Below, in pieces: positions 1-64,000 of a stretch of 64,000 nt of DNA. Both the position numbers and the translations under genes were made by a program. Numbering within the stretch: position 1 is the first letter of the stretch; each line of letters begins with the position of its first letter. The notes beneath the pieces are model-generated. The model saw only the letters and a program-made list of their open reading frames with translations. It was not told the origin of the DNA and ran no database searches. Origin of the DNA: Rugalucina vietnamica (Eukaryota; Mollusca; Bivalvia; Lucinida; Lucinidae); the NCBI GenBank assembly GCA_964017185.1, contig OZ024875.1, positions 44,216,986 to 44,280,985 of the forward strand, given 5' to 3'.

Positions 1-53
1 TTTTAACGAAACGTTAACTAACGACGTCGTTAGTTTTGAACAACTGGCCCCTG
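1..53 (+). mobile_element. End of a hairpin MITE (family C), cut by window edge
   Basis: The stretch ends with TTTGAACAACTGG and carries AACGACGTCGTTAG just inside. The same end occurs, whole, in the hairpin element at 22079-22320. Only one terminus is visible because the window starts inside the element. Confidence 0.6.
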
Positions 54-140
54 ATTGTTAATTTAGTTTTTTCCCACCTCGGTTTTTGGAGTGGGAATCT
101 TTTTCTGATTGCGCATTTTCCTGATCTTTGCCTACTTCTA
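54..140 (+). repeat. Fragment of dispersed repeat family K
   Basis: The text around CCCACCTCGGTTTTTGGAG and TTTGCCTACTT matches the end of longer copies at 20258-20943, 30362-30722 and, inverted, 14478-14812, 27645-27935 and 49972-50330. No coding potential is seen. The class of this repeat is unknown to me. Confidence 0.7.
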
Positions 141-299
141 CTTTTTTTTTACTATTTAATGCCAAAATGCATGTAATAGAAAAAAGAGGCAGCCAGTGCA
201 CGTCCAACACATCTAGTCAGATAAGCATAAACTCAGTATGTGACAACAATACATATTATCTAAAAGACCCACCCTTTCTTTGGAAAGCACACTTCTTCT

Positions 300-1213
300 T
301 GGACGAGCCGAGAGGGGAGGGGGGCGGCAGGATTTCTAGTGGGAACTAAACAATTTTGAAAAAGGGGTCTAATTCCCCAATCATTGATCGCATTGTGACG
401 TCCTTAATCCCCTGGTGGGTCATCAATTTCGCTGTATGTTTACATGTACAATTTTCAAGTAAAGCATCTAATTTACCATCCCTGGATCATGGTACACTGT
501 CTAATTCCCAGGGATTGGAATAAATTTGTTGTCTACATGTATTTCCCCCTGTAAACACCCCCTCGAAGAAAAACATTGATAGGTGCATATTTACGATATA
601 TATATATATATTTAATTTCACTAACGAAGCTCTAAACCATGTTTGAACAAAAATTTAGACCTCAAAACCTACTTTAAGAAAAACACTTACGAGTCTTACG
701 ACCATATTATAACATTTTCCCTCCGAGAAACTCTGGGGTCTTAGCCACTACGTTGTTTCCAGTTCCTTAGCCAATAGCGTTGTAATGAAACTTCAAGTAT
801 TGTCACAAGCTGGGGGCCCTTAAATTTCAATTTTTTCGTGAATCGTGAACAAAGGCGTCCGATTTATCATTTGTGTGTGTATAAACTACAAGACAGCGTA
901 CGATATCATAGAAAAACAGTATTTCATGAAAAATCATGAGATTTCGTGGTTCAGTGTCTCCACTTTGTCGAAGTTACACTTTTACTGGCTGCAGCTGGCG
1001 ACATCGGACCATCGAACGTAAGTTTGTGACTCATTTGTGGGTCCCGCGCCGCCAAGCCAGTAGCTGTCATCATTGATAATCGGAAAATGAAGCTGTAAAT
1101 CAACAACAAACCTGCACATGTGTCTCCCTATCCGCCATTTTCTTTCTTAGCCATTGCGTTGAAATTGCCTTAGCCAATACGTTCGTGCCTTAGCCAGTGC
1201 GTTTACGTTTACC
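300..1213 (-). repeat. Dispersed repeat family L, inverted copy
   Basis: About 900 bp match, in inverted orientation, 49007-49890; the right part also matches 50665-51255 in the same orientation. Shared landmarks are GGTCCGATGTCGCC (inverted here) and the repeated word CTTAGCCA at the right end. Short ATs runs and no ORF of note. The family is unclassified. Confidence 0.75.
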
Positions 1214-1451
1214 AGTGTTACTTTGGTTTGTGTCGGACCTGTTCAAAGACCACATTGTTGGTTTTCTCAAGAGGTGGCTCATTTTATAGCCACTGGTACC
1301 AGATACTAGTATGCACTGTGCATTGGTTAATATGTTAGTTGGTCTTAGAGAAGTGCTTAATGGACGATAGCTGACACCACAGGCGTAAGCAACAATCATG
1401 TAGAGAATCTCCAGACATTTAAATACGTTTATAAATTAGAAAAAATACTAC

Positions 1452-1526
1452 CTGACCAGATGAGCCTTCCAGAAATGCTAAAAGAAACAGACAGAGGGCG
1501 ACACATCTATGAGATAAATCACCCAT
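1452..1526 (-). CDS. Signal-peptide exon of a second ITIH-like gene (partial)
   Basis: On the minus strand an ATG at 1526 opens 25 codons ending in Gln, directly followed by a GTAGTA donor at 1451. The peptide begins [18 protein letters not shown] and differs from the exon at 36689-36763 mainly by Cys instead of Gly at residue 8. It has a hydrophobic core and small residues before the end, as expected of a secretion signal. It ends in phase 0, like exon 1 of the complete gene. The further exons would lie at lower coordinates, outside this window, so a tandem gene copy is inferred. It could instead be an orphan exon from a partial duplication. Confidence 0.7.
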
Positions 1527-1806
1527 AGTGCTTCTTTAGTATCCTCTCAAACAAACAAGTTCTCAACTACATTCCGACTAATAAGTCAAAATAACTTATG
1601 GAGCTATTTAATTCAACAACGCTGTTCTATTACATTAGAATGATTTACTTCCGGTTAAAGAAACGCACTTTACATTATGCATTAATTATTCTGACCCACT
1701 TACTTTTAATGTAATATTCAAACAAAGCTAACGTATACTAGTATATATTCAAAGGTATTTTGACGCTGTTGCAGAGTTGCAAACCTTCACGCAGTCGGCT
1801 CAGTAC

Positions 1807-1812
1807 TTTATA
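1807..1812 (-). promoter_or_regulatory. Candidate TATA box of the left ITIH-like copy
   Basis: TATAAA on the minus strand lies about 285 bp upstream of the ATG at 1526. The same word lies at 37291-37296 in the paralogous region, at an equivalent place after removing the insert. Conservation between copies is the only support. Confidence 0.3.
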
Positions 1813-1975
1813 TGGGGGATGCAGTTAGCAAATAAATTACACAGTGACAGAGCACTGCTCAAATTTGTAGCAATGGGATAGCACTGAAAAAGGTTTTGCG
1901 TATTTTTTAGCCTGGGTGAGAACACCTGGGTGAGATGCAATTTTATCACCCAGGCAAAAAAAGTGTGGCAATTTC

Positions 1976-2518
1976 TGTCTGGTGTGCAAGAAAGGACCGG
2001 TACAACCGGTCCTGGAATACGGAAGCTCTGTTTGGGACCTTCACACTAACTGCCTCCAGGAAGAATTGAAAAGATTCAAAATTGTGCTGCAAGGTTTATG
2101 ACTGGAAATTATGTTTTTGAAACTGGGAGTATGACTAGCATTTTGGTACAACTTAAATGACAATCCATTAAGAAAAAGAAAAAGGATAGTGGACTTACAT
2201 TGTTATACAAAGATCTGAAAGGTTAAGGCAGAATACCAACGGATGATACTCCCAAGACTAGGCGTTGCAGAAATTTTGGCATTTCATATACCGTCACCTA
2301 GCAAGTATGCCTACATATATAGTTTCTTTCCCCCAGACTATCAGGGAATGGAATGACCTCCCTGATTCTTTGATTTCCTTTGCCGAAATGTCAGATTACT
2401 GTATGTCCAAATCCGCACCTCTTGTGGCAGCCATGGACTAATCTCCCCCAAGCGCACCCCTGGTGATGTATTGTCACTTTAATTTGTGGCGTTTCCCGAG
2501 TAAACTATTCTGATTCTG
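1976..2518 (+). pseudogene. LINE (CR1/jockey-like) reverse transcriptase 3' end, decayed
   Basis: Broken frames read LEYGSSVWDLHT, then LPRLGVAE, then YSFFPQTIREWNDLPDSL, the typical C-terminal tail of CR1/jockey-type LINE ORF2 in invertebrates. Stops and frameshifts separate the pieces. The end AACTATTCTGATTCTGA resembles the 3' terminus of such elements. It is a 5'-truncated, dead insertion. The short palindrome GCCTGGGTGAGA...ATCACCCAGGC just upstream (1911-1959) may belong to it. Confidence 0.8.
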
Positions 2519-2664
2519 ACCACATGATGGGAAATAGAATCAAACCAGGAACTAACATGAAAATGGCTGATAAGCATTTTACTGAGCACCCACGCTGACA
2601 GTTTGGGCTCAAAATAATCTGTATGCGATGGTTTGAATACTTGTCAAGAAAAAAAAACACACAA

Positions 2665-2855
2665 ACGTTTACTGCTGTTACATATTGGCAGTCCACCATG
2701 ACAGATCGTTTTTCTTTTTCAAGAAAAAAAATACAGTAAACTTTTACTGCTGTTACATATTGACAGTCCACCATGACAGTTTGTTATTCCTAAAAAGACA
2801 CAGTAAACTTTTACTGCTGATACATTTTGGCAGTCCACTATGACAGTTTGTGATG
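2665..2855 (+). repeat. Three tandem units of about 75 bp
   Basis: The phrase TTTACTGCTG(T/A)TACAT(A/T)TT followed by GGCAGTCCACCATGACAG occurs three times. The units diverge in their A/T-rich spacers. Confidence 0.8.
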
Positions 2856-3097
2856 TCGTGATTACTAGGTCTATCCTGGACTGAGCATCTACAAAAGACC
2901 CGGGAGAGATGTGATAATCAGGTCCAACGTGGTCATGTATTTAGTATTTTTGTTACAATGAGCACACCACACCATGGAAACTAGGCATAGTTGTGTAGGC
3001 AGCATAGATCTAGAAATAGCCATTGAATCATCTACCTGTGCAAGGAATCGATAACTGCATTCCCAAAGTATTACTGCGCTTCATACACGATTTTCAT

Positions 3098-3490
3098 ACA
3101 CTGTAATCAGTTTAAAAATGTGAGAGATGAATAGCCTCCACATCGTGCACGCTGGGTTGTAGTATGCCGAGGTTTCCGGACGGAGGTGTCCAAGTTAAAA
3201 AAAGAAAAAGATTTGCATACAGCCGTTCTTGGAGGGAAATAGTTTTGGGCCAGGATAACCCGGAACTTTTGACCAAACGTCTTCGTAACGCATGCTTCGA
3301 ATCATCTACAGTTTAACCAATATCAAACAGCACTGCGATAAACTGTAAACAGTTAATAGGAGAGATGAATTGCCTCCACATCGTGTGGATGGGCCGAGGT
3401 AACCGGACCGAGGCGTCCCGATTTGGGTGCAATGGTTTTGGGACGAGATGACCCGCAACTTTTAATCAAGCGTCTACATAACTTAGACTT
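3098..3490 (+). repeat. Diverged direct repeat of about 200 bp
   Basis: Two copies share GAGAGATGAAT(A/T)GCCTCCACATCGTG, the CCGAGGT..CCGGAC block and a GATGACCCGCAACTTTT-like end. They start near 3098 and 3342. No coding signal is seen. Confidence 0.6.
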
Positions 3491-3720
3491 CAAATGCACT
3501 GCGCTGAGGCGCAGCGCAATTAATGATCATAATTTGTATGAAATCACCACTAATTGACAATAAGGTTGTCTTTACTTAATAAGTTTTCATTCAGCCATAA
3601 CTGCGTTGTCACGCGGTTGGTCTCTGAGTAAACACAAAATAACTTCCTGATTGCATTTGGCGGCCATACTGTGTAACCGAGTCAGGTACAAACCATTTAA
3701 ATCTAGTTTACTTTTTAATG

Positions 3721-3744
3721 CTCTCTCTCTCTCTCTCTCTCTCT
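3721..3744 (+). repeat. (CT)n microsatellite
   Basis: A pure run of CT dinucleotides in otherwise unremarkable sequence. Confidence 0.95.
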
Positions 3745-3856
3745 AGTGCTGCGTGCTTAATAGGAGATACATACACACGAAAAGGTGTACATCGCACTAT
3801 ATTTCCAATAAGTTATGTCGAGTTTAATAAACATGATCATTAAAAGGCATGTTTAA

Positions 3857-5431
3857 CCCCCCAAACAAAAATAAATGGACCTAAGATCACCCCAATGAAT
3901 CATACTTGAATCATAATTCGTTAACGATCTGTTAGTGATTAAATTTGCCATGCAAATGAGCTAACGGATCACTTATTTAAATATATTGGGGCGCTCGTTT
4001 TGCGCAACGGATCATCTCATAATCACTAACAACACATTAAACAATCACAAACGGATCATTAATGAAACACAAATGAATCACCAACAGATCATACTAACGA
4101 ATCACCTTTAGATCACATTGTAACAAATCATTACTGGATTATACTAACGGATCACCTTTGAATCACATTGTAACCAATCATTACCGGATCACTAACTTTC
4201 AGCATAAGATTAATGCATAATCGTGTACTACAGGGTCACAAATGGATTATTATTAAATCACTTGGAACAAAGAACACTTTTATTGCCAGGTCAAGGGCAT
4301 ACATATATATAGTACATACATTCGTTAGTCTACACCTCTAAGTTCAACTATTTAACAATCTTTTGTGTCTAGTACTAAAATATAGAGCCGAGTTACTTGG
4401 CTTTGCTGAGAAAACCAAATACTTTCTCTTCATTTTGTCCATTAGAGAAACATATAATTGGGCAGCATGCATATATGCATATATATAAAAATGTGTACAG
4501 ACGTATCAATGTCTGCAGAAAAATCGAAATCTCTTTAGGTTTAGTATACATATTCATCGCATGGTATAAACGTACATTCCAACTGTAACCAAATGTTGAT
4601 TCAGATTCAGAAGACTGTTTTTGTGGAAGAAGTCACAATCATTTGTTCAAAACCTCCCAGTAAAAAGGTATACATAAATCTATGAAAATCTATCTGGAGG
4701 TGTCTGCATGCATTAAAAGGTGGTAAAGTATATGAACTTACCAGTCAAGGCTTATTCCAACATATAATTCACTTTAACAATCAGGCAAATGCATTCTTTA
4801 GAGCGTTCTCCCTGGATGTTTCACACACTGACTTTCAACCTAGAGTTTGAATGGCGCGCGCATTTGGCTGTTACAATTTACTCTTCGTTGAGTCAGGTGA
4901 CACAAAATATTACAGGCTATTCCCGTTATCTATGTATTTACATGTTTGTACATTATGCAATATTCACTTACAGTTATGAAGTCCAAAAACGAAGAAGCAT
5001 GTCGCAATCATTAACGTATAAAACAAGACAAAAGCATTTTACACGTAGTACCAATCGACACTGTCGGATGTAAGTTAGACCAAGAGAATATTTCCGGTCA
5101 TTCTTTCTGTGGGAAAAATCATATAACAGATCACTAACCGATCACTTCGAAAATATCAGTTATACAACATATCACATAAAGACAAACCTAAGATGTAACA
5201 AATCATTATCAGATCACTTTTCCTTGGCCCAGAGAATAAAGCTTAAACGGATACCAAACAAATCATTCAAATAAATCATTAACGGATCACTTTTAAAAAG
5301 TGTTTGTGATCTATTAGCTATTTATTTAACGGATCACAAATAAATACTATTAACGGATCACAAAAAGTGATTCAAACATGATCTAGATATGATTTAGATG
5401 TGATTAATTTCAGAATATTTTTGTTTGGGCC
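3857..5431. mobile_element. Motif-saturated TIR element (family G, GGATCAC arrays)
   Basis: Ends share CCCAAACAAAAATA in inverted orientation (3859 onward; 5416-5429). Two subterminal blocks (about 3885-4260 and 5110-5410) are filled with degenerate copies of AACGGATCAC / AATCATTAACGG. The centre (4260-5110) lacks the motif and has no transposase-like ORF. The layout fits a non-autonomous DNA element whose subterminal motifs may bind a transposase. The superfamily is not identified. Confidence 0.65.
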
Positions 5432-5839
5432 TGAAATAGAATGACTGATAACGTTTCTGTGTTGTTTCTGATAACAATTTTACATTATTTAATAGCTCAC
5501 GATATTCTACTACTGCGTCGTTTATGGAATGCGACTCACAGGCACCGTACATGCAACAAGCTTGTTCCCGATTTCGTTTTACAATTTAGGTGCTTAAAGT
5601 ACATGTACATGCAGAATAGCATGACTGTGTTATTAATGTTTCGACTTTTTGAAACTTCTGTGTTTTAAACATTCCTACCGAATCGAGGCTGTTTACATGC
5701 CGCGTGGCATAAATCGTAATTTTATTCAAAACTATAACGGAATCGTAATGCTGGTGTTAGGGTAAGGAACCATCGCGATATTATGGGAATAATTCTACAA
5801 TCAACTTATTTTTGATGCAAGCAAAAGTAAATCAGTATA

Positions 5840-5853
5840 TCCTTTTTTTTCAG
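5840..5853 (+). promoter_or_regulatory. 3' splice site before the TRIM-like coding exon
   Basis: A run of eight T followed by CAG lies 16 bases before the chosen ATG. It suggests a 5'-UTR intron, common for single-coding-exon TRIM genes in molluscs. The upstream exon was not found. Confidence 0.6.
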
Positions 5854-5868
5854 AATAAAAATATCACA

Positions 5869-7572
5869 ATGGCCTCCGTAGATGGTTCCCATTCGCTCCA
5901 AAAAACTTCTGACGAGTGTCATACCTATGTATGTGGGCCGTGTAAAACTGACAATTTAGAGAGAGCAGCCAGCTATTACTGCGATGACTGTCCGGATTAC
6001 CTCTGTGACGATTGCAAAGACCACCACGGAAAACTTCGACCGACGAGAAATCACGGAATTCTATCTAGAAGCCAGGTGCCAGCCGTTGCTTTTATTCGCG
6101 ATCAACCCGCGATTGCTGTCTTTTGTAGATGTAATAAGAATCAGGAGGTTCAGTTTTTCTGTGGTGCCCATCAAGATATTGTATGTGAATCGTGCAAAGA
6201 TACGATTCATTACAAGTGTAAGGTATCTCTTGCACAAGATGAATGCACGAGTTATAATACGTCAAGCATCGACACAGTGGTAACAAACATAGAAACACTC
6301 AAAGAGGAGTATGTTCAACTGAAAGAAAGGAGGATCGAAGACAGTAAATTATTGGAGCGTTCCAAAGAAGACTGTAAAGTAGCAATCAAGGCTTTCAGAA
6401 AAGATCTTGAGAACTTTCTTGACAACCTTGAAAAATCCATGTTAAAGCTACTTGATTCCCACAAGATTGAAGAACAAAAGCGAATTGATCAACATATTTC
6501 AACAATTACAGCGACATTAAAGATGCTTGATGCAGATCAAAACGTTCTTCAAGATGTTATAAGACATAACCGAAAACGTTTGATGTTTGCAGCAGATGTG
6601 CAAGTGTCGAAAAGTCTGCGAGATTTTGCCGCCAGACTATCAGACATAGGAAAAGATGTCATAGACACTTCAATAAATTTCGCGAGGAACACGAAGCTTC
6701 TCAATTTGCAGGCTGAAATAGATTCCTTCGGATCTCTGAAAACCAAGGAAATTATGCTGGACAAGAAAATTAAGTCACAGACACAGATAAGCGTCAAGAC
6801 ATCTGGTGACTGGTGGAAACCTTGTATAACTGGGACAGTTGTTATGGAATCTGGTGACATTATTATGTGTGACTTTGAAAATAAAGAACTGAAACTGGTG
6901 AAAACGTCTGACCATGCAGTAAAAGACAGTTTGACATTGAATGCAAATCCGTTGGATATTTGCGCTTTGGATCCTAAAAGAGCCATCGTTACGTTACCCC
7001 ATCTCAAACAACTCCAGTACATCGAAGTGTTCCCACGGCTTGCACCAGGGAACGTTATACAGCTTAACAAGAAATGCTGGGGCGTTTACTCGATTGGGAA
7101 TAAAATCTATACCTCTTGTCACAACAATCCAGGATAAGGAGAAATAAGAGTTCTGGATCTAGATGGCAACTTACTTAAACAAATTGGGATAAACAGTGAT
7201 GGTACATATACGCTCAAAAGTCCAACATACATCACTGTTAGTACATCGGAAAAGATTTTCGTTTCAGATCGTGATGAAAATGCTGTCACTTGTCTGTCAA
7301 TGGATAATCGTGTTATTTACCAGTATAGAGATATAGAAATGAACACACCAAGGCGCTCATACTGTGATGGTGGAGATAATATTCTAGTCTGTGGACAAAG
7401 CTCGAGCAACGTACAAGTAATCACGTCAGAGGGGAAGAAACACACTACTCTGTTATCGGCGAAAGATGGTTTGGAGAACCCCCGGACTATCAGCTATAGA
7501 GAGAGTGACTCTACGCTAGTTTTGGGATTTAACTCCTCGGACCATATCTTATTTTTTAAATGTGGGAACTGA
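5869..7572 (+). pseudogene. B-box / coiled-coil TRIM-like protein, in-frame stop
   Basis: One long exon. I start at the ATG at 5869 because a good 3' splice site (pyrimidine run then CAG at 5851-5853) lies just before it; an ATG at 5812 would sit inside that intron. Residues 17-62 form a first B-box (Cys22, Cys25, Cys38, Cys41, Cys46, Cys49, His52/53, His62) and 86-117 a second (Cys86, Cys88, Cys98, His101, Cys106, Cys109, His114, Cys117). About 130-260 is a long charged coiled coil, and the C-terminal half has beta-propeller/NHL-like repeats. There is no RING finger, as in many bivalve TRIM56/TRIM71-like proteins. A single TAA at 7135-7137 interrupts the frame, and the same frame then stays open for 144 codons of clear family sequence (EIRVLDLDGN..., ending FKCGN) to the TGA at 7570-7572. 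Without that stop the protein would be 567 residues, a usual length. The likely causes are a recent nonsense mutation, a polymorphism, readthrough or a sequencing error. Such proteins usually act in innate immunity or RNA control. Confidence 0.8.
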
Positions 7573-8009
7573 GACAAACTAACGAAGGTAGCGCTTTTCT
7601 CAATCAACGAAGAAGCAAGCCATTTGTGGAGTAACAAATGTTCAGCGTCTCGGCATTCTTTTGTAAATACATTGAATTTTCACATAAATGATATAATCAC
7701 TTGTAGCGTGTTACAAATGTACATATAGCCCCACCCTATAAGGCTTCACAGGTGCAGAGGAAGAATTTTAATACAGCTTACTAATTTATTATATGCGCAG
7801 AGAAACACACACATGGTTGACTCGACATAAAATTCTTGAAACGTTTTTCGGTTTCTTCATTATATGACTCTACATAGGAATCGGCCGTGAAGTTTCAGCA
7901 TAGAAGATCTCAGTGACCGAAGAACGAAAGATCACAGTTATGGGTATAATGTTAAACAATAATATTGCTAGTATAATAACCAATATGTGCGTGTAAGACA
8001 TCGTTTTTA
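7573..8009. other. Unassigned 3' flank of the TRIM-like gene
   Basis: No canonical AATAAA was seen close after the stop. The sequence holds no ORF, repeat or RNA that I recognise. Confidence 0.5.
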
Positions 8010-8010
8010 G

Positions 8011-8247
8011 CTCACCTGAGCCGAAGGCTCACAGGTTAGTTTATATGATAGGCAGGCATCCGGCGTCCGTCGTCGTCGTCCGACAATGTCAAAGATGAAT
8101 ATTCATCTCTGAAGCTAGTGGACCAATCTTGATCAAATTTTATTTGAACCATCACTGGGTAGAGGGATTGACTGCATTAGGTTTTGGACCATATGTTATA
8201 AAATTGTGGTTTCCATGGCAACAGATAGCTCCCATAGACTTACAACG

Positions 8248-8291
<44 letters not shown>

Positions 8292-9728
8292 CAAACATAA
8301 AAACACAATGCCAAGAGCTTCAATATTTTGTATGTAGCAATGTTAAGTAGTCTCCTTCGTAAATCTTGCCTACCATGCCCCTGGGGTCGAATTGACCACG
8401 CCCTGGGTGCGTCACTATCTGTCATTGGCTTATAATGGTAAAAATGTTTTTCTTAAATTACAAGCGCTAGAGCTTGTGTATTTAACATGTAACAATGTTT
8501 ATTGGTACCAGAACTTAACTTCACACCCTTGTGCACTTCGTGTGCTCATGATGTACACGACAACAGAGCGATTTCTGAACTATGATGTGCAACCCAAGTT
8601 CAAAATGAAGTGCACTGAAAGTTCTGTGACCAGTCTGAGATCGAAGAGCACGTTTTACATGTGTTAAGTGATACATGTAAATCTTACTATAAAAAGAAGA
8701 TTATTATCTGGATTGTAAATAAATCAATCATGAATAAAAGATAAATAATCAATTTATACATGTGTGTGATAACAAACGTTGTTTTTATCAACATTATAAT
8801 AATTACATTTGAAAAGATAAAGTCCATTTATTTTACGTATCATAAATTTCAAATTTGTATTTTGAGAAAATTTTACCTTGTCAAAATTTTACACCTGTCA
8901 TAGATAGAATACCCTTGAATCTGTCACCTGTCATAAATTTAGAATATACGAAAATCTGCCATAAAATAAGAATACCCGAGACTGTATTGATGGCAGCGAT
9001 TAAATGTTTAAAACAGTTACAAAATTAACCATTCTCAGATAGTTGTATATTAATCTATTACCATCTGCATAATTAGCTATTTTTATAAAATCGAAATACA
9101 GCGACTGCTGCCAATAAAGTGATCTGAAAAGTTGAATATAATTATTACTTAAACTCAAGAAGTTCAAGATTGCACGCAAATAACAGATAATGTATTCAGA
9201 TGTCACTCTAAATACAGCGCAGTTTTAGACCAAGTTGCACAAGGAGTGCAATTCGTTAAGCACATCATGTTCAGATGTCGCTCTAGCCAAAGTGCACTTG
9301 TCCCTCAAAGCATGTGCACAAGAAGTGCACTTCCTGTAACCTTAAGTTCTACCTCCACAGTAGGCTTATGATAGAAAGCAGATGAAAAAATCTTCTCTGA
9401 AACCGCAAGATCCAAAGCTTGTATATTTAGTATGCAGCGATGTTATATGATGCTTTACATAGATCCTGCCGATGATGCCCTGGTGTTCAAAATGGCCACA
9501 CCCCAGGGGACATTAGCTTCCATCTCCCATATACTTACAACAGGAAAAGCATACACAAATCTTCTCAGAAACCATGAGTCCCGGAGCTATTATATTTTGT
9601 GTGCAGCAATGTTCAATAATCCTCTTTATAAATCCTGCCACCTCTGCTCCTGGTGTCCATACAGGCCACGCCCCAGAGCAGGGGTCATTAGCTCCCCTAC
9701 AAGTAAAGCTGTCCAGATCAGGTGAGCT
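8011..9728. mobile_element. TIR element with AGCTCACCTGA ends (family H)
   Basis: The left end reads AGCTCACCTGAGC and the right end TCAGGTGAGCT, a perfect 11-bp inverted pair. Near both ends are blocks of the type GCCCCTGGGGTC...TGACCACGCCC (8379-8400) and two diverged tandem units around 9400-9700. The middle (8400-9330) is unrelated A/T-rich sequence with no gene. Repeats of this type are frequent in bivalve genomes. The outer limits are an inference from the matching ends. Confidence 0.55.
8249..8289 (+). repeat. Poly(A) tract
   Basis: About 41 consecutive A inside element H. No upstream retro-copied gene is visible. Confidence 0.95.
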
Positions 9729-9729
9729 T

Positions 9730-10730
9730 TTGCAGAACCACTGGTCCACTGGTTTAAATTTGTTAATATCCCGTTTTCTTTCGTGAAGTTTAACTGACCA
9801 ACTTCTTATGTCATTGCTTGACTAAAACAGCGAAGACATGTAAACGCACCTTTATGCCATTACATGAACTTGTGAAGCAGTCATTATTTGTAGAATAAAA
9901 TCTTTACGAACATTTCTTAAAAACAATGTGGTGTCTATATGAATACATGCGTTTTATATCTGTCATGCGCCGCTTGAAATGCGAAAGTTGCATTTTTATC
10001 AGCTTTATCATTGATAGGTTTGCATGAATTTGAACTACATTAAAATGCATGTAACCAGGACAAGTATGTGTTCAGGCATAATAATATTATTTTAGTCAAA
10101 CCAAATATCAAGAAATGCTCAGTGTTTCTTAGAAACATTAAAAACCACGGGTCCCACCAGTCACAACAAGGTTTGGTTCAACGTTCACCAAAATATGGTT
10201 TATGGTCTCGTGGTATGCGTTTGGTTCGGTTCACAAACAATCTTTCCAAGAATACAGAAAAAGATTAATCAAATTAGGTATAATGGTTGATAATCCTTCT
10301 TGTGGTTTTACACAATATCACACTGAATAAATGCAAAATGGACTCGTTCTTTGAAAAACTTCACCTGTTATTACATATGGAAAATATTAGTTGCGAAACC
10401 TCACTCCACTACGTTCCGTTGCGGACATTGATGGTTGTATTTGATCAAAACAATTTCCGATTGAATAAAACAGGATTACACATGGTTGACACGTGGTGAG
10501 TGCATCCGAACTCGACCTTGTTGACGTCATGGGGTGCCTTGACGTCACGGCGCGCGCTTTGTCGCGCTTCTTTCTGATTGGCTTAGCGTTACGGACCAAA
10601 AAGTACACACAGTCAAAATTATGGATTTAATGCAGAAAATCAGAGACTTTTCAAATGGAACATTATCTGGAGACAAAATTTAATACCTCTATGAACAGTA
10701 TGCGAAGTGAGGGTGAGCAGGATTTAGTTT
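9730..10730. other. No recognisable gene
   Basis: Short ORFs here lack codon bias, domains or splice partners. Nothing was recognised on either strand. Confidence 0.5.
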
Positions 10731-11582
10731 TTATGCCCCCAACTTCGAAGAAGTTGAGGGGGCATATTGGTTTGGGTCTGTCCGTCCAGTCCAGTCCAGT
10801 CCAGTCCAGTCTGTCTGTGATGCGTGAGTAACACTTAGCACTCAGTCAGGAACCGTTAGAGCTAGGATCTTGAAATTTGGTTTGTAGTTTGTATATGAAA
10901 ATTAAGAGGACCCATATTTTTTCTTTCAGGTAAATTCAAGGGGCTAGGGGCCCATTCTGTGAGAGTTATTTCCCTTTTTAATTCTTGATAAAGTGAATAG
11001 ATAGTGGCTACCTTGTGTGCGCAACTCCTCCTACAGTTTTATTCCGATTCTCTGGAACCTTTACAGATGTTGTGACCATGCTTTGAAGATATGCATGTGG
11101 TTTGGATATAATCCTCAGGTTAATTTTTGTCACTTTTTTCGCAATTTGAACTTAGCCATTTTTTGGGCATTTTCACAATGAAAATGAATGGGCAGTGGTT
11201 ACCTTGTGTGCGCAACTCCTCCTACAGTTTCATGCCAATTCATTTAAAACTTTACATGTGCTATGGGCATGGTCTGAAGATATGCATGTGGTTTGGATGT
11301 AATCTTTGGATTATTTTTTGTCATTTTTTTCACAATTTGAACTTAGTCATTTTTTGGCATTTTAGTGAATGGATAGAGGGTACATTGTGTGCGCAACTCC
11401 TCCTACAATTTAATACCGATACTTTTGAAACTTTGCAGACATTGTGACCATGCTTTGAAGATATGCATGTGGTTGGGATATACTCCTAAGATTAATTTTT
11501 GTCACTTTTTTACAATTTGAACTTAGTCATTTTTTGGACATTTTTACATCTTGAAAGTGACTTACCAGTTGGGGGCATAGTG
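10731..11582. mobile_element. TIR element with TATGCCCCCAACT ends and internal tandem repeat (family I)
   Basis: The left end TATGCCCCCAACTT is mirrored by AGTTGGGGGCATA at the right end. Inside are a CCAGT pentamer array (about 10787-10809) and three copies of a 180-190-bp unit marked by GTGTGCGCAACTCCTCCTAC at 11015, 11206 and 11387. The ORF over this region is a by-product of the repeat. Confidence 0.75.
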
Positions 11583-11829
11583 TTTCATAAACACATTTTC
11601 TAGTTCACAGTGAATTTTGTATTTGAAAATTTGGTGTGTAAAGTAAAACATCTTTCCGAGTTAGTACACGCTTGGCACTGAGGCTGTGTGGCACATTCGG
11701 AATGCTTTTGTGTAAACATGCATGGAGATTGTAAACAACAGCTGAAGGTCTGAGTCTAGGAAATTGTACATTATATACAGGGACACTTATCAAGTTTTTT
11801 TGAAGATTCAGCTTATATTCCATCAACAT

Positions 11830-12116
11830 TCACCCATCCAAGAGACCATTTACTTCAAACTGATTAATATTTCCGAAAAGAAAGAAGTAAAACTTCTGGT
11901 GCACCATCCAGCACTGTTCTTTCACGTTTTCCACCATCTCCGGGCGATCCACGAGGTTTGCCCGGAATACGTGTCGTGTAGATGGCGCTTTGTCGACGCC
12001 ATCTTGTTTGACACGTGCAGTGCCAGTCTTTATTTGAAATTTTGCCATGGCTTTACCAGAGTCGCTGTGCCACTGCTTCTTCATGTGTATGTGTCTGTGT
12101 CCGTTCACAAATTGAC
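11830..12116 (-). CDS. ITIH-like exon 19: C-terminus (831-925)
   Basis: Acceptor TTTTTGTAG. Reads [15 protein letters not shown], then EQCWMVHQK and GLLDG before the TGA. Cys-Trp and a following GLLDG-like block are usual at ITIH C-termini, but the spacer between them is longer here. A donor-like GTGAAT coincides with the stop, so a further short exon is possible. Confidence 0.85.
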
Positions 12117-15100
12117 CTACAAAAACATGTTCAGAGTAAGACACAATAGGACGTATAGACTAGTGATCCAATCTCAAATTTTGAGACCAGGGAGGCCGGC
12201 TTGTTAATGGATGCAGACAATGATATTGTGCTTGCCCAATATCTGGGGAACAGCGCTAGGCTTGTCTGCAGATTCACAATCCGTTTTGTAGGTCAGTACA
12301 AGAGGTCAAAGGTCATGGGGTGCATAAAAGTAAAAGGTCGTACTAATGTACCCTATTATTGATGTTATGTTCAAAATAAAATCAGATTTTTGGTAGTTTT
12401 AATGAGTACCCGAGCAAATAATATTTTAAATGATTATATTCTTGCCATATGGCAACAAATTTGTAAAAATTACAATCAAAGTACATAAAGTACTGCAATT
12501 GTGAAAGAAAAAAAAACGTTGGGTAAAAGCAACATAGTACTTTCAAATAATAATTCCTTCATGTGATAGGCATTACATAATTATGTCCAACACTTTAATA
12601 TTTATGTATTTGTGTCAATCCATTTAGTCTACTGCACAAACGTTACTTAGATCTGTGAGTAGTTGCATGGCAAAACCAATATTTTGGCTAGAAGCAAATC
12701 AATGTTGGCGTATGTTCAATCTGCAATGAGCGTTTACTCATGGAGAAAACTTGGCTACCTATGAAATAACCCGAACTGGTGAATGCCTATGCTGTTCTGA
12801 ATCTTTGCCAGGAGCAAATGCGAAACCTTCGATTTTGTCATGCAATGGCCGAAATGTAAACATCACCTTAAGCGCAGTATCACTGGATGTTATAGGGGTT
12901 TGAGCACATATTGTCAACACACGAACATGCAGGTGTGTAGGGGTTAGTAACTTGAAGGCTTCGTAAGTTCCCTTACTTACTACATATTTACGATGGTCTC
13001 AAGATGACCGCATGAACATTTACGCCCTTGCTATTCCAGTCACTCTAAGTTATCATCACTTTTTGAAATGAAATGTGCCACTTCGTAAGATAAGACGACG
13101 CTAAGGTGGGCTAGAGTTGACCGCAAAATTACGATGTTGTTAAGCTGTCACCGTAACTTAAGGTCTCTTTCAGTTATTCCCATAATCCCTAAGAGATACT
13201 TAAGTTGGTCGTAAGTTGATCTTAAGCTTGAGATGGCTTTGAGTTACCAACCCCAGATCATCTCCTGTCAGTATTTACATCTTCGTGTAGCACAAGACTT
13301 GATTCCACATCGTTTGTTTGTGGAACAGGATCGAAAGTGATAAGTAGAGGCGTCGAGTGTCAGAGTCTTAGGCGTCCTTACTCTCGAAATGGCTTGGCTT
13401 CTGCCCCGCCTCAAACGCTATGACACGGGCGAACTGATTGAGAACTCTAAAATCCCACATCAATGGTTTTCCTGATACCCGCGCACCAGAGAAATACCCT
13501 GAATTTGTCTAGAGGAGCGACTGGCAACCTCAGGGGCAAGGTCGTCATCTAGATTATAAAAAAGAACTGAAATCCTTTAAGAGCAGCGAACATATTAATG
13601 AGAAAGAGGATACTTTCATAAAGAGTTTTGAGTCTGACATTCACAAACATAAACCTAGACCCAAACATGACTACCTCAAACCTTGCGAACGCTGTGCCTG
13701 TACAATTTCCAAAAGAGAGACGATGTAATAATACAGTCTGCAGACAAAGGGCCATCTGTGGTTGTCATGGACAGTGATCAATATGTCTCAGAAGCTGAAA
13801 ATTAGCTGAGTGATTCCTCCTTTTATGAGGTTCTTGATCATGACTCCACAATGGAATTTGCAAAGAAAGTTTCTGCTGCAATTTGTGAACTGAGAGCGGG
13901 TAACTACATCAGTGAAAAATTGGCATCTATCTCACTGTAGATGAACCAAAAGCAGGACGTTTTTATCTCCTACCCAAGATCGACAAAGCTGCAAACCCTG
14001 GCCGTCCCATAGGGTCTGCCAATGGACACACCCTACAGAGAAGATATCAGAATTTGTCGACTTTCATCTTCAACCACATATACAGAATTTACCATCCTAC
14101 TTGCAGGATACAACATATTTCCTGAAAAAAGCAACATGCAATGGGCCCACTTCCTCCCGAAACACTGATTGTGTCGATGAATGTCACACACCTTTAATCA
14201 AATATACCACATCAAGTTGGTATAAAAGCATGTGAAGAGGTTTGGGAAAAGCGGAAAGTTAAAGATCCGCCCATGCACATTCTAGTAAAACTTCTCAACT
14301 TGGTCCTCAATGCAACAACTTTGAATTTAATAGTAAACGCTACCTGTAAATTCAGGAGCCGGACATGGGAACGAAAATGGCACCATCATACGCCAACATT
14401 TTCATGGGTAGGCTTTAGAAATAGCCCCTGCAGTCGATTAGCTTGAAGCCATTTTTGTGACTCAGGTTCATAGATGACAAAAAGGTACAAGTAGGCAATG
14501 ATCAGGAAATGGCGCAATCAGAAAGAAATTCCCACTCCATAAACCGAGGGGTGGGAAAAAACTTAAATGACACTTAGCTACTTATACCAAGAAAACATAT
14601 CGTAAGCCGAGTGAGCAGCTATTCCCCAACAGGCGGCCATTCAGTTACCGGAACTGAACTAAAATATGAAAACGTACATAAGGCTCAAACAGCACAAAAT
14701 TCGACTCCAAAACACAAAACAAATAGAACCACAACAGAAGTATTGCCTTGGAACGATCAGTAATATAAAATTACTGGGGGCTTAAACAGGTTTTACAGGT
14801 GCCTAACCTCACATAGACATGAATACATGGATGGATACATGACAGAGAGACACTGGTGCAAACAACTTCCACCCAACAATAAAGTTTACTGCAGAGGTAT
14901 CCAACGACAAACATGCTTTTTAGACATCACGTCTCACCTAGAAGGAGACAGAGTTGTCGTGGACATCTACACTAAGCACACATATTCAAACCAGTACCTC
15001 TTGCCATAAAGCTGTCACTGCAGCAAGAACATCCCTTACAGTCTTGCGCTACGCATCAGACGTATCTGCTCAGACGACGAAGCCTTTGAGATGAGAGTGA

Positions 15101-17902
15101 AATACCTTTCTGACCAATTCAGCAAACGAAGTTATCAGAAGCATCGACCAAGCCATAGAAAATGTTAGGCAAATGGGCCGACCAAGTCTGTTATCCTACA
15201 GACCTAAACCCCGGAACAGCAGAAAAGTCTCATCATTCATAGTTCAGATTAGATTATATCTTCCTTTTGGTCCTTTGAGGTCAGCGAGGGTGTTCTGAAA
15301 AATCAGAAAATTATTATCGCTTTAGATTCATTTTATAACCATCCTTTAAAATACAGTATTTGGTCCCAATTTTGATAATACTGGTCTTTGTATCGACTAC
15401 ACTGTTGAAAGATGCAAAATTACAATTATTGTCCTTAGCTTCATGTTGCCAAATCTATAGGGTCATGAGCCATGCCTGTTTGTTGCTTGGGCCATAGTTT
15501 AGGGTGGACGGACAAGACCAGAAAAGAACGTGGGAGCTACTGGATATGCCTTAACACACTGTATCCGAGCGGCATCAGCAAAGGAGATTTTTCCCACATG
15601 TCTTTAATCTATCAATTATCCTGTTTACCCCAGTTTAACAGTTTTCCTGGTTTCCTCCAGCTTACCAGTTTTCCAAGTTTCCCACAGTTTATCGGTATTC
15701 TTGGTTTCCTCTAGTTCACCCGTTCTCCTGGTTTCCCCCAGTTAACCAGTTATCCTGGAATTCCACACACACATTCCCACGCCATACAGACCGTCATCTG
15801 TTCTCGTTTTGTAGCAGTGTGTCTACCTATGCATGTTTTTGACCTGCATGTCCCCATGGGCCACAGTTTGTTTCTGCATACTGTATGAGATGTGTTTTGC
15901 TTTTTTTTCTTGCTTGTAGCGGTGTGTTCGTCACCTTTTCCAAACACATGGAGTGGACCAAACTTTTGCAAAATATACTTACGTGGCCAGTTGAGCACAA
16001 TTAAGTTGAAGTTTTATCTATATTTCTTTATTTCAAAAATTGAATCACACTTCTGTGATGATTTGTCTTCATAGTGTCTTCTTTTTTATTCTGTCTGCCT
16101 ATCTGTTGTACTAATTACCTTGGTTTTATGCTTGGTTGCATCATTTCTTTGTTTCCTCTATGTTAATTTTACATATCCTATACACAGTTACTAAGAAAAA
16201 TAAACACAGCGCTACAAACTGAACTCTTATCAAGTGTTGCGCAGTTCATTCTACCATTTTGAATCAGACACTGTGTCTTTTGAAAGGGCGCTTTTTGACT
16301 AATTTTAAGTCGTATATCCACTCTTAAGTATAAGGCGATGTCAACTTTGACATATTTTCTGTGTATTTATTGTATCTTTGCATATACATATGAACTGAAA
16401 ATTTACAAATGATAAAAAACAAATTTATTTTGTCTTTGATACATTAACTATCTCTAAACATGATGAATATATGTGATTGGAGACACTTTTGTCACACAAG
16501 AAACGCAAACATACGTTGATGCCTAAAACATTAGTACTTTTAGTACTTTGATTTTGACAAAAGCTCCCGAATGCTCCTTTTTGTATGTGTAAACATTTAT
16601 TTTATAGCCCGGAACCATTATTATATGTTGTCTGCCAATTATTCATCACAAATGAACTGCATAACATCCAGTTTACAGTTAAATATTGCTGGAATAGCGA
16701 AAATACACTTGCTGACCTTTGACCTGTGTAATTTGCATAAAAGCCATTTCCTCGACTGCAGACAGGGCAGGTATTGTTTAGCAAAGGTTGATCAACAGTT
16801 TCCATCACATAACTTTGCATTAACATTCCGGCCTCCCTAAAATGATTTCTAGCGGTCTCCTGAAAAATAGTTACTTGTCTAGTAAGTAGAGATTTGCAGT
16901 CAAATTTTGTTTTGACATTAACCTTTCAGTCTCCAATTAGGTAAATGTATAAAAGAAAGCTGTCAAAAATCAGTATGAACATTATAGCGAATTTTATTGT
17001 TGTTTCTTTCTTTCTCTCTAAAATAACAGGCATAAACACAGACAGAGACACAGGCATGCACACAGAAACCTCAACAATTACCTAGGAGTCCCACTGTCTG
17101 TCGACTGAATTCATCCTCATTCCTAATATACATGTTGAAGTAATCAACGTCCGGGTTCTTTCTGTTCGATCTGATGTGTCGCTCAATAACAATCTCAGGA
17201 CCGAATTGAAACCTGATTACAAAAGGAACAGCGATGCAAACAATTAATGTAAGAGCAGCAGTTGCGTAATACGATGCTAATATTAAGTATTTCCGGATGA
17301 TTAAAACGATTTATGAAATCATTCATACTTTGATTCCGATGATAAAGTTTCTGATTTCAACAATTGTAGAAGTAAGATATAAGTTGTGTCTAGCATGAAA
17401 ACGATTTTAAAAAAGACAAACCTTATAATAATCCTATGATTCTTCTTGTTGATCACAAAGTCATTCCCACCGAAATGTTTCTCCATATCGTGGTTCCAGG
17501 GGTACATTTTGGTATCGTACAGCACGGCCTCAGGTGTCAGAACGATGCGATGGTGCTTTGTCTGAACAGCTATTCGACCAATGAAGGTCTTCTTTGTTCC
17601 ATGTTTGTTAAGCTTATCCGAAGTAATGACTTCAGTGTTTATAATGATATCTGTAAAAGATGTAGCAATTCTCTTTTGACTGCCTTCTCCATTCTTATTA
17701 GGCTTAAATAAATGGATGTCAGGACCTTCAACCACGCTGAGGTGAAACCAGTAAATGAACATTTCGAACATTTATCCATGCAACATACCGAGATTTTTCA
17801 GCTGTAAGAATGTAAGAATTGTATATTTCATTAAAAATGATATTTTTCTCAATGGATGTTTGACCGTGAGGCGGTTCTTCGAACACCCACAACATGTTTT
17901 AG

Positions 17903-17943
<41 letters not shown>

Positions 17944-20900
17944 CTATTTAGACTATATATGAAAGTGGTGTGTGGAGGGGTCATACATTACACGGAACTT
18001 TCATCACACTCAGCAAATGCTCGTTAAAAAATAAAAAATAAACCCTATTTTGACTATATATGAAAGTGGTGTGTGGAGGGGTGATATATTACACGGAACT
18101 TTCATCCCACTCAGCAAATGCTCGTTAAGGTCACTTTTATTAATTAAACTCTAAATTTCACTCCTCTTTGAATTAAGGTTACCTGCATTGTCAAAACGCA
18201 TCCATACTTTTAAATACATGTACAAGAAAAACCACGAGCGTAAACATAACGCGACAATAATAATGACTGGTACACCCAGTCACACATGAGAGCTAAGGGT
18301 ATTTCGACAAGAACTCTGTCGAATGAGCGTTCAATAGTTTTACACATACAATGCTCTGAACATGATTACCCTAAGGGTATTTCGACCAGAACTCTGTCGA
18401 ATGAGCGTTTAGCAGTTTTACACATACAATTTGCAAGAAAACATGATTGACACATTCTCTTCAAGCTATACTAGACCTCTGAAGCCCATAGAAGATGGAT
18501 ATATCCGAACAGCGATGGCTTTTAGATTAACTCATTTAAGACTGGCGTCCTTTTTATGGGACATAGGCAAACAGTATAGCCCCAGATGTGACGCCGCAGA
18601 ACTCGGTGTTCCATCTGGGGCTATTCTGTTTGCTTTCTAGCAGGAATTTCATCGAAAAATGATATAAAATTTTAAAATCACACCTGAAGCCCCTAAAACT
18701 TAAAGTGGACTCACCCAAATGATAACAATGGGAAAATCCAATCGTCATATACGGGTTAAATGAACTCACTGTTGACAGGATCATTCAGGACGTTGTAAAC
18801 CTTGTTGTCTGTAGTTGGTAGGTCAAAGCAGATAGGATGTTTCACACCCCGCACTCGAAGCATGTAATGGGGATCCCCACCTGTCAACACCGTTGTTAGG
18901 GTGCGTTAATACATTGTACATGGTGTTGTTTAACGAAAGTCATGTGCTGTGCCTTAACTGATTCTGACATAACAATTTACAGCAGAGAAGTTATCAACGC
19001 ACTCATGCATGTGTGTTATCGTAAAAACACTTTTACAGCTTTGCGAGTTGCGAATCTAGTCGTACACTGCCTTATACGTGCACCTGCATCGCAAGGCACA
19101 TACGGTATTTTATGGTGACTTGGTTTACAAATTAAAGAAACTTAATGCTGCTCTCACATATACCGAATATCCCTTGCGAATCCTAAAATTTGAAATTCGC
19201 GCTGAAATTACCGAATATGATGCGAATGGACGGGGCGGGGCTTGTACAAAACGATGTCTTTGCGAAAGCGTTAAGAATGCTTGCGGATCCTTACAAATTT
19301 CTTAAGAATATTGCGATTGATTGCCATGCTCACTACCGAATTCTTGAAAATGCCTTACGAATGTTCCGAACGCTTACAAATGCCGTTACAAATAATACGA
19401 ACGTAATTGCAAACACCTTACAAATGAAGCGAATGTGTAGCGAATGCTTGCCGAAATATTTTGATTTTTTACTCATTCGCAAACATTGTAGCCAATAATA
19501 TCAATATAAAACGAAATCACCCACCATGCCATGGGGCATGGAAAAATATGTCATTATTGGTCCAAGACTACTCTTGAAACACACACCACTTTGTTGTTTC
19601 TCTCAAATTGCGATTTACACAATAAAAAAAGATAATTTTACCGGGCAAACGAAAATTTCACGGGTCTTTAATTTGTCTGTCATACATTGATGGACAGCTT
19701 AAGGCCAAACACCATAAATAATGGCCTTTACTTGAAGGATAGGGCCAGAATAAATAATCTATGCTAAAAACTGAGTCTTGAATGTGAAAATGTTGCGATT
19801 CACTAGCGATTCTTTACGGACATCAAAACTCAATAGAATTTAATGCTACAGAATCCTTGCAAATGGCTTGCGAGTGTTACAAATGTCTTGCAATCAATCC
19901 GAATTGTTTACGAATTCTTTACGAATATGTTAAGAATATGATTTCCTTGCGAATTTTAGGAGCATGTTCCTAATTTTCGCAACGACTCGAAATTTTCACC
20001 GAATGCTTCCGAATGCTTACAAATGCTACCGAATGCTTCCGAATTTCTAGCGAATAATGCGAATTTGCTCAAAATTACATTCGGAAGGGCATTCGCAAGG
20101 GAAATTCGGTATATGTGAGAGCAGTATAAAGGAATAAATGATTTTTCTTTTCAGTTCGGAAAAATCATAACACGTTACAGACGTATAGGTTATAACTTGA
20201 ATGTTATGCGACAGTCTGCATGCTTAGTTTTTAACCCAATCATGGTTGATAACTATGCTGCCTTCTTTAATTGCACGCCGGTGGGTCGGGCGTCAGACTC
20301 TATGATGGCCCCGACTTAAAGCTATTCATTTTAGTTGGTTGGGGCCGGAGCTTCTTGTCTGTTGCTTGGCCCACCGGGGTCCAACTGGTGTTTTTCTTTT
20401 GCTCCGGAGTTAGTAGGTTATTCGGCGCCCAGGGATCTCCATCGTCGGGCAGCTTACTCAATCTGTGAGTCCTGGTTTTTGATTCATCAGGATGTTTATC
20501 ATGATTTATTTGTTTGTTCTTGATGATTCATTGACTAGTTAGAGATTCACCACGGGGGCCGAGGGACTGGCTGGATGTTGTGAACCACTGCAGTAGCTTA
20601 GGGTGAGGTTAGGTACCTGTAAAACCGGTTTAAGCCCGCCAGTAACTTTGTGTTACTGATCGTTCCAAGTCGATACTTCTGTGGTGGTTCTTTTTGTTAT
20701 ATGTCTTGGTGTTTAAAATTTTTGTGCTGTTGGCGCCTTATGTATGTTTTCATATTTTTAGTTAAGTTAAGGTAACTGAGTGGCCACCTATTGGGAAAAT
20801 AGCTGCTCATTCGGCTTACGATATGTTTCATGGTATAAGTACCTGATTGTTAGTTTGGTTTTTTCCCACCTCGGTTTTTGGAGTGAGAATCTTTTTCTGA

Positions 20901-23295
20901 TTGCGCCTTTTCCTGGTCTTTGCCTACTTGTACCTTTTTATAGCAATTAAAACCATTTGGTACATTTGTATCAAGACATAACAAAGTAGTCAAGATTTAT
21001 GAGTAGCTCACCGCCGCCACCACCATAACCACCACCACCGCCGCCTCCTCCTCCTCCTCGCCGTCGCCCTGAACTAGTGGGTCTAGTCTTCCCACTTCCT
21101 ACTGAACCTGTAATGAAACAGTAGCCAAGGTGAGTTGATGTTTGATTAATATGTACAAGTGCGTTTAACGCTTACATTTTACATTCATTCATTCGAGAAA
21201 TGCATAGGCAAGTATGTCAATACGGAAAATAACCATTTGCCGACACAAAAGCTATCGGAGAGGAGCACCATGCACACACTTTGCTACCAATGCTGTGACA
21301 CAAAGGAATTGTTAAAACAAGTGATGATAACACACAGAAAATTTACAATGAAGATCATTTATACAAGAGCAGTGATCATATTTATGAGAAAAGAAGCTGA
21401 CAATACTGTGGTTTCGGTTATTAAAGCCTTGTGAGTGAACCTATTTTAATAACAAAAGGAGTAAGAATGGTTATTGGTAATTTGTTCTTAGATGTACCAG
21501 GACAGTCAATACAAAAATGGTATGGTAACATCGTAATACGCCCTCGTAATTGACAAACATTTTTAAACTCATCTCAGACACTATCTTGGGAAAATCAGAT
21601 TTCACCAGTGGTCACAAATGAAGAGCAAGCTGACCATTCATTCACAGTCTCGTGGTCATCAACCAAGAAACAAAAGCTGACTAGCTATACATGGGAGCTA
21701 CCAAACAACAGCAGATATGTTCAACAATTTAAACCAGTTTATAACGCTCAATAAAACGGCTCACAGCAACATTCGTGTTAATGATCGTTTTGTATACGTA
21801 TGATATCAAACGATTGGTTTTACAAGATATGCTTGCGTAAACTCTTAAACGAAATCCATTTAAAACGGCTTCCCACAAGTGGAGTGAAAATTGGTATTCG
21901 ACCCTGTTGTACTGACCGTCATCCTCGTCAGTAGTTTCTTCTGTTTCCGGTTTAGTAACAACCATTGAAGTCAGTGGTGTCACGAAATTGTACTGTAATA
22001 AAATGAAGCAAAACCACTGTCACCAGAAATACGAGCAATGAGACGAATCTATGTGTTTCACTTGTAATTGGTAACCTGGACCCAGTTGTTCAAAATTAAC
22101 GACGTCGTTAGTTAACGATTCGTTAAAATTTCAAACATGAATATTACAAATACACTGTTGTTTTTTGTTGAAAAAATGTGAGAATCCTTTGCAATGCAAA
22201 GGATTCTCACATTTTATCAACAAAAAACAACAGTGTATTTGCTTATATAGTCGGCATTTACTTAACAAACTGAGGTCTTAACGATGACGTTAAGCTAACG
22301 AAGCTTTGAACAACTGGTCCCTGCTCTCTTTAAACCGGCCTTAGCGAGTAATCTCTACACCGAAAAACGTGATGTGCAAGTAATATAAGTTACAAACATT
22401 ATTTGTTGAAAATGTAGATCTACTGAAAACACTAGTGATCCCTTTTGAGGGAAGTTGGGATGTGTAGTATGATTGTAAAGAAGCGGTGACGCAGGTACAT
22501 GTACATGACGAATTGGATAACATTTCGGGGGCAGATATAATTTAACAGACCTCACAGTGTCGAGAAACAGAGAACGTTTAAATGAGCGGGTTTCGAAGAT
22601 AATGTGAACGAAGCAGTGCATAGGGCGGAAACATTTTACTACATGGATGACTTGATGGTACCTTAAGTGATAGTTCTAGAGCGCGCGCTTTCATTTCCTC
22701 TATAGCGGTTGTGTTGTCTGAGAGTTCTATTTTATCCAACATCTGTTGTATGGTAAGATAAGCCCATGTCTTTTCTGCAAGATAGAATGTCGTCAACTAG
22801 AAAATTATATAGAACTAAGCTTCATCAGTCACAAGGACCGATTAGTTCTTCATTGCTGAAGCTGTTACATGTATGTGGTAGTGTTACAGTAGATCTATAT
22901 TAAGTATAGACTATACACAGACATTCCACATTACTGTAAATAACAAAGTGCATACTATGATTCATACTTTCTTACCAGTAATTTCAGCAAAATCTGTGGG
23001 CTGTGTCTGTCCCTCGACGTCAGAAAATTCACCACCTACGTCATCAGCTGACATTGACAACACAAGGTTCCCGCCAAAACTGTTGCCTAGGATTTCCAAG
23101 TTAAGATGACGAGTCTTATTGTCTTCCAGTTTCCCGGCAACGACCAACTCGGAGCCTTGGGGGTGAAAATTGTAGAATGGTTACGCAAGAAAGAAACTCC
23201 ACACATCATGTAATGGATAAGCTATTGCAATTGTGGAGAGCCTCTCCTTTTGATTATTTACTGCTTCCAAACAAGTAATAACGATCTTGGTTTAC

Positions 23296-23347
<52 letters not shown>

Positions 23348-26300
23348 TGTGTGTGTGTGTTGCATTTATTTTGTGTTTTGTTTAGTAAGCATATGTCGCA
23401 CGGTTCATTATTGTAACAAACTGCATTGATTGGGCAGGACTTATGTAAATTTAAAGTTCGATTCTGGGAATCATTATTAATGGCTGTTTTACAATAAGCT
23501 AACCTTTATAATAATTCCTGTAATCCGATCTTGTCAGTGACTCTTCGTTGACCGAATCATCGAGATATTTAATCTCGACATTTTTCAGTAAAGTGACGGC
23601 TAGCTCATCGTAGAAACCAGCAATCTGTAGAGACGCATCGGAATCCTCATAGATTTTCCGCGCAAACCCGTCGTTTTCGTCCGACAGTTTCTGGACGAGA
23701 TTCCAGTCGGCGTCTCGACCGAAGGCGAGAGAGAACATCGGGATACGGATCTCGTTTTTCTTGTGTACGGACGCTAGAATATCCTCTGTTCCTGATACCC
23801 CTGTTGAAAGAGTTACTGAATAGTTTGATATGCCGGCTGAGGAAATTCAATTCTTTAATCCATTTATCAGGTGAAATGGTTAATTTGTTTATTTGTTTGA
23901 TTTGTGGCTTAACTTCCCAGTCAACAACAATGGTCATGTCGGGACGTTGCACCCATTTGTATGTGGGACTTTTACCCAACATTTGGATGTTATGACAAAA
24001 TCACCAAAGCAAACAACTATTAAAGGCTATATATATAATGCTGTTTGACTTGAGCAGTGGCGTATCCAGAAATTTTAGATGTGTGTGTGTGGGGGGGAGG
24101 GGGGAGGTCAAATCCACTAAAGGGGGGCGTTTTTTTTGCATTTCACCTGGATTTTCATAAATTTGCCCCTGAAACTGAAACCGATGCTTCAACCTCCCGA
24201 CCCCTTCCAAATCTGCCACAGTGACTGTTAACCACTTTTCAAGGGTAGGTTCAGCGGTTAACCTGTTATCAGCTGGTCAGGTACACATGTTGTAGGTAAT
24301 GATAATTGCCATTGACACAGGCATCTTATGTTTGTATCGACTACCCTGTTGAAAGTTGCAACATTTTAGTAATTCCCTTTGGCTCCATGATGCCAAATCT
24401 AAAGGGTCACTGACGAGTCTTTAGTAGTCGAAACCGCGGTATGGCCAATCCCCTTTCTCATTAATGTATTCACTGCTCTTAAAGGATCTCAGTTTTAATT
24501 TTTATCATCTATTTCTCAATGCCCCAATAGGTGTGAGAACGATTCCTACTTTAGTAGATGAAGTTAAATATATGTGATAATAACGATTCGATGTCATCGT
24601 CAAACGTGGACTAAGGAACAAATGCAATAAGAATACAAAAGGTACACTAACATATATGTATTTCTATATAATTGCACTCAAGAACAACACCGGAGAGAAA
24701 CGTCAATGATAAAGATCTTTTCGCGGAGTTAGTCATGATCATTTACAATGAACTTACCAGAATTTGCTTGCCCGTCAGTGAGGAAAACCAGCGCTAGCGA
24801 GCGCTTGGAATCATGGGTCTGAGTAAGATGCTGTATACCATTTATCAGGGCTGAATGAACATCCGTTCCTGGAGAATTTAAATAAAACGCACATCAGTTC
24901 ATGTACGTAAATGCTGATGAATAAATCAACGAAAACAATTCATTATAAAAGTGCATGTATGTTGGTTTCCACGATTAGTACATAAATGACACAGGGTGTG
25001 AAGCAATAAAAATATTATAAAATTGAGGCTCAAATGCATAGATTAACACCAAGTGGTAAACGTATTTTGATTATTTACAAAACCAGCAGAAATATTGATT
25101 CGAAACTTCAACGTTCCATTTACAGTCCTAACAAAATAGCAGTGGTGAATAGCAAAATGTTCAACTGTACGATGCGACCTATACGAACATGCATCTTATG
25201 TTAATCATGGCCCTTACCGCCTGTAGCGGATATCGAGTCGACAAAGTCCAATGCCTTCTGAAGATTCTCCGGCGTGACATACTTCAGCTTCTTTTTGAAC
25301 CAACGCTTGTCTGATCCACCTGAACTGAACGTCATAATATTGAATCTCTCACCTGCCAAAAAATGCCAGTACTAAAGCTAGTCACACAATTTTGTTATTA
25401 GTTATTGTGTATTTATATATTACACATGTATATGAAATTTCGTAATCAATTAACCAAACAGGTTGATAGCCTCCATTTAGACATTTTAGATCATATATCG
25501 TCGATGAACCACGAAGCCTCCAGAGATTTTGAGGCCTTGGAAAGGCAATTCAATTTCAGTACTTGATGATAAATGCATGGAAAAGGATTCTGTCGATGAA
25601 ATACACTATTGAATTAAACCTAAACTAACTCTTGAGCATTAATCATTTTCTTCATTTTTTTTTATTCAAGTTTTATATTTTCTAGTAGTCTGTACAAGAT
25701 ACAAAAATGTTAAAAGGCAGTTAATTTTTCGGATGTTAGAAATGAATATTTACAAATAATTTCATTTGGATGAAGTGAAATGTCAAACCTTTGAAATAGT
25801 ATGGATCTGCATTCAAATATAAGTTAAAAGCATTTCGCATGTCTAAGGAAAGACACAATTTTACCCTCTAAAAGATCAGCAAGTATTTTTCGTAACGCCT
25901 CTTTAACTTGATCCATTTTCCGGCCACACATTGACCCGCTGGCGTCGATAATAAAAATGACGTCCCTTGGTAAACGGTCCTGCACCTTGGGTGCAAAGAA
26001 ATGAACAAAATATCCATTGACGACCTGAAACAAAACAAAATGAATTAAAATTACTATATCACAACACTGATAAAATCAGGCATGCGTTCCATTACGAAAA
26101 CTTGCCCATGCAATAAACAGAGATTTTTTTAGCTTTAAAAATTGAAAATTTTCAGCTGAAAAATTTTGATTTTTTCTTATTTTTGCTCAAAACATAGATT
26201 GTGGGTACACGTTAGAACCGCCTCGCGGAGGCGGTTCTAACGAGTACCCATAATCTATGTTTAGGAGTAAAAATTAGAAAAATAGGTAAACCCCTGCAAA

Positions 26301-27942
26301 CCCCAGTTTTACTATATATAAGTGGGGTTCAAGGGGGTATACATTGCACGGACATAATTTCCTGATGCAGTAAACATTTTACCAGAGAATTTATGCCGCG
26401 CCACGACTTATCTTTTGAATAAGAGATCATTCTGTCCGACATGGCACAATTATATATGTATATGTCGCGGGACCAAAAAATTGTACTCCCGTGGAGGATG
26501 TCAAACTTTGATCGAATCAGCGAAGAGAGAAGTACAGACAGAAGTTCTTTAATTAGTTTTTTTTCTGTATTAAATTATTGTCACTTTATCCCATTGTTGG
26601 TTTATTAACGTTTTCACTGTAAGTATCAACTGACAACGGTCAGTTAAAATTACCATTGACCGTTAAATCAATGGCAAAATTCCAGGATAAACAATTGCGA
26701 AAATCTCGTCTTAAATGAGCGATGCTAAAAATCGCGTCTGGTAAATTCGTGTAATAACGGGAATGAACAGTAAAGCTTAATAGTAAAGTCAATTGCGGGT
26801 CAAACCACAAATCGTGTTATATCCAAACCGTGTTGTAAACAAATCGTGTTATAACGAGGTTTATATGAATTCTCACCAGAACATCTCCGGCGTCCAGCTC
26901 TCTGTCGATATCGTACCGTACCACAAACTGTCCCGTCAGACCCTCATCAGAGTACTGTCGCTGCTCCTCAGGGCTGGGGAAATACTTGATGAATGCAGTC
27001 TGAGAGTCAGGCTGGGTGATAATAGCGACGCCGGCGTCCGTGTAGTCTGAAATAACATTGGCGCATTGGCAGATATTTTTTGTCAAATAAGAACATTAAT
27101 TTACATGTAATGACTGAATATCAGACTTTGTGGTGCAATTAACGCGCATTTGTTAGCTTGTTGATGAAATTCAAAGTTCGAAACACTTCGGCTTCTATTT
27201 CCTAATATGTTTAATATTACATGCAGCGTTGCATTACACAATGAAAATTGAGCTCCGTACGCTCATTACTCGAAAAATGCGTTTACCAGACAGCGTGAAA
27301 TTGCAGGTTGATTCGAGTCCTGCAGTTTGCTTTCCCCCCAAATATATAGGAATTTTGTAAAAATACCTGACTTTTTTATGATTGTTTAAAAAAAAAAGAA
27401 TACATACCTGTATAGACATCATTGTCAAGAACTCTCGTCATGGCGCCTATCTCGGTTATCTCCCTGGATTCTTTGACAGCGACCTCTATCTGCATATCAT
27501 CCACCACCTGTCCGTGCGTATGAAGGTAGAGAAAAATAGTGTCCTTATTCACCTCTGTTTATACCAATTTGATTGTTACGTATGTAGATAGACATGGTAG
27601 GCATTTACAGGACCATATGCATATTTGTATGTTTAGGATTTTGCTAAAAAAGTACAAGTAGGCAAAGATCAGGAAAAGGCGCAATCAGAAAAAGACTCCC
27701 ACTCCAAAAACCAAGGTGGGAAAAAACCAAACTAACAATCAGGTACTTATACCATGAAAACATTTCGTAAGCCGAATGAGCAGCTATTTTCCCAATAGGT
27801 GGCCACTCAGTTACCTTAACTTAACTAAAAATATGCAAACATACATAAGGCACCAACAGCACAAAAATATTTTAAACACCAAGACATAAAACAAAAAGAA
27901 CCACCACATAACTATGTTATCCTTTTTAAAAATATTAAGACC

Positions 27943-27986
<44 letters not shown>

Positions 27987-30900
27987 ATTATTATTATTAT
28001 TATCATTATCATTATTATTAGTATTATCATCATCATTATTATTATCATTATAATCATTATTATTATCATTACCTGTCCGGGGTTCACGTACACTGTGTGC
28101 TCATAGAAACCTTTATTCCTCTGCAGGAGCTCTTGGTACGTGAGGTTAAAGGTCACCTTGCCTTGTGCAGCGATGGTGATGTCAACCTTGAACCTATTCG
28201 CTTCACGGGGTCTGAAATCGTATTCAAGGTCATAAGAGATATATATGAGCCGCATCGTGAGAAAACGGGATTATTGCCTATGCGAAAACAAAGGCGCAGA
28301 TCAGCTTCGCGGTAACCGCGAAGCTGATCAGCGCCTTTGTTTTCGCTACACGGATAGTACAATTCCTCTTCTTCTTAAATCCGAAATTTCAAGCTTCTAG
28401 CTCTTTTCTGAGACTGTACAGCCCAGTTTGTGTCGGACCTGGTCGGAAATTTCGAAGACCGGTTTTCTCGCGTCGCGGCTCTAATTATTCTGGATACTTT
28501 TGAATAGTTCGTATTATTGTAATCATTTTCATGCCGTGATGACAATTTCATTTCTGATAGCATTTTTAACTTAACCCATATTTGACGAATGGATTTTCCC
28601 ATCATTATCATTTGGGTGAGTCCACTTCAGTTCTTAGGGGCATCAGGTGTGATTTTTAGATTTTATTCAATTTTTCGATGAAAATTCTCTAAGCAAACAG
28701 AATAGCCCCAGATGGGACGCCGCGTTCTGCGGCGTCACATCTGGGGTTATTTTGTTTGCCTATGTCCCACAAAAGGGACGCCAGGCTTAAATGAGTTAAA
28801 AACAAGAAAGGAAAGAAAAAACAATGCTGACTTTTGCTTTCCAACCACATACTAGGAAGGATATTTGAACTATTAGACCCTCTCTGAGAAAACAAACAAA
28901 CAAACAAAAGCCTCAAACGAATAAGCTATTCCTCTCTTCAAAAATCATACGGTCACGTGTTTACTAAATATGGTTAAAATGAAGAAGGCAAAATAAAAAT
29001 CTATATAAGTATACTTTTTACTAATAAGCCCGGCGCTTTGCCCTCTCTTCTTTGCCCTCTGATATTGTTTTCTGGCTTGTTCCTTTTCTTTGACATTTCC
29101 TGGGTAAATAACACCGTCAATCTCCCTGCATCAGGAAAACATGTCCATGAAAAAAAAAAGCATTCAACCCAATTTAAGCAGTAAAACTGGGGTAAAGAGG
29201 GGTATATCTTTTTTTTCTTATTTTTTATCCAAAACCTAGATTGTGGGTATTCTTTAGAACCGCCTCGCTGAGAAGGTTCTAACGTGTACCCACAATCAAT
29301 TTTTGAACAATTATATTAAAATATCAAAATCTTACAAATGGAATTTTCAACTTCTACTGCTGAAAAACAAATCTCTGTATATTGCATGGGCAAGTTTACG
29401 TAATGGTATAAGGCATAGAAGTTCTCTGAGTACACAATATGGAATGGTCTACGATTTACAATCATAGGGATAGTGTATTTTGACATTTTTTCTCAAAGCC
29501 TATATCCTGAATCTAGCGTAAATATTTGTAATAATTAGGTCCCTTCATTTTCAGAAATCTGACTCTGATTTGACTGAGCAAATGTTTAGTAAAAATATCA
29601 TTTTAATCATATTGAAAAGCACCCGTAAAAATGACACGTATTTTTTTCTATAAGATGAAACCGCGTTAAGTAAGGTATGAAAAACAAAATCTGATTACAT
29701 ACACGTGTAAAACTTCAAGCCTTTAGCTCAGTATTCTGAAATCGTTGTGGCTTGGGATGAAGCCATTATTGAATTTCATAACTTGGCTGGAATTTACTTT
29801 TAACAGTCGTGAAAAATAGTCGTGAGCCGCCGCATGAGAAAACAAACAATCTGCATAGGCGAAAACAAAAAAGCAAACCAGCTTCGCAGTTACAAGCTGA
29901 TCAGGGCCTTTGATTTCGCAACACAGATAGTACTATTCCCCTTCTTTCTAAATCTAAAATTTCCAGCCTCTAACCATCTTCTGTGACTGTACAGCCCGAT
30001 TTGTGTCGGACCTGGTCGGAACCCAAATTGTTAGTTTTCTCACGCATAGGCTCAAATATCATAAGTCTTACATGGTGAAGTTTGAGATGAAGGCATCGTC
30101 CGGCAGGAAGACATCAAAGAGAGCATCAGCCGAGATATTATGGGGGTTCGCCACACGGCTGGTGATCAGGGTCGTGCTGAACCGGTACTTCACGTCCGAA
30201 CGAATATGGAGGGAGCGGATCTCGGGTTTCTGAAGGAGAAGACAGTTTCACGAGGACCGAAGAACTAACTAAATGTTATGGTTTCTGAAGAACTAACTAA
30301 ATGGTTATGGTTTCTGAAGGAGAAGACAGTTTCACGAGGACCGAAGAACTAACTAAATGTTATGAACCACTGCAGAAGCTGAGGGTGATGTTATGGCTAT
30401 GTAAAACCGGTTTAAGCCCGCCAGTAATTTTGTGTTACTGATCGTTCCATGGCGATACTTCTGTGGTGGTTATTTTTTATGTCTTGGTGTTTAAAATTTT
30501 TGTACTGTTGGCGCCTTATGTATGTTTTCATATATTTAGTTAAGTTTAGGTAACTGAGTGGCCACCTATTGGGAAAATAGCTGCTCATTCGGCTTACGAT
30601 ATGTTTTCATGGTATAAGTACCTAATTGTTAATTTAGTTTTTACCCACCTCGGTTTTTGGAGGTGGAATCTTTTTCTGATTGCGCTTTTTCCTAATCTTT
30701 GCCTACTTGTACCTTTTTAGTTTTTTACCTTTCAGGGTTACCAAAGTGACCTATAGTCTTCATTTTTGTCTCACGAAAACAAATTCCCTTTGAATCCATA
30801 GCTTAATGTCTCATGTGTCGTGTGTCCTAATTAACGCTTAAAACAAACGGCTTTAAGTATAGCTCTTGTATTGCCAAGTATGTTATAAGTATTCACTACA

Positions 30901-33900
30901 AGTCACGATAATTTAATGTACCCATGCACACTTTTGAAACGCATGCCCGAGAATATTGACAAACGTTTGTCATTAGCGATTTTTCGTATAAATCGCTATT
31001 GACAAACGTTTGTCATTAGCGATTTCTCGATTAAATCGCTATTGACAAACGTTTGTAAATAGTGGATTTCACGTATTTTCGCTATTGACAAACGTTTGTC
31101 TCATACGATTTATACGAGCGCCAAGCAAGGCAGCCACTATAGTACCATTTTTAAAGTCTTTGGTATGATCCGGCCCGGGATCGAACCCACGACCTCCCGC
31201 TCCCGAAGCGGACGTTCTAACCATTACGCTATCGGACTCGGCTCAGACCTTAGCGGTTAACCAGTAATCAGGTGGTAAGTCAGTAGCGTAGAAGCTTTGT
31301 CTGGAGGCACAAACACTCCATCTATTTCTTTAGGTCCCATTGGGTGGGGTGGTGGGTGCATATTCTCACCCGACCACTCGTGCTTTGTAGCCCTTGTGCT
31401 ACCCAATGGATTTAGCCATTGCACAGCATACTGGAGGTAAACCTTACGCAGCATGGAGACATTTGGCATGGCATAGACATACACTTTACTCGAAATTGTA
31501 AGAATTTTATGACACATGCATTCTAGCAATTCACGTTAAAACACCCGGATTAAAGATCGCACTTCTTTCTAATTCTGTTCCCTAAAATCACTACGCTAAC
31601 TGCACAATACAGGTGCAATAGACAATAGACGCGTGTCTGATTTAACAATCGATTAATCGAGTATCGAGGACTAGGTAGCGAAAATACATTCTTGATAGCT
31701 AAGCGAAAAGAGGGGAAAAGGGTCTTTGATGATACATATTATGAAACAAAAATTAAACTCCAAACGCTTAAATAAGAAAGGCGAAAATAGTGGGTTAAAT
31801 TCTTGATCATGACATTTGATGTTTTACCTTCATCTATGGATTAGGCTTCAAGGGTATGTGTACCTGTCCGAAACCAAAATTTTGATACGTGTTCCAAGTC
31901 TCAGTCAGCCTCCAGTCCCTGACATCAGGAAAACATGTCCGTGAAATAACTATCCCATTATATCCCAGTTTTATATTAGTAAAACTGGGGTATGTAGTGG
32001 TATATCTATTTTTCTTATTTTTGCTCCAAAACATAGATTGTGGGTACTCGTCAAGGCGGTTCTAACGTGTACTCACAATCAATGTTTTGAGCAAAAATAA
32101 GAAAAATATCAAACACTTTCTACTGAAAATTTTCATTTTTACAACTTTACAAAACCCCTGTATTTTGCATGGGCAAGTTTTCGTAAGCTTTCGGGTACTT
32201 TAAGCAGAATTTCAGAAACATGTTACAAAATAGCTCTTTTAGTGTGGGTTTGGATGAAAACCAGAAAACAGGTGGCCTTAGTACATTTTTCGATAAATGG
32301 CAGCTATAGCAACTTAATCGTCAGCGGCTATGGGCCTATGGCCGAACATAGGTTGGGCCGATGTTCGGCCGGACCACAATTTTAAAATTTTCGACCCAAT
32401 ATTATTTCATGTGGCTACCCAAAACCATTAATAACTGAAGACACGCGTCATCGGTTTTATTAGGTACATGTACGTCAGCCAAAGGTGTGAAATACACTCG
32501 TTATAAAAACATAGTTTACAGTAGTGACACCTTTATGGGATTAAAAAGGATTAACGATTAAAGTCTGCACTGAAGTGATCTTTAATTTAATACAACCGAA
32601 AATGTTTGATATTAAAACATGAACATTGATAACCATTATGGAAAATTCACAAATTTTCTGACATCATTTACAAAGGTGTCATTAGAAAGTTGTTGCTTGA
32701 CACAGAAATATATGCGTTCATTTTTAGTTTAGTTTTTTAAATATTTGTAAATTTAAATCACTGCACATAAAAAGAACCTGTGCATGAGAAAACCAACAGT
32801 TTGGGTTCATCACCAGGTCCGTCACAAACCAGGCTGTACAGTCACAGAATAAAACTAGAAGATTGAAACTTTGGATATAAGTAGAAGAGGAATTGTACTA
32901 TCCGTGTGGCGAAAACAAAGGCGCTGATCATCAAGAAAAAGATTTCATAATTATCACATTCATGTGTTGCTTGCTGCAGAATTATTTTCAAATTGTGACC
33001 AGTTTAAATGTGCATATCAAAAGCAATTGGCCAAGCACTGATTGGTTAAATTAAGCAGTTATTCATAGAAGAGTCTTTGTCTGATGCAGAGTCATTAAAT
33101 TGTAATCTGATAGCACAAGCCTGGTTATGCAAATGAGCTGGCTGGGACCTTAATTACCTAGGGGTCATATCAACGACGGACCACGGAACATGGGTATACT
33201 AAAAGCTCACCTAAAAAGCGCGTTTTCACATCTTGTGGATTGCTAAATGCCGACAATTGCGTACATTGTATTTTTGCGCTAGTTAACTCTTTCTTATTCT
33301 CTCTAGAATGGCCTCTAGAAGCATGAGACTAGTTCCATTTTAACAAAATTTTCCTCGCTCGCACAGCTCGCTCAAACGAAGAAAGTCCTTTTGCTCAAAC
33401 CCAAATATTTGTTTTGTAAATTTTCTGTAAAATGACATATAGAAGCATGAAACCTACTTCATTTTCGCAAAAATCTCCTCGCTCGCACAGCTCGCTCGTT
33501 CCAAGGATGCAAGCGGACGAATACGTATGCGCTCTTTCCAAGTAATTTCAATCCAAATGTGCTATGAAAATAAGAAGGTCTTAGTCAAATTCTCCGTAGA
33601 ATTGACCCTGGGAGCATGATTCCTATTTCATTTTTTCGCAGTTTTCTCATATCTTTTTCTCAAGTTCGCTCGCTCGTTCTTAGAAGAAAACAAATGTGAG
33701 TGCCCCCATCCCGTTCACGTCCTCTGAATCTGGCCCTGATTTTATCCGTGTTGTGTCCTCAGTTCAAGCAAAAAAACTTGGGAAACGCAGCCTCAGTCCC
33801 AAAATTACTTGCTGACTTGGGCAATAAACAATCCCTCAACCAACAAACTCTACTCAACCAACTCATGGGTTTGAGCCCCACTAAGCACATAATCACATTA

Positions 33901-36175
33901 TGGGAAAGGATCTTACACTGAAGAAGTCCCATGTTCGCTCCAGCTGATGACCAGTTCGTCTTAACATAAATATTGCAATCCAAAAGGGCGGTTAAACTGA
34001 ATCAGGTACGAGTATAATGAAAAGACGCTTGTTAGTCTACTGTAAAACACGGTTTAGCAAATTCAGAGTCTGTTAGTATTGAGTTTTCCAAACAGCTAAG
34101 ATCACATGAAACCGGAGCCTCGATTAATATACGATTTTTCTGGGCTCAAAATAAGCTTCGATTGATAAATTGAGATATTATGCATGCACATTTGCTATTT
34201 GCGTGAGCCTATTGGTGTATTTCATATAAATAACGTTCGGACGTTTTCCCTGCATAAGGATTAATTTTATGATGATACTTGGTACATGTACGTTTGTTAC
34301 TTCAGCTGTTGCCAAACTTGACTAATTCAACATTAATTAATATCCAAACGTTTGTCAATAGCGAGTTTACATATTTTTTTCCTATTTACAAACGTAAATA
34401 TTTGCCAGTCGTATGTGCCAATTAATAATGCAGTTTTCCCCGCCCAAGATGTTGGAGACGATGATGATACATTGTACATTGCTGCTATCAACGTCTGACT
34501 TGGTAATTAAAAAATAATATAGCCGTTTGTCAATAGTGATTTTTCGTAATTTTGACTATTGACAAACGTTTGTAATTAGCGATTTTATCGAAAAATCGCT
34601 ATTGACAAACGTTTGTAAATAGCAGATTTAACGTGTTTTCGCTATTGACAAACGTTTGTCATTAGCCTCTTCCAAAAATAAAACAGAGATTCTTTAATTA
34701 ACAGCAGTGAACGTATTAATGAGAAAGGGAATGGGCCATACCGCGGTTTCGGCTACTTATTAAGCCTTTTCAGTGACCCCATGGAGCCAAAGAGAATTAC
34801 TGTAATTTCACAAGTATCAACAAGACAGTCGATATAAAGACTGTTATTATCCCAATGGGGCCAAATATATTAAAAGATGGTTAGAAAAGGAATCTAATCC
34901 AATAATTTTTTGATTTCTCATAATACCTTCGCCGATCTCAAAGGACCTAAAGGAAAATATAAGTCTGCACTATGGATGATGTACGGGGAGAAACCCACGC
35001 CCTTCCGACATGAAATTCTATTCGTCTTCTTTTATGAAGCTCTACGGTAAAGTCTTATAACATTATTTAGTCCACCCAAGAGTTCAATGACATTGTTTCA
35101 ATGTGGAGTTTGGTTGCGAAAACAGGACTCAGAATCTGACTGTACCAATTTCCAGGTTACTGAACATAAAAATGCATACTGACATTGTCCAATCTTCTAA
35201 TCATTTGAAGAAAATTTGCACAGATATGTTTATGTCTATCCAGAGAGTGTTAAGAGTAAACACAGTGTAGTAATAACAACAAACATGCAGTGTATAACCT
35301 TGAATTATAAACCCACATTGAAATAAATAAGCTGCAAATGAAGTGAAAACATTGGAGCGTGTGTTCCTTTGTTTTTTTTTAGTCTGCAGTTTTAGATGCC
35401 AAAAGACTAATTTCCTTATGGAGAATCATTGCCTTTAGAGAGTACTTAGCTTTAAAACCTTTCCGATTTTTGGGTTATAAAATTGTCAAGGAACGGGTAA
35501 ATAAAATGCCAAATTACGTGGAGGTTTTCGAAGCCCTGCATGCCATCTGAATATTTCGAGGCAAAGAGGGTATGGTTAGAAGAGTATAGCTGGGGGCTTG
35601 ATTTCAGCTAGAATTTTTTGAGTTTGCAAATTTGTTTCACTAATACTATTCTCTGACGATTCAATCATTCCTATGATCATTTGAGCCGTCTCATGAAAAA
35701 AACCCACAACAATCTGCATATGCGAAAACAAAGACGCAGATCAGCTTCGCAGTAACTACGAAGCTGATCAGAGTCTTTATTTTCGCTACACGGATAGTAC
35801 AATTCCTCTATTTTCTAAATCCAACATTTCCGGCCTCGAGCTGTCTTCTGTGACTATACAGCTTGGTTTGTGTCGGACCTGTTCAAAGACCACATTGTTG
35901 GTTTTCTCATGAGGTGGCTCATTTTATAGCCACTGGTACCAGATACTAGCATGCACTGCGCATTGGTTAATATGCTTAGGTCTTAGAGAAGTGCTTTATG
36001 GGCGATGTGACACCACAGGCGTAAACCAACAATCTGCATATGCGAAAACAAAGATGCAGACCAGCTTCGCAGTAACTGCGTCTTTGTTTTCGCTACACGG
36101 ATAGTACAATGCCTCTGCTTTCTAAATCCAACATTTCCGGCCTCTAGTTGTCTTCTGTGACAATACAGCTTCGCT

Positions 36176-36271
<96 letters not shown>

Positions 36272-36763
36272 TTCTTTATTTTACGAGGGTGACCCAATTG
36301 GCAGAGCCAATCTTCCAAGGGGCTAGAAAGTGGAGTTAGGATCTGCTAAAAAATACATATAGATCATTTAAAAATTTAAAGATTTTCCTTCCTCATTAGT
36401 ATTTCAATTATTTCCCAGGGAACCATGGACAAATCATTAATAGAAATTCAACGTGTTAACACGTGTTCAGGTATCGGACCTGTTCAAAGACCACATTGTT
36501 GGTTTTCTCGTGAGGTGGCTCATTTTATAGCCACTGGTACCAGATACTAGCATGCACTGCACATTGGTTAATATGCTTAGGTCTTAGAGAAGTATTTGAT
36601 GAACGATGTGACACCACAAGCGTAAAGCAACAATCATGTAGATAATCTCCAGACATTTTAACCGTTTATAAATTAGAAAAAATACTACCTGACCAGATGA
36701 GCCTTCCAGAAATGCTAAAAGAAACAGACAGAGGGCGACACCTCTATGAGATAAATCACCCAT
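11830..36763 (-). CDS. Inter-alpha-trypsin inhibitor heavy chain-like protein (19-exon gene)
   Basis: The product is a secreted protein of the ITIH family, whose vertebrate members bind hyaluronan and stabilise extracellular matrix. I joined 19 exons, listed singly below, by GT/AG borders with matching phases; they total 2778 nt, or 925 residues plus stop. Order: signal peptide 1-24; VIT domain about 26-160 ([22 protein letters not shown]); vWA domain about 270-450 with MIDAS residues Asp278-x-Ser280-x-Ser282, Thr351 and Asp381; the WAYLTIQQ region 551-558; [12 protein letters not shown] 584-595; Gly-rich linker 626-642; Asp643-Pro-His; heavy-chain C-terminal domain to 925. Vertebrate heavy chains are about 900-950 residues, so the length fits. 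Asp643 corresponds to the residue that is cleaved after and esterified to chondroitin sulfate in vertebrate heavy chains. Introns are full of repeats. The weakest junctions are the 13-nt exon 16 and the exact C-terminus. Confidence 0.9.
12210..12939. other. Intron stretch without recognisable content
   Basis: Part of the 5-kb last intron side and 5' flank of exon 19. I see no gene, repeat unit or RNA here. Confidence 0.5.
12940..13254. mobile_element. Small motif-rich TIR element (family M)
   Basis: The left end GGGGTTAGTAACTTGAAGGC pairs with the right end GCTTTGAGTTACCAACCCC. The 315-bp interior is dense in CTTACG, CTTAAG and CGTAAG words. It has no ORF and lies in the last intron of the ITIH-like gene. 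Confidence 0.75.
13519..15300 (+). pseudogene. Penelope-like element reverse transcriptase, decayed
   Basis: Conserved blocks appear in order but in shifting frames: [12 protein letters not shown] (about 13730), FYLLPKIDK (about 13960), [11 protein letters not shown] and [10 protein letters not shown] (14040-14110), a FIDD catalytic motif (14468-14479), NQYLLP (about 14985), then [14 protein letters not shown] (about 15030). These are diagnostic for Penelope-like retroelements. Stops, frameshifts and an inserted repeat show that it is dead. It lies antisense in the last intron of the ITIH-like gene. The GIY-YIG endonuclease part was not recognised. Confidence 0.88.
14478..14812 (-). repeat. 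Repeat family K inserted in the Penelope-like element
   Basis: Starts right after the FIDD codons with AAAAAGGTACAAGTAGGCAA and ends before the frame resumes near 14815. It matches other K copies in the opposite orientation. It carries a GTGGGAATTTC-type end and the GGCCATTCAGTTACC block. Confidence 0.8.
15300..15620. other. Penelope-like element flank and unassigned intron
   Basis: The text around TTTGTATCGACTAC and TGCCAAATCTA(T/A)AGGGTCA recurs inverted or direct near 24330-24420 and 34760-34840, next to other Penelope-like fragments, so it is probably the untranslated part of that element. Nothing else is recognised. Confidence 0.5.
15620..15762 (+). repeat. Degenerate tandem repeat, about 35-40 bp unit
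   Basis: At least four units of the type CCAGTTTA(A/C)CAGTTTTCCTGG with TTTCCTCC spacers follow each other. Confidence 0.7.
15763..17081. other. Intron stretch without recognisable content
   Basis: Mostly A/T-rich single-copy-looking sequence in the last intron. Short ORFs have no domain or splice context. Confidence 0.5.
17082..17212 (-). CDS. ITIH-like exon 18 (787-830)
   Basis: Reads [12 protein letters not shown], then [14 protein letters not shown] and TVGLLG. The Gly-Gln-Phe of GLLGQF is completed by exon 19. The donor is GTAATT. Confidence 0.92.
17422..17736 (-). CDS. ITIH-like exon 17: C-terminal domain (683-786)
   Basis: Reads [13 protein letters not shown], then [20 protein letters not shown], matching heavy-chain C-terminal domains. 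The acceptor is CCTCAG and the donor GTTTGT. Confidence 0.9.
17789..17801 (-). CDS. ITIH-like exon 16: putative 13-nt microexon (678-682)
   Basis: Exon 15 ends in phase 1 but exon 17 needs two preceding bases. A 13-nt segment with a TTCTTACAG acceptor and GTATGT donor fits exactly and encodes T-E-K-S-R across its junctions. The following intron would be only 52 nt. The alternative is a 1-nt indel in the gene or assembly. Confidence 0.45.
17903..17941 (+). repeat. Poly(A) tract
   Basis: About 39 A directly before a tandem duplication (17941-18128). Confidence 0.95.
17941..18128 (+). repeat. Tandem duplication of about 100 bp
   Basis: Two copies of a unit with CCCTATTT(A/T)GACTATATATG and TCAGCAAATGCTCGTTAA follow each other with few differences. 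Confidence 0.9.
18294..18431 (+). repeat. Tandem duplication of about 75 bp
   Basis: Two copies of CTAAGGGTATTTCGAC(A/C)AGAAC...GTTTTACACATACAAT follow each other. Confidence 0.9.
18527..18763 (+). mobile_element. MITE with internal hairpin (family J), copy 1
   Basis: Begins TTAACTCATTTAAG and ends CGGGTTAAATGA. The centre GCCCCAGATG...CATCTGGGGC forms a hairpin. It matches 28571-28798 in inverted orientation. Its right end lies within about six bases of the exon 15 donor. Confidence 0.8.
18770..18880 (-). CDS. ITIH-like exon 15: Asp-Pro-His site, start of C-terminal domain (641-677)
   Basis: Reads [20 protein letters not shown], matching the family block around the chondroitin-linked Asp. 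The donor GTGAGT leaves phase 1. A MITE begins about six bases into the intron. Confidence 0.92.
19147..20123. mobile_element. Motif-saturated TIR element (family E, GCGAATGC arrays)
   Basis: Inverted termini of about 35 bp start TGCTCTCACATATACCGAAT and differ at only a few places. Subterminal blocks (about 19180-19490 and 19790-20105) are filled with degenerate TTACGAATGC / GCGAATGCTT words; the centre is not. No transposase ORF is present, so it is non-autonomous. It lies in intron 14 of the ITIH-like gene. Confidence 0.85.
20258..20943 (+). repeat. Repeat family K, longest copy
   Basis: About 690 bp. The 3' half (from about 20590: GGGTGAGGTTA...) is shared with the other K copies; the 5' half is G/C-richer and seen only here in the window. 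It ends at TTGCCTACTTGTACCTTTTT. No protein is evident. Confidence 0.7.
21012..21107 (-). CDS. ITIH-like exon 14: basic and Gly-rich linker (609-640)
   Basis: Reads [17 protein letters not shown], then ten Gly, one Tyr and four Gly. Phase fits both neighbours. The linker lies just before Asp643; its codon repeats (GGA, GGC, GGT) could make its length variable. Confidence 0.9.
21917..21992 (-). CDS. ITIH-like exon 13 (584-608)
   Basis: Reads [16 protein letters not shown] followed by an acidic stretch. The borders are TTACAG and GTCAGT. Confidence 0.94.
22079..22320. mobile_element. Hairpin MITE (family C)
   Basis: Ends are GGACCCAGTTGTTCAAA and TTTGAACAACTGGTCC. Inside, 22148-22193 and 22195-22240 form an almost perfect 46-bp inverted repeat. 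A second copy is cut off at the window start. It lies in intron 12 of the ITIH-like gene. Confidence 0.88.
22662..22774 (-). CDS. ITIH-like exon 12 (546-583)
   Basis: Reads [16 protein letters not shown] and [20 protein letters not shown]-type sequence is typical of the family. The donor is GTACCA. Confidence 0.94.
22976..23155 (-). CDS. ITIH-like exon 11 (486-545)
   Basis: Reads [12 protein letters not shown] with the first Gly split over the junction. GSELVVAGK is a strongly conserved ITIH motif. The donor is GTAAGA. Confidence 0.94.
23296..23360 (+). repeat. (GT)n microsatellite
   Basis: About 32 GT units with one AT interruption. Confidence 0.95.
23504..23800 (-). CDS. ITIH-like exon 10: vWA domain end (387-485)
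   Basis: Reads [20 protein letters not shown], then [12 protein letters not shown] and FYDELA. The borders are CAACAG and GTTAGC. It is the longest exon before the C-terminal domain. Confidence 0.95.
24053..24215. repeat. Fragment of GGCGTATCCAGA-type MITE (family N)
   Basis: The start resembles the ends of the element at 56904-57060. The G-run and C-rich end are also similar. The right terminus is degraded. Confidence 0.45.
24328..24490 (-). repeat. Penelope-like element fragment
   Basis: Read on the minus strand it contains CTTTAAGAGCAGTGAAT and ATTAATGAGAAAGG, as at the start of 13519-15300, joined to the untranslated text seen at 15380-15460. Confidence 0.6.
24758..24868 (-). CDS. ITIH-like exon 9: vWA domain, MIDAS Thr351 and Asp381 (350-386)
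   Basis: Reads [12 protein letters not shown] and [13 protein letters not shown]. The borders are CTCCAG and GTAAGT. Confidence 0.95.
25218..25352 (-). CDS. ITIH-like exon 8: vWA domain (305-349)
   Basis: Reads [12 protein letters not shown] and [15 protein letters not shown]. The borders are GGCAG and GTAAGG. Confidence 0.94.
25865..26024 (-). CDS. ITIH-like exon 7: vWA domain with MIDAS start (252-304)
   Basis: Reads [13 protein letters not shown], then [12 protein letters not shown], giving the metal-binding Asp278, Ser280 and Ser282. The borders are TTTCAG and GTAAAA. Confidence 0.95.
26090..26367 (+). mobile_element. Palindromic MITE (family B), copy 1
   Basis: Starts CATTACGAAAACTTGCCCATG, here with A-rich flank, and ends CCTGATG; the outer 12 bp pair as imperfect inverted repeats. 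The centre GGTTCTAACG is part of a strong hairpin with CGCCTCG. The GTATACATTGCACGGACAT end is shared by all copies. Confidence 0.85.
26877..27046 (-). CDS. ITIH-like exon 6 (195-251)
   Basis: Reads [12 protein letters not shown] and [19 protein letters not shown], the family segment before the vWA domain. The donor is GTGAGA. Confidence 0.92.
27408..27507 (-). CDS. ITIH-like exon 5 (162-194)
   Basis: Reads [20 protein letters not shown]. The borders are CAG acceptor and GTATGT donor. Confidence 0.9.
27645..27935 (-). repeat. Repeat family K copy in intron 4
   Basis: Contains GTACAAGTAGGCAAAGATCA and the GGTGGCCACTCAGTTACC block, in inverted orientation to 20258-20943. Confidence 0.75.
27944..28072 (+). 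repeat. (CAT)n / (ATT)n microsatellite at a splice donor
   Basis: Pure CAT units run to about 27986, then mixed ATT/ATC units up to the donor of ITIH-like exon 4. Confidence 0.95.
28073..28211 (-). CDS. ITIH-like exon 4: VIT domain (115-161)
   Basis: Reads [14 protein letters not shown], then [12 protein letters not shown] and YVNPGQ. The donor GTAATG leads straight into a trinucleotide microsatellite. Confidence 0.92.
28246..28481 (+). mobile_element. Palindromic MITE (family A) in intron 3
   Basis: Starts TGAGCCGCATCGTGAGAAAAC and ends TTTCTCGCGTCGCGGCTC. The centre is the hairpin AGATCAGCTTCGCGGTAACC followed by its inverse. About 236 bp. It starts 34 bp from the acceptor of exon 4. Confidence 0.9.
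28571..28798 (-). mobile_element. MITE family J, copy 2
   Basis: Inverted relative to 18527-18763 with the same hairpin centre (GCCCCAGATG...CATCTGGGGT) and end words. Confidence 0.82.
29015..29125 (-). CDS. ITIH-like exon 3: VIT domain (78-114)
   Basis: Reads [20 protein letters not shown], ending SAGLISK. The donor GTATAC at 29014 is needed to keep phase; the nearer GTAAAA would break it. The acceptor pyrimidine tract comes from a MITE (see 29129-29405). Confidence 0.9.
29129..29405 (-). mobile_element. MITE family B abutting ITIH-like exon 3
   Basis: Inverted copy: begins CATCAGGAAAACATGTCC and ends AGTTTACGTAATG. Read on the gene strand its terminus TTTTCCTGATG is followed directly by CAG and exon 3. 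Confidence 0.85.
29823..30054 (+). mobile_element. MITE family A in intron 2
   Basis: Starts TGAGCCGCCGCATGAGAAAAC and ends TTTTCTCACGCATAGGCTCA. It ends 17 bp from the donor of exon 2. The central hairpin is partly degraded. Confidence 0.88.
30072..30229 (-). CDS. ITIH-like exon 2: VIT domain start (26-77)
   Basis: Reads [18 protein letters not shown] and SRVANP, ending NFTM split by a GTAAGA donor. This is the hallmark opening of the VIT domain. The acceptor is CTTCAG. Confidence 0.92.
30224..30365 (+). repeat. Tandem duplication covering the exon 2 acceptor
   Basis: GTTTCTGAAGGAGAAGACAG with its flank occurs twice (from about 30226 and 30312), with a shorter third piece between. The copied text includes the exon 2 acceptor AG and the first bases of the exon. 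Confidence 0.8.
30362..30722 (+). repeat. Repeat family K copy in intron 1
   Basis: Matches the 3' half of 20258-20943, including GGTTTAAGCCCGCCAGTAA and the TTTGCCTACTTGTACC end. Confidence 0.8.
30950..31105. repeat. Palindrome array: ACAAACGTTTGT, four copies
   Basis: The perfect palindrome ACAAACGTTTGT recurs about every 44 bp, with inverted spacers such as TAGCGATTTTTCG and its complement. A related array is at 34340-34665. Confidence 0.9.
31118..31245 (-). mobile_element. tRNA-derived SINE (tRNA-Pro-like head)
   Basis: On the minus strand: an A-box-like GCGTAATGGTTAGAAC, an anticodon-arm-like TCCGCTTCGGGAGCGG (loop with CGG) and a B-box GGGTTCGATCCC. The T stem is mispaired (CCCGGG on the 3' side) and a tail follows, so it is a SINE rather than a working tRNA. 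Confidence 0.75.
31250..31920. other. Intron 1 stretch without recognisable content
   Basis: No gene, domain or repeat family known from elsewhere in the window. Confidence 0.5.
31923..32184 (-). mobile_element. MITE family B, copy 3
   Basis: Begins CATCAGGAAAACATGTCC, holds the TAGATTGTGGGTACTCG / GTACTCACAATC hairpin with part of one arm lost, and ends GGGCAAGTTTTCGTAA. Confidence 0.82.
32774..32931 (-). mobile_element. MITE family A, truncated
   Basis: Inverted copy beginning GAACCTGTGCATGAGAAAACC and stopping in the central GGCGCTGATCA, so half of the hairpin and the other end are missing. Confidence 0.75.
33300..33690 (+). repeat. Three diverged tandem units (CTCGCTCG-rich)
   Basis: Units share AGAAGCATGA, a TTCATTTT block and TCCTCGCTCGCACAGCTCGC; marker words lie near 33321, 33444 and 33618. 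Confidence 0.7.
34340..34665. repeat. Second palindrome array (ACAAACGTTTGT)
   Basis: Three clear copies of GACAAACGTTTGT plus diverged ones, with GCTATT and AATAGC flanks that pair with each other. It resembles 30950-31105. Confidence 0.85.
34682..34965. repeat. Penelope-like element fragments
   Basis: Contains AACAGCAGTGAACGTATTAATGAGAAAGG-type text (split here by divergence) as in 13566-13610, then untranslated text also found inverted at 24340-24440, and an AAAGGACCTAAAGG end like 15260-15280. Confidence 0.55.
34966..35680. other. Intron 1 stretch without recognisable content
   Basis: No ORF, RNA or repeat recognised. Confidence 0.5.
35682..35921 (+). mobile_element. MITE family A, copy in intron 1
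   Basis: TGAGCCGTCTCATG...CATGAGGTGGCTCA ends with the AGATCAGCTTCGCAGTAACT hairpin centre. Its right end merges with a copy of the text flanking ITIH-like exon 1. Confidence 0.85.
35877..36030 (-). repeat. Third partial copy of the exon 1 flank
   Basis: Matches 36471-36630 and 1231-1390 (ATAGCCACTGGTACCAGATA and following) but stops before the exon. Confidence 0.8.
36030..36178 (+). mobile_element. MITE family A, partial
   Basis: CAACAATCTGCATATGCG to ACAATACAGCTTCGC. The central hairpin is shortened to one arm and a half. Confidence 0.7.
36181..36345 (-). mobile_element. LINE 3' tail with (GT)n and (TTAC)n microsatellites
   Basis: (GT)n to about 36221, then (AGTA)n to 36268, then text that reads on the minus strand GGAAGATTGGCTCTGCCAAT...AATAAAGAATTTAC, a 3'-UTR-like end followed by TTAC repeats. 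It fits a truncated LINE with a microsatellite tail. Confidence 0.65.
36689..36763 (-). CDS. ITIH-like exon 1: signal peptide (residues 1-25)
   Basis: The ATG at 36763 opens [18 protein letters not shown]..., a hydrophobic secretion signal ending GSSGQ, then a GTAGTA donor in phase 0. Exon 2 also starts in phase 0 with KPEIRSL, so a direct join is possible across a 6.5-kb intron. A short extra exon between them cannot be excluded. Confidence 0.75.
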
Positions 36764-36833
36764 ACTGCCTCTTTAGTATCCTCTCAAACAAAGAAGTTCT
36801 CATCTACATTCCGACTAATAAGTCAAAATAACT

Positions 36834-37070
36834 TGAGCCGCGACGCGAGAAAACCGGTCTTCGGGGTTTCCGACCAGGTCCGACACAAACCGGCCTGTAC
36901 AAGCTCAGAAAAGAGCTAGAAGCTTGAAATTTCGGATTTAAGTAGAACAGCAATTGTACTATCCGAGTAGCGAAAACAAAGGCGCTGATCAGCTTCGCGG
37001 TTACCGCGAAGCTGATCTGCGTCTTTGTTTTCGCCCATGCAAATTGTTGGTTTTCTCACGCACAGGCTCA
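36834..37070 (-). mobile_element. MITE family A insert 71 bp upstream of the ITIH-like ATG
   Basis: Ends TGAGCCGCGACGCGAGAAAACC and GGTTTTCTCACGCACAGGCTCA pair over about 22 bp. It is flanked on both sides by AGTCAAAATAACT (36821-36833 and 37071-37083). The paralog at 1584-1597 has that word once, as an empty site. The target duplication is therefore 13-14 bp. Confidence 0.92.
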
Positions 37071-37290
37071 AGTCAAAATAACTTATGGAGATACTTAATT
37101 CAACAACGCTGTTCTATTACATTAGAATGATTTACTTCCGGTTAAAGAAACGCACTTTATATTATGCATTTTAAAATTATTCTGACCCACTTACTTTTAA
37201 TGCAATATTCAAACAAAGATAACGTATATTCGTAGGTATTTTTCTGACACTGTTGCAGAGTTGCAAACCTGCACGCAGTCGGCTCAGTAC

Positions 37291-37296
37291 TTTATA
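37291..37296 (-). promoter_or_regulatory. Candidate TATA box of the ITIH-like gene
   Basis: Minus-strand TATAAA, conserved in the paralog at 1807-1812. It lies 528 bp upstream of the ATG, of which about 250 bp is the MITE and its target duplication. Confidence 0.3.
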
Positions 37297-37378
37297 TTTG
37301 GGATGCAGTTAGCAAAATTACACAGCGACAGAACACGTACTGCTCAAATTGGTAGCAATGGGATAGGACTGAAAATGG

Positions 37379-37690
37379 TGGCCTCAGTAACTGCTTTTAA
37401 GCCCGCAATCAGTAGGGATCCCTCTCAAGCGGAAAAAGACCGCAATGTCATTGAGGATAGGCACACGGAATGTTTGCATTGATGGACAGTCGTTGGTCAG
37501 ACAGATCACAGCGTAGAACGACCCTTGTTAACACAGATCTTGGGATTATGGTACATGCAACTGCACTAGTGGGACTCGATTTGATGAGGTTGTGATGATC
37601 TAGAAGAATGGCTGGTTACTGCTTTGTCCGGAGTGGACACACAAAAGAGGCGCGGAAAGTCGTGAAGCACGTGTTTGCATTGTCATTAAA
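37379..37690. other. Upstream flank, nothing recognised
   Basis: Unassigned sequence between the promoter region and the next MITE. Confidence 0.5.
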
Positions 37691-37691
37691 T

Positions 37692-37928
37692 TGAGCCGCA
37701 TCGTGAGAAAACCGGATTTTTGCCTATGCGAAAACAAAGGCGTAGATCAGCTTCACGGTAACCGCGAAGCTGATCAGCGCCTTTGTTTTCGCTACACGGA
37801 TAGTACATTTCCTCTTCTTCTTATATCCAAAATTTCAAGCTTCTAGCCCGCTTCTGTGACTGTACAGGTCAGTTTTTGTCAGACCTTGTCGGAAACACCG
37901 AAGACCGGCTTTCTCGCGTCGCGGCTCA
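37692..37928 (+). mobile_element. MITE family A
   Basis: TGAGCCGCATCGTGAGAAAACC at the left and CTTTCTCGCGTCGCGGCTCA at the right, with the hairpin GATCAGCTTC...GAAGCTGATC inside. Confidence 0.9.
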
Positions 37929-38097
37929 AATCAAAACGTGCTAAAAGGCCTTCAGGGTTGTCGAAAGCCACCAGTTAATGACCATCTAATGGCATTTAGA
38001 CTTTCTCTGTCAGTAATTGTCAGAACATGATAGTAGTACTGGTTCCGACGTGCTTTGCACATAGTCATTTCTGCAACACCTCGTACAGACAAGCTTC

Positions 38098-38309
38098 AAG
38101 AACACCATAAATCGGGTCCTAGGCGGGATAGAAAAGTTTTGTTTTCGGCATTCGTCATCGTTTTTTTAGCGCTCACAGACGAAAAATTCGTCGACATATT
38201 TTTTTTCTGCGCTAACAGGGTATGGAACACCATAACTCGGGTCATAGGTAGGATAGTAAAATTCTGTTTTCGGCATTCATCTTCCTTTTCTATAGCGCTC
38301 ACAGCCAGA

Positions 38310-38361
<52 letters not shown>
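38098..38361 (+). repeat. Direct repeat of about 120 bp and poly(A)
   Basis: GAACACCATAA(A/C)TCGGGTC...TATAGCGCTCACAG-type text occurs twice (from about 38100 and 38223); a 50-base A run (38312-38361) follows the second. Confidence 0.85.
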
Positions 38362-38362
<1 letters not shown>

Positions 38363-39262
38363 AAAATCGCCGCAGCAAATTATCTGCTAACTCAGTTGAC
38401 CGTTTCTTGCTGCACCCAATTTTCTGTTAACTGATCGAGTTGTTTCAAACTGGATATTAAAAGTAAGTGAAGATGACATGATTTGATATTGAACACTGCC
38501 AGGATGAAATTTACCTTACCCATGTACATGTAGTTTCCAGGTCAAGTCTAGGAACCGTAGGTCTTCTCGAAGGGAAAGCACTGTGATGATGCGCTATAAA
38601 TAGATATGCAAATTTTAAATCCAGTAGTTTGTGATATCAGTATATAGCACATACATGTACGAACGTACAGCGTATGTTGTTTTTCCATCGGTGAACTGTG
38701 TTGTTGCCTGATTTGGCTAGACTTTACGCTGCGCCAAGTCCCTCCCCGCCTCCGTGCTGCTGTCAAATGCTTTGAGCTTTTGTCTGTGAACGGTAGCCTG
38801 GGTTCCAGTCTGATCATTTTTCTCTTTTTTATGTTTTCGTTTCTTGGTCAAAAATGACAATATCTACGGAAATCAATAAAGGCTACCGACACCAAATTGT
38901 CGGAAAAAGAAGAAAAACAAACATAACCTTATATATGGAAAATAATTATATTGACGACTGGACGCAGGCTAGTGAACGGGTTTATATACTGCGAGACGGT
39001 ATCCGTGCAGCCATGGTTTGATGGCCCTTGACGGCATGTGAATACGGTTATTGCATCTTAAAATTCAGCTAATAACGATATGCAAGGAAGAATATTTGAA
39101 GGCACAAAAGACCTGAAAATACTTAAAAGATCTATCTATAGCTCTGCAAGTTATTTAATTTGTAATTGGTAGCGAAAAGATGGGCGGTTAATCTTGACCT
39201 TTGGTTAGAGTATGGACCGCAAAAGAAGGTTTTCTTATGAGGGGTTCTACAACATTGTTTAA
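38362..39262. other. Intergenic, nothing recognised
   Basis: No gene-like ORF with splice context; no repeat family seen elsewhere in the window. Confidence 0.5.
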
Positions 39263-39890
39263 GCCCGCCTCACACAGAACACACGGTTTACACGGTTGGC
39301 CACCCGTGTAAACCGTACATACAACCGAATAAACCGTGGCCTTATCCGACTTACACTCGGGCCATTCGAGTGTATCCGTGTAAGCCGTGTATGATTTTTA
39401 AAACTTTTAAAAAACTGGCACGGGTGCGATGTCCGTGTATAATCGTATAAGCGATCGTACAAGACCGTGAGAGACCGTGTAAGCCCGTACGAGACCGTAT
39501 ATACAACCGTACATGAAGCACAAAGCACGAGTAAGCTCAACCGTGTCAAAATCGTATGTAAATCGTATGGAACAAAAGTCGATGGGACCGTATATAAACC
39601 CTGTAAATGTCCAGTAAATCGTGTCAACGTCGTGTTTAATCGTACTAGGCCGTAACAGACCGAACTAGACCGTACTTGGAACCGTAAAACAATCGTATGA
39701 AAATCGTTTGCAAATCGTGATCGAGTATATCCGTGCTTTGTTCGTACTCACTCTTGCTACATTCGAGTCTAAATCGTACCAACTCATCCTCAGGCACGGT
39801 TGGAGCTCAATATTCGTACCAGTCAATCCGTGTATAACCGAGTAAACCGTATTAAAACCGTGTGCCCAACCGTGTTCTGTGTGAGACGGC
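39263..39890. mobile_element. Motif-saturated TIR element (family D, ACCGTGTA)
   Basis: The left end GCCCGCCTCACACAGAACAC is mirrored by GTGTTCTGTGTGAGACGGC. Almost the whole 628 bp consists of variants of AACCGTGTA, CCGTATA and AATCGTA. The ORFs over it are by-products of the motif. It is non-autonomous. Confidence 0.85.
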
Positions 39891-40060
39891 CTTTACTGAG
39901 GAATACTGCACTTATTTTCCATTTACCGCAATGAAAACTACTTCAACTATGGTCCACCAAAAAGAACCAAAATATCCGCTTTATACACTCATTAATTACT
40001 GATTACACAGATTTGGACACAGTTGTTAATCTCTTGTATCTCTATATATTCTTTTCAAAA

Positions 40061-40319
40061 CGAAAACTTGCCCACGCAATATACAGACATTTTTTTTTCA
40101 GCTGTAAAAATGGAAAGTTTAATCGAAAAACTTTTGATGTTTTTAATATTTTCACTCAAAACATACATTGTGGGTACATGCGAGGCGGTTCTATCGAGTA
40201 CCCATAATGAATGTTTTGGATCAAAAATAAGAAAATAGGTATACCCTGCAAACCCCAGTTTTTCTATATAAAAGTGGGGTTTAAGTGGGTAAACATTTTA
40301 CGGACATGTTTTCCTAATG
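40061..40319 (+). mobile_element. MITE family B, copy 4
   Basis: CGAAAACTTGCCCACGCAAT at the left and CGGACATGTTTTCCTAATG at the right. The central hairpin has lost part of one arm (GCGAGGCGGTTCTA only). Confidence 0.82.
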
Positions 40320-40977
40320 TATGTAAAATTAGACCTTTGATCACTTTTGTTAAAAAAAGAATTTTCAAAATGAGCTCATACATGAACACTGCGAGTAGCT
40401 TTGAATGCAACGGTGTCTTAATTTACCTGAATGCATTGCTGACTGACACTGAAAAAGCCTGGCGACAAATTTTCTTGAGTCTCTGAAAAATACCATAAAT
40501 TAGTATCGTCTAAGAAAAATGCAAAAAATTAGTACATTGACTTTGAGAAACAAGACAAGTTCAAATTTGGGAAATCAGCGGAAATTTCGAGGATTTTTTT
40601 TTCCGAAATGAATCAGATATACGAGATCGAATATGGGCCAAAGTTGGGGTTGTTTAAAAAATCCGCTTTATGCGGGACACGTACAGTGCTTCTTTAAATA
40701 TTTTGAGCAGTATACATGTATAAGTTTGTGGGCGTCCATTGGACTTCAAAGGACGCCGTCAGTTCAACGACATGTCGGGTTACAACGCACAGTTTCCCTA
40801 ATGAGATTAAGAGCTTTGTTATTTTCTTCTTTTATATCACACTTCTATTCACGCGTAAACTACAATGGTATAGGATTGTCCAAAAAAGATTTGGCTCCAG
40901 TTGCGAATGATTAAAAACTGGGTCTAAGTACACATATGTTTTTATCACTTTACCTTTTGACGCTGTGGAAAGATTGT
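40320..40977. other. Intergenic, nothing recognised
   Basis: Short ORFs without domains. No RNA or known repeat seen. Confidence 0.5.
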
Positions 40978-41167
40978 CATCAGGAAAACATGTCCGTGTA
41001 TTGAAAACCCCCTTAAACCCCACTTTTATATCGTAAAACTGGGGTATGCAGGGGTATACCTATTTTTCTTATTTTTGCTCCAAAACATACATTGTGGGTA
41101 CTCGTTAGAACCACCTCGTCGAGGCGGTTCTAACGAGTCCCCACAATCAATGTTTGAGCGTAAATAA
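40978..41167 (-). mobile_element. MITE family B, truncated
   Basis: Begins CATCAGGAAAACATGTCCGT and keeps the complete central hairpin, but stops soon after at GAGCGTAAATAAGA. Confidence 0.82.
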
Positions 41168-41492
41168 GAGTTGTTACTCTCTCTCTCTTTTTTCTTTTCT
41201 TTTTTTTTTTTTTTTAGATTTTAAGGGAAATGGTACATGTATGAGTGTCTTAATGCACAACACCAACTAAAATCTTTATTTTTCGATTTTTACAAGACAA
41301 TTTGGCTGCAAGAGCTACATGTACGCCATATTACACAAAGACAGCATTTAATTGTCAAAGTACTTGCATACTCATGTTTGGACTTTTCAGGAAAACGCTA
41401 TTTTAGTTACCTTGTACGGCGCCATAAGCTGACAATACAAGACAGAAACGTCTCGATACTCCTGCATCAGTTAATGATCATATTTTTGAAGT

Positions 41493-41785
41493 CATTACGA
41501 AAACTTGCCCATGCGATAAACATAGATTTTTTAAGTACTGTTATAAAAATTGAAAATTATCAGTAGAAAAGTTTTGACATTTTTCTTATTTTTGCTCAAA
41601 ACATAGATTGTGGGTACACGTTAGAACCGCGTTAGAACCGCCTCGGCGAGGCGGTTCTAACGAGTACCAACAATCTATGTTTTGGAGCAAAAATAAGAAA
41701 AATAGGTATACCATACCTCGGTTTTTTTTTTATATAAAAGTGGGGTTTAAGGGGGTATGCCTTTCACGGACATGTTTTCGTAATG
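41493..41785 (+). mobile_element. MITE family B
   Basis: CATTACGAAAACTTGCCCAT to CATGTTTTCGTAATG. Here the outer inverted repeats are exact over CATTACGAAAAC. GTTAGAACCGC is duplicated next to the hairpin. Confidence 0.88.
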
Positions 41786-41789
41786 GGTA

Positions 41790-42340
41790 AGTTTGCTTGT
41801 ACTGAGGCATATTCATGTTTCTGCTTTATGGCACCATTTAACCTGAGTTAAGCTTTTATTCTGTTTATTTTAAGACTTGAGACTCGTGTTGAAAGAACGT
41901 GACGGCAATGATTTTGAAAATGAACACAGAAGATCAGTTTGCGCAGGCCTACTGTCTGGTCAGAGTATACTTGACGGTGCTTAGGGTACGCCACCATCCA
42001 TCAGTGAGTAAACATGAGTTCGGTCCCTAAACTGGTCTCAATATCTTGGTAAGTAATGTCAAGTTTCACATGGTGAACCATTATTCAATGTTGTTTATAT
42101 GGGATTTTGTTGGACCAAGTCTCACAACAAAAGATTATACAATTTAAGACGATATAAAATTAAAAAGTTTTATTGGATTTGTAATTTAAAGATCGAAAAT
42201 ACTGCACAAATGTGTTTTTGGAATTAGAGTGTACACACGGTACCTTATACTTTAATGACTATGCGATAGTTATTAAGGCTTTTTAATTGGAAACTTGATC
42301 AAGGTTTGATTTTATTTCCTTCTTCCGTAAAAAAATCATT
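41790..42340. other. Intergenic, nothing recognised
   Basis: No feature supported. Confidence 0.5.
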
Positions 42341-42593
42341 TGAGCCGCCGCATCAGAAAACCCACAATTTGCATATGCGAAAACAAAGGCGCAGACCAGC
42401 TTCGCGGTAACCGCGAAGCTGTTCAGCGCCTTTGTTTTCGCTACACGGATAGTACAATCTTTCGTCTACTGATATCTAAAATTTCAAACTTCTAGCCATC
42501 TTCTGTGACTGCACAGGCCGGTTTGTGTCGGACCTGGTCGGAACCAAAATTGTTGGTCTTCTCACGCACCTTGAATTTGCTCAAATACATACA
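42341..42593 (+). mobile_element. MITE family A
   Basis: Begins TGAGCCGCCGCATCAGAAAAC with the AGACCAGCTTCGCGGTAACC hairpin; the right end is disturbed (ACGCACCTTGAATTTGCTCA). Confidence 0.85.
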
Positions 42594-42714
42594 TGTACAT
42601 GGTGCGTGATAGGTTCCTTATTTCAGACACATGGACAACCATGTGATCTAAAAAAAAAAGTGCTGATTAGTAAAAATCGGACAATATCCTGGTGAGATTT
42701 TCAGTTTAATTTTT

Positions 42715-43114
42715 TTGAGGCGTCTAACGTGTACTTACAATCAATTTGAGCAAAAGATAGAAAATATTAAAAGTTTTAAACTGAAGATTTTCCTTTTTAC
42801 AGCCAAGCAAATCACTATTCCATTGTTCAGTGCATAGGTATGTATCCTTGAAATGCATACCCCCGTAAACCCCACTTTTATATAGAAAACCTGGGGTTTG
42901 CAGGGGTATACTTATTTTTCTTATTTTTCCTCCAAAACATTGATTGTGGGTACTCGTTAGAATCGCCTCGGCGAGGCGGCTCTAACGTATACCCACAATT
43001 TATGTTTTAGAGCAGAAATAAGAAAAAAAAAAACATCAAAATTTTTCAGCTGAAATATTCCATTTTTAAAGCTAAAAAAATCTCTGTTTATTGCATGGGC
43101 AAGTTTTCGTCATG
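42715..43114 (-). mobile_element. Two MITE family B copies, one partial
   Basis: A partial piece (42715-42815: GGCGTCTAACGTGTACTTAC and beyond) is followed by a fuller inverted copy from about 42846 to TTTTCGTCATG at 43114. Confidence 0.75.
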
Positions 43115-43164
43115 GGCCCAGTATAGAGAGGGAGATAGTGCATTACTACTTACCGCGGTAAAAA

Positions 43165-43195
<31 letters not shown>

Positions 43196-43256
43196 CATGG
43201 GCCCAGTATAGAGAGGGAGATAGTGCATTACTACTTACCGCGGTAAAAACCTTGTT
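43115..43256 (+). repeat. Direct repeat flanking a T run
   Basis: CATGGGCCCAGTATAGAGAG and the following 40 bases occur before (43112 onward) and after (43196 onward) a run of 29 T, each copy ending in an A-run/T-run. Confidence 0.9.
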
Positions 43257-43817
43257 TTTTTTTTTAAACAAAAATAAACGTATGCGAACCCAATATTCAG
43301 CCGCAATGTCCAGACATGCTTCGAACCAAGATAATCCTATAGGGGAATCACCAGTCGCTTTTTTATGAGCCCATTCTCCGCCCAGTTTTCCAGGTGTTAT
43401 ACTTTTTTTCAAATTGCTACTATGCCTATTCAGCCATCAGCTTTCTTTTGGCTCACCTGAAACTATTTGAAACATATGTACATATACAAGGCCTCCGCAG
43501 TTGACTGCACTGTGATACTGCATACGAGGGGCATTCATTAAGTCCTGAAACTTACTGATTCCTGACCTTATTAGTGGATTAAAGTTCATATATGCATACA
43601 TACTTCTGAAGAACCATCCTTCGCCTTCACAAATATGTTGCAGTATATTTTGCTTCAGAGTTATCTCCTTTAGAAATACCCACTGGTTTGGCCATTTAAA
43701 ATGCCGGAATTAGCCACGCAAAATCAAACATTTGTCTTTAAAATATTCATTTTTATGGTAATATTAAAAGCTGTATGTGGGCTTTCAAAATGCTTAATTT
43801 CAAATCAGTATAGTCAA

Positions 43818-46800
43818 GGGGCTAGAAATTTGAAAATTCGATCCGCACAACTTACCCGCCAGAAAAGGTTTGACTGTATAGACGATAAGAACTATCCTTC
43901 TACAACATTTCTAGGCACGTCGTACGGTCAGATTGTGGTAGCAATTTTTCAGTAGCAAGCGTTTTGTACAACCACCCCATTTTTTAACTGTTTAAGAAAA
44001 AGTGCGACATATGTATAAAGAATTTTATAGAAATGATCTTTAAACTCGGTCGTTACTGCTAAAAACTTGTTTGCACACCTATGCGGCTACATGGACATAT
44101 ATTTACGTCTAGAAACACATCAATGTATTATTTATGCCACATCTATGCATTCCTAATTACCCCACCCATCCAGTTATACACACAAATACGAATGCATATA
44201 TTTTACCCAGGGTGCCAATTCGATCTACCTTGCAACCCCCAGGACAAATTTTTGTGGTAGTCAAATCATTCATTAGGACCCCCGAAAGGCAAAGAAATTT
44301 TGTCCTCAACGATAAACTTGTTTACACTATGTAAAAATGGATGGTTTCCATGTCAACCGTAAACGCGATTCTTGACCATGAGGCTGTACATACAAAATTG
44401 GTCAGATATATTCTGTTACTTATTCCAAAACATTGAATTTTAATGAAAACATTAAAAATGACAGAGAAATCGAAAAAAAAATCCATAAATAAACTTCTTT
44501 CAGGTCCAAACTATCGTTGTGACACTTTATTCTTGGACCAGTAATATCATATGACAAATTTATTGATGCCATGCGTCTAAATGAAAGTTATCTCATTTAC
44601 ATATTCATGAATATAAATGTCGAAAATAGAGGAACAATGAGGAAAGAAACTATAGCCATTGCAAAGATTTAGATGGGTTATAAGATCTGTCTTGCATCCC
44701 TGAAACAAATTCTCATGGCTGCCAGTATGGTCAGGGCGGCTACCTCAATGCCATAACATATTGTCTTCAACACTGAACACATTTGCATGATATGAAATTA
44801 CATAGTTTCAACACCCACCCCTAGTGTGATTCTAAAGAATAGGATAGACTAACAAAAAACGCATATACCAAAAACAGCATGCTCTAGAATACTAAAATTG
44901 GTCTAATAGTGATGCATGGACTTAGCGATTTAACCTTAAAATATATTATTCAAATCGTTGAATTTGCTTATTCGTGAAAATTAATAAAGCACATAAGAAA
45001 TCGAAGAAAACAATTGATAGAATATGGAGTATATATACCAAATCACTTGTACCAGAGCTGTTAACAAACCAAAAATGCTGAGAAAAGTATCAAATGAATG
45101 CTATGGCAAAGTACTATGACTCTAAAGCATGATCTGAGTTACAGATTTTAATGAAAACATCATAAATAGGAATGAAAAAATGGAAAAAAATTAAACGGGT
45201 AAATCTACAACATGACTTGTATCTCGTCAACCAAAAATTCTTATTGCTAAAATGGCATCATATGGTTGCTAGGGCAATAGTTTACCATCATGTACTACAA
45301 TATATGCCATTTGAATTTTTGTTTTATGAATATTAACAGGCCCTTTCAAATTTAGATGAAAATTACGAACCAAATAAGGTGGTATACATAGAAATTCACA
45401 CATATCCTGTATACTGATAGACATATGGAGCTATAATTGGTATCAAATGATTGCTAGGACAATGTTCTATAACCATATACATCTAATATATAAATCATGA
45501 GTGATTTTAAATGTATTCGTATTAATGAGATCTTTATAAACAAGAAAAAGAAATCAACAAAAAGGAAGGGGTATACCAGGTGCATATCTCAGCTGCCAAT
45601 TTCCTTAGAGCGTTGAAAATGGTACAAATAGAAAGCAAAGATAATGCACTATTACCATTGAGTCTGATAGCCTAACCATAAGTTTTTAAATTTTGTAAAT
45701 GTTACATAAAATTTCGAAAATGGGTAGTTTTAGCAGAATATTGAAGCATGTGCGCCAACAAAATTTATTGATTCTTGGTTATCAGCATGCATTCCCTGTA
45801 TATCTCAATACATGGTAATATAATATTGTCCTAGCTATGAATTGATGCCATTTTGAGTTCTCTACATCTATTGCAGGTCGAGATATAAGCCATTTTGTTG
45901 GTATACCCCCTTCGTTTTTCGTTTATTTTCACTTATTTATATTGATCTCATTATTATCCATACAAAAGAAATAGCTTATAATTTATATATCAGATTAAAG
46001 TTATAGAATATTGTCCTAGCAATCATTTGATACTAATTATAACTCACTAGGTCTATCAGTATCGAAAATACATGTGATTTTCTATGTATACCACTTCAGT
46101 TTTCCTTACTTTTCGTCTTTATTCGAAAGGTTTTAGTAATATTCATGAGACAAAGAAAATAAGATGACATAGTTTGTGGTACAGGATGGTATGCTATTTT
46201 CCCAGCAATCAATTAATGCCATTTTCAGCATGTTAGGACTTTTGATTGCCGAGATACAAGTCATTTTGTAGGGTTACCCGTTAAATTGTTCCACGTTTTA
46301 TTCCTATTTATGAAGATTTCATTTAAATTCATGAAATTGAAACTCAGATCATGCTAATATGAGATTTAGGGTCATAATACATTGGCATAGCTTCATTTGA
46401 TACTTCTTTCAGCATCCTGGGTTTGATAACAGCTCTGGTACAAATGATTTTGTAGTATACCCCATCTTTTTTCAAGATTTTCCCCCCATTCCTCATGTGT
46501 TTCATTAATTATGTGTTTCATTCCTTATGTGTTTCATTAATTCGCATGAATAAGCAAATTCAACGATTTGAATAACAGGTATGAAGGTTAAATTGCTAGG
46601 TCCATGTATTCCTATGAGACCAGTTATAGTATTCTAGAGCATGCTATTGTTGGTATATGACTGTTTTTGTAAGTAGTAAGTACACCCTATTCTTTAGAAT
46701 CACCCTGCACTAGGGATGGGTGTTGAAACTATGAAATTTTATATCATACAAATACGCAAATGTGTACATTCTTGAGGATAATATTGAATGGCATTAAGAC

Positions 46801-47810
46801 GGTCCCTCTGACCACGCTGACAGCCATGATAATTGATTTCAGGGATACAAGATAGATCTGGTAACCCCTCCAAAACCTTGCAATGACCTTAGTTTTCCCT
46901 CTTTGATTTTCGACATTTTCATTAATATTCATGGATATGCAGATTAGATAATTTTTATCTATGTCCATGAAATCAATAAATTTGTCAATTGATTTTACTG
47001 GGTCAATAACAAAGTGACACAAACATGATAGTTTGGGCCAGAAATTAGTTTACTTGTGGATTTTTAACGATTTTTCTTTATTTTTTAAAGTTTCCATTAA
47101 ATTTCATGAATATGCAAGAAATATAATTTACATTATTTATCATAAGATAAAAGGGTTATGTCTTACCGTTCAATTGAGACCAGGTTCAGTGGTATAGGAT
47201 AAGTAATAGTGGCCAATTTTGTATGTACACGTCATTTTCAAGAACCATGTTAACGGTTGCCATGAAAACACCATGCGTTTTTTTTTTTTCATAGTGCAAA
47301 CGAGTTTATCTTTAAAAACAACACTTCTTTGCATTTCTGAAGTCCCAATGAACAATGCTGTAATGATGTAAATTAAAAAAAAGAAAACTAAAACAAAAGA
47401 ACAACCGCCAACGACTACCACTGGGGGTGGGGTAACATTACCCCATACTAAAGACAATTTTCCATCTAATATTCTGTTTAAACATATAGTTTTCTACTTG
47501 ATAGTAATCACACGCTATTGTTTGAGTGTAAAGTATAATTCTGAAAAGATATTTGTTCAGAAAATTACCAAAACGGGAGCACCAGACGCATTTTCCTCTG
47601 ATTTCTGCCTATTACAAAAACTACGTTGGGTAGGAGTAAAGATTTCGTCCTAGGTAAAAACTGCTACCACAATTTGACCGTACGACGTGCCTAGAAATGA
47701 TTTAGAAGGTTCAAATATTACATATCCACCGTCAAACCTTTTCTGGTACGTAAGTTGTGCCAGCTCAAAAACTAAGACTGGTACAGAAAACAGCCCCTGG
47801 TCTAGTAGGA
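43818..47810. repeat. Large imperfect inverted repeat made of tandem units
   Basis: The left arm (about 43.82-45.65 kb) and right arm (about 45.70-47.81 kb) are inverted to each other: GTCAAACCTTTTCTGG (47733-47748) mirrors 43857-43872, and CTAGGCACGTCGTACGGTCA (43912 onward) mirrors TGACCGTACGACGTGCCTAG (47676 onward). Inside each arm, units of roughly 200-220 bp recur, with words like GGTATACCCC and AT(T/A)CATGA. No protein is evident. It could be a long-TIR element or an old palindromic duplication. Confidence 0.7.
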
Positions 47811-48329
47811 CAAACAGAATCTATGTCAGGGGGTGTGAATTTATAAAGGAAACCCCGAAAATGCTTGCTTAGGGTGGCAAATAAGTATTTTGAGCAAAGA
47901 AATAATATAAGTGTCAAGTTTATATCGAATACACATATAACCTCAGTTTCACAGTTTGAATTAACACCTGTTTAACTATCATACACAAGGCTGGAGCTAA
48001 TAGAAACTCCATTTTAGATACTTTCATGAAAAAGTTGAAAAATACCTGTGATTTTGTCCAATTGCAAAGTCCCCTCAAGTATGTGCTTGTTTTGCATTTT
48101 AAGTAGTAAGTGTTCACAAATTACACTTTATGAACGACAAAACAGTACTCTATCAAAATACATTTACATTTTATGGCTGGCCTTTACACTGTCATATTTA
48201 TGCGCCCACTTTCAGGAGTTAATAAATGACCCTCGTATATTAAGTGGCAATTTTAAGCGTAAATGTTATTTTAAAAATACGATGCGAATAAACAATATTA
48301 ATTGCAAAATAGCCTCTGTCATCTTAAAT
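47811..48329. other. Intergenic, nothing recognised
   Basis: No feature supported. Confidence 0.5.
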
Positions 48330-48607
48330 CATTACGAAAACTTGCCCATGCAATATAATGAGATTGTTTTTAGCTTTAAAAATTGAAAATTTTCAGCTGA
48401 AAATTTTGATATTTTTCTTATTTTTGCTCAAAACATAGATTGTGGGTACATGTTAGAACCGCCTCGGCGAGGCGGTTCTAACAAGTACCCACAATCTATG
48501 TTTTGGAGCAAAAATAAGAAAAATAGGTTTACCCCTGTGTTCCCCAGTTTTGCTATATAAAAGTGGGGTATAAGGGGGTATACATTACATGGACATGTTT
48601 TCCTGAT
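48330..48607 (+). mobile_element. MITE family B, well preserved
   Basis: CATTACGAAAACTTGCCCAT to ATGTTTTCCTGAT with a complete hairpin: GGTTCTAAC arms around CGCCTCGGCGAGGCG. Confidence 0.9.
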
Positions 48608-48699
48608 TTTATTCAGTAATTTTAGAACATCTTTCTGTTCAAATTCCTTTCAATATGACTAGACCACTCATTTTTTACCACCACTGCCTATTTATTTTT

Positions 48700-48915
48700 C
48701 TTTTTTTTTTAATTCAGTTTTACGTCCCTTTCAAGATTATTTCAGGTCATATGAGACGGGCCAACCAGGTGGGCGAAAACGGGAGAACCCCGAGAAGCAG
48801 AACTTGGCTCGTCTTGCATGTGGCCAGAGCGGGGCTCGAACTCACACCAGACACAGCAGTGAGATGATCGAGGGATTAAGAAACAGCACTCTTAACCACT
48901 TGGCTACGTGGGGCC
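48700..48915 (-). mobile_element. tRNA-derived SINE (type II tRNA-like head)
   Basis: On the minus strand: TAGCCAAGTGGTTAAGAG (A box) at the head, GAGTTCGAGCCC (B box) about 60 bases later, a body, GAAAGGGACGTAAAAC and an A-rich tail ending near 48700. The long gap between the boxes recalls Leu/Ser-type tRNAs. The tail shows it is a SINE. Confidence 0.78.
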
Positions 48916-49006
48916 GCATCTGCCTTATTTTGTTCGAATACAAATTTTTTTCATAGACGGAGAGAATTAACTTTTAAATGCATGCTTAAAAGCGTATTAA
49001 ATCACA

Positions 49007-49890
49007 CTGGTAAATGTAAACGCACTGGCTAAGGCACGAACGTATAGGCTAAGGCAATTTCAACGCTATGGCTAAGAAAGAAAATTGCGAATAGTGAGAC
49101 ACATTTGCAGGTTTGTTGTTGTTTTACAGTTTCATTTTCCGGTTATCAATGATGACGGCTACTGGACCCACGAATGAGTCACAAACTTACGTTCGATGGT
49201 CCGATGTCGCCAGCTGCAGCCAGTAAAAGTGTAACCTCGACAAAGTGGAGACACTAAACCACGAAATCTCATGATTTTTCATGAATTTCTGTTTTTCTAT
49301 GATATCATACGCTGTCTTGTAGTTTATACATATGCAAATGACAAATCGGACGCCTTTGAGCACGATTCATGAAAAAAATGAAATTGAACGGCCCCCAGCG
49401 TGTGTCAATTCTTGAAGTTTTATTACAACGCTATTGGCTAAGGAACCTGAAACAACGTAGTGGCTAAGACCCCAGATTTTCTCGGTGAGAAAATGATATA
49501 ATATGGTCGTTAGACTCGTAAGTGTCTTTCTCAAAGTAGGTTTTGAGGTCTAAATCATTTTTCAAACATGGTTTAGAGCTTCGTTAGTGAAATTAAAAAA
49601 GAATATATATCGTATTTACGCACCTATCAATGTTTTTCTTTGGGGGAGGGGGTGGGGGGTGGGGGGCTTACAGGTGGAATTATACAACAAATTTATCCTT
49701 ATCCCTGGGAATTAGACAGAGTAGGAATTAGACCAAGGGATGGTTAATTAGAACTGTACATGAAAATATGCAGCGAAATTGATGACCCACGAGGGGATTT
49801 AGGACATCACAATGCGATCAATGATTGGGGAAATAGACCCTTTTTCAAAATTGTTTAATTCCCACTGGAAATCCCGTCGCTCCCTCCTCT
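49007..49890 (+). repeat. Repeat family L, copy 2
   Basis: Matches 300-1213 inverted. A G-rich stretch (49640-49668) replaces a C-run region in the other copy. Part of it (49127-49468) is repeated at 59927-60268. Confidence 0.8.
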
Positions 49891-49971
49891 CTCGAACAAA
49901 CAACATCCGTCGCGAACAGTGGCAGTGATTTACCATTATTGGCGTACAGTAGGAGCAGGGAATAGTAATTA

Positions 49972-50330
49972 TTAAAAGTAAAAGTAGGCAACGTGCAGGA
50001 AATGGCGCAAGCAGAAAGTAACTCCCACTCCAAACACCGAGGTGAGAAAAACCTAAATTTACAATAAGGTACTTATACTAAGAAAACATAATGTAAGCCG
50101 AATGGGCAGCCATTTTCCCAATAGGTGGCCACTCAGCCACTCAAACTTAAATTAAAATATTGAAAACGCACATAATGTGCTAACAGCACATAAATTCAAC
50201 ACCAAGACATAAAACAAAGAACCACCACAGAAGTATCGCCTTGGAACAATCAGTAATATAAAATCACTGGCGGGCTTAAATCGATTTTACATGACCATAA
50301 CCTCACCCTAAGCTTCTGCAGCAGTTCATA
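49972..50330 (-). repeat. Repeat family K, copy 6
   Basis: AAAAGTAGGCAACGTGCAGG to GGTTTTACATGACC-like end matches other K copies. It lies between two inverted L copies. Confidence 0.75.
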
Positions 50331-50446
50331 ACATTTAATGCCAAACTATTTAATGTCAAAATGCATGTAATAGAAAAAGAAGCAGCCTTTTTTTTTGGCT
50401 GAGAAAATGATTTTTGAAATTTATAACGTATACAACATAACAATAA

Positions 50447-50641
50447 TGAGCCAAGTCGTGAGAAAACCAACAATATGCATAATTTATGCGAAAACGAAAG
50501 CGAAGATCAGCCTCGCGGTAACTGCGAAGCTGATCAGCCCCTTTGTTTTTGCTTTACGAATAGTACGATCCCTCACTTTTCTAAATACAAAATGTCATGC
50601 TTCTAGCCATATTCTGTCGCTGCGCAGTCCGGTTTATGTGG
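50447..50641 (+). mobile_element. MITE family A, right end missing
   Basis: TGAGCCAAGTCGTGAGAAAACC and the hairpin GATCAGCCTCGCGGTAACTG are present; the text breaks off at GGTTTATGTGG, where repeat L starts. Confidence 0.82.
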
Positions 50642-50664
50642 AAAACGAAATTCAAACGGTTTAA

Positions 50665-51255
50665 CAAAGCTCTAAAAACCATGTTTGAACTATAATTTAG
50701 ACCTCAAAACCTACTTTGAGACAGACACTTCACGAGTCTTACGACCATATTATATCATTTTCTCCCCGAGAAACTCTGGGGTCTTGGCCACTACGCTGTT
50801 TCCAGTTCCTTAGCCTATAGCGTTGTAATGAAACTTCAAGTATTGTCACACGCTGGGGGCCATTCATTTTGATTTTTTCATGAATCGTGCTCAAAGGCGT
50901 CCGATTTATAATTTGCATATGTATAAACTACAAGACAGTGTATGATATAAGAGAAAAATGAAAAATCATGAGATTTCGTGGTTCAGTGTCTCCGCTTTAT
51001 CGAGGTTACACTTTCACAGGCTGCAGCTGGCGACATCGGACCATCGAACGTAAGTTTGTGACTCATTCGTGGGTCCCGCGCCGCCAAGACAGTAGCTGTC
51101 ATCATTGATAACCGGAAAATGAAACTGTAAAACAGCAACAAACCTGCAAATGTGTTTCACTATCCGCCATTTTCTTTCTTAGCCATAGCGTTGAAATTGC
51201 CTTAGCCTATACGTTCGTGCCTTAGCCAGTGCGTTTACGTTTACCAGTGTGTAAA
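50665..51255 (-). repeat. Repeat family L, copy 3 (inverted to copy 2)
   Basis: GAGCTCTAAA-like start to CAGTGCGTTTACGTTTACC end, parallel to 620-1213 and inverted to 49007-49590. Confidence 0.85.
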
Positions 51256-51801
51256 TATGGAATGTTGTTATAAAAACACCTTTTGTCAAAAAGTATTACA
51301 ATTGCATTAAAGGCATTGTTAACCAAGAAGCTATCGGAGACTTATGACAACACGTTAAAAGATTTCCCCTCGGACTGACGTACGGTCTTCTTATCGCTTT
51401 GTTGGTCACTTTCCTTATACTTGAGTTTGCTCATGCTGTCGTTGCTGCAATTACCTAAGTGTAAATCTGACATTGAACTGGTGAAGGGGCACGTTCGAAG
51501 AATAAGACGGATTTTCTGATTTTCTGTAGAATTATGCGAGTTTCCGTACTAATTATATTTTTATATGCAATGAAAGCGTTTGTATAATGTACATGTATAT
51601 TAATATTTAATGCATCCCTGTTTCAGGATAAATAAATATTATTATTCAGGATAAATAAATATTATTATTGAAAATGATCCCCAGGATAAAAAAATGCAAG
51701 TTACATGTATGCAATTCTGACGAACATTGTGTTCGTTGTTGAAATTAGCATCCTATTTTCTTTTTGTTAAGAAATGTGAGTAGAGCAGAGCCATAGAAAA
51801 C
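51256..51801. other. 5' flank of the rolling-stone-like gene
   Basis: Holds a 22-bp tandem pair (GGATAAATAAATATTATTATT) near 51626-51670. No clear TATA box. A possible 3' splice site (TTTTCTTTTTGTTAAG, ending near 51771) precedes the ATG, so a 5'-UTR intron may exist. Confidence 0.5.
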
Positions 51802-51936
51802 ATGGCGACAGCAAAAGAAAAAGAGGCTGAAGAAGATATGACAGAACGAAGTTGTTGCCAGGAGCTACGTGAAGAATTTCGTCTACACAGACTCAAACTT
51901 GATCATCCACATCCAGTACATTTTGTAAGCTTACAG
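51802..51936 (+). CDS. Rolling-stone-like exon 1 (residues 1-45)
   Basis: MATAKEKEAEEDMTER, then SCCQELREEFRLHRLKLDHP and ending VSLQ before a GTAAGG donor, phase 0. Confidence 0.85.
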
Positions 51937-52376
51937 GTAAGGTACATCGTAAAAAAGACTTGGTGGGTTCCAGTCAAGCATACTTACAATTTCACAATTT
52001 AGTTGTACAGAATTTTATACAACAATTCTGTCCTCTTTCTTACTTTCTCCCGCTCTCTTTCTACTTTTCCTATTTTATCTCTTATTTGAATTACAAAAAC
52101 ATTCACATGCATTACACAATAATGCACGAGGCGGTTCTAACGAGTACCAACAAGGTATGGTCTGGAGCAAAAATAAGAACATAATGCACACCTCTGTAAC
52201 CCCCGCTTTTACTATATAAAATTGGGATTCAAAGGGGTATATTTTTCACGTAACCCTGATGTTATTTCTATATCTTTTTTGTAACAATAGAATCTTGCAT
52301 TTCAAGGATTGTTGCTACTCGTGTTGTTTTGATTGATGTATAGCCTGAGTATTATGAATATATTCGAAAACAACAA

Positions 52377-52421
<45 letters not shown>

Positions 52422-54577
52422 ATATCATATAGTTCAAGTATACTAGGCAATACCATGTCTTGAACATTTGATCTAAAATAGTTTATGTTGAAATAGGCGG
52501 TGTTACCTCCCAGCAGACATTTGACGTCAGTGGGACGTCAGACTGACATCAGACTCCAACGTCATAATAACGTTGGAGTTAGGTTGATTTTGAAAGTTTT
52601 TTTGACGTCAAAACAGACGTCAATCTGACGTGTTAAAACAACGTTGGTTAAACGTCTGAAAGCTGACGTCAATCTGACGTCCTAAAACCGATGTTGGAAC
52701 CCATGTCATATCAACAGTTTATCGTGTGAATACTCTATCGCATTTTTTTTTAAATTAACATTATGAAATCCTGAAGTGGATTCAGAAAATCAGAGATGCA
52801 CTATTGTAATTCCCTTTCACTCCTTTGAACATACTAAATGTTTATGATGTTAAATGATGTTTGGTACACCTTATTTAATTAAGCGAAATTTTATTGCCAT
52901 ATGGTGCTAAAACCAATAAGACATTAGTGTAAGAAATAAGATTATTTTGAACAATCAATAATTTAAAATGGTGAAATAATTATTAAAATATACAAATTTT
53001 ATTTTCATCTTAATTGAAAGTTATAAGATTTAGTGAAAGACTTTATTTTGATTAATAAATAATTATTTTTCTAAATAAATCAAGCATGATGGGCAAAATA
53101 TGAAATTTCCCATACAAGACCCAGATATGACTTTTCAGTGGCAATGTTGAAATTATTATTTGAATTTGATTTTGTTGCATAATATGCGTAAGAAATTTTA
53201 TTTTATACTTTACAGTGAAAACCAATGTATATCAAAACTTGATAAAATTTGTATTTTCATTGATATGAAATTTCACTGATATCAAATCTCACTGATATCA
53301 AAAGTCACTAGTGACTGATATCAGCCTATATCGTCACTGTTGATTTTGGATTACTTCTGACGTTTCCATTTACTTGACGTCATTAAATGTGTCTCACTTC
53401 AGAAATTCAAACGCCTATAACTCCGTTATTTATGAACGAAAACATAAAGTGTGGGTATTCATTTTCTTAGTTAGAAGGTAAGGAACAATGTGGTACCAAA
53501 ATTATTTGTGTTTTCAAAAATTTTTGTTTTTTGCATTTTTACCGCCCGCCTTGTAAATAGGAAAATGCCCGTGTATTGTATAAAATAAAAAGAAAATTTG
53601 CTTTTTTTCGGTGAATACCAAATATATTTCACCTCGTGTGTTGAAAACATAAAAATTTTCACTCGTGCTGCGCACTCGTGAAAATTTTGATGTTTTCAAC
53701 TCACTCGGTGAAATATATTTGGTATTCACCTCAAAAAAGCAAATATCCTCTATATATCAGTTCAAGGGCAGGTAACTCTGTCGGCATATGGCGTTAGACT
53801 GACGTTGAATACGACGTCAGTTTGACGTCATAATAAATACGTCCACTGACGTCAGGACTGGACGTCAGGTGGACGTTGGTTATTTGTTGTATGACGTCGT
53901 GACCAAAATACAACTAATATCCGACGTCAAGTTGACGTCAGGTGCCTGCTTGGCTGTAGTAACTCGAAGATCAACGTGATATGGAAGCAATCCATTCAAT
54001 TATCGTACTTCATTTCAGTGTTTTAAGAGTACAATCCACCACATTTGGAGCGGCTTCTGGGCAGTTTACCACCTCGCAATGCTCATCCTGGACATATACT
54101 ACGAGAGGGACGCGGGTGGAGAGTATTTGTCATTTCTCACGAACTGGTCCTATATCATTGTTGTGGGTTTCTCCATAGCGGATTTTGTGATAACGGTCTA
54201 TGTCCATGCTAAAAGAAAAGATATTGTCGAACAAAAAGGTGGGTTATTTTTCTTATGAAACTATAAAACGAGCCGGCTTCGCATGTGACAACTAACCGCA
54301 ATCTGGGTATTCGATCAGTCCCGACACTAACCAATCCGTACAGTCACAGCTTGGAATTTCAGACTTAGAAATAAAGAAGAGACGGTACCTTCTACGGGGC
54401 GAAAACAAACGTGCTGATATGCGCCCTTGTGCCTATGCCTGTTGTTTGTTTTCTTATGAGACGGCTCATAGATTATAGAAATGAAAGCATATGTGATACG
54501 GATTCAAAAAAGGACTGACTGACAGACAGGCAGGCAGACAGACAGGCACAGACAGACTGACAGACAGGCAGGTAGGC

Positions 54578-54649
<72 letters not shown>

Positions 54650-56338
54650 TATTCATTCCAAACGACTTATGGCATCTGTATCATTATCAACAAATGGCAC
54701 ATATATGTACACGTAATTGACCGTCTTACAAATCAGTTTCTCATTAAAGACAGATGTACGTAATTGAAGGCGCTCAAAGGAACGTGCGTATCTAAGGGTC
54801 GAAACGTCATTTTTACACCGCATTCGTAACGTCAGATTTCGCTCGAAACGTCATGCAGAAAGACTAAGATTATTTGGTTATGTTAATCAAGAAATCTTTA
54901 AATAGCTTTGATAAACTCATATGGCTGATGACGTGCGAAAATAGTGAAATTCTCAATAGATTTGCTGAATTTGTGCACACATGCTTTTCTATGCGTGATA
55001 CTATATAAGATGTTACACATGTATGCTTTGATTTATCGTTCAGTTTTATGAAAGATATTGCGATGTGAGCCACACAGCATTATCATTTTATATTTATTAT
55101 CGTATATTATGTGTATGTATGTTTTCCTGTTTTCAAATGTTTGATTTTGTTTTTCACCAATCAACTTAATTGTGATGACATGTACATTTGCACGTAAATT
55201 TCATACCATGTTATGGTCCATAATTGGATAATAAATTATCTTATCTTATCTTATCTTATCTTTCTAGCGTCAGTTTACGTTCGGAATACGAAACTATATC
55301 CATACAATTATGCAGAGGACTTCAGAAATGTAAAAAGTTTGATATTGTTTATTATTTTCGCTCAAGATATAGATTGTGGACATGTCATCCCGAAGAAAAC
55401 AACATTTCCGCGACAGTTAGCAACATTGAATACTAAACAGTGTCGGGAATTTTGGTTCAAAATCGACGTCGCGCGTAAAATGTACTGAATTCAGCAACGA
55501 CGACCTCTCTTCGCACGCCTATAGGAGGAAAACGAATCCGGTAACTAAGGATTTTCTTGTTATCTATATGTAAGTCAGGAATTTCTCTTATACATATCAG
55601 TTTTTTAGAAAATCCTACCGTGGATTTTTTTAAATATATCAAGAAAATTAACAAAAAGGGTGTCTAATTGATCGCATTTTACGTTGACGTCAATGTATTT
55701 TCGCTCCCAAATTTGACGATTTTGAAGGCCGATATCTCGAAAACAAGCTCGGAACGGTATCGATTTCTTTTCATTTTCGTATGTAGGACATCAAAATATA
55801 CTCACATGCAAAAAATAAAAAAATTCTACCGTGAGGTCAATTACGTACATTTGGCTTTAAGGCATTTTGAGCAAAAGTTTCAAGAAACATCGAATACAGG
55901 AAGGATTTGTATTAGTACCCATTTCATATTTTCTAGAACATCATTTAACATCAATACCCTTTGACGCATTGCATTCAGACTGCCTTATATTATTTGTCGA
56001 AGACATCTCAGATCATTTTTGACCTGCATCCGGTTTTTTCCATATGGAAGATGAAAAAGGCAACAAACTGCATGTCTTTAAAAAGTACTTTAAGATGATT
56101 TTTTTTACTATACCAGTCATCATTGATCCTTATTGTTATTCATTTTAATCGCTTTTTGTGTGACGAAAGCTTTTGCAATTTTAAATTTGAAATTTTATGA
56201 TCCATGCAGGCCATCGTAGATAAGATGCGTTCGGATTTCTCCATTGAATATAGGCGTGTTCGGATCAAAGGCTCTGCTTCACAGAACGGGTTGTTTCCGC
56301 CAGTAAGGGCTCACCGCACAATAACGATATTTTTACTA

Positions 56339-56382
<44 letters not shown>

Positions 56383-58060
56383 ATTCAGATTGATATCAAG
56401 GAATTTTGGGGTAGGTATATATGCATTAAAACTGTCAACGTTAAAACGAATAGGTACAGTTTTTTCACTGAGCGTTTAGCTGTCAGGCTAAGGTAGTGAT
56501 GTCATTTCAACAACAGAGCAAACTAGTCTTGTGTCCGTCAAAGATGGATTTCAGTCCCAAAACTATATATCTTGTGCTTAGGTATCACTACTACATCACT
56601 GAGCTTCTATGCACTGTCAACAATTTATATTTTAGAAAAAAGCATAAATAAAACGTACATCATGCATCCTATACCCTATTGCAGAACAGATATTAATCTT
56701 CGACAATTATCTTTTTTAAAGATGTTTCTTGTGTAAGTTATGAACATATCATTTAAACATGTTAAGGTTTAATTTTAGGTCTTGCACAAACCGAGGTCAA
56801 CAAGTACAACGACACACGTTTTTGTTGTAATGTCACAATTTTGTTTAAACTTACTGTATCAAAATCCAAAACGTTTTGATAGTTTTCTCATTCCATTGTA
56901 CACTGCATGGGCGGATCCAGAGGGGGGGACAAGGGGTCCGGACCACCCCCTCCCCTGGAATTGCTAGATTATTAGTTTTTGCCATGTTGAAATTTTCCGT
57001 CAGACCCCTTCTGGGAATTTGGACCCCCCCCCTGAGAACATTTCTGGATCCGCGCATGCACTGCTATATTTACAGACCATAATTTATCAACGCCATGGTA
57101 TATGAAAGTCCACTGGGTTGTCTTCAATATAGTCAACACTGCTTCTGTTATAGTAACCCTACTCTACTATGCTCTTCTCGACGTCGGTAAGTAGTAGCAC
57201 AATGATTTTGGTGCTGCGCGTTAGTCTTGCTTCTTGTAATTACGTGCAAATAAAAAAAACCCCTAACAAATCATCCACTAAAGCAAGATCTTTAGATACA
57301 ATCATTAACATTTTCCAATATATATTCAAACATGTGTATATGCATGTAAACTGCAGGGCCCTTTTTCAAAGTTAATTGTGTCAAAGCGTTTCCCCAAAAA
57401 CAAATTACCTTTTTGGCTTTATAAAATATTCTTCTTTGATCCTTATGATTTGAAGTGCCGTTTTACAACACATGTTTGTTTTAACTCACTATAAACCATG
57501 TATTTATATTGTTACCTTGTTGTTTTTCAGCTTGGACCCACTCCAGTACCAACAAACATCTTCTGAACTCGGTCTACGCGCTCGTGAATCTTCTATTTAG
57601 TGCCAAACCTGTCAGACTTCTTCACGTGTACCACCCATTCATTTACGCAGTGGTTTACATTATTTTCAATGTGATTTATTTCGTGAGCGGAGGTGGTGTG
57701 GTCTACAGTGCTCTAGACTGGGGTCAGACAGGAAGTGCTGTTTTATTGGCAGCACTGGTTCTGTTTTTAGGTATACCAGTCGTCCATACGTTTTGTTTCG
57801 CTTTATATACACTTCGAGTATTTATTTCGTCAAAGTGCTGCAACTCAAACGTAAATGTCTCAAATGGTGCGAAAAACATTCAAAGGGAAATAACACCAAG
57901 AGACGTTGCATTGTACGAGATTTCACAGAGCCGCCCTCAAACAAGAACTTCGAACGCCAGACCGGGCACCAACAAGCCGGACAACAGTGTGTCAAGGCCG
58001 ACAACCAACCGGCCAGGAACAAACAAACCTCAAACAGCAATGTCCATTTTGCCGGTGTAA
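51802..58060 (+). CDS. Rolling-stone-like six-transmembrane protein (4 exons)
   Basis: Four exons (51802-51936, 54019-54238, 57076-57186, 57531-58060) join in phase to 331 residues plus stop. The family includes Drosophila rolling stone, a membrane protein needed for myoblast fusion; the role in molluscs is not known. The N-terminus has CCQELREEFRLHRLKLDHPH, typical of the family. Hydrophobic segments: about 53-70 and 92-112 (exon 2), one in exon 3 (WVVFNIVNTASVIVTLLYYA), and three in exon 4, giving six. The conserved NSVYALVNLLFSAKPVRLLH stretch is in exon 4. The C-terminal tail is polar, with PGTNKP and RP(G/T)TN repeats. A MITE follows four bases after the stop. Family assignment is confident; the exact start of exon 2 (54019 or the later AAG at 54026) is less so. 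Confidence 0.85.
52126..52261 (+). mobile_element. MITE family B, right half only
   Basis: CGAGGCGGTTCTAACGAGTA to CACGTAACCCTGATG; the left half is absent. In intron 1 of the rolling-stone-like gene. Confidence 0.75.
52378..52420 (+). repeat. Poly(A) tract
   Basis: About 43 A preceded by CAACAACA. In the duplicate at about 60307 the tract is shorter and interrupted by C. Confidence 0.95.
52513..53955. mobile_element. Motif-saturated TIR element (family F, TGACGTCA arrays)
   Basis: The left end CAGCAGACATTTGACGTCA is mirrored by TGACGTCAGGTGCCTGCTTG. GACGTCA words fill 52525-52690 and 53790-53945 (about eight or more per block); the 1.1-kb middle lacks them. No transposase ORF. A hairpin (53590-53750) is nested near the right block. 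The element ends about 64 bp before exon 2. Confidence 0.85.
53590..53750. repeat. Long hairpin nested in element F
   Basis: GGTGAATACCAAATATATTT on the left is mirrored by AAATATATTTGGTATTCACC on the right, with the centre CACTCGTGCTGCGCACTCGTG. Arms are about 70 bp. Confidence 0.9.
54019..54238 (+). CDS. Rolling-stone-like exon 2 (two membrane segments)
   Basis: Acceptor ACTTCATTTCAG. Reads CFKSTIHHIWSGFWAVYHLA, then LSFLTNWSYIIVVGFS and ending IVEQK with donor GTGGGT in phase 1. The same exon recurs at 61932-62151. Confidence 0.88.
54269..54469 (-). mobile_element. MITE family A, diverged
   Basis: CGAGCCGGCTTCGCATG to TTATGAGACGGCTCAT with GCGAAAACAAACGTGCTGAT in between. The hairpin is largely lost. 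It starts 31 bp after exon 2. A duplicate is at 62182-62382. Confidence 0.7.
54516..54648 (+). repeat. (GACA)n and (CA)n microsatellites
   Basis: GACA/GGCA units to about 54616, then CA units. The duplicate at 62445-62577 has 16 more bases of CA. Confidence 0.95.
55150..55264 (+). mobile_element. Retroelement 3' tail with (TTATC)n
   Basis: TTATGGTCCATAATTGGATAATAAA is followed by five TTATC units, as in truncated LINE insertions with a microsatellite tail. The class is not proven. Confidence 0.45.
55265..56340. other. Intron 2 stretch without recognisable content
   Basis: ORFs are short and lack domains. Up to 56071 it is duplicated at 63194-64000. Confidence 0.5.
56341..56380 (+). repeat. 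Poly(T) tract
   Basis: Forty consecutive T in intron 2. Confidence 0.95.
56904..57060. mobile_element. MITE family N next to exon 3
   Basis: GCATGGGCGGATCCAGA at the left is mirrored by TCTGGATCCGCGCATGC at the right; G-runs and C-runs lie inside. Confidence 0.75.
57076..57186 (+). CDS. Rolling-stone-like exon 3 (one membrane segment)
   Basis: Acceptor TATATTTACAG. Reads HNLSTPWYMKVHWVVFNIVN and ends LLDV with a GTAAGT donor. Both phases match. A MITE end lies 15 bp upstream. Confidence 0.85.
57531..58060 (+). CDS. Rolling-stone-like exon 4 (C-terminal half)
   Basis: Acceptor TGTTTTTCAG. Reads AWTHSSTNKHLLNSVYALVN, then RLLHVYHPFIYAVVYIIFN and later LDWGQTGSAVLLAALVLF. Ends with a polar tail and TAA. 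Confidence 0.92.
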
Positions 58061-58064
58061 AAAT

Positions 58065-58247
58065 TGAGCATGTGCGTGAGAAAACCAACAATTTGGGTTC
58101 CGACGCGGTCCGACACAAACCGGGCTGTACAGTCACAGAAGATGGTATCCGTATAAAAAGGCGCTGATCAGCTTCGCAGTTACTGCAAAGCTGATCTGTG
58201 CCTTTGTTTTCGCCTATACAGATTGTGTTTTCCAATGTGGATGCTCA
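58065..58247 (-). mobile_element. MITE family A in the rolling-stone 3' UTR
   Basis: TGAGCATGTGCGTGAGAAAACC to GTTTTCCAATGTGGATGCTCA with the AGCTTCGCAGTTACTGC hairpin. It starts four bases after the TAA. Confidence 0.85.
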
Positions 58248-58249
58248 AA

Positions 58250-59440
58250 TAGTATGTTTTGAAGAATTGTTATTTTGATTGTTAAGACGTCGCGTCAGAA
58301 GTTGCCGTCATATGGAAAAGTCGACATAACAAGTTATGAATGTACGTGTAACATACTTATTTGTGGAGGCATACTGCTCAAATTTCAACAAAATACTCGT
58401 TTTGAAATGTTGAATTCATATTTTGTTGCGTCGCATTTTAGCGTGGTACAGATTTTTGCGGCGATTTTGTCCAAAAAACCGGGCTGTGAACTTGTTTTTA
58501 TATTGTGGATCAAACTTGAAAATTCCAAAACACTATGACACTCATTTTATATTCCAACTTCATGTATTTCACGAAAACACACTTTGAGGCAAAAACACGT
58601 GTTACTAAATTTAAGCGGATCCCCATCATGGGTCCGTCATTACGTACAGGAAATTAAAGCAACGTATAGGTTACTAAAGCGCAACGTATAGTTTCCTAAA
58701 AAATGGTGGATTTTGGTGGACACGAATCGGTGAGTAAGATTTGTTTATTGATTCTGATGTTCCTTTTTTGTTTATCTTAATCAAACACACCTTACGACCA
58801 GCAAAACTATTGTGTTATTTGCCTCGATCGGTACATTCTGCAGGAAATCACCCATTTAAGTATAATGTTCGACACCCTTAGACAGCTGATTGCCAAATCG
58901 TGTGTTTTGAACTTATCCGAGAAGAAAACCTTATATTGTGGTCAAAGTTCGATGGTAAATGGGTTGATTTTTGATGTCGAACATAGATACTGACCTAATA
59001 AGACGATCTGGCCAAAAGAAAATTTCAAATGTCCTTTGATAGCGAAATTATTAATGATTTTTCATTACAACGCATTCGACACCTAAAACGGTACAACGAA
59101 AAGAACAACTAAAACGTTCTAATTTGGGTAAAATAAACCTTATTACGATACTATGGACTCTCAGTTAGATCCTCTTAATGTCTGCCCACAATCTATTTCT
59201 TGTGCAAAATTAAAAAAATATCAGAATTATAACTGAAAATCATTGTTTTACAGGTGAGAAAAAAAACTTTACAATTGCATAGGCATGAATAATAATAATA
59301 ATAATGGTGTCCTTTGTCACTGTTTGACCTTCAAACCTTAAACCGGCCATGAAAGACAAGAATTTCCCATGGAATAGGCGATAGCCTGTCCGCCAGAATG
59401 TCTTTGTTTCATTCCAGTACCACAGTGCGGACATTTGCAA
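58250..59440. other. Intergenic, nothing recognised
   Basis: No clear polyadenylation signal close behind the rolling-stone-like gene; no other gene or repeat family identified. Confidence 0.5.
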
Positions 59441-59449
59441 GCAACTGGA

Positions 59450-59926
59450 TGCAATCAATCTCAGTTCAGAGAACCCCGAAGGAAACTGGACAGTTTTCCA
59501 TAAAACAGTTCATTCTTCAGCTGCTACTACTTTAGGAAACCTATCTCGCAAACATCAAGACTGGTTTGATGAAAATGGTGACGACACTCAGAAGCTTCTT
59601 GAAGAAAAACACCGGTTGCACAAAGCACATCAAGATGATACTAGCTCAGTATCCAAGAAAGCAGCATACAGCAACATTTGTAAGACAGTCCAGACCAAGC
59701 TAAGGGACATGCAAGATTCCGGGCTAAGGAAGAAAACAGAAGAAATTCAGTCTTTTGCGGACAGAAAGGACATGAAGAAATTTCATGATGTACAGAAAAA
59801 CATTATGGCCCAAAGAGTTCTGGAGCCACCACATTGCTCAGTGCAGATTGAAGCACTCTTCTCACAGATAGAGGCTACATTGAAAAGGTGGGCAGAACAT
59901 TTCAATAGTGTGCTGAATCGACCATT
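59450..59926 (+). pseudogene. LINE ORF2 fragment (region between endonuclease and RT)
   Basis: Open in one frame: DWFDENGDDTQKLLEEKHRL, KAHQDDTSSVSKKAAYSNI, then EIQSFADRKDMKKFHDV and RWAEHFNSVLNRP. These are stock phrases of non-LTR retrotransposon ORF2 in metazoans. The frame is cut at 59926, where a copy of repeat L begins. Both ends are truncated. Confidence 0.85.
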
Positions 59927-60439
59927 TACAGTTTCATTTTCCGGTTATCAATGATGACGGCTACTGGACCCACGAATGAGTCACAAACTTACGTTCGATG
60001 GTCCGATGTCGCCAGCTGCAGCCAGTAAAAGTGTAACCTCGACAAAGTGGAGACACTAAACCACGAAATCTCATGATTTTTCATGAATTTCTGTTTTTCT
60101 ATGATATCATACGCTGTCTTGTAGTTTATACATATGCAAATGACAAATCGGACGCCTTTGAGCACGATTCATGAAAAAAATGAAATTGAACGGCCCCCAG
60201 CGTGTGTCAATTCTTGAAGTTTTATTACAACGCTATTGGCTAAGGAACCTGAAACAACGTAGTGGCTAAGCCTGAGTATTATGAATATATTCGAAAACAA
60301 CAACAACAAAAAAAAAAAAAAAACAAAAAAAAAACATATCATATAGTTCAAGTATACTAGGCAATACCATGTCTTGAACATTTGATCTAAAATAGTTTAT
60401 GTTGAAATAGGCGGTGTTACCTCCCAGCAGACATTTGAC

Positions 60440-61868
60440 GTCAGTGGGACGTCAGACTGACATCAGACTCCAATGTCATAATAACGTTGGAGTTAGGTTG
60501 ATTTTGAAAGTTTTTTTGACGTCAAAACAGACGTCAATCTGACGTGTTAAAACAACGTTGGTTAAACGTCTGAAAGCTGACGTCAATCTGACGTCCTAAA
60601 ACCGATGTTGGAACCCATGTCATATCAACAGTTTATCGTGTGAATACTCTATCGCATTTTTTTTAAATTAACATTATGAAATCCTGAAGTGGATTCAGAA
60701 AATCAGAGATGCACTATTGTAATTCCCTTTCACTCCTTTGAACATACTAAATGTTTATGATGTTAAATGATGTTTGGTACACCTTATTTAATTAAGCGAA
60801 ATTTTATTGCCATATGGTGCTAAAACCAATAAGACATTAGTGTAAGAAATAAGATTATTTTGAACAATCAATAATTTAAAATGGTGAAATAATTATTAAA
60901 ATATACAAATTTTATTTTCATCTTAATTGAAAGTTATAAGATTTAGTGAAAGACTTTATTTTGATTAATAAATAATTATTTTTCTAAATAAATCAAGCAT
61001 GATGGGCAAAATATGAAATTTCCCATACAAGACCCAGATATGACTTTTCAGTGGCAATGTTGAAATTATTATTTGAATTTGATTTTGTTGCATAATATGC
61101 GTAAGAAATTTTATTTTATACTTTACAGTGAAAACCAATGTATATCAAAACTTGATAAAATTTGTATTTTCATTGATATGAAATTTCACTGATATCAAAT
61201 CTCACTGATATCAAAAGTCACTAGTGACTGATATCAGCCTATATCGTCACTGTTGATTTTGGATTACTTCTGACGTTTCCATTTACTTGACGTCATTAAA
61301 TGTGTCTCACTTCAGAAATTCAAACGCCTATAACTCCGTTATTTATGAACGAAAACATAAAGTGTGGGTATTCATTTTCTTAGTTAGAAGGTAAGGAACA
61401 ATGTGGTACCAAAATTATTTGTGTTTTCAAAAATTTTTGTTTTTTGCATTTTTACCGCCCGCCTTGTAAATAGGAAAATGCCCGTGTATTGTATAAAATA
61501 AAAAGAAAATTTGCTTTTTTTCGGTGAATACCAAATATATTTCACCTCGTGTGTTGAAAACATAAAAATTTTCACTCGTGCTGCGCACTCGTGAAAATTT
61601 TGATGTTTTCAACTCACTCGGTGAAATATATTTGGTATTCACCTCAAAAAAGCAAATATCCTCTATATATCAGTTCAAGGGCAGGTAACTCTGTCGGCAT
61701 ATGGCGTTAGACTGACGTTGAATACGACGTCAGTTTGACGTCATAATAAATACGTCCACTGACGTCAGGACTGGACGTCAGGTGGACGTTGGTTATTTGT
61801 TGTATGACGTCGTGACCAAAATACAACTAATATCCGACGTCAAGTTGACGTCAGGTGCCTGCTTGGCT
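60440..61868. mobile_element. Second copy of element F
   Basis: It is part of the duplicated segment, not an independent insertion. Confidence 0.9.
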
Positions 61869-61931
61869 GTAGTAACTCGAAGATCAACGTGATATGGAAG
61901 CAATCCATTCAATTATCGTACTTCATTTCAG

Positions 61932-62151
61932 TGTTTTAAGAGTACAATCCACCACATTTGGAGCGGCTTCTGGGCAGTTTACCACCTCGCAATGCTCATC
62001 CTGGACATATACTACGAGAGGGACGCGGGTGGAGAGTATTTGTCATTTCTCACGAACTGGTCCTATATCATTGTTGTGGGTTTCTCCATAGCGGATTTTG
62101 TGATAACGGTCTATGTCCATGCTAAAAGAAAAGATATTGTCGAACAAAAAG
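61932..62151 (+). pseudogene. Duplicate of rolling-stone-like exon 2
   Basis: Identical to 54019-54238 with intact acceptor and donor. No exon 1 lies upstream in the duplicate because that part is deleted. Later exons, if any, are beyond the window. Confidence 0.8.
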
Positions 62152-62444
62152 GTGGGTTATTTTTCTTATGAAACTATAAAACGAGCCGGCTTCGCATGTG
62201 ACAACTAACCGCAATCTGGGTATTCGATCAGTCCCGACACTAACCAATCCGTACAGTCACAGCTTGGAATTTCAGACTTAGAAATAAAGAAGAGACGGTA
62301 CCTTCTACGGGGCGAAAACAAACGTGCTGATATGCGCCCTTGTGCCTATGCCTGTTGTTTGTTTTCTTATGAGACGGCTCATAGATTATAGAAATGAAAG
62401 CATATGTGATACGGATTCAAAAAAGGACTGACTGACAGACAGGC

Positions 62445-62490
62445 AGGCAGACAGACAGGCACAGACAGACTGACAGACAGGCAGGTAGGC

Positions 62491-62577
<87 letters not shown>
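62445..62577 (+). repeat. (GACA)n and (CA)n microsatellites, duplicate
   Basis: Same array as 54516-54648 with a longer CA part. Confidence 0.95.
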
Positions 62578-62578
<1 letters not shown>

Positions 62579-64000
62579 TATTCATTCCAAACGACTTATG
62601 GCATCTGTATCATTATCAACAAATGGCACATATATGTACACGTAATTGACCGTCTTACAAATCAGTTTCTCATTAAAGACAGATGTACGTAATTGAAGGC
62701 GCTCAAAGGAACGTGCGTATCTAAGGGTCGAAACGTCATTTTTACACCGCATTCGTAACGTCAGATTTCGCTCGAAACGTCATGCAGAAAGACTAAGATT
62801 ATTTGGTTATGTTAATCAAGAAATCTTTAAATAGCTTTGATAAACTCATATGGCTGATGACGTGCGAAAATAGTGAAATTCTCAATAGATTTGCTGAATT
62901 TGTGCACACATGCTTTTCTATGCGTGATACTATATAAGATGTTACACATGTATGCTTTGATTTATCGTTCAGTTTTATGAAAGATATTGCGATGTGAGCC
63001 ACACAGCATTATCATTTTATATTTATTATCGTATATTATGTGTATGTATGTTTTCCTGTTTTCAAATGTTTGATTTTGTTTTTCACCAATCAACTTAATT
63101 GTGATGACATGTACATTTGCACGTAAATTTCATACCATGTTATGGTCCATAATTGGATAATAAATTATCTTATCTTATCTTATCTTATCTTTCTAGCGTC
63201 AGTTTACGTTCGGAATACGAAACTATATCCATACAATTATGCAGAGGACTTCAGAAATGTAAAAAGTTTGATATTGTTTATTATTTTCGCTCAAGATATA
63301 GATTGTGGACATGTCATCCCGAAGAAAACAACATTTCCGCGACAGTTAGCAACATTGAATACTAAACAGTGTCGGGAATTTTGGTTCAAAATCGACGTCG
63401 CGCGTAAAATGTACTGAATTCAGCAACGACGACCTCTCTTCGCACGCCTATAGGAGGAAAACGAATCCGGTAACTAAGGATTTTCTTGTTATCTATATGT
63501 AAGTCAGGAATTTCTCTTATACATATCAGTTTTTTAGAAAATCCTACCGTGGATTTTTTTAAATATATCAAGAAAATTAACAAAAAGGGTGTCTAATTGA
63601 TCGCATTTTACGTTGACGTCAATGTATTTTCGCTCCCAAATTTGACGATTTTGAAGGCCGATATCTCGAAAACAAGCTCGGAACGGTATCGATTTCTTTT
63701 CATTTTCGTATGTAGGACATCAAAATATACTCACATGCAAAAAATAAAAAAATTCTACCGTGAGGTCAATTACGTACATTTGGCTTTAAGGCATTTTGAG
63801 CAAAAGTTTCAAGAAACATCGAATACAGGAAGGATTTGTATTAGTACCCATTTCATATTTTCTAGAACATCATTTAACATCAATACCCTTTGACGCATTG
63901 CATTCAGACTGCCTTATATTATTTGTCGAAGACATCTCAGATCATTTTTGACCTGCATCCGGTTTTTTCCATATGGAAGATGAAAAAGGCAACAAACTGC

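Follow-up and report, generated by a model that had tools for sequence, protein, structure and literature searches.

Five families of inverted-end elements with similarly spaced arrays of private words in the bivalve Rugalucina vietnamica

Introduction

Subterminal arrays are already known in other transposons: CACTA/En-Spm elements carry arrays of a subterminal motif and Ac carries AAACGG arrays, in both cases many short words in subterminal blocks. We know of no account of CACTA/En-Spm or Ac that describes pacing by the helical turn, or private words side by side. In the hAT element Hermes, short degenerate subterminal words at both ends are bound cooperatively by the transposase through its BED domains, according to the available text of PMC10368747. 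Galileo has extra THAP sites in long repetitive terminal inverted repeats (TIRs), which the accessible portion of PMC3688188 proposes to give specificity. The PHIS grouping, as set out in the available part of PMC4482050, joins PIF/Harbinger elements, with TWA target duplications, and NuwaI elements, with CWG duplications.

Results

Five multi-copy families with private words

A first-pass annotation of a window of 64,000 nucleotides of R. vietnamica (contig OZ024875.1, positions 44,216,986 to 44,280,985) described five inverted-end elements, here E1 to E5, each with an array of a word of its own. This was borne out by enrichment against dinucleotide shuffles and against the rest of the window. 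Exact words occur 6, 3, 2, 2 and 7 times in E1 to E5 (shuffle means 0.2, 0.2, 0.1, 0.2 and 0.1), and learned weight matrices, whose information sits mostly in about 5-6 positions, find 44, 13, 45, 43 and 27 sites where shuffles average 10.3, 2.4, 9.4, 6.4 and 4.5. Matrices relearned on the shuffles reach maxima of 40, 10, 30, 24 and 27 sites; by that count alone, E5 does not exceed the shuffle maximum and E1 does so by a slight margin only. Within 10%-90% of element length, sites favor a single strand in E1 (28:1), E3 (29:4) and E4 (30:4). An unbiased 6-mer cluster scan of the window recovers all five elements, a duplicate of E5, and other places including simple tandem repeats. A GCGAGC cluster lies at 33.1-33.7 kb of the window.

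All five are multi-copy families of non-coding elements with sharp ends and target duplications; the end coordinates of the first-pass annotation are corrected below. It had been considered that the ends might not coincide with empty-site borders, or that the arrays might be later expansions missing from most family members. In most of the copies examined, target duplications lie directly at the element ends, and the aligned copies carry the arrays.

Three classes of target duplication

E1 (3860..5429, + strand; 1570 bp, non-coding) has ends CCCAAACAAAAATA...TATTTTTGTTTGGG and a 2-bp duplication, CC/CC. Its left array (3860..4270, +) repeats the word RATCAC with a strong lag of 11 and a fitted period of 12.4 bp that is not significant, while the right array (5090..5429, +) has a period of 11.9 bp, with the word inverted in the final ~65 bp. 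Once the inverted ends are excluded, the raw lag maximum is 50, whose source is a 50-bp tandem duplication; lag 50 was set aside, being partly this duplication. Identical 2-bp duplications flank 19 of 21 E1 copies. Among 100 listed of 191 places with the E1 end pattern, we found no inverted pair 3-10 kb apart that could mark an autonomous E1, and two wider inverted pairs, of 11.7 and 19.4 kb.

E5 (52509..53953, +) has ends CCCAGCAGACATTTGACGTC...GACGTCAGGTGCCTGCTTGG and a 2-bp duplication, CT/CT. Its left array (52509..52730, +; word TGACGTCA) has a period of 12.0 bp and its right array (53780..53953, +) one of 11.9 bp. A single 1443-bp element is ruled out by a nested ~555-bp repeat of another family (~53198..53752, edges within a few bp, no strand assigned; best copies scored 97-99% identical), which stands outside the array design and without which E5 measures ~890 bp. 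Query positions 683-1245 match elsewhere alone, and positions 1-685 and 1241-1441 adjoin one another at C3:41132539-41133440. A second E5 copy with the same insert (60427..61868, +) lies within a 99.07% segmental duplication of 52342-56071. Of 11 E5 loci, eight have identical 2-bp duplications, one differs, and two are without both ends.

The duplications of E1 and E5 are thus of 2 bp and mixed in sequence (CC, TA, AA, TT, GC, CG, TC and others), with AT once only. ISL2EU, which requires an AT duplication, was rejected on this ground. The length lies within the 2-4 bp of CMC/EnSpm-like elements, and E1 and E5, whose ends are CCCA...TGGG and not CACTA, may tentatively be placed with CMC.

E2 (12941..13253, +) is a 313-bp MITE with ends GGGTTAGTAAC...GTTACCAACCC, a CWG-type duplication (TAG/CAG here), and words CTTACG/CTTAAG at lag 11, scattered through the whole element and not in two blocks. 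Identical duplications occur at 12 of 30 loci, all within 16 dispersed two-ended copies (L052-L068 minus L057); because L061/L063 and L065/L066 share flanks, the independent insertion events are fewer. Copies L039-L051 occupy one common nested site, mostly TAG/CAG, and L057 is without one end. The 3-bp CWG duplication is that of NuwaI, and by it E2 is putatively a NuwaI-type element.

E3 (19146..20126, +) is a 981-bp MITE with inverted ends of about 36 bp bearing 2 mismatches (TGCTGCTCTCACATATACCGAAT...) and a TAA/TAA duplication. The word TGCGAATG recurs with a period of 10.4 bp in its left array (19146..19500, +) and 10.1 bp in its right array (19785..20126, +); a short tandem duplication with a 10-bp unit is also present. 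E4 (39262..39892, +), a 631-bp MITE with ends AGCCCGYCTCACACAGAACAC... and a TTA/TTA duplication, is a continuous array of AACCGTGTA from end to end, with a period of 10.3-10.5 bp and with subfamilies set apart by indels in the array. The arrangement in two subterminal blocks, ascribed earlier to the longer elements, therefore holds for E1, E3 and E5 and fails for E4. TWA duplications are identical in 22 of 30 E4 copies (ends not found in two; six differ, two of these at the center only) and in 7 of 13 E3 copies, the other six differing solely at the central W, so that E3 agrees only in part. By these duplications both would belong to PIF/Harbinger. No DDE transposase or Myb/SANT gene was seen inside the E3 and E4 MITEs, nor was an autonomous partner found for E1, E3, E4 or E5.

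A gene-bearing Harbinger with the same design

The same genome contains a Harbinger, HarbA (L126/L129), in which a DDE transposase and a MADF/Myb-SANT ORF are flanked by inverted ends. The frames match DDE_Tnp_4 (PF13359, E 1.4e-25, profile positions 1-141 of 158) and MADF (PF10545, E 2.8e-8); a second exon may encode a further part of the transposase. An 18-bp end probe is exact at both ends, and the left end is found in 14 copies at 99-100%; HarbA has multiplied recently. Both ends carry arrays of HarbA's own word, YACGK, with a 10.4-bp period, the left one separating the transposase frame from the element end, the right one upstream of the inward-running MADF frame. The flanks, TTA/TAA, differ at the center base in the one copy looked at, and the outer end (TGCTGC) resembles that of E3. 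HarbA is the only one of four fetched transposase loci with arrays; L127, L128 and L130 show none, with the ends of L127 and L130 lying outside the captured sequence. L127 and L128 each give a lag-11 count of 10, which on inspection by eye does not reflect a word array.

Spacing of the words

Among lags 5-60, lag 11 has the highest z in all five families (12.2, 7.3, 13.6, 13.0 and 19.2 for E1 to E5; 100 shuffles). The top 45 300-bp intervals for lag 11, with counts of 12-23, all overlap E1, E3, E4, E5 or the E5 duplicate; with simple repeats masked, no interval outside the elements scores above 10, which is less than E1, E3, E4 and E5 reach. This masked scan is a better control than 40 random segments that lack such masking, in which z is 7-9 at most lags 5-12 with no peak at 11 (7.9); these show no 11-bp preference, yet are not a clean null.

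A strict 11-bp rule was dropped in favor of fitted periods of 10.2-10.4 bp (E3, E4 and HarbA) and 12.0 bp (E1 and E5). All six Harbinger-type blocks (E3 left and right, the E4 halves, HarbA left and right) have a coherent period of 10.1-10.5 bp, reached in 0-3 of 200 shuffles each; this period is the DNA helical repeat. For E5 left, E5 right and E1 right, the period is 11.9-12.0 bp (1-2 of 200 shuffles). Fits are similar with k = 3, 4 and 5 and with the inverted ends excluded. Significance against shuffles was not reached for E2 or the E1 left block. For the left array of a second transposase-bearing lineage, the provisional fit is 9.9-10.1 bp.

The first-pass annotation had allowed that all five elements might form one superfamily. 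A single target-duplication class is ruled out, since three are seen (TWA, CWG and any 2 bp); because the TWA and 2-bp classes also have different array periods, that proposal is unsupported. Its other suggestion, of words that are convergent or change fast within a superfamily, fits E3, E4 and HarbA, which probably share the TWA target type, and E3 and HarbA similar outer ends, yet differ in their words.

Conservation of words and spacers

Between HarbA and the second transposase-bearing lineage, 12 of 95 word columns differ (13%) against 70 of 227 others (31%; p = 0.00045). Picking word columns by pattern match carries a mild bias toward conservation. Control words with at least 10 columns differ at 2/10, 8/15, 5/15, 2/10 and 11/34 columns, a control that is weak because the columns are few. 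Comparisons of L132 with HarbA and with the second lineage show no significant word conservation (p = 0.46 and 0.39). In E5 subfamilies A-C, words changed at 10/126 columns and other positions at 45/261 (p = 0.013); two further comparisons within E5 miss significance at the 5% level (p = 0.30 and 0.07). E4 shows a weak trend only (1/196 vs 9/417, p = 0.18). In 13 E4 copies, private changes strike words (52/2553) and other positions (102/5787) about equally often, as expected once copies are inserted. Word conservation is absent in E2 (6/74 vs 15/242, p = 0.60), and in E1 changes fall more on word columns (9/198, several of them at the degenerate purine) than on spacers (5/491; p = 0.006); it was discarded as proof for these two families. 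The older E1 copies L119-L122 were rejected as a true subfamily, each being nearer to L001/L002 than to one another.

Discussion

We consider it probable, judging from sequence, that the elements are non-autonomous cut-and-paste transposons and that their end arrays are, in each case, cis-acting sites for a sequence-specific protein of an autonomous relative that binds DNA. The presence of such arrays in HarbA, with its two transposition genes, makes it likely that they serve the transposition machinery as landing strips. For E3 and E4, we infer that the candidate reader would be the MADF/Myb-SANT protein encoded beside a PIF/Harbinger transposase. It would bind a private word of ~5-8 bp, one per helical turn, placing successive molecules on one face of the DNA; these could form a cooperative filament that would load the DDE transposase onto the element tips. 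Other machinery would serve E1 and E5, where the repeat is ~12 bp (pairs of 11+13). The earlier proposal of recognition arrays gains from the similar geometry of five families, from the same design in HarbA, and from the conservation of words over spacers between two transposase-bearing lineages; such conservation is absent from E1 and E2.

More tentatively, and with rather less confidence than doubt, we suggest that geometry is a superfamily-level code, ~10.4-bp one-face arrays in MADF-encoding Harbinger elements and ~12-bp paired arrays in the 2-bp superfamily. Words would turn over as DNA-binding proteins diverge, giving many private word-reader channels among the MITEs and autonomous elements of one genome.

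It is unlikely that the arrays are decayed minisatellites, head-to-tail ~11-bp units made by slippage and carried as passengers without a role. Short tandem duplications within arrays (the 50-bp unit of E1, the 10-bp unit of E3), the array indels that separate E4 subfamilies, and the lack of word conservation in E1 and E2 would all suit such an origin; it sits poorly with similar geometry and different words across three target classes, including both ends of a gene-bearing element, with matrix information concentrated in so few positions, and with words kept between HarbA and the second lineage. We also doubt strongly that the arrays are mainly autoregulatory promoters, in which case the MADF protein would regulate transcription of the element that encodes it, and the MITE arrays would be passengers or decoys. 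The position of the HarbA arrays, one preceding the transposase frame and one upstream of the MADF frame, agrees with this, as does a fish MADF protein of PIF/Harbinger origin, whose own promoter contains a TIR region to which it binds, according to the available text of PMC11893794; gene-less MITEs are nevertheless numerous and retain arrays hundreds of bp long, and this points to a role in mobility. Very improbable is a structural role, in which the periodic words would draw the ends together through DNA bending or nucleosome positioning, with no specific protein: the Harbinger-type period does equal the helical repeat, but the words are not A-tract-like and differ by family, and E1 and E5, at 12 bp, are out of helix phase.

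Helix-paced arrays, if their spacing does follow the superfamily and each family has a private word, would explain how the machinery tells Harbinger MITEs apart; lags of 10-12 would be a simple signature for finding partners and for predicting which word a given MADF/Myb-SANT protein reads. HarbA, having multiplied recently, offers a way to test this.

Among the matches listed in our search of mainly open-access literature, titles and abstract openings name no helix-phased subterminal arrays in Harbinger. Medicago MtPH-A6-4, also PIF/Harbinger, has tandem repeats of one long unit, missing in 5 of 23 members, and the available text mentions no helical phasing (PMC2213677). The PHIS duplications match those of E3/E4 and E2, and PHIS elements have a transposase and a Myb/SANT second ORF, like HarbA; the word subterminal is absent from the main text in its available form, which describes no arrays (PMC4482050). 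Hermes belongs to another superfamily; binding was demonstrated there, whereas our evidence is of sequence, and the accessible portion makes no statement on phasing (PMC10368747). Galileo belongs to the P superfamily, and in the available text its three sites lie near 70, 561-577 and 701-718 bp (PMC3688188). What is new here is a geometry common to five families, each with its own word.

Dispersed families and their arrays

The five non-coding elements of the window (G000:C7:44216986-44280985, in an assembly of 1.09 Gb), each with arrays of its own private short word, lie at 3860-5429 (E1), 12941-13253 (E2), 19146-20126 (E3), 39262-39892 (E4), and 52509-53953 (E5). A genome search with each found that all belong to dispersed families, with 71 (E1), 1330 (E2), 745 (E3), 158 (E4), and 1282 (E5) candidate copies at first look. 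The best 40 per family were scored, using 52480-53190 as the E5 query; most scored matches to E1-E4 cover the query almost full length. Copies of E3 occur clustered side by side at G000:C14:34506837-34508788, C1:93062707-93064636, and C11:40794755-40796579.

The arrays belong to the families themselves. The first-pass annotation had considered that they might be absent from most members, and this is not borne out, as arrays are present in the E1, E2, E4, and E5 copies aligned. The same E4 array, with indels, is found in 27 aligned copies from the two subfamilies, one of 613 bp and one of about 653 bp. The E5 blocks are present in ten copies aligned at 82-93%, apart from a missing end of the right block in L115 and a different left tip in L111. 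Word orientation in the element body is one-sided (E1, 28:1; E3, 29:4; E4, 30:4); both orientations occur close to the termini of E1 and E3 and to the left terminus of E4. Twelve of thirty fetched E4 copies (L027-L038, 612-613 bp) are near-identical to one another, which suggests recent activity.

Annotation of E5 as one element does not survive comparison with the genome. Query positions 683-1245 alone match other places at 97-99%, and positions 1-685 and 1241-1441 adjoin each other at C3:41132539-41133440. Because the parts match separately elsewhere, about 555 bp of the reported element is a nested repeat (53198-53752). Its best matches across the genome are 97-99% identical, and one of its ends carries an 84-bp near-palindrome. 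A second E5, at 60427-61868, is not an independent insertion; it lies inside a direct segmental duplication (52342-56071 and 60269-64000, 99.07% identity, extending to the window end) that carries E5 and its nested insert.

Elsewhere in the window, two stretches of about 150 bp (30949-31100 and 34520-34669) consist of 43-bp units that contain the palindrome GACAAACGTTTGTC, GCGAGC words cluster in a repeated stretch at 33100-33700, and a long open frame at 5761-7137 resembles, by eye, a B-box/TRIM-type protein.

Target duplications and classes

Target duplications, together with ends shared by E1 and E5, place E1-E5 in three classes, neither the five unrelated elements nor the possible single superfamily proposed earlier. 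Flanks match in copies of every family. An identical 2 bp of mixed sequence borders E1 in 19 of 21 copies, and a matching 2 bp borders E5 in 8 of 11 (two lack an end, one differs). Both have CCCA...TGGG ends, the window copy of E5 having TTGG as its right tip. E4 has the same TWA on both sides in 22 of 30 copies; two lack ends, two differ at the centre base only, and four differ otherwise. E2 has identical CWG flanks at 12 of 30 loci, all within 16 dispersed two-ended copies; thirteen copies (L039-L051) share one larger repeat and were counted as a single site, and L057 lacks an end. E3 flanks are identical in 7 of 13 copies and differ solely at the centre base in 6. As described in PMC4482050, TWA duplications belong to PIF/Harbinger and CWG to NuwaI, both in the PHIS superfamily, and CMC duplications are 2-4 bp.

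The six discordant E3 copies (L075, L083, L085, L087, L123, and L124) are flanked by TTA and TAA, one at each end, as is the single examined copy of HarbA, a gene-bearing Harbinger of this genome. The centre base appears independent on the two sides, which is odd for a 3-bp duplication.

Spacing of the words

Lag 11 (the distance between repeated k-mers) had the top z among lags 5-60 in all five elements (E1, 12.2; E2, 7.3; E3, 13.6; E4, 13.0; E5, 19.2) by 4-mer autocorrelation with 100 dinucleotide shuffles. When the window was scanned after masking of simple repeats, the 45 stretches of 300 bp with the highest lag-11 counts (12-23) all overlap E1, E3, E4, E5, or the E5 duplicate, the maximum outside the elements being 10; E2, just 313 bp, is absent from these 45.

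Periods fitted over lags were 10.2 (E3), 10.4 (E4), 10.4 (HarbA), 12.0 (E5), and 12.0 (E1, with as high a score in 6 of 200 shuffles); that of E2, 11.1, was not significant. Fitted block by block, the period was 10.1-10.5 in six of six blocks (E3 left and right, both E4 halves, HarbA left and right), 12.0 and 11.9 in E5 left and right, and 11.9 in E1 right; E1 left, at 12.4, was not significant. Further copies are consistent (E5 copies L113 and L114, 12.0; E1 copy L120, 11.8), and periods were much alike at k = 3-5 with inverted ends excluded. A literature search found neither helix pacing in Harbinger nor its superfamily split among the matches listed.

A gene-bearing Harbinger and other transposase loci

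A genome search with PF13359 gave 415 candidates, many with open frames among the best 150 scored. Four loci were fetched. HarbA (L126/L129; C1:25426987-25432967, about 6 kb) is matched exactly at both ends by an 18-bp end probe. Its predicted frames are DDE_Tnp_4 (392 codons) and MADF/Myb-SANT (198 codons, directed inward), and a YACGK array at lag 10 lies between each end and the adjoining frame (z of 11.2 left, 6.9 right). Its left end has 14 copies at 99-100%, with other scored relatives falling to 74% and 70-73%; HarbA therefore multiplied recently. L127 and L128 have open transposase frames with DDE, L128 also a THAP domain, and both look like ISL2EU. A neighbouring frame in L128 resembles a YqaJ-type nuclease by eye, with a sub-threshold exonuclease match in Pfam. 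L130 is a Harbinger-type locus. No word array was seen in L127, L128, or L130, where the fetched DNA of L127 and L130 stops short of the ends.

Word conservation and proposed mechanism

HarbA was compared with the 74% lineage at C14:50267386, known from its left end, which adjoins a transposase match with a 404-codon frame. Differences fell in 12 of 95 word columns and 70 of 227 other array columns (p = 0.00045), and lag 10 is highest in both. L132, a 72% relative, showed no significant difference between word and other columns. Tests on E5 point the same way as HarbA (p = 0.013, 0.07, and 0.30); conservation is weak in E4 (p = 0.18), absent from the column comparison in E2, and opposite in direction in E1. 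Together, these alignments favour, without proving, a word that is read in the Harbinger and E5 arrays.

The MADF/Myb-SANT protein may bind successive words along one helix face and, once bound, would bring the transposase. In known Harbinger systems, the transposase is brought by Myb-like proteins. The arrays would additionally lie in the promoters of both genes; in a fish, a Harbinger-derived MADF protein is described as binding its own promoter at the TIR region (PMC11893794). A short word with many weak sites could yield high specificity, as has been argued for Galileo (PMC3688188). Precedents for subterminal words include Hermes, with five within the first 55 bp (PMC10368747), and Medicago MtPH-A6-4 (PMC2213677).
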